Assembly: GCA_951213105.1 (NCBI GenBank) | Contig: OX578152.1 | Location: forward strand, 103,356,882-103,420,881 | Reading direction: 5' to 3' | Length of the DNA: 64,000 bases | From: Amaurobius ferox | Lineage: Eukaryota > Arthropoda > Arachnida > Araneae > Amaurobiidae | Program-made: the position numbers and the translations under genes | The notes under the pieces: generated by a model | Seen by the model: only the letters and a program-made list of their open reading frames with translations | Database searches by the model: none | What the model was told of the DNA's origin: nothing | In this document: positions 1 through 64,000 of the stretch, piece after piece | Layout of the letters: the number at the start of each line of letters is the position of its first letter | Position numbering within the stretch: the first letter of the stretch is position 1

Positions 1-9
1 CTATATATA

Positions 10-64
<55 letters not shown>

Positions 65-65
65 T

Positions 66-99
<34 letters not shown>

Positions 100-127
100 A
101 TATACATATTATATATATCACATATAT
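1..127. repeat. AT microsatellite
   Basis: Almost pure AT/TATAT runs with rare C. It directly abuts the TA target site of the next element, as expected for transposons that insert at TA. Confidence 0.9.
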
Positions 128-128
128 A

Positions 129-981
129 CAGGGTATCCCAAACAGATTGAAACACGCTTTAATTCTTTGCCTGTTGGAGATAAGTGGGCAATGTAAATTG
201 CAAAAGAGTTGAAAGTAAGGTAGGAAATAAGACTACATTAATGAAATAGTCCACCCTTTAATTTTCAAAATGTTACACTTTTTAAATTGTTATACGACCC
301 CCTTAGACAAATGTGGTCAATCAGAAAATTTTTAATTTTAATGTAACAAGATCAATAAAAAACCGCATATCTGTATCTTTAAAATTGAGCGAGTTATATT
401 TAATTGAAAATTGAACATTATGAATGAGGACCCTATATCAAATTAGAAACGTAAATTTGTGACATATCACAAAAAAGATAAAACCGGATAGGAGACAAAA
501 CATGGGAGACATTTTTGCGAATTCCGCGTAGGCTCACGATGCAGTCACGGATTAAGTACTTTTCAATAACTAAGTACTTTTTTAATAATTAAGTACTTTT
601 AAGTACTTTTTTTTATCTAAACAATTTCCATCGTCAATTTGTTTATGATCCCTATTTTCACTTATGAAACATACTTCAGTCAGATACATAAGTCAGATTT
701 TTTTTCTTTATCATAATTCAGTTGATTTTAAAGAAACAGATGTGCGGTTTTTTTACTGATCTTGTTGCATTTAAAATAAAAAATTTCTGATTGACCAAAT
801 TTGTTTAAGGGGGTCGTATAAAAATTTAAAAAGTGTAACTTTTTTAAATGAGTAGGACGACTATTTCATTGACGTAGTCTTATTTCCTACCTTACTTTCA
901 ATATTTTTTCTATTTACATTGCCCACTTATCTCCAACAGGTAAAGAATTAAAGCGCGTTTCAACCTTTTGGGGACACCCTC
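129..981. mobile_element. Foldback MITE, Tc1/mariner type, CAGGGTRTCCC ends
   Basis: The outer ends read CAGGGTATCCC on the left and, inverted, GAGGGTGTCCC on the right, each next to TA. The arms are inverted copies of each other for roughly 250 bp; for example the block with GGGGGTCGTATA near 783-820 answers TATACGACCCCC near 290-303. There is no coding frame. The TA flanks and CAGGG termini suggest mobilisation by a Tc1/mariner-superfamily transposase. The middle contains short direct repeats of TAAGTACTTTT. Confidence 0.8.
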
Positions 982-1009
982 TATATATAATTGTCTTCTA
1001 TAGTGTCTT

Positions 1010-2776
1010 CTATTTCGTTCGAATTTTTAACGCCTTTTGAAGTCCTGCCATATCCTTAAAATTCCAAAAAAAATTAAATATCTCGAAAACGGTTCATTAT
1101 ATAGTACTGGAGTTGGTCTTATTCGTTTCGTCGGTAAAAATTGCGTATGAAATAACATTTAATGAATACTTTTAAGCATATCTAGTTTGTTTTTATTTCA
1201 GATTTTGACGGTTTAGTGTGCTATTTCGCCAAAATAACAGGTTTTACTTTTCCAAATTCTACAAAAATGTGCTCAGCACCAGGGACATCCGCAAGTGACT
1301 TACCAACCAAATTTTAAGAAATTTCATTAACCAAACTTTTAGCTACATAAAAATTCATTTTTGATTATTAATTATTAATTACAGTTAAAAACGTCGCCAG
1401 TTCTTCAAAAATCTAAAAATCTTAATATTTCTAGAAAGATTAGCCTAGCCATAGAAATTATGTGGTTTGTCTCATTCTTTTTGTCTCCGGCATTTTGGCA
1501 TAAAACAAGCATGTAATTGATACATTTGTGCATATGTAGTTTTGACAATTTGCACATACCAAGTCGCAGAAAAAGACAGATTTTATGTTCCGGAATCGCA
1601 CCAAAATCTAATCAGCCCCAAGATAATCCACCACCTACCAAATTCTGTAACATTTTGTCAATTAGTTTTTGAACTAAAGTGGATACATATACAGGGTATC
1701 CAGAAAGTTCCGGAACGGCGCAATATCTCGAGAAATACACTTCGGATCAAAAAATAAAAAAACACGTATGCAATATTTTTAGAAAAGCTATTCAATGATA
1801 CCAAAATTGACCCCCTCCCCCCTCCTGTGGGAGGGGGTGGGGCAACTTTGAAATTTTCAATGGGAACCCCCATTTTTTATTGCAGATTTGGATTCTCTAG
1901 AAAGAATTACATACGTTTGATCTACGATTTTTGCTCCCCCAATGGCACTATAATCGAGAAAAACGGAAGTGGGGCACAAAAGTGGGGTTTAAAAGTTACA
2001 GAAAAAAAACACCCCTGATCATGAGAGGAAAGGGGACTCATGTTAATCAAGCACCCCGAAGGGAACAGAAAACTACTACGTCAACAACGTTGTTCCTGGG
2101 TAGTGCTAAAAGTAGTTTTGAAGCGTTTTCTAAACTGAAGTCAACAGTTGTCGGTTAGCGGAAGTTAGTTTAACGGAAGTAGTTAGTCAACAGTTGCCGG
2201 AACGGTTAGCGGGGGGAGAGGGTTCATTTTAGCATCATTGGATAGTTTTTTTGAAAATATTGAACAATTAATTTTTTATTTTTCTATCCGAAGTGTATTT
2301 CTTAGAGACATTCCCATTTTTAAACGTTTGTGCCCCAATTCCGTTTTTCTCGATTATAGCGCCATTTGGGGAGCGAAAATCAAAAATCGTAGGTCAAATG
2401 TATGTAATTTTTTCTGGAGAATCCAAATCTGCAATAAAAAAGGGGGGTTGCCATTGAGAATTTCAAAGTTGTCCCACCCACTCCCCCAGGAAGGGGGAGG
2501 GGGTCAATTTTGGTATCATTGGATAGCTTTTCTAAAAATATTGAATGCGTGTTTTTTTTATTTTTTGATCCGAAGTGTATTCCTCAAGATATTGCGCCGT
2601 TCCGGAACTTTCTGGGCACCCTGTATTATGCAGACAGATAAACTCACACGTCAAGAATATTTATTTTTCAGATTCTAGAGTGCTCGAAATATGTTGATCC
2701 GTCGAAATCTCGAGCTGCGATTTTCGACACGACTCCAATACTCTTCCTATACATTGCCATGTATTGCAGGGAAAGT
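1010..2776 (-). mobile_element. A-family element, split by a nested MITE
   Basis: The right end carries the family hairpin (TGCAATACATGG.. with TTTCCC, seen inverted) ending in GGGAAAGT. The first part holds the ATATCTCGAAAACGG block and the AAATCTAATCAGCMCCA blocks typical of the family. A foldback MITE at 1692-2623 separates the two parts. The left end is truncated next to the first MITE. Confidence 0.7.
1692..2623. mobile_element. Foldback MITE with an extra internal arm copy
   Basis: Termini CAGGGTATCCAGAAAGTTCC and its inverse are flanked by TA on both sides. The arms of about 300 bp are inverted copies that include GC-rich blocks such as GACCCCCTCCCCC. A third, partial arm copy at about 2213-2320 lies in the same direction as the right arm, so the element is composite. 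The open frame at 2238-2678 is a by-product of the repeat and has no recognisable protein. Confidence 0.8.
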
Positions 2777-3014
2777 AAAAACATCGTTGGTTATATACGC
2801 TCTAAAAAATAATATAAACACAATAATTATTCTTGGTAATATCCAAGTGCTTTAATCAGTTAATTGGACGTAATTATAATAGTAATTTTTTTAAAAATAG
2901 TTGCAAGCCGAAGCTTTGCAACTGGAGATATGCCTGTAAATTAAATTTTTCTCCACTGTAAAGAATGTGCTGTGGTTTGTAAGTTTGATTGTTGTGATTT
3001 CTGTGGTATTTTTG
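2777..3014. other. Spacer without recognised gene
   Basis: AT-rich sequence between two A-family pieces. It contains a short inverted pair around 2900-2925 (GTTGCAAGC / GCTTTGCAAC) but no frame of interest. Confidence 0.4.
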
Positions 3015-3112
3015 AGTGCTCGCAATATGTAGATCCGTCGAAATCTCGAGTTACGATTTTCGACAAGATTCAAATACTATTCCTATACACTGTCATGCAT
3101 TGTGGGGAAAGT
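3015..3112 (-). mobile_element. A-family element, terminal fragment
   Basis: About 100 bp of the hairpin-bearing end (GATCCGTCGAAATCTCGAG ... GGGGAAAGT). It is joined without a gap to the next A copy. Confidence 0.75.
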
Positions 3113-3874
3113 AAAAATCTGATGTGGACAGCACATGACTTTCCCTGCAGACTTATATTCACGTTCTCTTTATTTTAATTACATTTTATTCACTTTTAAT
3201 TCAATTTTCGTTCTCATTTGATAACTGGACTTCTTTTCAAAGGTGGCTTGGAGAAAATACGAAAAAACTAAAATATCTCGAGAATGGCTGGTCCTAGTAT
3301 AATGGGGTTGATCTTATTCTTTTCTTCGTTAAATATTACGTATTACACAAGCATTTAATGGATATATTTGAGCATACGTAGTTCTTTAGTTTAGATTTTG
3401 GCGATTTTTGCGTTCCATTTTGCAAAAAAAGGCAGGTTATTTTTTTTCGAATCATACCAAAATCTAATCAGCACCAGAATGTTTCACAAGTGATTTATCA
3501 ACCGAATTTTGTGAAATTCGGTCCATTAGTTTTTCAGCTAGAGTGGATACAAGCTTTTGCGGGCCATTTCGCAAAAAAGGAGGTTCTTTTATCCCGAATC
3601 GTACCCAAAATTAATCAGCACCAGACTCGCTCATAAGTCACCTACTTACCAAATTTTATGAAATTCGGTTCATTAGTTCTTTAGTTAGAGTGAATACAAC
3701 ATCTGCACAGAGAGACAGACACACACACAGACACACACACAGACGTCACGCTAACAATAGTTTTTTCGTATTCTAGAGGTCTTGAAACGTGTAGATCCGT
3801 CGAAAACTCAAGTTGCGATTTTCGGCATGATTCCAATACTTTCCCTATACATTACCATGTATTGCAGGGAAGGT
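3113..3874 (-). mobile_element. A-family element, complete, tandem unit 1
   Basis: It starts with the inverted 3' end (AATCTGATGTGGACAGCACATG) and ends with the hairpin TTCCCTATACATTACC..GCAGGGA. Internal blocks are ATATCTCGAGAATGG, two copies of a roughly 150-bp module containing CGCAAAAAAGG, and an ACAGACAC microsatellite. Length is about 760 bp. Confidence 0.8.
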
Positions 3875-4620
3875 AAAAATCTGATGTGGGCAACACATAA
3901 CTTTCCCTGCAGACTTATATACACATTCTCTTATTTTAATTAAATTTAATATACTATTAATTCAATTTTCGTTCTCATTTGGTAACTGGGCTCATTTTCA
4001 AAGGTGGCGTTGAGAAAAAAACAAAAACAAAAATATCTCGAGAACGGCTTGTCCTAGTTTAATGGGATGGGTCTTATTATTTTCTTCGTTAAAAATTACG
4101 TATAAAACAAGCATTTAATGGATATATTTCAGCATACGTAATTTTTTATTTTAGATTTTGTCGATTTTTGCGGGCCATTTTGCCAAAAAGGGCAGGTTAT
4201 TTTTTTCCGAATCTTAACAAAATCTAATCAGCATCAGGGTGTCCCACAAGTGACTTACTTACCTACCAAATTTTGTTTAATTCGGTCCTTTAGTTTTTCA
4301 ACTAGAGTGGATGCAAGCTTTTGCGGACCATTTCACAAAAAAAGGCGGATTCTTTTATCCCGAATCATACCCAAAACTAATCAGCACCAGATCCGCCCAC
4401 AAGTGATATATATACCTACCAAATTTTTAGTTAGTTAGAGTGGATACAAAATCTGCACAGACAGACACACAGACAGACACACACTCAGACGTCACGCTAA
4501 AAATAGTTTTTTCGTATTTTAGAGGTCTCGAAACGTGTAGATCCGTCAAAAACTCGAGTTGCGATTTTCGGCATGATTCCAATGCTTTCCCTATACATTA
4601 CCATATATTGCTGGGAAAGT
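3875..4620 (-). mobile_element. A-family element, complete, tandem unit 2
   Basis: It has the same block order and orientation as the preceding unit and follows it directly, making a head-to-tail array. The hairpin end reads TTTCCCTATACATTACC..GGGAAAGT. Confidence 0.8.
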
Positions 4621-5280
4621 AAAAACGGATGTTAATCTGTAGAAAAAATCATATGTTGCTCACATCATATTTTTAAAAAGTATCCTATTTACGAAAATCA
4701 AAACATTGTTCAATTGACTTTGTTTTTACACTCATTAGATCTGAGAATTTGCTTTTACACTCATTAGACTAGAGAATTTGCTCATGTGGCAGAAAGCAAT
4801 TAATTCCCTTCCTGTTTTAAGAGAATCGATAATTTTTTTTTACGGAGAAAACTTCTCAAAACTTCTTACGGCACGTACTGAATGGTGTCTGGACCAAAGT
4901 AAATTGTTATTTAATTTTTTTTATAATTTATCTTCTTGAATTCTCTGAAAGTTAATGAGAATTTCTGATTCAACCGTTCCTAATGGTTTTGAAACTGTTT
5001 ATATTACAATCTGTGTTAATGCCGAGTTATCGGGAAAACATGAAAAATAGTTGTTTTGCTAAATTGATAATTTATGCTTTTATTAAACGAGTTGTTTGTT
5101 ACTTCCCCTACAGAAATAAAGTAATTTATAACAAAATAATTACTACGGGGGGTCGATATCTTGAAATCGAGTTTTTGACGGATTTACTGCTTAAGAATTC
5201 GAAGCGAATTTTTACTTTCTAATACTAGTTTATAGAAGAAAGTAGTATTTGTCTAAAAACTTTCGCATTAAAATTATGAA
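4621..5280. other. AT-rich spacer with superfamily terminus relics
   Basis: A relic of the superfamily 3' end (CATATGTTGCTCACATCATA) lies near 4650-4670. A decayed terminal hairpin (TACTTTCT...AGAAAGTA) lies near 5213-5247. No gene is recognised. Confidence 0.4.
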
Positions 5281-5430
5281 TTAGTAGGATACAAAAGCAA
5301 CTATAGATGTTACTGGAGCACCTATACTGTGAACACCTATAGATGTTACTGTTGAACAACTATAGTTGCTATTGGAACACCTTTACTGTGAACGGCTGTA
5401 GATGTTATTGTTGAACAGCTAGAGATATTA
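5281..5430. repeat. Imperfect tandem repeat
   Basis: Several units of roughly 50-60 bp containing ATAGATGTTACTG, TGTGAACAC and GTTGAACA. Confidence 0.6.
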
Positions 5431-5919
5431 CTGGTATAAAAATAGGTTATATTAACGTATATAAGCCCATGGAGTTAGAGAGAAGAAAATGAAACTTCTA
5501 TAGATGAGAACTTGAAATTACCATAATGCTTTGAGAATTATATCTAGATGCCACCAATACTATAGTAAAGCGTCCTTTGTTTCCATTTGCCACAATAAAG
5601 AGGCATAGTATTGAGTATAGTATATCATTTTTGTTTATTTTTATTTAAGATTTCACAATTGATAGTATAATTGATCAGTATTTTTCACAACTATAGGACA
5701 GAGTTCAGAATATAGGGAGATAAAAATAAGTCGAAAGGTAAAATAATTTTGAATACGTAACAATATTTCATTTTGTTTTCGTTCTAATTTGCATTGCGCT
5801 ACGAATTTATTTCTACAAAATTGAGAGTTTAAATAAATATTTTCGGCCTTTTCCCATAGAAACATATACAATGGCGCTTATTTTATCATAGCGCCGCCTG
5901 AATTATTGTCTCATATGAT

Positions 5920-6020
5920 ATTGGCATTTCCACATGGAGTTTTATGGCGTTCTCATGTAGTTTTATGGAGTTCTCATAGAGTTCTCATGAAGTTTTATGA
6001 CGATCTTATGGAATTTTATG
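5920..6020 (+). repeat. Short minisatellite, TCTCATGGAGTTTTATGG-like
   Basis: About five diverged copies of an 18-20 bp unit containing AGTTTTATGG and GTTCTCAT. Confidence 0.65.
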
Positions 6021-6176
6021 GTGTCTTCTATAGAGTCAATGCATCTAAATCAATGCGTCTAAATGCATCCAACGGCTTCAATTAACTATTGCCAACCAGA
6101 AAAAAGAAATTTTAACAAATATTTACGATGTATTTTAAAAGAATTACTTGAGTAAGATATCTGAAAAATATATATT

Positions 6177-6615
6177 TTATTTTTCCTGTATACATAGTAC
6201 AATATATAAAGAACGTATTGTGACGGGGTTGAATATTCGAATTCGAGTTTTTGGCAGAAGAGTCCGTTTCAAACATCCCTGAACTCAAATCAAACGTTTT
6301 TCAGGTTACATACACACAGAACGATGTCTTTGTGTGTGTGCGCGCGCGCATGTTGGTTTGAGTGTATATGCATGCATGTTAGTTTGAGTGTGCATGCATG
6401 CATGTTAGTTTGAGTGCGTGTGTCTGTATGTGTGTGTGTGTAGACACGATATCTCACGAATGAATGGATCATTTTGAAAATAATTTGGTACTATTATTAC
6501 AATCAGTAAATACTGAATATTTATTGATTTAAATCGCAATCAAATGTTCAGAAGATCTCCAAATTTTCGAATAGATTTTTCAAAAAATCAGTAAAAGTCA
6601 AATTTTTCAATAGTG
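6177..6615 (+). mobile_element. B-family relative, old 5' half
   Basis: A decayed terminal hairpin (TTTTCCTGTATACATAGTAC..) is followed by TATTGTGACGGGGTTG, an ATTCGAATTCGAG block, a TGTGTG-rich stretch and the CTCACGAATGAATGGATC block. All occur in B-family order. The 3' half is absent. Confidence 0.6.
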
Positions 6616-6849
6616 ATAAATATGTAATCATGTCATAGTATTGAAAAACAAATGAAACAGTCAAAAGCACCCAATTTCAGATTACTGCAATTTCCTGCCT
6701 ATTTTCCGCGGATTATTTATAAAAAAATCTCAAAATTTTGAAGGTTCGAATTATGAGCCGCCGCAAATTACCCGCCTCAATTTTTTTTTTCAACCGCATA
6801 AGAAACAATGTATAAAATATAAGAAATGTATAAATATGTACTGAATGAT

Positions 6850-7711
6850 AACACTAAAATTGTATTAGAAGATATACCCGTCCAACTCTTATTTTGTTTC
6901 AACAATCAGCTAAAGGAGTTTAATGGTTAAACACAATATATAAGTTTATCGGCTAAACACAATATATAAGTGTATTGGTTAAACACAATATATAAGTTTA
7001 TTGGCTAAACACAATATATAAGTTAAAAAAAAATTTGCCGAAATAAATGAAAGTGATGTACTCAGTCCGCAATTTATATAATTAAAACAAAAATCAAACC
7101 AATCATTTATAAGATATATTTTTATATCCATTTATTTATTATTCAAATCCAAAACATAATAATAAACATTAACAAACACATTTAATTTAATTGCGCTACC
7201 GAGCAACATGATACAAAATAGAATCTTCCTTATAAAATGCTAATAATTAAATAACCATTTTGATTTCTTAATACTTTTCATTGTTGAGTAAAAGCTTGTG
7301 AAAAATAAACTATGGTGATAGATTTTCCATTTAAATTCATGTTTCAAACATTCATATCTTCAAACAATTCAAGTTTTCGGAAAATTACTAATTAGTGCAG
7401 AAATCTTCCACCAAACTCAAAAATAAAGTTTTAACTTTCACGTTATAAACAAACGATTTCAAACCTTTTCATTTGGAGGAACCAAGGAGTTAGAGAGTAG
7501 AACTCTTAGGAAAAGGTTTCGTTTTTCATGAATATCTCGATAACCCCTGGTCTTCGAAACTCGCAACTTAGACTAAGTTTAAGAGGCACTATTTCAAGGC
7601 TACCCACAAAATTTCATTAAATTCGGTTCAGCAGTTCTCCCGTGATGGTGGGACAAACAAACAAACAAACAAACAAACAGACAGATAGACACAGATTTTC
7701 AATTTTACTTA
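6850..7711 (+). mobile_element. D-family repeat, left part
   Basis: It shares blocks with 26405-26890 (inverted) and 37860-38110: GAAGATA.ACCCGTCC, an ACACAATATATAAG motif, TTTAATTTAATTGCG..AGCAACATGAT, and a terminal CAGACAGATAGACACAGATTTTCAATTTTA motif. It is interrupted by the MITE at 7712. It also has an ATATCTCGATAAC block. The origin is unknown. Confidence 0.55.
6918..7025 (+). repeat. Minisatellite of about 28 bp
   Basis: Four near-identical units of TTATTGGCTAAACACAATAT plus ATAAG, lying inside the D-family repeat. The inverted D copy near 26790-26815 has only one unit, so the array expanded locally. Confidence 0.85.
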
Positions 7712-8225
7712 CCGGGTGATTCAAAAGTTCGAAGCAAAAGTAAAACGCTATAAAAGATATCTATGGATCAGAGAGACATGCGGTTTGCAGATTAATATTC
7801 ACCGTGATGGGGGATTTTGGTGGCATGAAAAAAAATTAGTTCAAACTCTCGACACTCGGGGGGCTGCGGCAGATAAAGCCATGGAGATGACTTATGCATG
7901 GAGATGATTGCACATATGACTGGCCTGCGAGATCCCCAGATCTCACATCCGTGAATTTTAGGTATCTCCACAACGAGAAATCACAGGGTGTGAGATCTGG
8001 GGATCTCGCAGGCCAGTCATGTGTACAATCACCTCCATGCATAAGTCATCTCCATGGCTCTATCTGCCACAGCCCCCCGAGCGTCGAGAGTTTGAGCTAA
8101 TTCTTTTTAATGCCACGCAAAATCCCCCACCACGGTAAATATTAATCTGCAAACCGCATGTCTTTTCGACCCATAAATATTTTTTACAGCTTTTTACTTT
8201 TGCTCCGAACTTTTAAATCACCCGG
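7712..8225. mobile_element. Foldback MITE with transposase-derived arms
   Basis: Termini ACCGGGTGATTCAAAAGTTC and their inverse are flanked by TA. Both arms contain the same piece of a transposase 3' end. The motif DWPARSPDLT can be read on the plus strand from 7894 and on the minus strand from 8042. The latter continues PCDFSLWRYLK, the third catalytic-Asp region of a mariner-superfamily transposase group common in arthropods (WPxRSPDLTPxDFxLW). The element looks like two inverted copies of the 3' end of a lost autonomous transposon. Confidence 0.85.
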
Positions 8226-8525
8226 TATACAGATTGCGCTAATACTAAATAAAATAGTTCTTGATAAAATTTGTTCTTCTGAAGTAACGATTTCTAATTT
8301 AACATTGTCATCGTGTCACTTATTCAAATACACGGCAAATTTCATCATTTTAACTACTTTTGCACAGGTATATAAAGAAGTAAATAATCAGGCGTGCTGA
8401 TATTATTTGCGGATTATACGACACTGTGGATTATGCGGCGCTGCGGATTATACGACAATGCGGATTATACAGTGATGCGTATTATACGAAATATTTCTTT
8501 TTACTCTCTTTGAAATATCGGTATG
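8226..8525. other. D-family flank and short CGGATTATAC repeats
   Basis: The first part continues the interrupted D repeat after the TA. Around 8400-8490 there are several copies of GCGGATTATACG-like words. No gene is seen. Confidence 0.4.
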
Positions 8526-8527
8526 CG

Positions 8528-8890
8528 AAGCGGGACAGCCTAATGGTTAAAACACGGGATTGCACTTGGAGGACCCGAATTCGATTCCCTCTTCTGCAGA
8601 AACTGCCCTTGTGTTCACGCGGAGCAAGGGCGCGTTAAATGTATGGGTTCGAAATTCCTTCCGAGAGGTCGATGGTAGGGGAAGGAGGGTACGGTCCCTC
8701 TTGGTGACACCCCCACTGAGTTCCGGTCTAAATTGGATGGCACTGTCCTGGCCATCCAAACAGATACTTTACACCTTTGTATAGCCGGCCATACAGAAAG
8801 CTACCATTAGCCTATGGGTTGGTCGTGTGGTCTGGGTTTTCTACACCTTTGTATAAGTCGAACGGTCCGGGACAAAAGAAATAAATGCAT
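8528..8890 (+). mobile_element. tRNA-derived SINE with an inserted tail unit
   Basis: The head has a box A-like stretch GCCTAATGGTTAAAAC and a box B-like stretch GAATTCGATTCCC, the pol III internal promoter pattern. The body (ACGGTCCCTCTTGG, TGAGTTCCGGTCTAAATTGG) and tail (ACACCTTTG...GTCGAACGGTC) match the other SINEs here. A 58-bp insertion at 8784-8841 splits the tail. Confidence 0.85.
8784..8841 (+). mobile_element. Tail-only mini-retroposon, copy 1
   Basis: A 58-bp insert sits between two exact copies of TACACCTTTGTATA (8770-8783 and 8842-8855). It begins GCCGGCCATAC and ends GTGTGGTCTGGGTTTTC. GGCCATAC can pair with GTGTGGTC with two wobble pairs. Confidence 0.85.
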
Positions 8891-8979
8891 GCCAATTATT
8901 CGCAAAGAAATTACGGTAAGTAATGTAAATTTAATGCCATAAACATTCTGCCACGGATGTTATACATCATTTTTTTGTT

Positions 8980-9283
8980 TTGAAAGATGCAAAGGGGTTG
9001 TATTATGTAGGGAATGTCATGATCTGGATGCATCAGATGTATTTTCATCGTGATACAGAGAGTGATAATGATTGTGAAACTAAACGTTATATGAAATATG
9101 GATGCATGGAAAATTCGAGTGAAGAATCCAATGGAATTGCATTATGTAGGGAATGTAATGGTCTGGACACATCAGATGTTTTTCCAGCGTGATAATGATT
9201 GTGATCATGATTATAAAACTAAACGTTATATGAAATAAGGATGCATGGAAAAATCGAGTGAAGACTCACACCCCAGTGGGATT
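8980..9283 (+). repeat. Direct repeats of about 140 bp, units 1 and 2
   Basis: Units begin near 8990 and 9130 and carry TTATGTAGGGAATGT, GCATCAGATGT, TGTGAAACTAAACGTTATATG and GGATGCATGGAAAA. A third unit continues at 9633-9755, after the 5S-headed insertion. The open frames here are not recognised proteins. Confidence 0.75.
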
Positions 9284-9560
9284 AGAGCCAACAGCCGTAC
9301 CGCGCTGAAAACACCGGGTCTCGTTAGATCTCCGAAGTCAGGCAGCATTGGGCGCGGTTAATACTTGGGTGGGTGACCACCTGGGAACACCGCGTGCTGT
9401 TGGCACATTTCGGGCGCGGTAGCCCGGTGGTTTGCGCGCTGGAATTGCACGCTGCTTCCGGCCGCTGGATTCGCACGCTGTGGCACTTCCCGGCCGTCCA
9501 AACAGTTACCTTACACCTTTCTGGTAGGTCGGACGGTCTGGGTCTCATCAACAACAACAA
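9284..9560 (+). mobile_element. Composite SINE with 5S rRNA head and tRNA-like segment
   Basis: A full 5S rRNA sequence is followed without a terminator by a tRNA-like box A segment (AGCCCGGTGGTTTGCGCGC), then by the common SINE tail (CCGGCCGTCC...GGACGGTCTGGGTC) and a CAA repeat. CCCCAGTGGGATT occurs just before (9271) and after it (9561), consistent with a 13-bp target duplication. Confidence 0.8.
9287..9405 (+). rRNA. 5S rRNA-like sequence, SINE head or retropseudogene
   Basis: The sequence of about 119 nt runs from GCCAACAGCCGTACC to CGTGCTGTTGGC, so the terminal stem is intact. Landmarks are CACCGGGTCTCGTTAGATC, the pol III box A-like GGCAGCATTGGGCGCGG and the box C-like GGTGGGTGACCACCTGGGAAC. 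This is clear 5S rRNA similarity with full length. No T-run follows and SINE sequence continues, so it probably serves as a SINE promoter rather than making ribosomal RNA. Confidence 0.85.
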
Positions 9561-9632
9561 CCCCAGTGGGATTGTTATCTTACACCTTTCTGATAGGTCG
9601 GACGGCCTGGGTCTCAACAACAACAACAACAA
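9561..9632 (+). repeat. Duplicated SINE tail unit, about 72 bp
   Basis: It repeats the preceding tail (TTACACCTTTCTGATAGGTCGGACGGCCTGGGTCTCAACAACAAC) together with the CCCCAGTGGGATT site. The result is a two-unit tandem array with a 71-72 bp period. Confidence 0.8.
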
Positions 9633-9754
9633 CCCCAGTGGGATTGTATTATGTAGGGAATGTCATGATCTGGACGCATCAGATGTTTTTCACCGCGATA
9701 CTGAGTGTGATAACGGTTGTAAAACTGAACGCTGTATGGAATATGAATGCATGG

Positions 9755-10703
9755 AAAAAAAATCTGATGTGGGCAACACATGACTTTCCTTATATAACGT
9801 AATGAATTTACCACTTTTACAGTAAAATAAATAGGTTTTTCTTATAGTAGATACTAATATTCTTTCCAAGATATTGAATTTTCGACAATTAGTCGGCATT
9901 TCATTGATTTAGCGTCATTTTTATCCATTTGGCGAGATTTTCGTTAATTTGGCAACATTTCAAAAAGTCGCCAAATTGGCGACATTCCGCCAAAATTCGT
10001 CGCCAAAATCTCGCCAAGCATAATGGACAAAGAAATAAGTTATTCTTGCAGCAGATAAATGAATATTGGCGTTCAAATACAAAAGTATTACTCAAAGTAT
10101 CTTTTTTCATGAATGGAACGAGCTAGATCCACGAGAATAATGTCATCCAATATATCGCATGGTATTACTGAAAAGTGAACATGTCTCTCAAGAGGAAATA
10201 TTTTTTTATTTTATATGACTTTCTGATAATTTTTTTGAAAAATGTGCAATATCTCGAGAACGGTTCATGTTAGCGTTCTAAAATTTATGTCAATCGATTT
10301 CTAATAAAAAATTACATAAGAAATGTCTATATGCGTAACTTTATTAGTGGTTTTGATTTTTTGACTATTTTTTCCAAATTTCATTTGAAAATTTAGGGGT
10401 GTTCTTAACATTCGATTGTGTATAAAAACATTAGGCTTCCAGTGTTTACGGATTGTGATTTTTGTACCAAATTTGGATCGAATCGGTCCATTCGTTTGTC
10501 AGTTATCGTCTTCACAGACTCTCACACATACACACACACACACATACTTTCACACACACACACACACACACACAGACATCACTTCAAAAATGTTTGATTC
10601 GTGATCAGGGAGGCTTGAAACGTGCTCTCCCGTCGAAAACTCGATTTCGAATTTTCGACCCCGTCACAATACTTTCCTTATACATTATGTATATAAGGAA
10701 AGT
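9755..10703 (-). mobile_element. B-family element, complete, array unit 1
   Basis: It runs from the inverted 3' hairpin (AATCTGATGTGGGCAACACATG) to the 5' hairpin (TTTCCTTATACATTATGTATATAAGGAAAGT). Between them are the GTCGCCAA-type palindrome block, AATATCTCGAGAACGG, and an AC microsatellite. Confidence 0.85.
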
Positions 10704-11570
10704 AATAGGATTTTCTTATAGTAGATACAAATATTCTTTCCAAGATATTGAATTTTCGACAATTAGTCGTCATTTTCATTGATTTAGCATCATTTTTATC
10801 CATTTGGCGAGATTTTCATTAATTTGGCAACATTTCAAAAAAGTCGCCAAGTTGGCGACATTCCGCCAAATTCGTCGCCAAAATCTCGCCAAGAGTTATG
10901 GACTAAGAAAAAAGTTATTCTTACAGCAGATAAATGACTATTGGCGTTCTAATACAAAAGTATTATTCAAAGTTCATTTTTTCATGAATGGAACGAGCTA
11001 GATCCACGAGAATGATGTCACTCAATTTATCGCATGGTATTACATATGAAAAGTGAACATGTTTCTCAATAGGAATTTTTTTTTTTTTATGTGACTTTTT
11101 TATAATTTTTTTGAAAAATGTACAATATCTCGAGAACGGTTCACGTTAGCGTTCTAAAATTTATGCCAATCGTTTTCTAATGAAAAATTACATAAGAAAT
11201 GTCTATTTGCGTAACTTTATTAGCGGTTTTGATTTTTTAACGATTTTTGCAAAATTTCATTCGATAATTTAGGGAGGATTGTGAACATTCGATCACGTAT
11301 AAAAACAATAGGCTTCCAGTGTTTACGGATTGTGATTTTTGTACCAAATTTGGTTCGAATCGGTCCATTCGTTCGTCAGTTATCGTCTCCACAGACTCAC
11401 TGACACACACACATACTTTCACACACACACACACACACACAGACATCACTTCAAAAATGTTTGATTCGTGATCAGGGATGCTTGAAACGTGCTCTCCCGT
11501 CGAAAACTCGAATTCGAATTTTCGACCCCGTCACAATACTTTCCTTATACATTATGTATATAAGGAAAGT
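10704..11570 (-). mobile_element. B-family element, array unit 2, 3' end missing
   Basis: It begins abruptly within the family sequence (AATAGGATTTTCTTATAG) directly after the hairpin of unit 1. It lacks about 85 bp of the 3' end and is otherwise complete up to its own hairpin. Confidence 0.8.
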
Positions 11571-12363
11571 AATTAAGTGCAGACTCACGCTCTGCCCAAA
11601 ATAATGTGACCAAAAGTCATGTTCCAAACGACAACACATTACGGCAAAGCAGAGAATAATTCTGTGTGACTCGCATTGTGCTGATACGATTATGAATAAA
11701 TATGACCAACGAGAGAGAGAGAGAGAGAGGGATGAGATCCGCTCTTTCTAATTGCATCCCCATGGAAACCATGGATGATGTGGGACAACCGGAATGTTTC
11801 CCGAAACTTGGCAAACAAAGCAGGAGGGAAAAGTTTGTATTACTTATCCCTCTCGTGATATGTTTTGTGTTTCAATTTCGAGGGTTTTTTGTACAAGAGA
11901 GAGATTGAAAAGTACTATTTGCTTAGGCAATTGAAAATTTGCCACTTTTTACTTTCTCCACAATACATAGTAATGGGAAAGAGAATTATTGCAATAGAAT
12001 CGAACATTCAAATTTGATTTTGACGGGGAAAATGTGGGTAGTAGGGGTATCCGTTTGGAATTGGAGCCTTACAACTGAGCGTAAACATTTTGGACGCTTA
12101 CATATTCGAACATAATAGATAATTAAAATGGAGTGTGACTCACCTCAACTTCCTCATACCAAATTTATTTTTTTCAAATTTTTCCTTGAAAAATTTGAAT
12201 AATCGGTATCTTGGATCCAAATGATTACAAATATAGCGTGTTATCATTCACTTTAAAGGGCTTGAAAAAATCTTTCAATTGATTCCATACTTGACAATGT
12301 ACTCCCCGGGGGGTAACTTGCCCCCCCCCCCCACTCCACAAGGGAGGTTAATGACGTCGCAAA
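11571..12363. other. Low-repeat spacer
   Basis: Contains a GA microsatellite at 11710-11730, a mixed-composition stretch 11730-11910 without a recognised protein, a decayed A-type terminus near 11950 (ACTTTCTCCACAATACATAG), and a C-run near 12320. Confidence 0.4.
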
Positions 12364-13165
12364 CAAAAAAAATCTGATGTGGGCAACACATGACTTTCCT
12401 TATATAATGTAATGAATTTGCTACTTTTACAGTAAAAAATAGGATTTTCTAGTAGTAGATACTAATATTCTTTCCAAGATATTGAATTTTCGACAATTAG
12501 TCGTCATTTTCATTGATTTAGCGTCATTTTTATCCATTTGGCGAGATTTTCGTTAATTTGGCAACATTTCAAAAAGTCGCCAAGTTGGCGACATTCCGCC
12601 AAATTCGTCGCCAAAATCTCACCAAGCGTTATGCACTAAGAAATAAGTTTTTCTTAAAGCAGATAAATGACTATTGGCGTTCAAATACAAAGGTATTATT
12701 CAAAGTATCTTTTTTCAAGAATGGAACGAGCTAGATCCACGAGAAGGATTACACTCAATTTATCGCATGGTATTACATATGAAAAGTAAACATGTTTCTC
12801 AATAGGAAATATTTTTCTTATTATTTTATATGACTTTTTGATAATTTTTTTAAAAAATGTACAATATCTCGAGAACGGTTCACGTTAGCGTTCTAAAATT
12901 TATGTCAATCGTTTTCTAATGAAAAATTACATAAGAAATGTCTATTTGCGTAACTTTATTAGTGGTTTTAATTTTTTGACGATTTTTTCAAAATTTCATT
13001 CGAAAATTTAGGGGGGTTCTGAACATTCGATTGCGTATAAAAACAATAGGCTTCCAGTGTTTACGGATTGTGATTTTTGTACCAAATTTGGTTCGAATCG
13101 GTCCATTCGTTCGTCAGTTATCGTCTCCACAGACTCACTGACACACACACACACATACACACATA

Positions 13166-13221
<56 letters not shown>

Positions 13222-13346
13222 TCACTTCAAAAATGTTTGATTCGTGATCAGGGATGCTTGAAACGTGCTCTCCCGTCGAAAACTCGAATTCGAATTTTCG
13301 ACCCCGTCACAATACTTTCCTTATACATTATGTATATAAGGAAAGT
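12364..13346 (-). mobile_element. B-family element, complete
   Basis: All family blocks are present in order, including the perfect palindrome GTCGCCAAGTTGGCGAC at 12576-12592. A long AC microsatellite occupies about 13138-13217. Confidence 0.85.
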
Positions 13347-13992
13347 AAAAACATTGTATGGCAGCTATTTTTCACAAAATGATGATTGTAACTATTAACC
13401 TTTTGCTTTCAGGTAGGACAGCGTCATCCCAAACGAAGAACCTCCCCAAAAGACAGGTATTTGATATAGCCTATCTCAAACAGATCTAAACCCCCCTTTG
13501 CAGGCATTGGCGTATATGGACGCTAATGCCTGCAAAAAGGGAATCGAGCTGCTTGAGATAGGCTATGTCAAATACCTGTCTTTTGGGAAGGTTCTTCGTT
13601 TGGAATTGACGCTATCCCACCCGGAAGCAAAAGGTTAAGCCTCGTGATCTTGAGCTACAAATAAACCTTCTGCTGCATGATATATCAAATTTTGTCCTAT
13701 ACTGCTATGTTAAAAAATACATAAAATTTAGAATGAAATTAAACGTTTCCGCTCGGATTTAAAAAAAAAAGTATCTAGTTTTAGATTTTTCGATGACAAA
13801 GCCGATTATAAAGTTTCGTGAAAATCCATTAATATTTGTGGCTGCTATTGTGTACACATCAAATCGGTCACGACATCACTCCAAAAATAATCAAAACATG
13901 TTCAGAATGTCACAAAACATATATTAGCATTAAAATCTCAAAATCGAAAATTTTCGGGAAGAAACAGCACTGTTTCACTACTACGTATGAGA
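13347..13992 (-). mobile_element. C-family element with nested piggyBac MITE
   Basis: It shares scattered blocks with 44880-45353: ATCAAATTTTGTCCTATACTGC, TTCGTGAAAATCCATTAATA, AATCAAAACATGTTCAG, and an end TATGAGAAA..TAAAAATG. It starts exactly where the upstream B element ends, as the A and B tandem copies do. Confidence 0.6.
13399..13634. mobile_element. piggyBac-like palindromic MITE, 236 bp
   Basis: TTAA lies on both sides (13395-13398 and 13635-13638). Ends CCTTTTGCTTYC are inverted. The two arms pair along almost their full length, for example GACAGGTATTTGA with TCAAATACCTGTC. TTAA duplication with CC-start termini is the piggyBac hallmark. No frame is present. Confidence 0.85.
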
Positions 13993-14159
13993 AAATAAAA
14001 ATGCCAACAATGCATATTTGCTTTATCAGAATCATAGAATGGAAATATAAAAATATTTTAATATTTCGAACTGTTTCTGTTTGAAAAAAAAATGAAACTT
14101 TTTATCTGAGCGAGTTTTCGCTTCACTTTGTTTACATTCACTCAAAATATCTTTTAAAC

Positions 14160-14310
14160 CAGGGATGATCAGATTACGGTCGGCGGGCCAAATACGGCCC
14201 GCCAATGTATTCGACACGGCCCACACAATAAACTTGGAATTTTCCTGAAAGCCTCACCAAAATAGATGCTTCTGAACTTTGCAAATCATGGCCAAAAGTA
14301 TATGGCAAAA
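14160..14310 (+). mobile_element. hAT-like 5' end fragment
   Basis: It starts CAGGGATGATCAGATTACGG and continues with GGCGGGCCAAATACGGCCCGCC, the pattern of hAT (Charlie-like) termini. No matching 3' end is seen nearby. Confidence 0.5.
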
Positions 14311-14319
14311 GATTTTTTT

Positions 14320-14535
14320 TTTTCGAATCAGACCGTCCGACCTACCTGAACATGTAAGGTATCTGGTTGGTTTATAAGGAATCGGCCGGGAGTACCACCC
14401 AATTCTGACAGGAATCCAGTGGAGGTGACATCCACAGGAACCGTACACTCCTTCCCTTGCCACCAACATACCGGAAGGACTTTCGGACCCACAGATTTAA
14501 CGTGACCATACTAGGCGTAAACACCAGGATATCAC
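14320..14535 (-). mobile_element. SINE, partial
   Basis: Inverted SINE sequence with tail CAGACCGTCCGACCTACC and body ACCCAATTCTGACAGGAA, CATCCACAGGAACCGTAC and TTCGGACCCACAGATTTAACG. The tRNA head is missing or decayed. Confidence 0.75.
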
Positions 14536-14805
14536 TAGGATACTTTATTATACCTACCGACACCTAACTATGATTCCCAAAGTATTATGGCATTTTCAAG
14601 CATTTCATCCAAAGGAGTTCTAACTCCTTTCTAACTCAATGGTATAGTCTGTTTTTGAAATTATGTTGCTATGTGTAATATCTCAGAGGGAAACTTCTAT
14701 TTTCAATTTCATTAAAGATAACTTTAAAGAATTCATTTAAAAAAAAAGAGAAAGTTCGTTTAAGATTTAATTTTGCATTTATTATTTGCTCCTAACATTT
14801 ATATT

Positions 14806-15764
14806 ACTTTCCTTATATACATAATGTATAAGGAAAGTATTGTGACGGGGTCGAAAATTCGAATTCGAGTTTTCGACGGGAGAGCACGTTTCAAGCATCC
14901 CTGATCACGAATCAAACATTTTTGAAGAGATGTCTGTGTGTGTGCGTGTGTGTGTGTGTGTGAAAGTATGTGTGTGTGTGTGTGTGTCAGTGAGTGAGTC
15001 TATGGAGACGATAACTGACGAACGAATGGACCGATTCGAATCAAATTTGGTACAAAAATCACAATCCGTAAACACTGGAAGCCTATTGTTTTTATTCGCA
15101 ATCGAATGTTCAGAACCCCCCTAAATTTTCGAATGACATTTTGAAAAAATCGTTAAAAAATCAAGACCAGTAATAAAGTTACGCAAATAGACATTTCTTA
15201 TGTAATTTTTTATTAGAAAACGATTGACATAAATTTTAGAACGCTAACATGAACCGTTCTCGAGATATTGCACATTTTTCAAAAAAATTATCAAAATGTC
15301 ATATAAAATAAAAAAAATATATTTCCTATTGAGAAACATGTTCACTTTTCATATGTAATACCATGCGATAAATTGAGTGACATCATTCTCGCGGGTCTAG
15401 CTCGTTCCATTCATAAAAAAAGATACTTTGAATAATACTTTTGTATTTGAACGCCAATAGTCATTTATCTGCTGTAAGAATAACTTATTTCTTAGTGCAT
15501 AACGCTTGACGAGATTTTGACGACGAATTTGGCGGAATGTCGCTAACTTGGCGACTTTTTTTAAATGTTGCCAAATTAACGAAAATCTCGCCAAATGGAA
15601 ATATGACGCTAAATCAATGAAAATGACGACTCATTGTCGAAAATTCAATATCTTGGAAAGAATATTAATATCTACTATAAGAAAAACCCATTTTTTTACT
15701 GTAAAAGTATAAAATTCATTACATTATATAAGGAAAGTCATGTGTTGCCCACATCAGATTTTTT
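14806..15764 (+). mobile_element. B-family element, complete
   Basis: The 5' hairpin TTTCCTTATATACATAATGTATAAGGAAA is followed by GTGACGGGGTCG, a TG microsatellite, the CTCGAGATATTGC block, GGCGA-rich blocks and the 3' hairpin ATGTGTTGCCCACAT. The minisequence at 15530-15550 has lost the perfect palindrome. Confidence 0.85.
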
Positions 15765-16089
15765 AATTTGTATTTGTTATCCAGGTTGACGCGGTTTGCA
15801 TTATTGAAAATTTTTTAAATGTTATTTAAAAGCAATTATATTTAGCGAAATGAATATTAATGCCCTTTTATAAACTCTTTTTGCTTAAAATTACCCGCTT
15901 AAAATTATCGTAAGATAAAATCCTTTCTTAGTGCTCATCTATACTGTAAACAGAACATTCCAGCTAAATTTCAAATTTCAAACGTCAGCAGTTTCAGAGA
16001 TTCGTTGATAAGCCAGTCGGTTACTCAAAGTTTCAGTTTTATGTAAGAAGAGTGGTAAAATGAATGTGAAAACTCATTATATAAATTTT
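15765..16089. other. Spacer, nothing recognised
   Basis: AT-rich sequence without repeats seen elsewhere in the window. Confidence 0.35.
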
Positions 16090-16985
16090 GGTTTCCCTGC
16101 AATACATGGTAATATATAGGGAAAGTATCAGAATCGAACCGAAAATCGCAACTCGGGTTTACGACGGATCTATATGTTTCGAACACTCTAGAACCCGAAA
16201 AAATATTTTTAACGTGATGTCTGCGTGTCTATCTATGTAATGTATGTATCCACTCTCACACAAAATTTAATTTACCAAATTTGATAAAATTTTACACGTA
16301 AATCACTTGTCGGCCACTCAAATTGCTGCTCGTGCCCTAGAGCGAGTCGGGTAGTCTGGGTTTTCGACGTAAATCACTTGTGGGTTCCCCTGTTGCTGAT
16401 TAGATTTTGGTACAATTCGGAATAAAGAACATTTTTTTTGTTGTTGTTGTTGTTTTCTTTCAAAAATCGTATGTATCTTCTCTAGCTAAATACTAATTAA
16501 CCACATTTTGTGAAATTTGGTAAATATGCCACTTGTAACTTACCCTGATGTTGATTAGATTTTAGTACGATTTGGGAAAAAGAACCTGCCGTTTTTCGCT
16601 AAATAGTCCACAAAAATCGCTAAAATCTAAAATACTAAAATGAAAGACTACTTATGCTTAAATGTGTCATAATATTTGACTATGAACTAAATAATATTTG
16701 ACTAATACCGACGAAAAGAATAACACCGACTTCATCACTCTTGGACTAGCCGTTCTCGAGATATTTTAGTTTTTTCGCATTTTTGCTAAGCCACCTTCAA
16801 AAATACGTCCTGTTACCAAATGAAAACTAAAATTAAATAAAAAGAGCAAATGCAGTGCAATTTCGAATAATTATGCGTGTTGTTCTGTGCAATTAAACTC
16901 AATTTAATGAATTATTAAAGAAATAAAGAGAAAATGGATTTGAGTCTGAAGAGAAAGTCATATACTGCTAACGTCAAATTGGTTT
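16090..16985 (+). mobile_element. A-family element, complete
   Basis: The 5' hairpin (TTTCCCTGCAATACATGG...AGGGAAAGT), TCTAGAACCCG, two AAATCACTTGT modules, TCTCGAGATATTTTAG and a decayed 3' end (GAAAGTCATATACTGC) are in family order. The mini-retroposon copy 2 lies inside it. Confidence 0.75.
16311..16366 (+). mobile_element. Tail-only mini-retroposon, copy 2
   Basis: A 56-bp insert lies between exact 15-bp copies of ACGTAAATCACTTGT (16296-16310 and 16367-16381). It begins CGGCCACTC and ends GGGTAGTCTGGGTTTTCG. GGCCACTC pairs with GGGTAGTC with one mismatch. Confidence 0.85.
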
Positions 16986-17503
16986 CACTCTGATTCTGAT
17001 ACAAACAGATAAACGTAAGAAGAACGAATAAGAATTCTTGATAGAGTCGAGTTGAGAGGTACACTCGTATATTTTTCAGTCCAGCAAGCAAGCAAATTTT
17101 TACGAATCTTACGCAGCGTCAGCTCATTACTGGATAATATTTTGGGACTGTGACAACTAATTACTGTAAAACTCCGAATAATTCGCTGTTTCTTGTATCG
17201 TGTTGTAGTGTGTCATGAATAATAAGCAGCTATGAATGGCATTAGCTGCGCTCTTTTCAGATTTTGTTGCCATGGGGACCATTTCAGGGAAGTATAAATC
17301 CTCGGTTGTATCTCGACAGAGAAAGCGGAAGCGGTAAAACAAACTATTTATCCCCTTGATGTGCCTGTCCTCTTTCTATTTAAATTTCGAGTTTCTTTGC
17401 AGATGATGTGAAGACCTTTAAAACAGACCGTAACGGTATTACGGTACTTTGTGACAGTCATTTACTTTCCTTGTAGTCAATATAACAACTTTTTGACATG
17501 TTT
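16986..17503. other. Spacer of mixed composition, no gene assigned
   Basis: A short frame on the minus strand (17157-17342) has a balanced composition but no recognised domain. An extra ACTTTCC start at 17464 precedes the next A element. Confidence 0.35.
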
Positions 17504-18193
17504 ACTTTCCCTACATGGTAATGTATAGGGAAAGTATTGGAATCGTGTCGAAAATCGCAACGAGAGTTTTCGACGAATCTACACGTTTTGGGACCTCTAG
17601 AACACGATAAAAATATTTTTAGCGTGACGTTTGTGTGTGTGTGTCTGTGTGTGTGTATGTATGTATGTGTGTGTGTGTGTATGTGTGTGTATGTGTGTGT
17701 GTGTATGCGTGTGTATGTGTGTGCAATGTATGTATTAACTCTAACTGAAAGAATACTTGACAAAATTTCATAAAATTTTATATGTAAATCAGTTCTTTAT
17801 GGGCCACCCTGGTGCTAATTAGAATTTGGTACGATTCAGGGAAAAAGAACCTGCTTTTTTTGCGAAATGGCCTGCAAAAATCGTCAAAAGTCTATATACG
17901 CTCAAATGTGTCAGTTAAATGCAAGTTGTCAATTAAATGAATGTCATCATTCTAGGAGTAACCATTCTGATGATATTTTAGGGGTTTTTTTTTTGCTACG
18001 GCGCTTTTTAAATACATCTAGTTACCAAATGAATGCGAAATTTGAATTAAAAGTGCAAATTCAGTGCAATTTCAAATAATTATGCATGTTATTTTGTACA
18101 ATTAAACTCAATTTAATATATTGTGAAAGAAATAAAGGGAAAATAAATTTAAGTGGTCGAGATAGTCATGTAGTGCCCACATCCGATTTTTTT
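17504..18193 (+). mobile_element. A-family element
   Basis: Hairpin TTTCCCTACATGGTAATGTATAGGGAAAG, long mixed TG/TATG microsatellite, family modules and the 3' hairpin ATGTAGTGCCCACAT followed by CCGATTTTTT. Confidence 0.8.
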
Positions 18194-18729
18194 ATCTCCT
18201 TAGACTATCCAGAAGCTACTTGGTGACCTAGAATACTGAATCTTTGCGCATTTTGTCGCCGTATTTTGAATCAAGAATTATAAATTAATAATTACCGAAT
18301 AGAAACATAAGAAATAACATTGAATTTTCAGATATAATGAACTTGGCGACATTTCGCAAAATTCTCTAATTTGGCGATAGCGTGTGAAATTGTTCATCAA
18401 ATGTATTGCCAAGGTCTCCAAATTTGTCTCAAAGCGTAACAGACAGTCAGATATAAGAGATTTTCTTATTGAGTATACATAACGTAATATTAAAATGGGA
18501 TTAAAAATGGAATTAGAGTTTTCAATGAATTTATATGTTTTGGGCCCCTATGCTGTAAGGCCCCTACACTCCCTACGCCAGGTCTTTCCGATGGTGTCAA
18601 GATGTGAACTTTGTAATAATATTTTCGGTTGCTAAAGAACCGATTTGTGTGAAAATCGGTCAAAATTGGAATAAACATAAAATAACTAAAAACCTTATTC
18701 GATTTCTTTAAAAAAAAATCGCCGATGTG
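18194..18729. other. Spacer with decayed B-family 3' half
   Basis: Around 18330-18440 the words CTTGGCGACATTTCGC, TTTGGCGATAG and GCCAAGGTC mark an old B-type GGCGA block. Nothing else is recognised. Confidence 0.45.
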
Positions 18730-19205
18730 CACCTTCCAGTGTTCTGAAATTCTTTAATTTCTATCGGGTGCCCGGATTGTAAATGTAATTTACCTCAAAG
18801 TATAAAATCAATATTCGCTTCAAAATTTGTTGCAAAAATTATTTTATTAAAAATTTTAGATTTTTTTCTGGTAGAGGAATTTTGAATTACAACGACGTAA
18901 AATATGATAACCCCGCCCATCGTTGACAAAATACAAAACCCTTAGGATTTAAGTGAAGCGATTTAGTTTTATTACAGTGAAACAACTTAGTATTACAAAA
19001 TTACTCTTTATCTGGTGATTTGGGGCATTTTAATTGACACCAACTGGCCAAATTTAAGAAATAAAGACGAAATTATCTTGAACATTGTTTATGCTAGATT
19101 GCTGTGAAGGGGGGGTTCATTTATTTTGGTAATCACACACACACACACATACTGACACACAGACAACTCCTTTTATCACTTTCTCATATTTTAGAATATA
19201 GTATA

Positions 19206-20863
19206 CAGTAGTGACCAAAACTGTGGAAACCTTTTGGAAAAAGTGTATTTTTGAGGTTTGATGTCTCTTTGTACCATAAAATTGTATATCAATGGAAAGA
19301 TAATTTAATCAGAATTGTAATGCAATAACATGTGTTCAATTATCTGCATTCTATCAAAAGTTATAGCCAAATAACCAGAAAAAAGAAGCTCAACTTGCTT
19401 TATATGAAGTAGCTTTCCATCATTTGAATGTAGCCCGTGAACATGAGTGTTTAGAGAGCCAATCAGGTGTCATCTTGTTTTAGCAATGAGCCAACAGATC
19501 ACGGGACATTTATCAGTATGGTATGTTATGTAATTTCTATCAAGTTGGTTGGGTTTTTTGTGTGTCCTTTGATTTAGTGAGCTTGTAAAACGTAATAAAA
19601 TTAAAGAAATGGCACAAAGAGTTAGTTGACTGGTCACCCAGAAAGCGATGTAAAATTGTACTATTAAGTGAACGAAGCTACAGTTATGAAAAAATTGGAA
19701 GAAATATTGGGGCAGACTAAACCAAAATTGGCAATTCTAAATTTTTGAAGAGGTATAAGGAGACTCAGTCACTAAAAAACCAGACTGGTAAAAGTAGAAA
19801 AAGGTACACAACAGCAAGTGGTGATAGAAGAATTAAGAGACTGGGCCTAGGTGACAGAAGGAAACCATCTCGGTGTATACAAGGTGAAATGCGATGTGAA
19901 ATTAGGTGCAAGGACTGTTCGACGCAGACTGCTTGACTTTAGTCTAAATGCTGGAATTCCACGATAAAAGCCATTTTTATCTCTCAAACAGAGGTTAAAA
20001 AGATTAAACAGGGCTAAAACCCATGTTAACTGGACAACGGAATGATGAGACCAAAATCTCCCTGTTTGGTAGTGATGGTGTAAAATGCATAAGGAAAAGA
20101 ATCGGAGAGGATTTGCATTCTGATTGTATTACACCTACCGTGAAACATCCAGTTAGTGTTACGATTTGGGGTTGTATGACATCAAGAGGTGTGGGCAGAA
20201 TTTGAGTGATCAATGGCAATATAAATGCCCAAAGATACATAAATGAAATACTTGAGTCCAAACTGCAGCCTTCTGCACATGATTTTTTTCAAGATAATGA
20301 AGCATTTATATTTTAATATGATTCAGCTCCATGTCATGTTGTCCGTGTGTACTAGAAATGGCTTCAAGATCATCATATTCAACTGCTGGAATGGCCTGGG
20401 AATAGTCCAGACCTTAACCCCATCGAATATCTATGGAGCCGACTAAAGAAACTTGTTAGTCAGAAGCAACCCAGCAATAAAACCCAATTAACAGAAGCAA
20501 TAATTCAATCTTGGTTTCACATTATAACAGCTGCAGAACTAAAAAACTTGGATCACTCCATTGGAAAGCGCTGTAAGGCCGTAATTAAGTCTAAAGGTAG
20601 CCAACTAAGTATTAACTGACATGGTGAGAATTTTTGTCTATCTCATTTTTTCTATGTTATTCACTTTCCTTCATTATAAATGCTATTGTATTAAAAAATA
20701 ATTCATAAATGTTATTGCATTACAATCTTACAATCTTAATTAAATTATCTTTCCATTGATATATAATTTTATGGTATTGGTACAAAAAAAGTGGTGTTAT
20801 GAGCCATCAAACCTCAAAAATACACTTTTTCCAAAAGGTTTCCACAATTTTTGCCCACTACTG
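19206..20863 (+). mobile_element. Tc1-like transposon, full length and dead
   Basis: Inverted termini CAGTAGTGACCAAAACTGTG (left) and CAGTAGTGGGCAAAAATTGTG (read inward from the right) are flanked by TA. The terminal repeats extend about 50 bp, sharing GGAAACCTTTTGGAAAAAGTG. Total length of 1658 bp is normal for Tc1 elements. Confidence 0.9.
19609..20619 (+). pseudogene. Tc1-like transposase pseudogene
   Basis: A DDE transposase would bind the element ends in the nucleus and catalyse cut-and-paste transposition into TA. Recognisable pieces lie in the expected order but in different frames: a helix-turn-helix region after the ATG, AKTHVNWTT (catalytic core), TVKHPVSVTIWGCM, the region of the third acidic residue (PGNSPDLNPIEYLWSRLKK, with stops or shifts), and a C-terminal KRCKAVIKSKGS. 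Many frame changes and stops mean no protein is made. Its length of about 1 kb equals that of intact Tc1 transposase genes, so decay is by point changes and small indels rather than deletion. Confidence 0.85.
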
Positions 20864-21179
20864 TAGAGAAAATATTGTTTTGAGTTTTGCAGTTTAAAAT
20901 AAAGGGTAACATGCCAATAATTGTGATTATTTGGACCAACAATACAGATTTTTAAATGTTTTTCTTGAAAATTTTGCAAAAAAAAAAAAAACTCATTATA
21001 AATGAATTAATTCTGCTATGAGAAATTAGAGTTCAGACACACTCTAGTTAATTACATAAAATGTAGATTTATCAACCACTATTCAAATAAAAAATTTTTG
21101 CATTAAAAAATATCCAAAGCATGAAAATCTGACAAAAACTCCTATAACATTTTGACCTCATTACACTGTTATCCCCAAT

Positions 21180-21600
21180 GCATTCCCGTGCATTACAGAG
21201 AAAATAAAAGCAATGTTAAATATAAAAAACTTTGAAATTACATAAAGTAAAAGGAGGAAAAAAGCAGCTCATATTTCACAAATAAATAAAGAGCATTAGT
21301 TAAAGTAATTCTGATGGATCAGCCAGCTGCGCTTCGCAAGACATTTTTCTTGGAGAATAGAAAATAGAAATTGATTCTTTAAAAATCGTTATCAACATGA
21401 AAAAAACTGCAGTAATTCTAAACTACACTTTTTCTTTTCCACTTTGTTGCTTATTTTTTTATTTAATTTTCGAGTTTGAAAGCAAATGTCTTTTAAAAGT
21501 GACGGAGTAAATTTTTTGATAATAGAGGTTACAGTTTTAATTTTTTTTCATTTTCTATCTTAAGTATTTTGGCGATTTCGGTGTTAAAGGTAACCAGTGT
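21180..21600 (+). repeat. H-family repeat, copy 1
   Basis: Shares GATGGATCAGYCAGCTGCGCTT, GATTCTTTA, a TTTCTTTTCCACTTTGTTGC block and TTTATTTAATTTCSA with copies near 23390, 27290, 31870 and 36190. The family identity is unknown. Confidence 0.6.
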
Positions 21601-21683
21601 TAAAAGAAAGATATTAAATATTACTTAGTTGGGTGTTTCTCGTCGTCTGCTTCCAGGAGGACTATAGTTATAACTGTGTTTTT

Positions 21684-22085
21684 ACTTTCCCAGCAATACA
21701 TGGTAATGTATAGGGAAAGTATTGGAATCATCTTGAAAATCGCAACTTGAGTTTTCGCCGGATCTACACATTTGGGTACTTCTACAACACGAAAAAACCA
21801 TTTTTAGCGTGTCGTCTGTGTGTGTGTCTGTCTGTGCTATGTATGTATCAACTCTAACTCAAAAACTAATTGACCAAATTGCATGATATTTTTTTAGGTA
21901 AGCCACTTACCTGTTACCCTAGTACTGGTTAGATTTTAGTGCAATTCGGGATACAAGAACCTGCCTTTTTTACGAAATGGCCCGCAAAAATCGTCAAAAT
22001 ATACAATAAAATACTACGTATGCACAAATGTATTAATTAAATATTTGTTTTATACGTAATTTTTAACGTTGAAAATAATTTTTAT
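21684..22085 (+). mobile_element. A-family element, 3' truncated
   Basis: The hairpin TTTCCCAGCAATACATGG..AGGGAAAGT and the first half of the family end within the GTTTTATACGTAATTTTTAACG block. Confidence 0.75.
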
Positions 22086-22727
22086 TTTCTCTACTATATG
22101 TACATAATGGTGTATAGAATGGTGTATGGAATGTGTTACTTGAATGAGGTCAAGAATTGTAAATGAAACCGGAATTCACTTCGAATTCTAAAATTCCGAG
22201 CACACACGTGTCTACGTCACAACGCTGCACTTTTTAAAAACGCTTAACTTGCAATAGCTTTGTTGCAGTAAATCCCGATCACTTATACATCCCCTGTCCC
22301 CTTTCATACATTAAGTCGTGATGAAACCCGTTTGAAAAGGAGAAATAGAAAACTCTCTTCAAACGTCCAAAGTCGAAAAATAGTGGTCCGCTACTCTACT
22401 ATGAGATATTTTGCAAATGCATTAGAAGTTTAGCTGTAAATTGAATTAAAATTGTGTAAGGATTAACAATTTCTATTCTCGACTTCTTATTTATCAAGCA
22501 GTATCTTCCTCGGGGAAAGAAGAGTCAAAATTTTAATAACAGCCGCGCTGATTGCGGACAGTAGAGGGTGCTGGCAACCAGCTTATAAAAGGACGAACTG
22601 TAAAGCACGAGAAGATTCAAGATGGTAGAAGATGATACGAGTGGTACGTGGAACGTGGCGGGTGTGTATGCGGAAATGCGGCGGGTGTGAATGATAGGAA
22701 AGGTGAACAGTGTACATTCTGACTGCC
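22086..22727 (+). promoter_or_regulatory. Possible solo LTR or promoter region
   Basis: This stretch is less AT-rich than its surroundings and has a TATA-like CTTATAAAAGGACG at about 22584. About 35 bp later comes AAGATGGTAGAAGATG with a 22-codon frame. Two A-family fragments flank it. A long terminal repeat of a retrotransposon or a host promoter would both fit. No LTR boundaries could be fixed. Confidence 0.3.
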
Positions 22728-23103
22728 ACTTGTGGGCGAATCTGGTGCTGATTAGTTTTGGGTACGATTCAGGATAAAAGAACCCGCCTTTTTTTGCGAA
22801 ATGGCCCGCAAAAATTGCCTGTATCCACTCTAGCTGAAAAACTCATGGCCCAAATTTCACAAAATTCGCTTGTGGGTCATCCTGGTACTGATTAGATTTT
22901 GGTACGATTCGGAAAAACATAACCTGCCCTTTTTTTGCGAAATGGCCCGCAAAAATCGTCAAAATCTAAAATAAAAACTACGTATGCTGAAATATATCCA
23001 TTAAATGTTTGTTTTATACGCACTTTTTATCAAAGAAAGAAATAAGATCAACCCCATTACACTAGGACTAGCCGTTCTCGAGATATTTTAGTTCAGGGAA
23101 AGT
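22728..23103 (+). mobile_element. A-family element, middle fragment
   Basis: Two modules containing CTGATTAG..TTGGTACGATTC and GCGAAATGGCCCGCAAAAAT, followed by CCGTTCTCGAGATATTTTAG. Both termini are lost. Confidence 0.75.
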
Positions 23104-23329
23104 CTGCAACTCGATAAAATTCTCAAAGTAGTTTGGTATTTTCAACTCTGGCTTTTTATCCATAAGTTTTGTCTCCTTTACTCTATTTGTAGTTTTTTTT
23201 TTATATTTGTGATATACAATAGTATGGGTAAGAAAGTAAAAATGTAAAATAGAGTAAAAATGTAAGAAAGTAGAAATGTAAAATAGAAAATAGAAAACTG
23301 AAAATGTTCTTAAATAGGAAATACAAAAC

Positions 23330-23700
23330 TTTTACCGAAATTAAAATAAGTAGAATGAAAATAAAAACATCGTTTCTCCAATATCTCGCAAAAAATTAAA
23401 TTGCATCAGTTAAAGTGAATCTAATGGATTAGTCAGATATGCTTTGTCTGAAAAGCAGAAAAAGAACTGAAAAGAAAAAAGTTGATTCTTTACGAAACTC
23501 TAAATGCAAATCATAAAAAAAAAAATGACGATGATTCCAAACTGATTTTTCGTTCTCCTCCTTGCTGTTTCTCTTTCATTTATATTTAATTTCCATAGTT
23601 GAGAACAAAATTCCTTCAAAGTAATTGTTTAAATTTGAGATTATACTTCCCAGCTTCGAAGACTTTTTTCTTTTATCTTTTAACAGTTTTGATAAAAAAA
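23330..23700 (+). repeat. H-family repeat, copy 2
   Basis: Carries CTAATGGATTAGTCAGATATGC, TTGATTCTTTACG and CCTTGCTGTTTCTC blocks in the order of the other H copies. Confidence 0.55.
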
Positions 23701-23734
23701 AGGATACAGCCTGTCAAAAAGCGATAACAATAGA

Positions 23735-24195
23735 GCTATAGAAATATCCAGGGATATTGTAAAGCATACAGTAATATAATATGCAGTAATAAATAAAATA
23801 TACAGTAATAAAAATATACACTAATAAAATATACAGTAATATATAAAATATAAATAGCGCTACAGAAATATACAGGGATACTGTAAAATATACAGTAATA
23901 AAATATACAGTAATAAAAATATGCAGTGAAAAAAATATATAGTAATAAAATATACAGTAATAAATAAAATATACAGTAATAAAAATATACAGTAATAAAA
24001 TATACAGTAATATGTAAAATATATAATAATAAACAAAGCTTGCAATAATAAAAATATATGGCAATAAAATATATAGTAATAAATAAAATATACAGTAATA
24101 AAAATATGCAACAATAAAATATACAGTAATAAATAAAATATACAGTAATAGAAAAATATAGTAATAAAATATAGTAATAAAATATACAGTATGTA
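23735..24195 (+). repeat. AT-rich minisatellite, TACAGTAATAAAATA
   Basis: More than 25 variants of a 15-19 bp unit with ATATACAGTAATAAA. The long minus-strand frames here (YYCIFYYCIF-like) are translations of the array. Confidence 0.9.
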
Positions 24196-25311
24196 AAATT
24201 TTATTTTAAAAGATACTGTAAAATATGCAGAGATTCTAGAAATGTCCGTCAGCACCACAAAAACTTTGTAAGGAAAATTTTATGAGAATACATATCAAGT
24301 CTATCTATAATAAAGTGGCCGTGTCCGATCAAATGAAAAAGATCGCAGCGCCTATAACGGAGAATGTAAAAAGTTACGACAGCAAAGCAAAATAGCGAAA
24401 AAAGCCAATCACAAAGTTGTAGAGTTGTCTAGTGAGTAAAACTGGACATCAGGAACGAAAGAAACGCGTGTATGAAAGGCAATGAATATCAGAATTCTAT
24501 CAGAAAGTCGTATCATCGGTACCTGTAATACGATGACATCTGCAATAATTATCAAAAGAGGTATTAATATTTTTTTCCGAATTCAAATATGCATTGTTGC
24601 TGAAGAGGGACATATTGAAAAGGCTGTGCATTTGATTTCAGTGCATATATATTCTGTTATTTTTGCAGTCCTGAATGTGTCAGTCATTCACCAACAACCC
24701 TATTGTAGCAAATAAATTCCTTCTGTAACAGTTTTATAGTCGGTTCCTATGCATTCAACAATGCCCTACCACTTTATAATTGGCATTTACTGTCTATTTC
24801 GATATATTGCTGACTTTGTTATCCTAATTCTTTAGTTATCCGTTACGGGGTCACTTTACTATAAATAGACCCAAAGTGAACACTCATGGGCCTTTCCTTA
24901 CAAAGTTATTGGTGTGCTAATGGATTTTTCTAGAAACCTTCCATGTACCCAGTTGTCTTGGGATAAAGATGTATATCTTCCCTGTGCATAAAAAGTAATT
25001 TCAATTGTTCTTTAGACTAAAGAACGTTTCCTTGTTCAATAAAGAATTTATGCTCACAGAACATACCTAAACGGAGCATGCCCAAATATAGGATCACACA
25101 TTGCAGTTTGCAGCATCTGTGGCACAGTTTTATGTTTTATACGAAAGCATGATAATAGATTACATGTGTCTCTCTGAAACAAAGCCTGGAAATTCTGAAG
25201 TAAGTAAGAGGCCTAGAAACAACCAGGCAATCCATACAATTACACACAATATCGCCGAGTGTTAAATAAATTTGACCCTGCAGGATTTGCAGTCTGCTTA
25301 TGCTTAATCTG
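24196..25311. other. Low-repeat spacer
   Basis: No strong similarity to other parts of the window and no recognised protein. A 77-codon frame at 24482-24715 lacks a known domain. This is one of the larger stretches free of the A/B superfamily. Confidence 0.4.
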
Positions 25312-26411
25312 CATTGTGTCCATAATTAGAGTGGATGTGTTTAAAGCCCGATAGTGAGAAAACTGTTGGGTCAAATTCAACCAAATTTGCAGTAAATACT
25401 ATTTAGACCATAGGATTTTGATTTTTAAAAGAAAAAAGTTCGGATTTTTGCCACCGCGGGTCAAAGCGGTGCTGTAAGGTCTATTTTTGGAGTAAAATAG
25501 GCATAGGATGCACAGAAAGTTAACATTTAACATGCATTTTGAAAAAGTCAGCACATTTACATTTTATACGTATTTAGCACATTTTGTATTTACATTTGCA
25601 TCTGACATTTATATGCGTACGATATTAATTTCTATATATTGGCATCATTTACATGATTCAATGTAAAACATTAATGATGATTCAATGATGATTACATGAT
25701 GGTTAATGAGGATTACATTCATCGATGATTAATGATGATTACATGATTCAATGTAAAAGGATGGCATCATTTACATGATTCAATGTGTGATTCAATATGT
25801 TTTCCTTGCATATGTTCCAAAAGTGCATTCTCTGAACAGCATTCTCTACTGCAAAATGTAGCATATCTCCATTGATTTGCTTGACGTGTAATGTTATTCT
25901 TTCCTTCAAAGTGGCTAAATTAACCACATTCCCTTGGTATACCAAGCGCTTTACATGACCCAACAATCAAAAGTCACAAGGGGTCAGATCAGGTGAACTA
26001 GCTGGCCACTTCATAGGAAACGCTCGACTAATTAATTATTTGGTTGTTGGTAAAATGCTGTCGTAGGACTTCTTATACGCGTAATCCAATATGAGAGGGT
26101 GCTCCATCCTGCATAAATATCGTAGGTTCAAGACATTCACGCTGTTGAAATTGCGGAATAACAAAGTTCAGCAGCATTGTTCGATACCTCTCAGCATTGG
26201 CGGAACTTTCTGTACTTCCTATGCCTATTTTACTCCAAAAATGGACCTTATAGCGCCACTTTGGCCCGAGGTGGCAAAAATCCGGACTATTTTTTTAACT
26301 CAAAACCCCATGGTCTAAATTGTATTTTTAAGTAGCAAATTTGGTTGAGTTTGGCCCAACAATTTTCTCACTATCGGGCTCTAAACACCTCTACTATAAT
26401 TATGGCCACCC
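25312..26411 (-). mobile_element. Mariner-superfamily deletion derivative
   Basis: Outer arms of about 220 bp are inverted: GCCCGATAGTGAGAAAACTG (left) answers CAATTTTCTCACTATCGGGC (right). The right end reads GGCCACCCTG next to TA; the left end is more decayed. A transposase C-terminal remnant lies between the arms on the minus strand. Short ATGATTACATGAT-type repeats sit at 25640-25760. Confidence 0.75.
25742..26205 (-). pseudogene. Transposase C-terminal half, mariner-superfamily
   Basis: Reading from 26205 downwards, one frame gives AERYRTMLLNFVIPQF, then FMQDGAPSHIG with the second catalytic Asp. Further on come FPMKWPASSPDLTPCDF, the region of the third catalytic residue, and LGHVKRLVYQGN. 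The last 72 codons (25748-25966) are open. A few stops interrupt the middle, and the DNA-binding N-terminal half and first catalytic Asp are gone. In the intact family this is a nuclear DNA-cutting transposase. The same WPxxSPDLTPCDF signature occurs in the MITE at 7712-8225, but the terminal repeats differ. Confidence 0.8.
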
Positions 26412-26890
26412 TGTATATAAATAAAATTAAAAATCTATCTGTTTATTTATGTAGTATTGAGTTTACCTCACCATTTATGTGTTCGGCTACACCAAATTTG
26501 TAGGTAGCCTTGGAATAGACCCACTTGAAATTTAATCCATGTTTCGAGTTTCCAGAACCAGGGGTTGTTTATATATTAATAAAAAATGCACAATTAAATC
26601 TTCCATCTATAGATACAGCATTAAGTAGACGATATTTTTTTCGTAAATTTATTTGAAGAAAATAATATCATTTTGCTAAGCAACGGAATTAAATACAATG
26701 AGATTATAAAGTAAAGGTTTAAAGGTTAAGGGGATAATTAATATTCTCAATTCCTAAATTATATTTTTTATTTTGACAAATATTTTTCAAACTGATATAT
26801 TGTGTTTAGCCAATTATTGTAATAGAATACGAAGATGGTACGTGTGTATCTTCTAATACCATGTTAGAACTTTTATTTTAACAAATATTA
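26405..26890 (-). mobile_element. D-family repeat, copy 2
   Basis: Inverted relative of 6850-7711. It begins with ATAAATAAAATTAAAAATC and CTATCTGTTTATTTATG, has TTGCTAAGCAACGGAATTAAAT in the middle, and TATTGTGTTTAGCCAAT then GTATCTTCTAATACCATG at the end. Confidence 0.55.
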
Positions 26891-27279
26891 ACTAATTTAA
26901 TTTCATATTTTTTTTAATTTCTTTACAAATGGGACGTGGATGTTTTTCATTCAGATTTGCCTGTGAATATAAATTTGTATAGCAAAAATAGGGACTCTTG
27001 TACTTCTTTAAGAAAATTAAATTAAATATTTTAATACAATGTTTTGAATAACATTGTCATTTAGAATACTATAGGAATGTGCACATGATTGTGAATTTTA
27101 AGTTTCTTAAATGTTTATCACTATCAATGATTTCATCGGGGATTACAAAATCTCTGCACATTTAAAATGCCCTTCCTGACAGTGCAATTAGCAACTCTTC
27201 TGCGCTGATGAGGCAACACTGTTTGAAGCCAATTCACTGAATCAGATTTCAGCAATGGCAGCGCGATTCCATGCAGTTG
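26891..27279. other. Spacer, nothing recognised
   Basis: AT-rich sequence, then about 100 bp of more balanced composition without a recognised frame. Confidence 0.35.
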
Positions 27280-27560
27280 TTGAATTAAATCTAACAGATT
27301 CCCCACCTGCGCTTTGTTCGTAAAACATAAAAAAAAATCGTTCCTTCAAATGCATTAAACACAAATCAACCTGATAAAATGGGGGAGATACGAAACTAAT
27401 TTTTTTCCTTCCTTTACTTTTTTCTGTTTCTTTATCGTTTTTATTTAATTTCCATGCTTAAGAGAACGAGTTTTTATGTGATTGGATAGATTGAGATAAA
27501 ATATCGAAGCCAGGACTTCTTTCATTCACGTTTAATAATTTGATGAGTTTATCAAAAGAG
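27280..27560 (+). repeat. H-family repeat, copy 3
   Basis: CTAACAGATTCCCCACCTGCGC, TTTTTATTTAATTTCCATG and neighbouring blocks match the other H copies. Confidence 0.5.
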
Positions 27561-27619
27561 AGTTAACTGGTGAAAACGAAGACATTAAATACGACTTATT
27601 TCGTACCGATTTTCAAATG

Positions 27620-27715
27620 GATATGTGATTGAAGAATTATACGTGATTGAAGAACGATATGTGATTGAAGAATAATACGTGATTGAAGAACGATATATGA
27701 TTGAAGAATGATATG
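27620..27715 (+). repeat. 22-23 bp minisatellite, GTGATTGAAGAA
   Basis: About five units of GTGATTGAAGAAYRATAYGT. Confidence 0.85.
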
Positions 27716-28099
27716 TTTCCACTCTCGGAACAAAAGTGGCGCGCATTAATAATGCGGTGATAATAAATCACTATTGAATGTTCATGCGCACTAAATGTGG
27801 TGAAATTAATTAATGTCAATATTTAAATTTTAAATTATATATCCGCGCATAACTGCTTACATTGCACGTGTACGCATATAACCCTCTAAATTTACCTTAA
27901 CAGTTCAAGTCAGGTAACCGCATCTGAGAAATAAAACATGGGTCATTAATGACGAAGTTTATTTTTAAATTATATTGTGATACAGTGTTCTTAAAAGATG
28001 TTTACAGGTTTTTGATAGTAAATAACAAGACAACAAGAAGACACGAGACTAAAACAAGAAAGAGACAAACTTTATAATATGGACGGATAATAATTTATG

Positions 28100-28790
28100 A
28101 TTACGGCGATAATTTCTGACATCACGTCACGTGACACTCAGTCGACTCTGCGGGCTATAAGAGATTCTCCAACAGAAGTCTGCCAGGCCTCTCACAGATG
28201 CCTGTGAGCCAATGGGCAAGCAGATGCCTGAGAGCCAATGGACAGTCAGGGAGGAGCTAGCAAATAAGCCCCGTGCGACAGATGAAAGGATAAGAAAATT
28301 ATTTACGTTCAATTACGTTATGGAGACAGGGTTGTGAGAAGTTGATCAGTCAATATGAAATTGGTGATACGTTTGTGACTGTAAAATATGTTTAAAAATA
28401 AAACTACAGATCCCAAAAGGGACGTTGAAACCTACGAATAAGCGTCGAATGATGTGCTTAAAAGAGCGAAGGTAAAACTGTTTATTATTATATATGAGGA
28501 GGTATTGTAGATCTGGCTCTAAGTCTTAAAAAGAACATGTATCACACGAACCGCCTTCTAGCAGAATACTCTGTTAATTAGTAATAGCGATCGATAATCT
28601 TTACAATGTCGAATGTTAATTGTGGATTTAATGATATGAATATTTAAACATAAATAATGATTAGAATAAAAATTAAATTTGTATAAAAGGATGTCTCTTC
28701 GTTATTAAATATTTCATTGAATGTATGTTAATCAATTTTACTTTCAGTATAATCGGACGACACACAATGGTGGGTTTTGCAACATAACCA
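28100..28790. other. GC-richer block, possible solo LTR
   Basis: Contains CACGTCACGTGACAC, a CTATAAGAG word, two CAGATGCCTG..GAGCCAATGG units spaced about 30 bp apart (CCAAT motifs), and several AATAAAA words downstream. Promoter-like motifs plus polyadenylation signals fit a retroviral-type LTR. No duplicated ends or gag/pol frames were found. Confidence 0.3.
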
Positions 28791-29225
28791 GTGTACTAGT
28801 TTTCGGCCACAACAAGTAAGCAAAATAAAATTACGTCACATATATATTTATTTATGTAGCACCAAATTATTAAGAATATATTTTCAGCTTAACACTTTGT
28901 ACAAATAACCATTAACCACCCTCTTTTCACTGGTTACCTGAATTAAATATTGCATATTGGGTTTCACAAATAATTTCTATGAGAACTACTCAAAAATATT
29001 CGCAGTTTCATAATATTTATAAAAAAACTGATGTGGGCAGTACATGAATTTTTCTACATAATGCGAAATAATAGTTTAAGATTCACGCACAATGTTTTTG
29101 GAATTAAATTAATACCAAGTAAATGCAAATTTGGCGCTTTTAGCTCAACTTATTAATCCAGACTAAATTATTTCTTTATACTCCCCTGCCAAATACTTAT
29201 CAAAATGCAATTGACATTCAATTGC
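28791..29225. other. Spacer with superfamily 3' end relic
   Basis: ACTGATGTGGGCAGTACATG at about 29027-29046 is a relic of the A/B inverted 3' end. The rest is AT-rich and unassigned. Confidence 0.4.
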
Positions 29226-29376
29226 TACCCCATTCTTTCGATAGGTTAGGGGAAGGTACAGTCCCTGTGGATGCCGCCCCCACTGGTTTCCGCTCTAAAT
29301 TGGGTGGAACTTCCCAACCGACCAAACATATACCTTACACTTTCGAGTAGATGGGAAAGTCTGGATCGAAGAAAAA
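29226..29376 (+). mobile_element. SINE, 5' truncated
   Basis: Body and tail of the SINE family (CGATAGGTTAGGGGAAGG, GGATGCCGCCCCCACTG, ACCTTACACTTTCGAGTAG) ending in a GAA-rich tail. The tRNA head is absent. Confidence 0.8.
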
Positions 29377-29390
29377 GAATTATTATCCCG

Positions 29391-29670
29391 TGGGTCAACC
29401 CAGTGGTTAGCGCATGGGATTGCACTTAGACGTCCCTAGTTCGATTCCAGGCTCTGCACAAAAGCAAACTGCCTCCGTGTTCACGCAAAATACGGGCACG
29501 TTAAATAAATATGTCCATAAGTTATTTCGACAGGTTAGTGGTAAGGACAGGATGGTACGGTCCCTGTGGATGCCGCCCCCACTGAGTTCCGGTCGAAATT
29601 GGGTGGCACTTCCGTCCGTCTAAACAGATACCTTACACCTTTGAGTAAGTCGAGCGGTCTAGGTCGAAGA
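29391..29670 (+). mobile_element. tRNA-derived SINE, full length
   Basis: Box A-like AACCCAGTGGTTAGCGCATGG and box B-like TAGTTCGATTCC form the tRNA head. Body motifs ACGGTCCCTGTGGATGC and CCACTGAGTTCCGGTCG follow, then the tail ACCTTACACCTTTGAGTAAG and a GAA tail. AGAATTATTATCCCG before and AGAATTACTATCCCG after suggest a 15-bp target duplication with one change. It sits directly behind another SINE. Confidence 0.9.
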
Positions 29671-30010
29671 AGAATTACTATCCCGTTTACAATCATTTTT
29701 AAATTATGTATATTACTTCCATATTAAATCATTTTCTTATTGCATTTGCAATTACTTTGGCGATATTGACCACTTTAAATTTTTTTGTCATCATACTAAA
29801 AACTTTCCTTTATCTAAACCATCTCCTAATCAGTAATTGTGATTTTTAAGTATTTGTAAAAATAAAAAGTCTATCCACAAAATTAAAAATTGTATTGTTG
29901 CAAAAAAGATTCGTGACGGTATTAACTAATTTACTGGTTTATGAATTTCCTGGTCATTTATTTCTCTTCTGATCAATAGAACATGGGTTAAATTTTTACA
30001 TTGTTCGCCT
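29671..30010. other. AT-rich spacer
   Basis: No gene or repeat assigned. Confidence 0.35.
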
Positions 30011-30475
30011 TTTTGTTTGTATATTTTTGTTTTCTCTTTTTTAAATATTTTCATTTCCTTCGACTGTTTGAAACCTTTCATTCAAAACTATTTTTCTACA
30101 TTGTAAAACTATTTTTCTACATTGTGTATAATTTCTCCCGGCCACACATTAAACTGCCGTAAGCCCTAGGGTTGGCTGTGTGGTCTGGGCCTTCGACATT
30201 GTGTATAATTTTATTTATTTGTATATTTTCGTTTTCTCTTTCTGTTTGAAATATTTTCATTTCTTTCGACTGTTTGAAAACTTTCATTCAAAACTATTTT
30301 TTAGATCGTGTATAATTTTATTTATTTGTATTATTTTTGTATTCATTCATATTTTGTATGTCTATGTATATTTCCCATGTATGCCTATGCGTTGTTTATA
30401 TTGCTCTTTTTCCCGATCGTGCCTTGTAACTGTTCACATTCTTTATGTGAGCCAGGGAAATAAATAAATAAATTG
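30011..30475 (+). repeat. Local duplication and LINE-like 3' tail
   Basis: A segment with TTTCATTTCCTTCGACTGTTTG and TTTCATTCAAAACTATTTTT occurs twice about 200 bp apart. The region ends GAGCCAGGG then AAATAAATAAATAAA, an AAAT tail as found at LINE 3' ends. The mini-retroposon copy 3 separates the two units. Confidence 0.5.
30135..30195 (+). mobile_element. Tail-only mini-retroposon, copy 3
   Basis: A 61-bp insert lies between exact 16-bp copies of ACATTGTGTATAATTT (30119-30134 and 30196-30211). It begins CTCCCGGCCACACATT and ends GTGTGGTCTGGGCCTTCG. GGCCACACA pairs with TGTGTGGTC over 9 bp with one wobble. Confidence 0.85.
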
Positions 30476-30514
30476 CTATCCCATTGGACAGCCAGGGTTA
30501 AAAAAATATTAATA

Positions 30515-31136
30515 TCTTGTGAAATAAATGACTGTTGGCGAATTCTTTGACTTCAAAATCCGAAACTATTTCAAGAATATCTATCTGTTCGTGTGAAAAG
30601 AACAAAGTAGATACGCGAGAATAATTTTAGCAGATTTGTTGCATAATATTGAACATTGAACGTCAATATATTGGATGATGACTACTTTTTTTTTTATTTT
30701 ATATAATTTTTTTATAAATTTATTGGAAAAAAACGTGCAATATCTCAGGAGCAAAGTATGCATCATTCGTTTTCAAATTAAAAATTACATATGAAACGAT
30801 TATTTATTCATCACTATCAAAAGTTCTGATTTTTAATGACTTCCTAAAAAATTCATTCGAAAATTGGGAAGTCTTCCAAACATTCGATTGCCTTTAAAAT
30901 CAGATTCAGTATTTACTGATAATCGTTCCAACCGTACCAAATTATTTCCGAAACACTCCATTTGTTCGTAAGACATCGCATCTAAGGACTCACGGACGCA
31001 CACACACCACCTCAAAAACGTTTAATTCGAATTCAGGTATAATTAAAACGTACCCTTCCGTTGAAAACTCGAATTCGAATTTTTGGTCCCACCATCATAC
31101 TTTTCCTGTATGTTGTACTACATATGCGGAGAAAGT
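30515..31136 (-). mobile_element. B-family relative, old, 3' truncated
   Basis: TGACTGTTGGCG, AATATCTCAGGAGC, ACATTCGATTGCCTTTAAAA, AAACTCGAATTCGAATTTT and a decayed hairpin ending GGAGAAAGT follow B-family order at lower similarity than the close copies. Confidence 0.7.
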
Positions 31137-31414
31137 AATAAAAGTTGTTTTAGCCTAACTAGTAGAAATTATCTGGCCTGTGAAACTCCTCCCCCCTTTG
31201 GCATTTTCATACATTCATGATTCAATATGTATTTCCAGTTGTATTCCAAAATCATTATCAGAATGACAAAAGTAATTGGATTTTGTACACAAATTAAAAA
31301 CACACTTTATACAAATTATTTAAGACTTTTCTCAAGTTGTCAACGACTTAGAAACGCCAATGGATAAATTTGACTTATATTTAATATACAGGTTAATTCA
31401 AAAATATCTTTACA

Positions 31415-31670
31415 CTTTAACAAGTCCATAACTTAATATTAATACAGGAACGCACTATTGTTACGACATATCCTCTTGCCAAGTCCATAACTAAGCAGCA
31501 AATAATAATATATGAACATACTACTGTTACGACATATCCTCTTGCCAAGTCCATAACTAAGCAGCAAATAATAATATAGGAACATTCTACTGTTACGACA
31601 TATCCTCTCGCCAAATCCATAACTATATAGCAAATAATAATATATGCTCATACTATTGTTACGAATCACC
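31415..31670 (-). repeat. 70-bp tandem repeat, about 4 units
   Basis: Units of TATCCTCTTGCCAAGTCCAT, AACTAAGCAGCAAATAATAA and CTACTGTTACGACA. The two overlapping minus-strand frames (MDLARGYVVT and similar) are readings of the repeat. Confidence 0.9.
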
Positions 31671-31779
31671 ACTGTATCAAATTTCGCCGCTGTACGATGG
31701 TTCGATTTTCCTCTACACTACGATGCAGACAGACAGAAAAACAAACATCCTCTTTTAGTATGTTAAATAGATGAGAAAA

Positions 31780-32160
31780 TAAATATTCTCAAATGTTAAT
31801 ACTCAAAAATGTTTTATTAATAAAAATTCTCTCATTTCCTAATATTTCAAAACTAAATAATTTGACTTCAAACAAATAATGGTTCAGTCAGCTGCGTTTT
31901 ATTTGAAAAACAAGCAAATATGTACAGGGAAAAAAAATAATTCTTTCAGAAACATTAAATTTAAATTATCCTAAAAAAATAGCGATAGTTAAAAAATTCC
32001 ACTTCCTTTCTATTTCACTTCGCTGTTTAATTTTCCATTTTTATTTAATTTCCATATTTGAAAACAAATACCTCTCAAACGTGATTGCATGGCACTTTGG
32101 AGATTACTTTTCCTCCTGCATATTTTAATAATTTCTGCGGAAGAGATAACCTGTAAAAGA
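31780..32160 (+). repeat. H-family repeat, copy 4
   Basis: GGTTCAGTCAGCTGCGTTTT, AATTCTTTCAGAAAC and CTTCGCTGTTTAATTTTCC blocks match copy 1. Confidence 0.55.
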
Positions 32161-32544
32161 AAGGATGTTTTTTTTTTACTTTGTTTATGGCAAATTTAGA
32201 AAAATGCATAATGATTGTGATTTATTAAAATCATACGCCCATAGAGGTAAAGGGGAGGAGTTAAAACTCCATGTTAACAAACCATCAAAATCGTTTGAGA
32301 CAATAATACAAGTGGCGCTAGGGTAAGATATGTCATCACACTGCTTTGTATGTATTTTGGCTGCGAAAAGCTCGTTTTTAATTAAATAATTTTTAATTAA
32401 ACTGTTAATTTTGCAGAAAAAGAATTACCATTGCAAAGCAAATTAAAACTCAAATAATAGAAACATTCCTATATATTTAAATATATTCTACCCTTTAATT
32501 CTTTCATTTCCATATATTCTGTTTTCTATTTTGCAACTAGAAAA

Positions 32545-32557
<13 letters not shown>

Positions 32558-32633
<76 letters not shown>

Positions 32634-32657
32634 CACACATATATACATTTATATATA

Positions 32658-32694
<37 letters not shown>

Positions 32695-32695
32695 T
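32558..32695. repeat. AT microsatellite
   Basis: Runs of TA with rare G/C. It lies upstream of the TA-inserting MITE. Confidence 0.9.
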
Positions 32696-32740
32696 ACATT
32701 CTACTATATATACTACTATAACTAACTATAGTAGTATACA

Positions 32741-33642
32741 CAGGGTGTCTCAAAAACATTGACCTCGGCTTTTATTCCTTAAATATTGATCTTAGACATA
32801 TATAATAAATTATAAAGTTGCGTAAAATAAGGTACAGAATTTTATGAAATCGATAAAAATTTTCAGGGGATTAAATTTGAAGAAATATGAAATTTAAATT
32901 TTTATACGGCCCCCGTACAAAAACATTTCCAATGAGTAAAATGTGCCCTATACATTATTAATAAGGTGATGTACAAAATTTCAGCACTTTACCATAAAAA
33001 GTCCCAGAGATATGTTTAAATAAAGTTGGTGATGGATTAATCACAAATTAAAATGTAAATGTTTACAGCAAGAGTGCAAATGAAGCAACGCAGGAATGCG
33101 TCATAGGCAAATAATATCTGCCTCTAATGGATCTTTGGCATGGATGGAAAACATTTTGAACAAGCTTTGTAATCTTTGTGTAAAGTTATTATTTCTATAC
33201 AGTGTAGATACTTTTGTACCAATAAATAGCAAAATTATTATTTATTTATGTTGTTTCCTTTCGTAATTTTTGTATGACTCCTGAAAAGCGATCTGCCGAC
33301 ATGATTTTTTCCCTCTGAGAACTCATGTCGATGCATCGAAAAGTGGTTTAAGTCAGCATTTTTGTCTTTTCATATCTCTGGGACTTTTTATGATAAAATG
33401 CTGAAATTTCGTACATCACCTTATTAGTGTATGGGGCACATTTTACTCATTGGAAATGTTTTTGTACGGGGGCTGTATAAAATTTTAAACTTTATATTTC
33501 TTAAAATTTAATTCCCTTGAAAATTTTAATCTATTTCATAAAATTCTGTACCTTTTCTTACGCAACTTTGTAATTTATTATATATGTCTAAGATCAATAC
33601 TTAAGGAATAAAAGCCGAGGTCAATGTTTTTGGGACACCCTG
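32741..33642. mobile_element. Foldback MITE, CAGGGTGTCYC ends
   Basis: CAGGGTGTCTCAAAAACATTGACC and its inverse bound the element, next to TA-rich flanks. Arms of about 350 bp contain matching blocks such as ACGGCCCCCGTACAAAAAC versus GTTTTTGTACGGGGGCTGT. No coding frame is seen. The termini resemble 129-981 but the arms do not. Confidence 0.85.
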
Positions 33643-33800
33643 TATACTAAATACAAAACCTTCCCGTTATAGCCAGTGGGACTTTACAGTTGGAACTTTA
33701 CAAACACTAGCGGCACCTATATATAATTCTCAAAGTATTCTGATATTTTCAACTCTGGCTCAGCAGTGAGTGCTATCTCTTTTTCTCTAACTGCACGGTG

Positions 33801-34402
33801 ACGCCATTTGTTTACTCAGAAAAACAGTTTTACGACATTTCCTCCGATTTGCGTGCGCATTCTCAGGACACAAAGATTATTTCGTAAAGTTAGATAACTT
33901 AAACTTTACTTAGAACAGCAATAAATGTAGACAGTAATATACTACCGATAATCAATTCCTAGCTATCGAGCAAAGTCACAAGACAACCGTCATATACAAC
34001 AAAACAGGGGATTAAACTTCAACTTATTCACAGAGAAGATAATCTATCATACAATTATGCTCTATAAACAATAAGCAAGCATCCTTCATAACTTCCCTAC
34101 GTAATTCGGAATATTTTTCACCATTCAACTATATTCTCTAAATTTTTCCAACTCGCCAATAGTCGTCAAGTTGTCGAATTTGCGCCAAATTTTTCGCCAA
34201 GGTGGAGTGACACTAATCTTCCCAGTTGTTAACTGTAAATGCTGTTTTCCAGCGAGGATGCATATAAGACAGGAAAACAGATATCAGGTACGTATTTGAA
34301 ATTGTAGCAAACATTTAAAGTGTAAAAATCCCTTATACTTACTAATGCATTAATATTCTATATATCATTAACTATAGTCCATAGTAATCAGAACCAGATT
34401 GA
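33801..34402. other. Spacer with a GCCAA-rich B relic
   Basis: Near 34150-34202 the words CTCGCCAATAGTCGTCAAG and TTTTTCGCCAAGG mark a decayed B-type block. Nothing else is recognised. Confidence 0.4.
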
Positions 34403-35447
34403 GAAAATCAGATGTAGGCAGCACATGACTTTATATGATGCAATGAATTTACTTTTTTCATGAAAAAATGATGTATAAAATCCAAGTCCAAAGTTTCTAA
34501 TAGTGGATTTTACATTTGGCGTTTTAACGCATGACAACATGTAAAACTATTTCGAAGTACCAGATTGACTTATACTTTACGCAAACTGACAATTATCAAT
34601 ATTGATAGCAACCGCAATAAGCAGTAGAGTCCATATATTAAAATATTTCAATAAGTAATTCATCAATTTGGCGTCATTTTCGTTAACTTGGCGTCATTTT
34701 TGCAATTTAAACGATATTTTAGCTAATTTGGGGGCGAAATGTCGGCATGTTGACGATATCTCGCTAAATGAGTCGCTAAGTTCGCCAAATTTATCGCCAA
34801 GCGTTACAGAAAAAAGAGAGAAAAGAGCATTTTTTATATATAAATGACTGTTGGCAAACTATTACGCGTCAAAATACAAAACTATTAAATACAGTATCTT
34901 CTCTCGTGAATGGAACGAACTAGATCCACGTTGATGATGATAACAATTATACTGCATAATATTACATATGAAGTGAACATACTTCTCAACAGTTAGTATT
35001 TTTATTAATTTCATGTGATGTTTTTGATAAATTAATTTGTAAGTAGTGCAATATCTCGAGAACAGTTTTTGCTAGCGTTCTAAAATGTATGTCATTCATT
35101 TTTTAATGAAAAATTACATAAGACATGTTTATTTAACATTACTGAAGGTTTTGATTTTTTGATGCCTTTTTCAAAATTGCTTTCGAATATTTGGGGGTGT
35201 TCCAAACATTCGATTACGTTTAAAATCAATAGGTATTCATTGATTGTAATTTTTGTACTGACTTTTATTCGAAACTGATCTATCATCTCCACAGACTCAC
35301 GGACACACACACACACATCAAGTCGAAAACGATTGATTCTAGTCCAGGGATGCTTAAATCGTACTTTTCCGTTGAAAACTCGAATTCGAATTTTCGATCT
35401 TGTTTTAATACTTTCCCTATACATTATACTATGTATATAGGGAAAGG
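34403..35447 (-). mobile_element. B-family relative, full length, diverged
   Basis: Runs from AATCAGATGTAGGCAGCACATG through GGCGTCATTT/CGCCAAG blocks, AATATCTCGAGAACAG, TTCGATTACGTTTAAAATC, a short ACACAC run and AAACTCGAATTCGAATTTTC to the hairpin TTTCCCTATACATTATAC..AGGGAAAGG. All parts are present at lower similarity, so it is an older subfamily. Confidence 0.8.
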
Positions 35448-36079
35448 AAAAATGTATCATTTCATGAACTTTCGTTCAGAAGAAATTATTTTATAATTCT
35501 AATTTTTCTAAAAAAGTTCTTCAATTTTATTATCTCAAAAAAGCTTAGTAATATCGATGAATTAAATGCATTTATCTGATTTATGTTAACGTATATAATT
35601 TTAACACCATTTATACACGATTCTTAAAGTCCTCTAACTCGCCCCTCAATTACTTTATGAAGAGTATTTCCATAGAGGGTATATAACCTGCTCATCTTTT
35701 AACTAGGGTTGGCACGATAAGAGCAAAAGTGAATTGCGAATCTGTTCTGTGAATTAGTTGAGCATTTAATTACTGTTTATTGCACGTGACAGTTTTCTCG
35801 TGATTTTATTGGATAGCTAGAGAATAGCTAGAGAATAGCTAGAGATAGATAGCTGTTTACTGTAGACGATAGTTGTATCGTGAATATGTTGAATAGTTTA
35901 AGAATTACTAGCTTTTTATTGTTCCTGTTATCCAGAGATATTGTTTAGTTATCCATAAATTCGGACTTGTCTTTGTGTTAGGAAAATACACCCACGATTT
36001 CAAAGGATACGTCGTAAAAATAGAATAACATTAAAGCATAGAAAATTGCCCAGTTTTTATTTTATTTTTTTCGATACTG
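35448..36079. other. Spacer
   Basis: A short AGAATAGCTAG repeat lies at 35815-35855. No gene is assigned. Confidence 0.35.
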
Positions 36080-36340
36080 ACTTTGAAAAAAAAATTTGGA
36101 ATTAGAAACCTTAAAAACATTTGACTGTGGGGATAAGAGGAAATACTTTACTAACTGTTCACAAAGAATTGAAATAGCATCAGATAAAAATGAATGTTAT
36201 GTTTTTGTCAGCTACGTTTTGTGTGGAAGAATAAAAGGAAACAGAAGGCGGAAATTGATTCTTTTGGAAATGTAAAATGCAAATCAGCAAAAAGAGTGGA
36301 AAATTTCTAAGCACGTTTTCCTATTTTATTCAGATTTTTT
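36080..36340 (+). repeat. H-family repeat, copy 5
   Basis: TTTGTCAGCTACGTTTTGTGTGG and GGAAATTGATTCTTTTGG blocks match the family. It is interrupted on the right by a B element. Confidence 0.45.
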
Positions 36341-36355
36341 AAGGTTCCATATATT

Positions 36356-37275
36356 AAAAAATCTGATGTGGGCAACACATGACTTTCCCTATATAATGTA
36401 ATGAATTTACTACTTTTACAGTAAAAAAAATAGGTTTTTCTTATAGTAGATACTAATATTCTTTCCAAGATATTGAATTTTCGACAATGAGTCGTCATTT
36501 TCATTGATTTAGCGTCATTTTTATCCATTTGGCGAGATTTTCGTTAATTTGGCAACATTTCAAAATGTCGCCAAGTTGGCGACATTCCGCCAAATTCGTC
36601 GCCAAAATCTCGCCAAGCGTTATGCAGTAAGAAATAAGTTAGTTTTACAGCAGATAAATGACTATTGGAGTTCAAATACAAAAGTATTACTCAAAGTACC
36701 TTTTTTCATAAATGGAACGAGCTAGATCCACGAGAATGATGTCACTCAATTTATCGCATGATATTACATATGAAAAGTGAACATGTTTCTCAATAGGAAA
36801 TATTGTTTTTTATTTTATATGACTTTTTGATAGTTTTTTTGAAAAATGTGCAATAAATCGAGAATCGTTCATGTTAGCATTCTAAAATTTATGTCAATCG
36901 TTTTCTAATGAAAAATTACATAAGAAATGTCTATTTGTGCAACTTTATTAGAGGTTTTGATTTTTTGACGATTTTTTCAACATTTCACTCGAAAATTTAG
37001 GTGGGTTCTGGACATTCGATTGCGTATAAAAACAATAGGCTTCCAGTGTTTACGGATTGTAATGTTTGTACCAAATTTAGTTCGAATCGATCTATTCGTT
37101 CGTCAGTTATCGTCTCCACAGACTCACTAACACACAGACACACACAGACATCACTTCAAAAATGTTTGATTCGTGATCAGGGATGCTTGAAACGTGTTCT
37201 CCCGACGAAAACTCGAATTCGAATTTTCGACCCCGTCACAATACTTTCCTTATACATTATATATATAAGGAAAGT
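36356..37275 (-). mobile_element. B-family element, complete
   Basis: All family blocks are in order. The perfect 17-bp palindrome is here GTCGCCAAGTTGGCGAC at about 36568. The AC microsatellite is very short (ACACACAGACACACACAG). Confidence 0.85.
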
Positions 37276-37435
37276 AAAAAGGAGGAATCCTATAAATGAA
37301 CCAATTGTGTCTGTCTGGAACTGCTGTGTTCTAACCCGTTCATTAGTGGCCCAATAGCAATACACTTATAAAAATCCAAATAATTTTAATTCTAGAGAGT
37401 GCAGAGTTAACTTCGAGGTAAGAGCTTTTAATTTC

Positions 37436-37507
37436 GTCCCAGTAGCTCAACGATAGAATGTCGGCTGTCCAGAACAAAGATCCGTGGTTCGATTCTCGGT
37501 TGAAGCA
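37436..37507 (+). other. tRNA-like repeat unit, copy 1
   Basis: A tRNA-sized stretch has a box A-like TAGCTCAACGATAGAATG and a box B-like GGTTCGATTCTC. It shares about 30 bp of upstream sequence (GGTAAGAGCTT..AATTTC) with 55048-55119, which argues for a dispersed tRNA-derived element rather than two independent tRNA genes. D-stem pairing is broken here, so function as tRNA is unlikely. Confidence 0.6.
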
Positions 37508-37859
37508 GTAGGGCTTTTTTGACAACTGTGTTCCCCTTTGACGAGAAGAAGTGGCGTGCCGTGAAGTAGCGTACCAAGAAGTAGTTTACATTTTGTAAAG
37601 AAATTTACAAAAAATATAAAATTGAATCAATATAGGCCAAAATAAAAGCGCTAAAATTTTATGGGAAGACATAACCCTTACTACTTATAGTCTCGTAGAT
37701 TAGAAAATATACCCGTGTATTAGTAGTACACGTACTACAATATAGGTATGAATTTCAACAATTTTTGCGAAAATAAAACAGATGTCCTAATAAAATGAAA
37801 TTATCAATGATCACTGTAATCTTTAAAACCTTAAGTCCGTAATTGATCAGTCAAATATG
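37508..37859. other. Spacer
   Basis: Short AAGTAG direct repeats near 37545-37590. Nothing else is recognised. Confidence 0.35.
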
Positions 37860-38110
37860 CAATTTCTATTATTTTATATACATTTCTTTATTATTTAAAT
37901 TGGAAAATATTTAATAAAAATCGTCTGCAGCATAAACACATTTGATTTAAATCCGTTGCTTAGTGACATGATATAATTTTCTTCAAAAGAAAATTCGGGG
38001 AAATATCGTCTACATAATACTATGACTTTGGGAATTTTAACTGTGTGCTCCCATAATGATGAAGCAAACAGACAGACAAATTTTCAATTTTATTTATAGA
38101 TTATCTCCAA
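37860..38110 (+). mobile_element. D-family repeat, copy 3
   Basis: Contains CACATTTGATTTAAATCCG, TTGCTTAGTGACATGATATAA, GATGAAGCAAACAGACAGAC and TTTTCAATTTTATTTATAG in the order of copy 1. Confidence 0.55.
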
Positions 38111-38189
38111 AATGCTCGTTCATAAATCCTCTCCAAAATAGTGAAAATCCAATGTTTGACCCATCACAATAGATTTTCACCTATATAAT

Positions 38190-38790
38190 AGATGTTTAAC
38201 GTGTTTTTGTATTCCCAACCTCTCCGGAACCTAGTTGACTGAATCATTGAACAATTATAATATCGACCACGGAACAAAAACTATCGTAGCCATATTTTCG
38301 ATTCCTATATTCCCACGGGGATTGAGAAACTGGGAAGAGGAATCGGAAAATATTTCGAAGCCCCCTCCCCCAGAAGCCTGACTTAGAAGGCTCAATCTTT
38401 GCACACTCATAATATCGATAGAACCTAACGGAACCAAATTTTTGGATTCTCACCGGGGGCGGAAAAATATCAGGGTTTACAAAATTTTTCCAGACTTTTC
38501 ACAATCTCTCCCGGTAACTAGAAGGCTGCATCTTTGCACATTTTGTGCATCGTCCACAGAACAGAAACTAACGGAATCATATTACATATGTCCCACCTGA
38601 GATCAGAGAAAATGGGGTTTCTTTCAAAGTCATTCCAGACCATTAAAATATTCTCCCTGTGACCTTGAATGCCGATACATTGCACACTTATGGTATCATA
38701 ACCACAGGATAAAATCAAACTAAGCCAATTTTTGATTAAGATGCCAAATGTCTTCTTTTTTATTCTACTCCAATTGTCCATCTAAAGGTA
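38190..38790. repeat. Diverged tandem repeat of about 120-150 bp
   Basis: Four related stretches contain a CTTTGCACA or ATTGCACAC word, a TAATATCGA or TGGTATCAT word and AACTAACGGAATCAT/AACCTAACGGAACCA. The short minus-strand frames are not recognised proteins. Confidence 0.5.
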
Positions 38791-39089
38791 CATCCAGTGT
38801 TTCTTAGGCATATATTCGGGGGACCTTGCCCCCTCCCCCTCTTGGAGACGATTATTCGCGCCTCGGAGACGTTTTATACTAACTTATTTTCTTATTTGTG
38901 TGACAACATTTAGATATATTTATGTAATACAAATAGAAAACTTGTCCCCTCCTACAATCTCAATTGCCTACCCTCCCCCCCCCCCCTTGCCAAAAAGTCC
39001 TGAAAGACTGCTTAGGTACATCAAAGGCGCCATACATTTTTAAACAATATAAAATATGTTGTTTTATGTTGTTTAACAAAGTGTGCAAA
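38791..39089. other. Spacer with C-runs
   Basis: CCCCTCCCCCTC at 38830 and a C-run near 38977-38990. No gene is seen. Confidence 0.35.
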
Positions 39090-39632
39090 ACAACAACATA
39101 AAGCTGTGCAACCATGAAGGTAAAAGTAAAGAGTTGAAACTTCATATTAAGAAAAAACACCAATATCGTTTTAAACAATAATTCAGGTGGCGCTAGGGTA
39201 AGATAAGTAGTATTTCTATGGTGAAAGGCCGAAAATATTTATTGAAACTGCCAATTTTGTAAAAAATAAATTATTAGCGCAATGCAAAGTTGAACTGAAA
39301 CAATAAAGAATATTCCTACGTATTCAAAGTTATTTTACCTTTCAATTTATTTTTATCTCCATATATTCTATATTCTACCCAACAACATATACTACAACTA
39401 TGAAAAAATTCTGGTTATTTATACCCATAGTAGAGAACCTTTAATTTAAAAAATAATCAAAAATGCATATAATAAATACTACGCCTTTATGTTGTGCCGA
39501 CTAACAATAACAGCTACTTTACTAACGCTAGCGACACCTAGATATAATTCTCAAAGCATTATGGTATTTTCAAACATTTCTCCCATAAGAGTTTTATCTC
39601 CTTCTTTCTAACTCCATGGTTACAACTATATT
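39090..39632. repeat. G-family repeat, copy 2
   Basis: CAGGTGGCGCTAGGGTAAGATAAG, ATTCCTACGTATTCAAAG, GCTAGCGACACCTAGATATAA, TTCTCAAAGCATTATGG and CTTTCTAACTCCATGG. The last blocks also occur near 14570-14640 and, inverted, near 5470-5570. Confidence 0.6.
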
Positions 39633-39758
39633 ACTTTCCTTATATACATAATGTATAAGGAAAGTATTGTGATGGGGTCGAAAATTCGAATTCGAGTTTA
39701 CGACAGGAGAGCACGTTTCAAGCATTCCTGATAACGAATCGAACATTTTTTGAAGTGA

Positions 39759-39814
<56 letters not shown>

Positions 39815-40821
39815 TATGTGTGTGTGTGCGTGTGTGTTGAAACCCAGACCGTCCGACCTACCAGAAAAGTGTAAGGTAACTGTTTGGACGGTCGGAAAGT
39901 GCCACCCAATTTAGACCGGAACCCAGTGGGGGAGGCATCCACAGGGACCTTACCCTCCTTCCCCTACCACCAATCTCTCGGAAGGACTTTCGGACTTTCG
40001 GTGTGTGTGTGTGTGTGTGAAAGTATGTGTATTTGTGTGTGTGTGTGAGTCTGTGGAGACGATATTTCACGAACGAATGGAACGATTCGAATAAAATTTG
40101 GTACAAAAATCACAATCCGTGAATACTGGAAGTCTATTGTTCTTAAACGCAATCGAATGTTCAGAACCTCCCTAAATTTTCGAGTGAAATATTGGAAAAA
40201 TCATCAAAAAATCAAAACCTTTAATAAAGTTACGCAAATAAACATTTCTTATGTAATTTTTCCTTAGAAAACGATTGACATGGAATTTAGAACGCTAGAG
40301 TAAACCGTTATCGAGATATTGCACATTTTTCAAATAAATTTATTAAAAAATCCCATATATTAAAAAAATATATACTAACTGTTGAGAAACATGTTCACTT
40401 TTCATATGTAATATCATGCGATAAATTGGGTGACATTATTCTCGTGGATCTAGCTCATTCCATTCATGAGAAAAGATACTTTGAGTAATACTTTTATGTT
40501 TGAACGCCAATAGTCATTTCTCTGCTATAAGAATAACTTATTTCTCCTTCCATGACGCTTGGCGATATTTTGGCGACGAATTTGGCGGAAAGTCGCTAAC
40601 TTGACGACTTTTTGAAATGTTGCCAAATTAACGAAAATATCGCCAAATGGATAAAAATGACGCTAAATCAATGAAAATGACAACCAATTGACGAAAATTC
40701 AATATCTTGGAAAGAATATAAATAAGTACTATAAAAATAAACTATTTCTTTTTATTGTAAAAATAGTACATTCATTGCATTATATAAGGAAAGTCATGTG
40801 TTGCCCGCATCAGATTTTTTT
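39633..40821 (+). mobile_element. B-family element with nested SINE
   Basis: A complete copy from the hairpin TTTCCTTATATACATAATG to the 3' end ATGTGTTGCCCGCATCAG. A SINE fragment at 39838-39998 splits its TG microsatellite, which is present on both sides. Confidence 0.85.
39838..39998 (-). mobile_element. SINE fragment inside a TG microsatellite
   Basis: Inverted body and tail: AAACCCAGACCGTCCGACC, TTTGGACGGTCGG, CCACCCAATTTAGACCGG, ACCAATCTCTCGGAAGG. The tail stem pairs GACCGTCC with GGACGGTC perfectly. Confidence 0.85.
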
Positions 40822-41262
40822 AAGTATTAGTTTACGTGTTTCTGACAGGCTTAAATACATTATATTCAGTATCCCACAAAAATAAAATTTTTGAGCGCCA
40901 ATCCACAGTCCGGCTAAGATAAATGTTCCGTTCCTAGTATTACAGGATACCTCGAAAAACAGGTCTATTTTTTTTTTTCAAAAAACTGTAAAGACGGTAT
41001 ATACGCATTCTTACTTGATTTATGTATTTGTTTATTTCGCTGCAGCATGCTCTATTTTAGGGACATTCTCTGGAAATTGAAAAAATGAATTCAGCTTCTG
41101 ATTTATCGTTTTCCGTTTTGACGCTCATGACAGTTTCATCAGGAAGGATGGAATGGAATGAATTTATGAGAGATTTCTCATGACTGGGAACTTAGCAATT
41201 GTTGTTAACTGCTCATAAGTCCAATTGTTCACTTTCCATATCGTTTCTCTAGTACATTAATT
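40822..41262. other. Spacer; F-type repeat at about 40960-41160
   Basis: TTGATTTATGTATTTGTTTA and the block with ATTCTCTGGAAATTG and TTATCGTTTTCCGTTTTGACG occur inverted near 50180-50340, marking a dispersed repeat. Confidence 0.45.
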
Positions 41263-41270
41263 CTCTAGTA

Positions 41271-41913
41271 CAGTGGTTCCCAAACTGGGGTCCCCGGAGC
41301 CCTGGGGGGCCGTGACATGGTTTTAGGGAGTCCGCGAACAACACGAACGATAGTTAAACGAATCAATAGTTAGCTTTATAAAAAATAAAATTCATTATTT
41401 TTCTCCTCTCTTTTTTTAATTTTATTTTTTTAAATAAAATAATAATGAACTTTTTTTCTAAATAACTTTGAATTAGATTGAACGATAGTTTAACGAATCA
41501 ATAGTTAGCTTTATAAAAAATAAAATTCATTATTTTTCTCCTCTCTGTTTTTAATTTTATTTTTTTAAATAAAATAATAATGAACTTTTTTTCTAAATAA
41601 CTTTGAATTAAATACATTAATGAAATTAATTTCAAACAGATAGATTATATCTTCAAACAGAATTAAATTGGGAGTAGGTTTCGTTTTGGCACATTGCCAT
41701 GATTAACGGTGACGATACTCTGATGTAGCTCGGACGTCGAAGCACTTGTAACACGAGCATTAATACTACTAGAGACCGGAAGACGTCAGCTTTGAATAGA
41801 GGGGGCGTAGCGAACGTCTCCCGCCTCTCCCCTTGCAATATGGTTTTAAGGGGTCCGCGAATTTTTTTTTTCTCTGAGGGGGGTCCGCGGACCGGAAAGT
41901 TTGGAAACCACTG
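41271..41913. mobile_element. hAT-like MITE with 8-bp target duplication
   Basis: CAGTGGTTCCCAAACTGGGG on the left and its imperfect inverse ending AAACCACTG on the right are flanked by CTCTAGTA on both sides (41263-41270, 41914-41921). The 8-bp duplication and CAGTGGTT ends are typical of hAT. Inside, a unit of about 135 bp starting GAACGATAGTTTAACGAATC is duplicated in tandem (41345 and 41480). There is no transposase. Confidence 0.9.
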
Positions 41914-41944
41914 CTCTAGTACATAATCAAGAACATTAAATTAA

Positions 41945-42166
41945 CAGGATGCAATAGATAGGACATTTGCTACGCATGGATGGCAACAGAACCACAAAGA
42001 AAAATTTTATGTCCACACCGATACGGAAAAGACCTTGAGGAAAACCGAAGTTGAGATGGATCAATTGTGTGGATAACGACGTTAAGGTATTAAAGTTTAA
42101 AAATTGGTGAAACATTGCTGCAATGGGAATCGCTTTGAAGAATATCATAGAAAGGGACAAATTGTC
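41945..42166 (+). pseudogene. LINE reverse-transcriptase ORF, C-terminal scrap
   Basis: One plus-strand frame reads IGHLLRMDGNRTTKK, then IRKRP, a stop, GKPKLRWINCVDNDVKVL, and NW, a stop, NIAAMGIALKNIIERDK. This matches the C-terminal tail of non-LTR retrotransposon ORF2 proteins (pattern GHVxRMxxxRxPK ... GRPxxRWxDxVxxD), downstream of the reverse transcriptase domain. Three stops fit TGG/CGA decay. It is bounded by the hAT MITE on the left and a mariner on the right, which probably cut it up. No upstream RT domain is present. Confidence 0.75.
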
Positions 42167-42175
42167 ATTGATATA

Positions 42176-43104
42176 ACACTTCACTCAATAAGTCTGCGGT
42201 CTGACACATATATGGCAACACTGTTGACAGACCCATATGATTTCTGGATAGTATCAACATTTAAACGACAGGTGTCAAAATTTCATGACATTCTAACAAT
42301 TAGTTTATAGGTTACAGTGGTTTTAGTGACCCCAGTTTTGTACTTTTCAAAACAATGAATAAAAAAGAATTTCGTGTGTTGATTAAACATTGTTGTTTGA
42401 TGGGGAAAAATACTTTTGAAGCCAAACAGTGGCTTGATAAGAGTTATGGATACTCTGCACCAGGGAAATCAACTATTATTGACTGGTATGCAGAATTTAA
42501 ACGCCGTCGTACAAACACCGATGATGCTGAACGCTCTGGTCGCCCAGAATCGGCAGTTGTTCCGGAAAACATAAAAAAAGTCCACAAAATAGTTTTGAAA
42601 GACCGTAAAGTGAAGTTGCGTGAGATAGCTGACACCTTAAAGATATCATAAGGTAGTGTGTTTACAATTTTACACGAAAATTTGAGAATGCGTAAGTTGC
42701 TTTCGAAGTGAGTGCCGCGTTTGCTCACACAGGACCAAAAACAACAAGACATGCCCCGTGTCACAAGTCGATGAAAACGATGGTTAAATTATATGAATTA
42801 CGCTTCGAATTGCTTCCTCACCCACCGTACTCTCCAGATCTAGCCCTCTGCGACTACTGGCTTTTTGCAGACATCAAAAAGATGCTCCAGAGAAAGAAAT
42901 TTGGCTCAAATGAAGAAGTGAGTGCCGAAACTGAGGCCTATTTTGGGAGCAAAGACAAATAGTTCTATAAAAAATGCATCGAAAAGTTAGAGGAGCCTTG
43001 GAATGAATGTATCACTCTTGAAGGAGAGTATGTTGATGAATAAAGTCGAATTTCTAAAAAAAAAATTGTTTTTCTTAGTTAGACCGGAGACTTATTGAGT
43101 GATG
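42176..43104 (+). mobile_element. Mariner element, internally deleted
   Basis: Terminal inverted repeats share CACTCAATAAGTCTSCGGTCT and lie next to TA on the right (43105). An intact mariner is about 1.3 kb; this one is 0.93 kb because the transposase core is missing. The left boundary is approximate. Confidence 0.85.
42355..43043 (+). pseudogene. Mariner transposase with deleted catalytic core
   Basis: The N-terminal 98 codons are open. They encode the paired helix-turn-helix DNA-binding region, starting MNKKEFRVLIKHCCLMGKN, with WYAEFKRRRTNTDDAERSGRP as the usual linker to the second helix-turn-helix. After a stop at 42649 the frame continues GSVFTILHENLRMRKLLSK. Then DQKQQ is joined directly to APCHKS, removing about 150-180 residues with the first catalytic Asp and most of the second motif. 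The third motif PPYSPDLALCDYWLF remains, and the end reads LEGEYVDE. The intact DNA-binding part could still bind the ends, but no active enzyme can be made. Confidence 0.9.
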
Positions 43105-43275
43105 TAGTAGAACTTGATAATTTGCCCGTCTAATTTTGCATTGTAATAGCCTTCAATTTAAATGTCTTGCTCATGTTTTTATGTTGATACATTATCGTGT
43201 TTGGTGTAACGATTTGTAATATACAAATTATGCCTATCAGTGTGGATAGTATTTAAGCTTGTTGGTACAATTTTC
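43105..43275. other. Spacer, possibly Penelope-like 3' flank
   Basis: AT-rich sequence leading into the hammerhead-like motif. No frame is recognised. Confidence 0.3.
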
Positions 43276-43346
43276 ATATATTGCCACTGAGGGATGCCCG
43301 GAAGCGCTCTGGATTTTAATCTATGTGTACGTCTATTGAATGTTTA
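43276..43346 (+). ncRNA. Decayed hammerhead-like motif
   Basis: TTGCCACTGAGGGATGCCCGGAAGCG resembles the 62780 motif (TTGCCACTGATGAAGGGC..CCCGAATG) but lacks the full CTGATGA core. This is probably an inactive remnant of a Penelope-like element. Confidence 0.3.
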
Positions 43347-43560
43347 TTAACACTAGAACGGCGGAAGCTGTCATTTTGACGGCATAATTACTTTAAGAAA
43401 AGATTCCTCCAAAACGGCTAATCCCAACCCATTGAAATTTCATGACTTTTCTTATTTTCTTAAAGTTATTGAAAACGCAGAAGAAAACTATTCCAGGTTT
43501 TATAATAAGAGAACAAATCAACGATCTTCCTAGAACGACGGCAGCTGTCAGAGTAGTTAT
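43347..43560 (+). mobile_element. piggyBac-like terminus fragment
   Basis: TTAA is followed by CACTAGAACGGCGGAAGCTGTC, a piggyBac-type end. A second similar word CCTAGAACGACGGCAGCTGTC lies at about 43529 in the same direction. No opposite end was found. Confidence 0.4.
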
Positions 43561-43669
43561 GCGGTCAAAATGTCTGTTGGACCTATGGAAATATAAATAA
43601 ATAATAACACCCAATTAGTTTTGGATTGAATCCGGGTTAAAAAAACGAAATGCATTGAACCCTATGGGA

Positions 43670-44760
43670 CCTACTTTTTAAAAAAAAATTTAAACGAATT
43701 TAAAATTCACAAATTGCTTCGAAAGTTTTAGAAAATATTTAAATTATCCCATAAAAAACATGAAAACAATTTCAGCAAAATATATTCGATAGTTTTTTAA
43801 ATAAAAATTAAAATAATAATTACACCCAAATTATACGAAGAGATCACGTTACCCACTTCAAAAAAAAAAAAAGGCATCCATCTTATGTCAAAATCGTGAT
43901 TTTTAAAGTTCTTTTTAATTTATATTTAGTGTTGTATCAGTCCAAAAACTGCTTTATTTTTGTTTAATTTCTGTGCATCTATATTTTAAAACAACGCAAT
44001 TACAATATATTTGAGTTTAAATGATCATCAAACTTTGATTATTTCTACAACGAGACCTGATTTTACTTATGGAGAATGTAAACAAATAAAGATGTAGGAT
44101 GAGTTGTATAAGAATTGCTGAATTTCTTTAACGCAAAATTATTTACCTCTGGAGTCTGCAATATAGCTGATATGAATGAAACATTCATTGATTTTACATA
44201 GAGAAGCCGATGATTTTTTCGATAAAGTTTCAAGTATAGAGTTAAATTACTTGTACCTCCATGGTTTTAAGTTTTTACATAAATTATTGTAGTATTGTGA
44301 TGAATGAAAGGAATGGAATAAAAGTGTATGAATGAAATATTTACAGATTTTGCATAGAGAGCTAGTCGATTTATATTTCAATGGCGTCATTTGATTAATC
44401 AATGACGTCATTTGAATAAAGTTCATTTTTTTCGATAAATTTAAGTTTTCAAATATAATAAATTACTGTATTATTGTGATAATTTTAAAAATATTACCGC
44501 TGAATATGTATTGCATTTTAGAGATGTTTAAACCAGGCAATTTATATTTCAATGACGTCATTTGAATAAAGTTCATTTTTTCAATGAACTTTTAAATTTT
44601 CAAATATAATAAATTAATATAGTATTGTGATAATTTTTTAAATACTACCGCTGAATGTATCGCATTTTAGAGATGTTTAAATAAAATTACATTTCAGTTG
44701 GAAAGTGTTTCATAATCAATGCTTTATGCATGATTGATCTTTCTTATTTCAAATTTTGCA
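43670..44760 (+). repeat. E-family repeat, copy 1
   Basis: Inverted partner of 50510-51615, sharing for example AATTCACAAATTGCTTCGAA, ATATATTTGAGTTTAAATGATC, CTCTGGAGTCTGCAATATAG and ATGTATCGCATTTTAGAGATG. About 1.1 kb long, with no recognised protein. Confidence 0.75.
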
Positions 44761-44879
44761 GGAAAAATGTTAAAAAAATCTCTATCGTCTAAACGACTAT
44801 AAATGCTTTGATAATGTTTGTTGCACAGATATTGCATCACTGTTAATTTTCACTGCTGTTTCTCTCATTTTAAATAAGA

Positions 44880-45353
44880 ATGGAATGATGACCTGATAAA
44901 AATTTTGTGTGAGTCATGAACACAAATTGTATCGCGGCTATTTTTCACTACAATGTTTAAAACTGTTAAGTTTCGTGATCATTGTGATCTATAAACGATC
45001 CCTTTTATACATAATTGTGTCAAATTTTGTCCTATGCTGCCATGTTAAGAAAATACAAAATTTCGAATAAAATTCGATGTTTTCTCTCAAATTTCGAAAT
45101 ACTTTTTCTAGTTCTAGATTTTTTATTATCAAATCCTAATAAAAAGATTCGTGAAAATCCATTAATATTTCTGGCATCTATCGTGCACACAAGAAATCGA
45201 CCACAGACAGGCGACAGATGGCCATTACTCTAAAAATAGTCAAAACATGTTCAGGAGGTCCTAAATCATATATTTTGTATCAAAATTTCGAAATAGAAGA
45301 TTTTCTTGAAAACAATAATTTTTCTACACTATATTCTATAGTATGAGAAAGTA
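44880..45353 (-). mobile_element. C-family element, copy 2
   Basis: Matches 13347-13992 in ordered blocks. It ends with a hairpin-like ACTATATTCTATAGT and GAGAAAGT, then abuts an A element, the same junction type as the A and B arrays. Confidence 0.65.
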
Positions 45354-46545
45354 AAAATGTGATGTAGACAGCAGATGACTTTCGCTACAGCTTCGAAATC
45401 ATAATCCATTAAATTAATTTTAATTGCTTCAATTCACACGATATTTAATATTATATCCAATTTGCAGTTTTAACGCGCCTTTTTCTTTTTCATTTGGCGA
45501 CTTAGTGCAGCTTAAAACGACGCCATCTCTTCTAAATTTCCCCTAAACTTAAATATCTCGTAAAAGGTTAGTCCAAGAGAAATAGAGTTGACCTTATTTG
45601 TCTCGTCGTTAAAAATTACGTATAAAACAAGCCTTTAAAAATACTTTTAAGCATACTTGGTGTTTTGTTTCACATTTAGGCGATTTTGCAAGTCATTTCG
45701 CAAAAAAAATCTAGTTCTACTTTTTTCAAATAGTGCCAAAATCTAATCAACAAGTGATATCACTTACTTCAATTACCTACTTACCTACTTCAATTACCTA
45801 CTTAATCACTTATCTACTTCAATTAAATACTTTATCAATTACCTACTTAATCACTTATCTGCTTCAGTTACCTACATAAGCACTTACCTACTTTAATTAC
45901 CTACTTAATCACTTATCTACTTCAATTACCTCTTAATTGCTTATCTACTTAACCACTTACCTACTTCAATAACCTACTTAATTACTTGTCTACTTCAATT
46001 ACCTATTTAATCGCTTACCTACTTAACCACTTACTTAATCACGTATCTACTTCAATTAACCACTTAATCACTTACCTACTTCATTTACCTACTTAATCAC
46101 TTATCCACTTTAATTACCTACTTAATCACTTATCGACTTCAATTACCTACGTAATCACTTACCTACTTAACCACTTGCCTACTTCAATTACCTACTTCAT
46201 CACTTATCGACTCCAAATACCTACTTAATGACATACCTCCGTCAATTACTTACTTAGTCACTTATCAATGAAATTATAAAAAATGCCATCGAATAGATTT
46301 AGACTATAGTGATAAACATCGACAGCTTCTCAAAAATAAAAGGAAAATCTTTATTCCGAAAATGATCCATTCTGAAGTGATAAGGTTGATCTTATTCTTT
46401 TCGCCGTCAAAATGTACATATAATAGAAGCATTTAATTGATACATTTGAGAGTATTTAGTCTTTTATTTGAGTTTTTGACGAGTTTTGTTAGCCACGATT
46501 TTATTTTTGTTTTGTGATTTACCCGGCTGCTCATTGTAACTACTC
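45354..46545 (-). mobile_element. A-family element with a satellite expansion inside
   Basis: It starts with the inverted 3' end (GTGATGTAGACAGCAGATG) and has ATATCTCGTAAAAGG, AAATTACGTATAAAACAAG and the CAAAATCTAATCA module. It then turns into a tandem array and resumes with a second copy of the ATTCTTTTCGCCGTCAAAATG block near 46400. The hairpin end is missing. Confidence 0.65.
45755..46270 (+). repeat. Minisatellite, CTACTTCAATTACCTACTTA
   Basis: About 18 units of roughly 28 bp made of CTACTTCAATTAC and CTACTTAATCACTTAT. The unit resembles the ACAAGTGA..TACTTACCTACC stretch of the host A element (compare 4248-4262), so it probably grew from it. Confidence 0.9.
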
Positions 46546-47290
46546 TAACTTTGGGTGAACTGGATAACCTGGGTAATAAAAATAGAAAAATGCCAGATTA
46601 AAAAAATTAAGAATGCTATATTTTAAATTCGTAAAGTTTGAAAAGTAAAATACATTTCACTAGCCACTTCTACCACTTTATTTTTATCCCGGAATGCCCG
46701 AGAACTGAACAGTATGACAAATACGTCAGTGATTCATATTTTGAGTACACATCTTTACCAGAAAAGAAATTTTGCGGATTTAGATTCACCGAAAGCAATT
46801 ACTGAACTTGCTCACACACTGTCAACGTCTTCAGAAGAATACTTTTCTGTCGACATGGACATTGAAAATTATGGCTGTATGATCCTTTTTCGAAAGCGAA
46901 ACTACTCTATCCTGTCTACAGAAGAACTAACTGATCGATGCTTCTAGAAACATATCATTCCATGAAATGTTTCTGTCTGTCTACTCAGTCTTCATTTTGA
47001 ACACGTCTATTTTTCTCTGTTCCTAATGTGGCTTGAAATAGGAATGCGAAAGCTTTTACTGCTTATATTGTGCGAATGTGGCCAAATACTGAAAAAAAAA
47101 ACGAACAAAAATAAGTAGTCCTCGTACTTCAGTATATATTCGACATCTATATAAATAGTTATATAAATTCATCTGTTTGTTCATGTCATTATCATGGGAG
47201 AACGGCTTTTCCGAAATTTTGATGGATAGCCTTGATGTGGTGCATTTAAAATTTAGGCGTCTGTCTGTTATTTTGTGTGTTTGTATTCAC
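46546..47290. other. Spacer with one 77-codon frame of unknown nature
   Basis: The frame at 46714-46947 (MTNTSVIHILSTHLYQKRNF...) has a balanced composition but no known domain and no visible splice or promoter context. A D-type end (TATATAAATTCATCTGTTTG) lies near 47160. Confidence 0.3.
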
Positions 47291-47575
47291 GTCCTTCCGA
47301 TTGTCTATCTTCATGTCCTTTCGTCCGTATGTCTGTTTTCATATCCTTCCGTCTGTCTATCGTCATGTCCTTCCGTCCGTCTATCTGTCTGTTTTCATGT
47401 CCATCTATCTCTCCACAGTCTTCATATCCAACTGTCTGCCTGTCTTCATGTCCATCTGTATGTATATCTGTTTCATGTCCATCTGTCTGTCTTCATGTCC
47501 TTCCATTTGTCCATTTGTCTGTCTTCATGTCCTTCCGTTTGTCCGTCTTCTTGTCCTTCCGTCTGCCTGCCATCA
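47291..47575 (+). repeat. CT-rich minisatellite, TCTGTCTTCATGTCC
   Basis: About ten variants of a 23-28 bp unit TGTCTGTCTTCATGTCCTTC. Open in all three forward frames, which explains the long Cys/Ser-rich frames here. Confidence 0.9.
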
Positions 47576-47885
47576 TAACCTTCAGACTGTTTCCTCACTT
47601 TAAGCACAACCCAATCATTATAAGAGCCTCCAAACAATCGGAATCCAATCGTTATTTGAATTTCCAAACTAAAGTGGCCTAATCTGATTTTTAGCATATT
47701 GTAGTTATAAAATATTTTATAGTATAGTTTTCATAGTATAGTATTTATAAATAATTAATATACAGAATTGTTTAAGGACATTGTTGACTACCGTGATTTT
47801 CAACTAATCTTAAATTTCAGCTTTATTTCTCACCAATTTTCAATACACTCTTTTGAATTGTTTAATCTTGTTAGTTCTAGCTATT

Positions 47886-48820
47886 ACTTTCCTTATATAC
47901 ATAATGTATAAGGAAAGTGTTGTGACGCAGTCGAAAATTCGAATTGGAGTTCTCGACAGGAGAGCACGTTTCAAGCATCCCTGATCACGAATCAAACATT
48001 TTTGAAGTGATGTCTGTGTGTGTGTGTGTGTGTGTGTCAGTGAATCTGTGGAGACGATAACTGACGAACGAATGGACCGATTCGAACGAAATTTGGTACA
48101 AAGATCACAATCCATAAACACTGGAAGCCTATTGTTTTTATACGCAATCGAATATTTAGAACCCCCCTAAATTTTCGAGTGAAATTTTGAAAAAATCGTC
48201 AAAAAATCAAAACCGCTAATAAAGTTACGCAAATAGATATTTCTTATGTAATTTTTCATTAGAAAACGATTGACATAAATTTTAGAACGCTAATATGAAC
48301 TGTTCTCGAGATATTGCACATTTTTCAAAAAAAATATCAAAAAGTCATATAAAATAAAAAAATATACTTCCTATTGAAAAACATGTTCACTTTTCAGATG
48401 TAATACCATGCGATAAATTGGGTGACATCATTGTTGTGGAACTAGCTCGTTCCATTCAGGAAAAAAAAAACTTTGAGTAATACTTTTCTATTTGGACGCC
48501 AATAGTCATTTATCTGCTGTAAGAATAACTTATTTCTCTGTCCATAACGCTTGGCGACGAATTTTTCGGAATGTCGCCAACTTGGCGACTTTTTTAAATG
48601 TTGCCAAATTAACAAAAATCTCGCCAAATGGATACAAATGACGCTAAATCAATGAAAATGACGACTAATTGAAGAAAATTCAATATCTTGGAAAGAATAT
48701 AAGTATCTGCTATAAGAATAACATTTTTGTTAACTGTGAAAGTAGTAAATTCATTGCATTATGTAAGGAAAGTCATGTGTTGCGCACAAAACATGTGTTG
48801 TTTACAAAACTGATTTTTTT
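47886..48820 (+). mobile_element. B-family element, complete
   Basis: Hairpin TTTCCTTATATACATAATG to a 3' end in which the ATGTGTTG...CACAAAAC stretch is duplicated (48774-48812). The GGCGA block is shortened. Confidence 0.8.
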
Positions 48821-49329
48821 CCCGATCAATTGTCAATAATATTCTAATATTTTTTTCTTTTTCATACATAGGCTCTCGTAAAACTTTTTCCTGGCAGAAG
48901 GCAAACACAAACTTTAGCTTGCAAATATAAACATGCAATTATTTGTTAATAATTTATATCAATTGAAATATATAATAGTAACTATTATGGTTCATGAATG
49001 CTAATGATTGACTCATCAAGACTTTTGACTCCATCAAGACTTTTGACATCCCCTCTTGAATTTCACTTCAGCCCCTCTGGAATTTCTTCTCTGGCTACGC
49101 CCCTGGATGGAGCCAAAATTTCGATACAGCCTCCCGCACACACACACATACTCACACAAACAGAGGGTGTTCAAAACCTCCAGAAACCTCTCAGTAGGGC
49201 GTCATAAGGCTGAAAATTCGTCGGCTACAGGACAGGATCTAACTAAGCTAACTTTCAATCAAGACGACAATTTTCGATGCCATACATTGTTAAACAAAAT
49301 TAATCTTACTAAAAAAACTTACAATTTTT
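48821..49329. other. Spacer
   Basis: A CATCAAGACTTTTGACT direct repeat at 49014-49042. No gene is assigned. Confidence 0.35.
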
Positions 49330-50133
49330 ACTTTCCCTGCAATACATGGTAATGTATAGGGAAAGTATTGGAATCATGCAGAAAATCACAACTCGAATTT
49401 TCGACGGATCTGCACGTTTCGAGACCTCTAGAATGCGAAAAAACAATTGTTAACGTGACGTCTGTGTGTGTGTCTGTCTGTCAGTCTGTCTGTGTGTCTG
49501 TCTGTGCAATGTATGTATCCACTCTAACTCAAAAACTAATGGACCGAATTTCATAAAATTTGGTAGATAAGTCACTTCGGTATGACCCTGGTGCTGATTA
49601 GTTTTTGGTACAATTCGTAAAAACAGAACCCGCCTTTTTTTGCGAAATGGCCCGTAAAAATTTCATGTATCCACTCTAGCTAAAATACTAATTGACCACA
49701 TTTCACAAAATTTGGTAGATAAGTTACTTGTAAGATACTCTGGTGCTGATTAGATTTTGGTATTAATCGGAAAAGAACAACCTGCCTTTTTTACGAAATG
49801 GCCCGCAAAAATCGCAAAATCTAAAAAAAGCTACGGATGTTCAAGTATATCAATTAAATGATTGTTTTATACCTAATTTTTGATGAGGAAAATAATAAGA
49901 ACAACTCTATTACTCTAGGAATAACCATTCTCGAGATATTTGAAATTTTTCGAATTTAGTTATGCCGCTTTTAGAAAAACGTCTAATTATCAAATAAAAA
50001 CAGAAATTGAATTAAAAATGCAAATTTGGTGTTATTTTGTGCAATTAAACTCGATTCAATGAATTATTAAAGAAAAAAAATATATGAATTTGAGTCTGCA
50101 GGGAAAGTCATGTGCTGCCCACATCAGATTTCT
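49330..50133 (+). mobile_element. A-family element, complete
   Basis: Hairpin CTTTCCCTGCAATACATGG..AGGGAAAG, TCTAGAATGCG, TGTCTG microsatellite, two GCGAAATGGCCCG modules, ATTCTCGAGATATTTG, and the 3' end ATGTGCTGCCCACATCAG. The best-preserved A copy in plus orientation. Confidence 0.85.
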
Positions 50134-50509
50134 TTATGTTAGTTTCCATACTTGTTACTAAACACCCTGCCTCAGAAAATCTCATAAATTATTTTATTCC
50201 CATCCATCTCAAAGAATTGCTCGAAACGTCATAACGGAAAACGATGAATCAAGGAATACATTCACTTTTCCAATTCCTGCGAATGTCTGTAGAATATAAA
50301 GAACTTGGACACAGTAAACAAATACATAAATCAAGCAAAAATGCGTCATGTCTCTCTTTGTTCTGAAACTGTGTTTTTATCTGTTCAAGGCGCGTCTTCG
50401 TATTAAAATAGCGTTATATTTACCATGTTCGTGGTGTAGAATTAAACTCATTGACATTTCAATCACTCTGTCTCTGAACTTATAACGCTATAAAACAAGA
50501 AAAATCAAT
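50134..50509. other. Spacer holding the inverted F-type repeat
   Basis: CATAACGGAAAACGATGAATC, CAGTAAACAAATACATAAATC and neighbouring words are inverted relatives of 40960-41160. Confidence 0.4.
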
Positions 50510-51615
50510 CATGCATAAGCATTGATTATGAAACACTTTCCAACTCTAATTTTATTTAAACATCTCTAAAATGCGATACATTCAGCGGTAATATTTTTAA
50601 AATTATCACAGTACTTCAAAAATTAAATATATTTGAAAATTTAAAACTTCATCGAAAAAAACGAACTTGATTCAAATAACCTCATCGAAATATAAATCGC
50701 CTATCTCTCTGTGTAAAAGCAGTAAATATTTCATTCATGCATTTTTATTTCATTCATCACAGTACTGCAATAATTTATTCTACTTAAAAACTTAAAACCA
50801 TGGAGGTAAAAGTATTAACTCTATGCATAAAACTTCATCGAAAAAGTCTGCCATTAAATCGTCTGCTTCTCTATATAAAATCAATGAATGTTTCATTCAT
50901 ATCATCTATATTGCAGACTCCAGAGCAAAATAATTTTGCGTTAAAGAAATACAGCAATTCTTATACAACTCATCTTACAGCCTAATCTGTTTACATTCTA
51001 CATAAGTGAACATTAGGTTTCGTTGTAGAAATAATCAAAGTTTGATGATCATTTAAACTCAAATATATTGTAATTGTGTTGTTTCAGAATACAGATGCAC
51101 AGAAATTAAGCAAAAATAAAGTGGTTTTAGGACGGATACAACACTAAATATAAATAAAAAATAACTTTAAAAATCACAATTTTGACACAGGATGGATGGT
51201 ATTGATCATTTAAACTCAAATATATTGTAATTGCGCTGCGTTGTATCATAATACAGATGCACAGAAATTAAGCAAAACTAAAGTGGTTTTAGGACAGATA
51301 CAACACTAAATATAAATTAAAAAGAATGTTAAAAATGACGATTTTCACGCACAATGGATACCATATTTTATTTTGAAGTGGGTCACGTGATCTCCTCATA
51401 TAATGGTCACGTGATCTCTTCACATAATTATCACGTGATCAATTCATAAAATGGTCACGTGATCTCTTCGTGGAAAGGGTGTAATTAATATGTTAATTTT
51501 TATTTAAAAAACTACTGAATATATTTTGCTGAAAATTTTTTTTATATATTTTATGGGATAATTTGAATACTTGCTAAAACTTTCGAAGCAATTTGTGAAT
51601 TTTAAATTTGCTTAA
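50510..51615 (-). repeat. E-family repeat, copy 2
   Basis: Inverted copy of 43670-44760 about 5.8 kb away. It has an internal direct duplication of about 150 bp (ACTCAAATATATTGTAATTG ... AATACAGATGCACAGAAATT, at about 51056 and 51212) and the TCACGTGA array, neither of which is present in copy 1. Confidence 0.75.
51388..51470. promoter_or_regulatory. Array of four TCACGTGA sites
   Basis: The 8-bp palindrome TCACGTGA occurs four times (starting near 51391, 51415, 51439, 51465 within GGTCACGTGATCTC-type units of about 24-30 bp). TCACGTGA is the preferred site of bHLH-zipper factors of the MITF/USF type. A regulatory role is inference only. Confidence 0.4.
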
Positions 51616-51654
51616 AAAATGTTTGAAAAATTCGAATAATTTGCAAAATTAACA

Positions 51655-51819
51655 TACATTGCACAGACAGACACAGACACACACACAGACGTCACGCTAA
51701 AAATAGTTTTTCGTGTCCTAGAGGTCCCAAAACGTGTAGCTTCGTCGAAAATTCGAGTTACACTTTCCGACATGATTTCAATACTTTTCCTATACATTAC
51801 CATGTATTGCAGGGAAAGT
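51655..51819 (-). mobile_element. A-family element, terminal fragment
   Basis: ACAGACGTCACGCTAAAAATAG, TAGAGGTCCCAAAACGTGTAG and the hairpin TATACATTACC..GCAGGGAAAGT. Confidence 0.8.
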
Positions 51820-52629
51820 AAAAATTGTTTCTTCATATTGGAATCTTCTGTACTTCCAGTCTGGTTCAACATAATATCATCACTGTGTGGTTAAATTTAA
51901 TTGTGAGAATATTTATCTCCATAATAAAATATTCGGAGTGTTAGTCTCCACTCGATTATCCGATATATTATTATTCCATAAAGTTCAGTTCTGCTTACAT
52001 CACGATCAGCGGAATGAGAAATATTGGCATATTTTTCCATATTTCGTATCCAAGTTATTCTTTTAAAATATTTCTTACACTAAGTTATCTTTTTTTTGGC
52101 AACGTGTTAGTGACGTCAATGAATACATTTAATTTAAATGCAGCTCATAATAACTGTTTTGAATATCAAAATCCATTTCAAATTTAATCATAAAATTATC
52201 GCATATTTTTTAATTCTAACAGCATATAATATGCGGTATGTAAAACAACACGTCATCTCCGATCACTGTATACTGCCTTATTTTCATAGTTTTCAGACAT
52301 TTTAATTTAAAAATCGATTATTAATGAAATTTATTTTCAATGAAATTGCGTCAAAGCTAACTCTAATATATTGTGAACGTTATGACATGGCTAATAACTC
52401 CGTTTTATCTTCATACGATCAATATGTGTTCATTGTCCTGATAGTTTCCATTGCAACGAAATTTCTTTTGAATTTCCATTTAAAATATATTTTGTTTATT
52501 AAAATATACAAAAATATGTGGAGAATTTTGAATATTTATTTTGAAAACAGATTTATTTGAATTCTCGCAGAGTTTCCCCTCTTATTACTATCGGTGCAGA
52601 AATTTTGTTGTTGTCGTTTTGGTTGTTGT
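51820..52629. other. AT-rich spacer
   Basis: The frame at 52324-52560 encodes a hydrophobic AT-rich peptide with no recognised family. No repeats are assigned. Confidence 0.35.
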
Positions 52630-53430
52630 TATATTGTTATTATTCAGACCGCCCAACTCGCCCAAAGGGTGTAGAGGAAATTGTTGAATAGGGTGTTGTT
52701 ATATTGTTATTACCCAGACCGCCCAGTTCACCCAAAGGGTTGCAGAGCAGATTTTTGTTTCGATTGTTGTTATATTGTTATTACTTAGACCGCCCAGTTT
52801 ACCCAAAGGGTTGCAGAGCAGATTCTTGCTTTGATTGTTGTTATATTGTTATTACCCAGGCCGCCCAGTTCACCCAAAGGATTGCAGAGCAAACTCTTGT
52901 TTTGATTGTTGTTATATTGTTATTACTCAGACCGCCCAGTTTACCCAAAGGGTTGCAGAGCAGATTCTTGTTTTGATTGTTGCTATATTGTTATTACTCA
53001 GACCGCTCAGTCATTACAAAGGGTTGCAGAGCAGATTTTTGTTTTGAATGTTGCTATATCGTTATTACTCAGACCGCTCATCTCAGCCAAAGGGGTGTAG
53101 AGCAGATTATTTTTATTGCCCAGACCACCCAACTCACACACAGGGTGTTGAGCCAAAGGGGTGTAGAGCAGATTATTTTTATTGCCCAGACCACCCAGCT
53201 CACCCACAGGGTGTTGAGGAGATTGTTGTTTGATTATTGTTATATTGTTGTTACCCAGACCGCTCAGCTCACCCAAAGAGGTGTAGAGAAGATTGTTGTT
53301 TTGATTGTTATTACCCAGACCGCCCAGCTCACCCAAAGGATGTAGAGCAGATTGTTGTTTTGGTTGTTGTTATATTGTTAGCGCCCAGCATACCCAAAGG
53401 GTGTAGAGCAGATTGTGGTTATATTGTTAA
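52630..53430 (-). repeat. 71-bp satellite derived from the SINE tail
   Basis: About eleven units with TTGTTGTTATATTGTTATTA, CCCAGACCGCCCAG and CACCCAAAGGGTTGCAGAGC. Read on the minus strand, each unit gives ACACCCTTTGGGTGAG..GGGCGGTCTGGGTAATAACAA. This parallels the SINE tail ACACCTTTCTGGTAGGTCGGACGGTCTGGGTC followed by CAA repeats. The long plus-strand frames (LLYCYYSDRPV...) are readings of the array and are not a gene. Confidence 0.85.
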
Positions 53431-54192
53431 AGCGTTCTTTGGTTTACGAGAATTCGTTGTGAGTTCTTGTGGTATTTTATTTCCGACTGAATCCTAAATT
53501 TCGGATAACCCCGCTGCATTTCCTGTTGACCAAATATTCCGCCAAATTTCAATTTTTAACAGAATGTATCTACACATAACATTTTATAAATTTAGGAATA
53601 TTTGCTCTTGAATTATCATGTACACACACGCACACAGTCGAACTTTCTGAAATTATTCGAAAGGGTTTCAGAAAGTATTAAAATGTTTTTCTTCCTTTGA
53701 ATCCTGAATTCGAAAATATTCGGAAAAACAATACTTTCTCTTTACAATACTGTAAGAAAGTAGTAAATCACGTGATCGCTTCACTATAGAAATTCCCTGT
53801 ACATGTCTATAAAATAAACCTGGTATAGAGTACACACATACATAAATCAAATAAAAATGCTTGTCGTTTCCTACGTTTTCAAAAAACGGCGTTTTCCACT
53901 TTTCTTGGTCTTGTAGTGCTGGTGGCAGAACATTTATCATAGATGAACTGCCGAATAAGACGAAGAGTTTTCCCTTTTTAAAACAAAGCCTGATGTAGGT
54001 AAATGGCTTTCCATACAGACACATATTAATGTGTTCTTTATTTATTTATTTATGCTTATTCCATTGCACAAAATTAGACATTACTGCACAAAATGAGACG
54101 TGAATCGAATACTCATTTGAAATTACGAGAGTTATTCGAAAATCAACCTCCGGTATGCTTGCAGAAAATTTAAGAAAGAACGACTTAATTTC
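53431..54192. other. Spacer
   Basis: Contains a superfamily-like ACACGCACACAG..ATACTTTCTCTTTACAATACTG stretch (53625-53760), probably a decayed relative in minus orientation, and one TCACGTGA at 53768. No gene is assigned. Confidence 0.4.
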
Positions 54193-54319
54193 ACTTCCCC
54201 TGCAATACATGGTAATGTATAGGGAAACTATTGGAATCATGCCGAAAATTGCAACTCAAGTTATCGATGAATCTACACATTTTGGGACCTCTAGAATTCG
54301 AAAAAACAATTTTCAGCGC

Positions 54320-54359
<40 letters not shown>

Positions 54360-54518
54360 TGAGAGAGAGAGAGAGAGAGAGTGTTTGTATATCTGTGTCT
54401 GTGAGAGAGAAAAAGAGAGGGGGTGTGTGAGAGAAAGAGAGAGAGAGAGATAAATGAGTCTGCCTTTTCTTTCTGAGAAATTGCCCACAAAAATTGTCTG
54501 TATCCACTCTAGCTAAAA
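54193..54518 (+). mobile_element. A-family element, 5' fragment, with GT/GA microsatellite
   Basis: Hairpin ACTTCCCCTGCAATACATGG.., then GT and GA runs (54325-54450) and the TGTATCCACTCTAGCTAAA module. It is cut at the start of the oppositely oriented copy. Confidence 0.8.
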
Positions 54519-55225
54519 AAAAATTCTGATGTGTACAGCACATGACTTTCGCTACAGACTCAAACTCATTTTTTTCTTTATTTCTCTGATAATTTATTAA
54601 TTGAATTCAATTGCAGAAAATAACCTGGGTAATTATTTTAAATTGCATCGAGTTTCCAGTTTTAATTCAATTTACTTTATCATGTATCGACTGGACTTAT
54701 TTACAGAGCGATGTGTTAAACATTCGAAAAACCGAAATATCTCGAGAACGAGTGAGCCCGATAGGTATGAGGTTAATCTTATTTTTTTCGTCGTCAGAAA
54801 TGACGTATAAAACTATTAAAATGATGCATTTGAGCATGCATAGTCTTTACATTTTAGGTTTTGGCTATGTTTGCGGTCCATTTCGCAAAAAAGGCAGGAT
54901 TTTTCTCCCCAAATCTTACCAAAATCTAATGAAAACCAGGGTCGTCCACAAGTGATTTATCTACTCAATTTTGTAACATTGAGTCAAATTGTTTTCCAGT
55001 TAGAATGGATTACAAAGTCCACTTCCACGGTAAGAGCTTGCAATTTCGTCCCAGTAGCTCAACGGTAGAGCGTCGGCTGTCCGGTTCGGAGATCCAGGGT
55101 TCGATTCCCAGTTGGAGCAGCAAGGTTCGTTACAGGATATATACAATTTTCGTGGTCCATTTCGCATAAAAAGTCAATTTCTTTTCTCTATGAATCGTAC
55201 CAACCTCTAGATTTTAAGATCTCGT
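54519..55225 (-). mobile_element. A-family element, hairpin end missing, with tRNA-like insert
   Basis: Begins with AATTCTGATGTGTACAGCACATG, has ATATCTCGAGAACGAG, AAATGACGTATAAAAC and AAAATCTAATGAAAACCAGG. A tRNA-like repeat then interrupts it at about 55030-55135, and the family resumes with CGTGGTCCATTTCGC. Confidence 0.7.
55048..55119 (+). other. tRNA-like repeat unit, copy 2
   Basis: A 72-nt stretch has an intact D-arm (GCTC..GAGC), box B GGGTTCGATTCCC and near-pairing acceptor strands (GTCCCAG with TTGGAGC). A true anticodon arm is uncertain. It is better preserved than copy 1 at 37436. The shared upstream flank suggests a dispersed element; a decayed real tRNA gene cannot be excluded. 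Confidence 0.55.
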
Positions 55226-55944
55226 GTCAGGACTTTTCTCACAGGCTCAAATTGTTTTGACTTCCGTTATATTTATCCTCATTCATTTGAGTTTTACAGC
55301 ACACAAAACGCGAAATCACAGCGAATTGAAATGACATCAAATTCGTTCTAAGTAATTACTTCATTGTCTTGACACACTTTTAAAGGGAGAACGAAAAATA
55401 CAAGGAACGAAAATATCTTGAATGGCTTATCTTAACGGGATGGAAATAATTCCGTTCGTTTTGTGATTAAGCCATATTTTACATAATAAAAGAAAATGAC
55501 TCTCTCTGTGTGTATGTCATCTCTACATTGTAAAACATTCTGCAATCGCTTGAAAAAGAAGAGTTTAGCCAGAGCCGTGTATAGAACTCTAGTCATCCGA
55601 GTGCAATACCCATGGGCTAACCAATGGGCTAACAAAGGGGCGGAACCCCCTAGTATATTAAATAAAATTAATTATATATTTCTCTTCTTTCTCAGCTTGG
55701 CATGGGATAGAATAGAATACAATATTGTTTCATGTTAAATTGCCATTTTCTTATTTTACATAAGCTAAGCTCAATAAAGTTAAAGTGAATAGAAAAATAA
55801 ATGTTGGGACTTCCCATCATTGATTCTTCTATTGTCTTATTCTGTGAGAAAAGCAACTTATCATACTGATATACAAAATCAAATACAAACAACAAACTAC
55901 TAGAACATATCATAATTTATTTTATTATACAATATTTCACAATT
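55226..55944. other. Spacer
   Basis: CCCATGGGCTAACCAATGGGCTAAC short direct repeat at 55608-55632. No gene is assigned. Confidence 0.35.
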
Positions 55945-56125
55945 TCATTATTTCCTATTCAATATATCACATATTATTGTAAGCAAAATTTCATAATTTC
56001 ATTATTTCATATTCAATATATCACACATTATTGTAAGCAAAATTTCATAATTTCATTATTTCATATTCAATATATCACACATTATTGTAAGCAAAATTTC
56101 ATAATTTCATTATTTCATATTCATT
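55945..56125 (+). repeat. 62-bp tandem repeat, three units
   Basis: Units of TTATTGTAAGCAAAATTTCA, TAATTTCATTATTTCATATTC and AATATATCACACA. Confidence 0.9.
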
Positions 56126-56184
56126 TCATTGTTTGTGGGATTTTACGGAAATCAGTATCTATCCTTACTTATTTAATCATAGCC

Positions 56185-56400
56185 ATCACAATTATTAGTT
56201 TTAAACTTTTTTTTGATGGAACTATGCATATATAATAGTTATTGTTGATTTAATCATAGCCATCACAATTATTAGTTTTATACTTTTATGTGATGAGACT
56301 ATGGATATTTAATTGGTATTGCTTATTTGATCATAGCCATCACTCATTATTTTCATATTTTTTTGTGATATGACCATGAATAATAGTTAATAAAATTTTA
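56185..56400 (+). repeat. 78-bp imperfect tandem repeat
   Basis: Three units sharing ATTTAATCATAGCCATCACA and ATTATTAGTTTTA. Confidence 0.75.
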
Positions 56401-57534
56401 TACTTAGGAAATGTACAGTACAAGTAGTGTACAGTACATAAAAGGTACTGAAAACTACAAAATTTAAGTAATAAGTATGAATAGAACATATTATTTTCAA
56501 ATGCAACATAATGCATGGTTTAAGAAAGTAGATTTTAGAAAACGGTATTTTTGAATCAATTCTCAAATAATATCTTTAAAAATATGAAAAATTCAACTTT
56601 ATGCAGCAAGTAATATAGACCAGGTTTTTGACTAATCTTTATAATAGAAATATTTAAGAGATATAAGATTTATTATATATATGAATATAAATTAAAAGAA
56701 ATCTATATTTATTAATAAACACTTGATCCTTCCATTTTCACTTAGAGAGTCATTTTAATAGTTTGATATTTTTGAAAAATATCTAAAATAAAGTTAAAGA
56801 AATTTAAAATGCTCATTTATTATGTTTTGAGATGGCAGCAGGAAAGAATTAATTACATGTCCATAAATTACTTAACCAGAGTTAATTAGACATTTTGTAG
56901 AAAACCAAAATAAATTCTAATGTATTTAATTATTTTCTAAATCTTGATAAAGTTTCTTACAATCAAAATAAAAAATGCTGTGGGACAGGAAGAATTATAT
57001 CAATATTTAGAAAACTAATAATTGCGGTTTTATAAACCAACACAGCTAGTACTGTTTTAAGTATTGGCAAAAAATAATACTTTTATTACTAATATATATA
57101 TATATATAATAAGTTATAGCTATATTTAAAATCAATGTAATGGTTTGTTCTGACTTTCTTCTCTCAAGGCATTTATTAAAAAAACTAATGAATTTAATTT
57201 TTGCTCTTGTGTTATCTTTTCCTGAAATCGTTATATAAACGTTTAATTAATATATCAAATTCTTTAGTTATTGTATGTGAAAAATAACTTTGTCAAATTT
57301 TTAATTATTTTGTTAATATTAATTTTAAGATATGCTCCTTATGATACAAAACTAACTTCTCTTACACATGCACTATTTACTCCATCTTTTGAAACATTTA
57401 TATGGAACCTGGAGATATAAAGCCAGTCCTGACCCGTAAACTTAGGAATGAGTGGCTTTTGGCTGGCTGGATAATGGCTGGACTTGACCACGTATTATAG
57501 AAATACGTTTCAATACAAAAAACAGCCCAAACTC
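56401..57534. other. AT-rich spacer
   Basis: Over 1.1 kb without recognised repeats, frames or motifs apart from short AT runs. A GGCTGG direct repeat occurs at 57451-57480. Confidence 0.4.
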
Positions 57535-58320
57535 AAATATTCCTTATATAAATTACTCGGGCGTATTCAAGCCCAGAAAACAAAAGGACCTTATAATCCA
57601 AAATAGGAGCAAATTCCCGAGATAAAAAATTCCTTAAAAAAATAGATTATCATAAACTCGGTCCGGGTCCAGTCAAGCCCCGAAACTTAAATCTGGGCCC
57701 CCTCCTCTCTAAAATAGGTGCTCAGGCCCGAGAATAAAATTTAATCATAAAATTAGTAAATTCTCGGGGCGGGCCCAGTCAAACCTCAATGCTAAAATCT
57801 GGGCCACTCCTCTCTAAAATAAGAGCTCAGGCCCGAGAATAAAATTCAATCATAAAATTATTAAATTCTCGGGCCGGGCCCAGTCAAACCTCAATGCTTA
57901 AATCTGGGCCCATCCTCTCTAAAGTAGGAGCTCAGACGCGAGAATAAATATTAATCATAAAATTATCAAATACTCTGGCCTGCCCCAGTCAAGCTCCAAT
58001 GCTTAAATCTGGGCCCCTCCTCTCTAGAATAGGAGCTCAGGTCCGAGAATAAATATTAATCATAAAATTATCAAATACTCGGGCCCAGTTAAGACCCAAT
58101 GCTTAAATCTGGTCCCCTCCTCGATAAAATAGGGGCATTGGCCCGAGAACAAAAAGTAATCAAATAAATTATCGAATACTAGGTCAGGGCCCAGTCAATC
58201 CCAAATAGCAATGCTTGAAGCTGGTCCCCGCTAATCCCATATAGGAGCACAACCCCGAGTTTAAATATTCATTATAATAATAATCGAAAGCTCGGGCCGG
58301 GCTAATCCCGGAAAGTAAGT
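57535..58320 (+). repeat. Satellite of about 118 bp, CCCGAG-rich
   Basis: About seven units with CTCGGGCCGGGCCCAGTC, AATGCTTAAATCTGGGCCC, CTCCTCTCTAAAATAGGAGC and CAGGCCCGAGAATAAA. GC-rich words (GGCCCGAG) alternate with an AT-rich linker. The central units are most alike and the outer units more diverged. Confidence 0.9.
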
Positions 58321-58466
58321 AACAACAACAGCTTTATGACTTACTGATATCATAACGATCTCCGACCGTATATCATATTTTATGTAAATAGGACCAAAAA
58401 TTGGGCAAGTGTAAAATATGTGAATCGTACAATATAAGGACACTTATCCGGCATTTACTGGATTAG

Positions 58467-59285
58467 AAAAAAAAATCTGATGTGGGCAACACATGACTTT
58501 CCTTATATAATGTAATGAATTTACTACTTTTACAGTAAAAAAATAGGTTTTTCTTATAGTAGATACTAATATTCTTTCCAAGATATTGAATTTTCGACAA
58601 TTAGTCGTCATTTTCATTGATTTAGCGTCATTTTTATCCATTTGGCGAGATTTTCATTAATTTGGCAACATTTCAAAAAAGTCGCCAAGTTGGCGACATT
58701 CCGCCAAATTCGTCGCCAAAATCTCGCCAAGCGTTATGCACTAAGAAAAAAGTTATTCTTACAGCAGATAAATGACTATTGGCGTTCAAATACAAGAGTA
58801 TTATTCAAAGTATATTTTTTCATGAATGGAACGAGCTAGATCCACGAGAATGATGTCACTCAATTTATCGCATGGTATTACATATGAAAAGTGAACATGT
58901 TTCTCAATAGGAATTTTTTTTATGTGACTTTTTCATAATTTTTTTGAAAAATGCACAATATCTCGAGTACGGTTCATGTTAGCGTTCTAAAATTTATGCC
59001 AATCGTTTTCTAATGAAAAATTACATAAGAAATGTCTATTTGCGTAACTTTATTAGCGGTTTTGATTTTTTGACGATTTTTTCAAAATTTCATTCGAAAA
59101 TTTAGGGGGGTTCTGAACATTCGATTACGTATAAAAACAATAGACTTCCAGTGTTTACGGATTGTGATTTTTGTACCAAATTTGGTTCGAATCGGTCCAT
59201 TCGTTCGTCAGTTATCGTCTCCACAGCCTCATTGACACACACACACACACACACACACATACTTTCACACACACACACACACATA

Positions 59286-59322
<37 letters not shown>

Positions 59323-59516
59323 ACACACAGACATCACCTCAAAAATGTTTGATTCGTGATCAGGGATGCTTGAAACGTGCTCTCCCGTCGAAAACTCGAA
59401 TTCGAATTTTCGACCCCGTCTTACGGAATACTTTCCATATCCGAATACTTTCCTTATACTTTCCGATTCCTTATCTCCCGAATACTTTCCTTATACATTA
59501 TGTATATAAGGAAAGT
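58467..59516 (-). mobile_element. B-family element, complete, rearranged terminus
   Basis: All family blocks including GTCGCCAAGTTGGCGAC at 58681-58697. At the hairpin end, GAATACTTTCC is repeated three times (59425-59490) before the normal TTATACATTATGTATATAAGG. Confidence 0.85.
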
Positions 59517-60528
59517 AATAAAGGAGTAATTTAGTAGCCAAAGCCGGCGAAATGATTTGTTGCTTGCAAAATAAATGAATGCAGGCAGTTTTAAAACTGC
59601 CAAAGTTTGAATTTTGAAAAGCATTTTTTTTACTTTTAAATGTTTATCTACTAATTTTATTCGGTTTAAAGATATTTCTTTCTATAAATAACTTGAACTT
59701 TTACTATGTTTACATGAAAGGAGTTTTAATAAATAAAGATTATTTGTCATAGATTTGCGGTCCTAATTTTGTATCTGCTTATATATGGCTTGACAATTTA
59801 TTTAAGTTTCAAAAATGAAATATAAAAAGAAATTTTAAGAAATTTATAGGAATGTTGAATTTTATAGAAAATTTAAGATAGTATGCATGTGAGACCAAGT
59901 TATTTGTTTCATTTAAAAGAAAGGAAATATTTTTAATATTTAGAACACTAATCAAATATAGCCATTTAAGCTATAGATATAAGTGGATTTAATTAAGTAT
60001 AAATACATTCTGATTCATGTTGGTTTCCATTTTTTTCCAAATTACAAGTCATGAGCAAGTTATAAAAAACAAAAAGAAAAAAATTAAAACATAATATATA
60101 TGAAATGGCCTGTTATCAATGGATATTGATTTCTATTACAACTTTAAAGAACTATTATAAAAATATTATTAAATATTATAAAACTGTTTCGTGAATTAAA
60201 ATATTCGGGTATGCAGATAAAAATTTTGGCTACTAGCTATATATACTGTTGGTATTATAATATCACACTTTACTTTTTAAAGATATTAATGAATTCTGAA
60301 TACTGAAGTGACTACCTAAAAATAGCATCCTTTATGTAATTATATATTAAATTCGTTATTTTATTATTTATTAGAATCTTTATACTTTTTAATAAATTCA
60401 TATATTTTAAATAAAACTTAAGAATTTTTTATTATATCTCATTAAGAAATTTTCTTCTCAATGTATTAAAATTCTTATATTTATTCTGTTTCCATTTCAG
60501 TATATTTAAATTATTATTAGTAAAAATA
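59517..60528. other. AT-rich spacer
   Basis: About 1 kb of AT-rich sequence lying between two B elements of the same orientation. No gene or repeat is recognised. Confidence 0.4.
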
Positions 60529-61310
60529 AAAAAATCTGATGTGGGCAACACATGACTTTCCTTATATAATGTAATGAATTTACTACTTTTACAGTAAAAA
60601 AAATAGGTTTTTCTTATAGTAGATACTAATATTCTTTCCAAGATATTGAATTTTCGACAATTAGTCGTCATTTTCATTGATTTAGCGTCAGTTTTATCCA
60701 TTTGGCGAGATTTTCCTTAATTTGGCAACATTTCAAAAAGTCGCCAAGTTGGCGACATTCCGCTAGAATCGTCGCCAAAATCTCGCCAAGCGTTATGAAC
60801 GAAGAAATAAGTTATTCTTACAGCAGATAAATGACTATTGGCGTTCAAATACAAAAGTATTATTTAAAGTATCTTTTTTCATGAATGGAACGAGCTAGAT
60901 CCACGAGAATAATGTCGCAATTTATCGACCAATTTATGGCATGGTATTACATATGAAAAGTGAACATGTGTCTCAATAGGAAATATTTTTTTTTATATAT
61001 ATGACGTTTTGATAGTTTTTTTGAAAAATGTAAAATATCTCGAGAACGGTTCATGTTAGCGTTCTAAAATTTATGTTAATCGTTTTCTAATGAAAAATTA
61101 CATAAGAAATGTCTATTTGCGTAACTTTATTGGCGGTTTTGATTTTTTGACGATTTTTTTAAATTTCATTCGAAAATTTAGGAGGGTTCTGAACATTCGA
61201 TTGCGTATAAAAACATTAGGCTTCCAGTGTTTACGGATTGTGATTTTTGTACCAAATTTTGTTCGAATCGGTCCATTCGTTCGTCAGTTATCGTCTCCAC
61301 AGACTCACTG

Positions 61311-61368
<58 letters not shown>

Positions 61369-61532
61369 GCACGCACGCACACACACACACACACAGACAG
61401 ACAGACATTACTTCAAAAATGTTAGATTCGTGATCAGGGATGCTTGAAACGTGCTCTCCCGTCGAAAACTCGAAGTCGAATTTTCAACCCCGTCACAATA
61501 CTTTCCTTATACATTATGTATATAAGGAAAGT
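60529..61532 (-). mobile_element. B-family element, complete
   Basis: 3' hairpin to 5' hairpin with all blocks, an AC run of about 45 bp and ACGC variants, and GTCGCCAAGTTGGCGAC at 60740-60756. Confidence 0.85.
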
Positions 61533-62085
61533 AATAAAAGTTATTATATATGATATTAATGTTAAAATCTTAATGTAAGTTTTCAATCTTGCATGATTTC
61601 ATTCTTATAAAGACATTTAAAAAGTAATTTCATCTAAAAATTAATGAATGAGATACTTTAATCGTGGACGATACTGATTCCGTATTTTCTAAACATATAT
61701 TTACCTTGAAAATTGTTATGAATTTTAAAGTAAAGTATAAAACAAATGAAAGTCTTCAATGACAAATGGTTTCTTGATAACCTTAAACAACAAAAGGTGT
61801 CTTGATTAACAATGAAAATCATCAACTTGAAAAAAAGCAGAAAATGGACTCGGCATATCTGAAATAGAAAATTAAACTTTAAATTACGTCAGACTGTGAC
61901 AAATAAGCCAGCTAAACAATACAGTTTAACAGAAAGCTAAAATCATTCAATATTAAAATAAATTAGCTGACGCATGCAAAAGCTAGAATATAAAAATTTG
62001 TTATTATATAGCTAACATACAAAAATACGAAATTTGATATATTTTTATAGGAAAATTAGAAGCACACTCTAAAATACGCCGTTTT
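61533..62085. other. AT-rich spacer
   Basis: Short direct repeats of TTCTTGATAACC / TCTTGATTAAC near 61770-61810. No gene is seen. Confidence 0.35.
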
Positions 62086-62680
62086 ACTTTCCATACAATA
62101 CATGGTAATGTATAAAGAAAATATTCGAATCGTGTCGAAAATCGCAATTCGAGTTTTTGACAAATTTACACGTTTCGACTGCTCTGGAATTCGAAAAATC
62201 TATATTTCGCGTATGACGTCTGTGTATGCGTGTGCGTCTGTATGTCCACTTGTATGTCCAATGTATGTATCCACTCTACCTAAAAAACTAACGGTCCAAA
62301 TTTCACAAAATTTGGTAGATTAGTCACTTGCGGCTGACCCTTATACTGATTAGAATTTAGTGCGATTCGAAGAAAAGGATCCTGCCTTTTTCTGCGAAAT
62401 AGCCTGCAAAAGTTGTACGTATTCACTCTAGATGGAAAACTAATTGACCAAATTTTACAAAATTCAGTCACTGGTAGATTTTGTTATGATTCGAAAAGAA
62501 AAAATCTACCTGTTTCGTGTAATGGAACACAAAAATAGACTAAATCTAAAATAAAAAACTACAAATTCTCATATGTATCAATTAAATGCATGTTCTATAA
62601 GGAATTTTTAAAGAAGAAAAGAATCAGGTTAACCCCATAATTCTAGAGCTAACTTTTCTCGAGATATTTTAGATTTTACA
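62086..62680 (+). mobile_element. A-family element, 3' end missing
   Basis: Hairpin ACTTTCCATACAATACATGG.., TGTCTATGTATCC region, CTGATTAGAATTTAGTGCG, GCGAAATAGCCTGC and TTCTCGAGATATTTTAG. It ends without the ATGTG hairpin. Confidence 0.75.
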
Positions 62681-62769
62681 GACTATAACCCAGCAGACAA
62701 TTTTTTTTTCATTAATATGTAAATTTTGCCTGGTGGTTATAACCTGTATTTAAGTACATGTTCTCTACT

Positions 62770-62840
62770 TATTTTCAAGTTGCCACTGATGAAGGGCATG
62801 GTAATACCCGAATGTGCTATGTCTGAGTAACTTTTGTACA
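62770..62840 (+). ncRNA. Hammerhead-ribozyme-like motif, Penelope-like element remnant
   Basis: CTGATGA at 62786-62792 is followed by a GGG...CCC helix and GAA (62793-62812), then TGTGCTATGTC. CTGATGA, helix II and GAA is the hammerhead core order, and minimal hammerheads are known from Penelope-like retroelements. The expected GAAA is GAAT here, and the outer helix (CAAGTT / AACTT) is short. No reverse transcriptase is nearby. Confidence 0.4.
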
Positions 62841-63093
62841 TTGTACAAAGAGATTTTAATAAAAGACTTTTAATTATGGCCAATTTTTTGGTTGTCTTTA
62901 TATTTAAAGTATATTAAATAATGCTGAAAACAGATTGTCTTTTGCTCTTCACTTACCCAAGTTAATCATCGGCTGTATTAGTGTCGCAGATCCAGAGACC
63001 AGTCCACCAAAAATTTTATATATAAATAAGGCAATTGAAATTATATAGTAAGACTTATATGTAAGTATTTGCTAACTAATTGAAAAAACTTAC
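62841..63093. other. Probable intron; a possible further exon
   Basis: On the minus strand the frame of the exon at 63094 stays open through this AT-rich stretch until a TGA just below 62951. A second strong donor-like GTAAGTG sits at 62951-62957, after codons reading GGLVSGSATLIQPMINL. No clear acceptor precedes it. Confidence 0.35.
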
Positions 63094-63294
63094 CTTTTGC
63101 GATCTCCGCATCACCGGGGTACGTTTGCCTTTCATTTGCCAGAAAATCGTGCTTCACCAGTTCTGTAGCGCAAGGCCTGTCTTCTGCCCTGTCCCTCAGT
63201 ACGTTCTGCAGGAAATTCAGCGCTTTAGCGATTTCTTCATCAGAAATGCTAGAGGCAGGAAGGCCTCCGTCATTAAAGCATGTAGCTGAGGTAC
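63094..63294 (-). CDS. Internal exon of a protein-kinase-like gene
   Basis: The minus strand shows an acceptor TTCGTTTCAG/GT, 201 bp, and a donor AAAAG/GTAAG. Only one frame is open: about 66 residues from TSATCFNDGG to YPGDAEIAK. The segment LRDRAEDRPCATELVKHDFL fits the end of a Ser/Thr kinase catalytic domain, where the invariant Arg of subdomain XI lies in L..dP..RPsa.eLL.H.Fl. It is preceded by an acidic helix (SDEEIAKALNFLQ). In intact kinases this helix packs under the C-lobe; the catalytic HRD, DFG and APE motifs must lie in upstream exons beyond 64000. GC content is clearly higher than in the surroundings. The exon starts in phase 2, and its length of 201 is a multiple of three. Another protein type with a similar helix cannot be excluded. 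Confidence 0.6.
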
Positions 63295-64000
63295 CTGAAA
63301 CGAATTATGTTCATGCTCGTATATATTGAAAATAGTTAAAATAGAACAAACATACGAGGAAAAAATACCTAATTAATAAATGAACAATGAAATATTAAAA
63401 AAAGATATTGAAATATTTCGAAAAATGTTTCACTGTTATACAAATTATTTTATCTTGATAGGAAAAGAAAATATCTTGTTTTGCCTGCGACAAATTTTTC
63501 GAACTTGGGGACAAACGTTACAAAATAACGCCAACTTGGTGACTTTTTGGAAATGTCGCCAAGTTGGCTATTATTCAAAATCTCGGAAAATAATTAAATT
63601 AAATTTCTGATAATTCCCACCGCTTTGTAGAAAATTGTTATTTTAAATTCCTTGATTCAAAATGTACCGAGTTTCAATATTAGTGCGATATAGGTATGTT
63701 TTGTTAAGGAGTGAACTTGAGAAGGGGAGGCGGGGATCATTAAGTAATTACGTTGCTTTAGGGAGTTTTATATTATTGATCGGGAAACTGCAGTGATTTG
63801 TGTCTGGGAATATTAGAAGAGAAAACGCTGCATGCGTGTGGATGGAAGTAGATTTTTAACATAGCTTTATTCATCCCATAGTCAGAACCCGTCTAAAAGA
63901 GGGATTTCGGAAGTTAGGATCGCGCTTCAATTTCAGATAACAGCATCCATGAATATTTTCCACGCTTTTTATGCGGTCTTGAGCCTGAAATGGTCTTGTG
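63295..64000 (-). other. Probable intron with a B-family relic
   Basis: Directly upstream of the exon acceptor. At 63500-63600, AACGCCAACTTGGTGAC and GTCGCCAAGTTGGC mark an old B-type GGCGA block. No other exon is recognised before the window ends. Confidence 0.45.

Follow-up and report, generated by a model that had tools for sequence, protein, structure and literature searches.

The window, i.e., the whole 64,000-nt stretch of Amaurobius ferox DNA that was analyzed, holds three tail-only hairpin inserts. Insert 1 (8784..8841, + strand) is a putative retroposon of 58 nt with the AGAAAGC loop variant. Its 14-bp target duplication, TACACCTTTGTATA, lies at 8770..8783 and 8842..8855 (+ strand), with the 5' copy within a SINE tail loop. 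The host site of insert 1 is the hairpin loop in the tail of another SINE. Insert 2 (16311..16366, + strand) is 56 nt long, has the CACTC/GGGTAG stem variant with one mismatch (C-A), and is flanked by the 15-bp duplication ACGTAAATCACTTGT at 16296..16310 and 16367..16381 (+ strand). Insert 3 (30135..30195, + strand) is 61 nt long with three extra 5' nucleotides and is flanked by the 16-bp duplication ACATTGTGTATAATTT at 30119..30134 and 30196..30211 (+ strand). The three inserts of the original prediction, each with an exact duplication of 14, 15, or 16 bp, were confirmed. In a chance control, exact flanking repeats of at least 14 bp were found at 26 of 4000 random 58-bp gaps of the window with an offset of at most 4 nt, while 6 nt was permitted for the three inserts. 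The boundaries that had been proposed as common to all three did not hold. Instead of a shared CCGGCC, the starts are GCCGGCC, CGGCC, and CTCCCGGCC, and the ends differ too, i.e., insert 3 ends with GGGCCTTCG and insert 2 has AGTCTGGG.

Some SINEs of the window end with this hairpin too: a 5S-headed one (hairpin at 9490..9548, + strand; 5S match at 9287-9405), one with the hairpin at 29612..29669 (+ strand), and one within an (AC)n tract (hairpin at 39837..39895, - strand). The Rfam matches in the window were one 5S and one tRNA, and nothing else. The inserts had been described as aligning to the end of the SINE tail. The same hairpin does end the SINEs, but the units form several lineages of their own and are not simply the tail of that element.

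The stem had been predicted as a covarying one, and the covarying pairs were found, but its length had been given too short: the 5' CCGG also pairs with CTGG, and one U is bulged. In a hand-picked alignment of 24 tails (A2), 90.4% of the cells were paired against 80.6% after shuffling, double-change cells numbered 56 against 20.5, and the covariation score was 0.434 against 0.226 (reached in 0/500 shuffles), with the slid model giving at most 0.099. When the SINE-attached tails were left out (A5, 19 tails, also picked by hand), 92.3% were paired, double-change cells were 40 against 14.5, and the score was 0.436 against 0.219. Counted by pairs that show any double change, the tails did not exceed the shuffles, i.e., 8 against 7.1 (204/500) in the 24 tails and 6 against 5.4 (238/500) in the 19 tails. 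The excess of covariation over shuffles is borne out in both sets by most measures, the pair count being the exception. Folding energy alone was unremarkable over eight tails (z-scores -0.18 to -2.05), and for insert 2 and L065:2609-2667 the model structure differed from the lowest-energy fold.

Genome-wide counts were made for the type of insert 1, inserts 2 and 3 being other variants. Its exact 21-nt 3' end occurs at 2,554 sites in the 3.56-Gb genome (reversed-pattern control, 0), and a wider 3' end with the AC target behind it is present at 40,153 sites (control, 2); the genome count of GGTCTGGGTYTTC covers occurrences with an AC flank. Copies were sampled by their 3' end, so the samples are blind to 3'-truncated copies. 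Among 40 copies picked only by the 3' 21-mer, 25 begin at the first base of the hairpin with 0-4 extra nucleotides, and the other 15 are nine distinct copies truncated within the hairpin, five LINE-attached copies, and one duplicate. A script assigned 21 full-length, 8 truncated, and 4 LINE-attached copies, and the remainder was classed by eye (6 of the 34 tail-only copies). With 25 of 34 distinct tail-only copies sharing it, the hairpin-base start has a chance of 2.6e-32 under uniform starts, or 2.4e-16 with a five-position bin. The predicted fixed 5' start was thus found as a preference for the hairpin base, but not as an exact one, i.e., about a quarter of the copies are 5'-truncated, and 0-8 extra 5' nucleotides occur in the wider sample. 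The eight of L150 end with TTC. L119 retains four nucleotides, GTTC, from the upstream sequence of the LINE described below, and therefore some copies do derive from LINE RNA.

Target duplications recur across the genome in several copy samples. At loci of the insert 1 variant (232 candidates, 40 scored, 28 read), exact duplications of at least 12 nt were present at 27/28, the window's own locus included. The query of that search held the flank TACACCTTTG, so the duplications of this set were kept out of the target motif. From the 3'-21-mer sample, 28 of the 40 copies were used for duplications; five LINE-attached copies, one truncated LINE-like copy (L123), one duplicate (L127), and five copies without an exact duplication were set aside. 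Fourteen of the 28 exact duplications are 14 bp long, the range is 11-16, and 26 start with AC. A further set for starts and duplications combined 20 genome copies with 15 hand-picked tail-only census rows, of which 27 passed. Random starts, a lack of further duplications, and a lack of covariation excess had been named in advance as outcomes that would speak against the prediction, and none of them was observed.

The 3' ends of resident LINEs had been proposed for comparison, and a LINE (L091) with an identical type of 3' hairpin was found. It encodes endonuclease (EN), reverse transcriptase (RT), and RNase H. Among named sequences, its best matches (38-40% identity) come from Araneus ventricosus and carry an R1 annotation, Waldo-named matches were obtained too, and its EN part matches the TRAS1 EN (1wdu, E 1.3e-6). 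Judged by the annotation of these matches and by the TRAS1 match, the LINE appears to be R1-like. Its 3' hairpin fits the earlier suggestion that a partner LINE reverse transcriptase may recognize this structure. Waldo elements have an ACA-type target. Ancestral-type R1 makes 14-bp duplications, and its 5' junctions are described in the cited account as precise, with microhomology, or with extra nucleotides (PMC2718515). The inserts resemble the R1-clade LINEs (R1, TRAS, and Waldo) in these duplications and junction types, and the EN and RT of L091 are related to theirs. In contrast, the inserts encode nothing, and a LINE of the L091 type is likely their helper.

The AGAAAGC loop variant was present in 51/100 tails of one pattern among the matches listed and in 0/100 LINE-attached tails among the matches listed (100 of 221; Fisher 1.5e-19). 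Common in the former and absent from the latter, this variant gives the impression of a young lineage of its own. Its copies diverge by 1.4% from the consensus. In 42 copies (length exactly 57 nt, at most 6 mismatches, loci L024-L051 and L071-L090), the mean was 0.81 mismatches per 57 nt, and 17 equaled the consensus exactly. The lineage has its own shared variants, i.e., at position 30, and at position 8 in the window's copy, L044, and L047.

In four loci that bear the tail (L025, L067, L091, and L054), Rfam gave no family match at E up to 1. The full-length units start at the hairpin, and no SINE head (tRNA, 5S, or 7SL) with an internal pol III promoter was recognized in these loci. They likewise gave no match for a 5' self-cleaving ribozyme of the R2 type, and, lacking a match, a known self-cleaving ribozyme was dropped from consideration. 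The inserts do share with SINEs the 3' end common with a LINE and target duplications of variable length, often 10-20 bp, and with SIDEs, the short elements of Drosophila discussed below, the R1/R2-type 3' end and 14-bp duplications. In viral contigs, 23 pattern matches varied in base composition and context and were read as chance; a second pattern gave 0 matches.

The inserts are best read as a SINE-like parasite reduced to the hairpin that a LINE would recognize, with its RNA presumably excised at the stem base. We put at roughly 0.7 the probability that they are non-autonomous retroposons of which a single RNA hairpin is left, about 57 nt long and corresponding to the 3'-end element of an R1-like LINE. 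The ORF2 protein of the LINE would bind the hairpin RNA, which terminates in GGGUYUUC plus about one nucleotide. At sites with AC(A) in the top strand, the endonuclease would nick the bottom strand, and the RT would copy the hairpin from its 3' end by target-primed reverse transcription. A top-strand cut about 14 nt further would yield the 14-bp duplication. Since no promoter was recognized and the usual 5' end is the stem base, we infer that longer transcripts are the source of the template, which would be cut from them or trimmed down, either by nucleases halted by the stem or bound protein or by specific cleavage.

The same hairpin terminates both LINE and SINE, so the inserts could merely be 5'-truncated copies of an R1-like LINE or SINE, with the RT often ending at the hairpin base and dead tails piling up. 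The nine of 34 copies cut at scattered points, together with L119 and L150, fit this, but we consider it unlikely. One start is common to the other 25, rather than the scattered 5' ends and LINE-like sequence of 5'-truncated LINEs, and the AGAAAGC lineage is absent from the listed LINE-attached tails and carries its own shared variants. Moreover, the RT passes the stem before it reaches the 5' base, and therefore the stem itself offers no reason to halt there.

A precise 5' end, few source sequences, and a nearly uniform young variant would also be explained by an independent small-RNA gene that is driven by a promoter upstream of the 57 nt and whose retropseudogenes were spread by the LINE. 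This is improbable, as the covarying lineages are many and not one, and the four loci lack an Rfam match. A start at U/C would also be unusual for transcription. Least credible is an element with hairpin ends that moves at the DNA level, of foldback or MITE-like type. The hairpin-forming sequence, preferred ends, and near-fixed duplication length suit it, but in the samples, picked by their 3' end, truncated copies keep intact duplications, the identical 3' end lies on an RT-encoding LINE, and duplication lengths range from 11 to 16.

Under the preferred reading, i.e., a hairpin retroposon served by an R1-like LINE, the closest known systems include SINEs with a stringent-type LINE 3' tail, e.g., eel UnaSINE/UnaL2 and plant L1 SINEs. 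They are likewise short and non-autonomous and share with the LINE a 3' hairpin with compensatory changes (PMC3747384). In contrast, the inserts have no small-RNA head or recognized pol III promoter, and the tail is the entire element. The SIDEs, R2 and R2/R1 hybrid short elements of Drosophila, are reported in the cited account to borrow R2 or R1 machinery via their 3' sequence, to be excised from co-transcripts and not transcribed by pol III, and, in the R1-type ones, to have 14-bp duplications (PMC3414825). The inserts resemble them in these points, although excision from co-transcripts is a predicted step for the inserts. However, SIDEs have a 5' R2 ribozyme and sit in 28S genes by that account, whereas the inserts have no recognized ribozyme and are dispersed at AC sites.

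The hairpin has apparently spread through the genome as its own mobile unit, probably with a copying enzyme supplied by a related LINE. If so, it would bring down the size limit for retroposons and suggest that a LINE-recognized hairpin alone suffices for a mobile lineage, and its very many natural copies would reveal what such a reverse transcriptase requires. Whether the inserts form a promoterless, self-perpetuating class of retroposon stands at even odds in our judgment. In such a class, the 57-nt hairpin would be the LINE recognition element only and could be copied from any surrounding transcript, because the stem or bound LINE protein would protect just that fragment. It would reinsert at AC sites, including sites within or next to other copies, and arrays could build up in this way. 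A possible origin of SINEs is also suggested, in which a bare mobile tail came first and a promoter head was gained later. Units so small are easily overlooked by repeat annotation.

A further loop variant, ATCTTGC, occurs in 22 of 100 tails listed, and 11/22 are LINE-attached by exact pattern. As half of these listed tails are LINE-attached, this variant may be mostly LINE.

Three short tail-only inserts, at 8784-8841, 16311-16366 and 30135-30195 (inserts 1, 2 and 3), had been described as carrying target duplications, and this was borne out, with exact duplications of 14, 15 and 16 bp. As a control, 58-bp gaps were placed at random in the window, and 26 of 4000 had flanking repeats of at least 14 bp. 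A direct-repeat scan independent of the inserts also recovered the three, in a list with many rows of microsatellites and tandem repeats. Insert 1 is placed within the tail loop of another SINE.

The genome (276 contigs, 3,564,777,782 bases; the window lies on contig C21) was searched with insert 1 and its flanks, giving 232 candidates. Forty hits were scored and 28 loci (L024-L051) examined, including the window's own copy. All 28 had the insert 1 variant and 27 had an exact duplication of at least 12 nt, the exception, L045, adjoining a T run; because the query contained the flank TACACCTTTG, the target sequences in this set are biased.

Exact matches to the final 21 nt of the insert 1 type numbered 2,554 in the genome (reversed control, 0). 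The first 40 positions listed, every one on contig C1, were taken as a sample, which is blind to copies whose tail is shorter than 21 nt. A script sorted them into 21 full-length, 8 truncated and 4 LINE copies, leaving 7 others that were then assigned by eye to full-length (L114, L116, L122, L130), truncated (L072, L123) and LINE (L125). Script and eye together gave 25 full-length and 5 LINE-attached copies and 9 distinct truncated ones, plus L127 as a duplicate of L126. The fixed start of the original prediction, as opposed to random 5' truncation, held in this sample, 25 of the 34 distinct tail-only copies being full-length. Under a crude model with starts uniform over 37 positions, the probability of at least 25 of 34 at one start is 2.6e-32, or 2.4e-16 with a five-position bin. 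In one copy, L119, the 5' end is extended by GTTC, four nt that match the LINE.

The wider pattern GGTCTGGGTYTTCNAC, to which inserts 2 and 3 are not exact matches, occurred 40,153 times (control, 2), LINE ends included. By eye, its first 20 positions comprised 9 distinct full-length copies, each with a duplication and 0-8 additional 5' nt; 3 truncated and 3 LINE-attached tails; 2 on another body; 2 unclear cases; and 1 duplicate. In L141 and L147, the hairpin sits on another body with a common sequence like GTTGGC..YCGCTAACTC, which is a further LINE or SINE family using the same tail. Two pairs on C1, L126/L127 (approximately 15 kb apart) and L145/L146 (approximately 19 kb), have identical flanks; they are segmental duplications, and each pair was entered once in the counts.

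The hairpin was modeled with 17 pairs, i.e., CCGG/CTGG, a bulged U, six further stem pairs, and two inner stems, one of 4 pairs and one of 3. The predicted stem covariation held by most measures: it holds without SINE-attached tails, and all four Watson-Crick pairs are used at column pairs 9-46 and 23-40 of the tail alignment, but the number of double-change pairs was not above shuffles in either set. Folding energies of single tail sequences were unremarkable. A covariance model was run over 254 kb, made up of the window plus 19 of 20 random 10-kb stretches. At an E cutoff of 1 it picked up 44 tails, 18 of them with the SINE body. Extrapolated from the 34 in 190 random kb, the genome would hold very roughly 600,000 tails, counting every kind.

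The hairpin was also found at LINE ends, and AATAAAGTTC stood 5' of 3 of the first 20 copies in the 21-mer sample. In L091, a locus of the likely partner LINE, one frame encodes 548 aa with a Cys/His-rich end and had no Pfam match; another (809 aa) has EN and RT, and RNase H lies in a further frame. At the 3' end of L091 stand the hairpin, GGGTTTTC, and then AACACTC-like sequence. AACAC followed the hairpin's TTTTC or CTCTC in 18 of 20 further LINE ends; L093 has AACCC, and in L110 a tail-only insert with the duplication ACACACTTAGCTGC interrupts the LINE's own hairpin. Among 8000 candidates scored, the best named relatives of L091 were from the spider Araneus ventricosus, annotated R1, at 38-40% identity, and the best match overall was unnamed (56%).

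LINE-attached tails of one pattern occurred 221 times in the genome. Among 100 listed of the 2,785 tails matching CCGGCCACACANNNNGCTACCATWAGCC, 51 had the AGAAAGC loop and 22 the ATCTTGC loop, counted by eye. Half of the latter (11/22) were also in the listed LINE-attached tails, whereas AGAAAGC was absent from the 100 listed of those 221 (51/100 versus 0/100, Fisher 1.5e-19), and this variant looks like a lineage of its own. Over 42 copies, mean divergence from the consensus was 1.4%, and 17 were identical to it. L044 and L047 carry the same stem variant as the window's copy, a pattern that would follow if new copies arise from tail-only ones.

Among 28 insertions flanked by exact duplications, the duplicated stretch was 11-16 bp long (14 bp in 14), AC stood at its start in 26 and T was its final base in 17; A (64%) and C (61%) predominated at the two positions just before. 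Pairing of a single base at the 5' junction is no more than a suggestion, because T preceded CCGG/CTGG in 13 of 14 full-length copies in the first 20 of the 21-mer sample (5.3e-6 at T frequency 0.33) but, by eye, in 7 of 11 in the second 20. The AC target survives insertion. At 20 places, an insert 1-type 3' end was followed by another hairpin start one duplication later (control, 0; 0.007 expected under random placement), and some of these could come from local duplication. In a set of 27 insertions, seven begin immediately 3' of another tail or SINE, and three hairpin copies stand at a 73-bp period at C1:14731505-14731678. The tandem array at 52600-53440 (-), with units of approximately 71 bp, each with an AAC-rich linker and the hairpin tail's 3' half (…CTGGGCGGTCTGGGTAATAACAATATAAC…), perhaps grew from stacked insertions.

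In its mode of spread, the hairpin unit resembles a LINE-dependent retroposon that moves by target-primed reverse transcription with R1-type cleavage, a reading in which we infer the origin of the hairpin RNA. It differs from a SINE in the usual sense in that it lacks a promoter head. Among the open-access papers found in a search for very short SINEs or retroposons and related subjects, none described such an element, judging by the title and the opening of the abstract.

Other features were found in the window. The 5S rRNA head of the SINE at 9270-9620 is well preserved (9287-9405, Rfam 93.8 bits), and partial repeats of this SINE's tail stand between ACCCCAGTGGGATT repeats. A 115-aa open frame at 42304-42651 (+) was judged by eye to be like the N-terminal region of a mariner-type transposase. 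A long repeat whose several copies are 65-96% alike and adjoin TG/AC microsatellites was found in both orientations at 10.2-13.4, 14.8-15.6, 35-37.3, 40.0-40.8, 48.0-48.8 and 58.5-61.5 kb.
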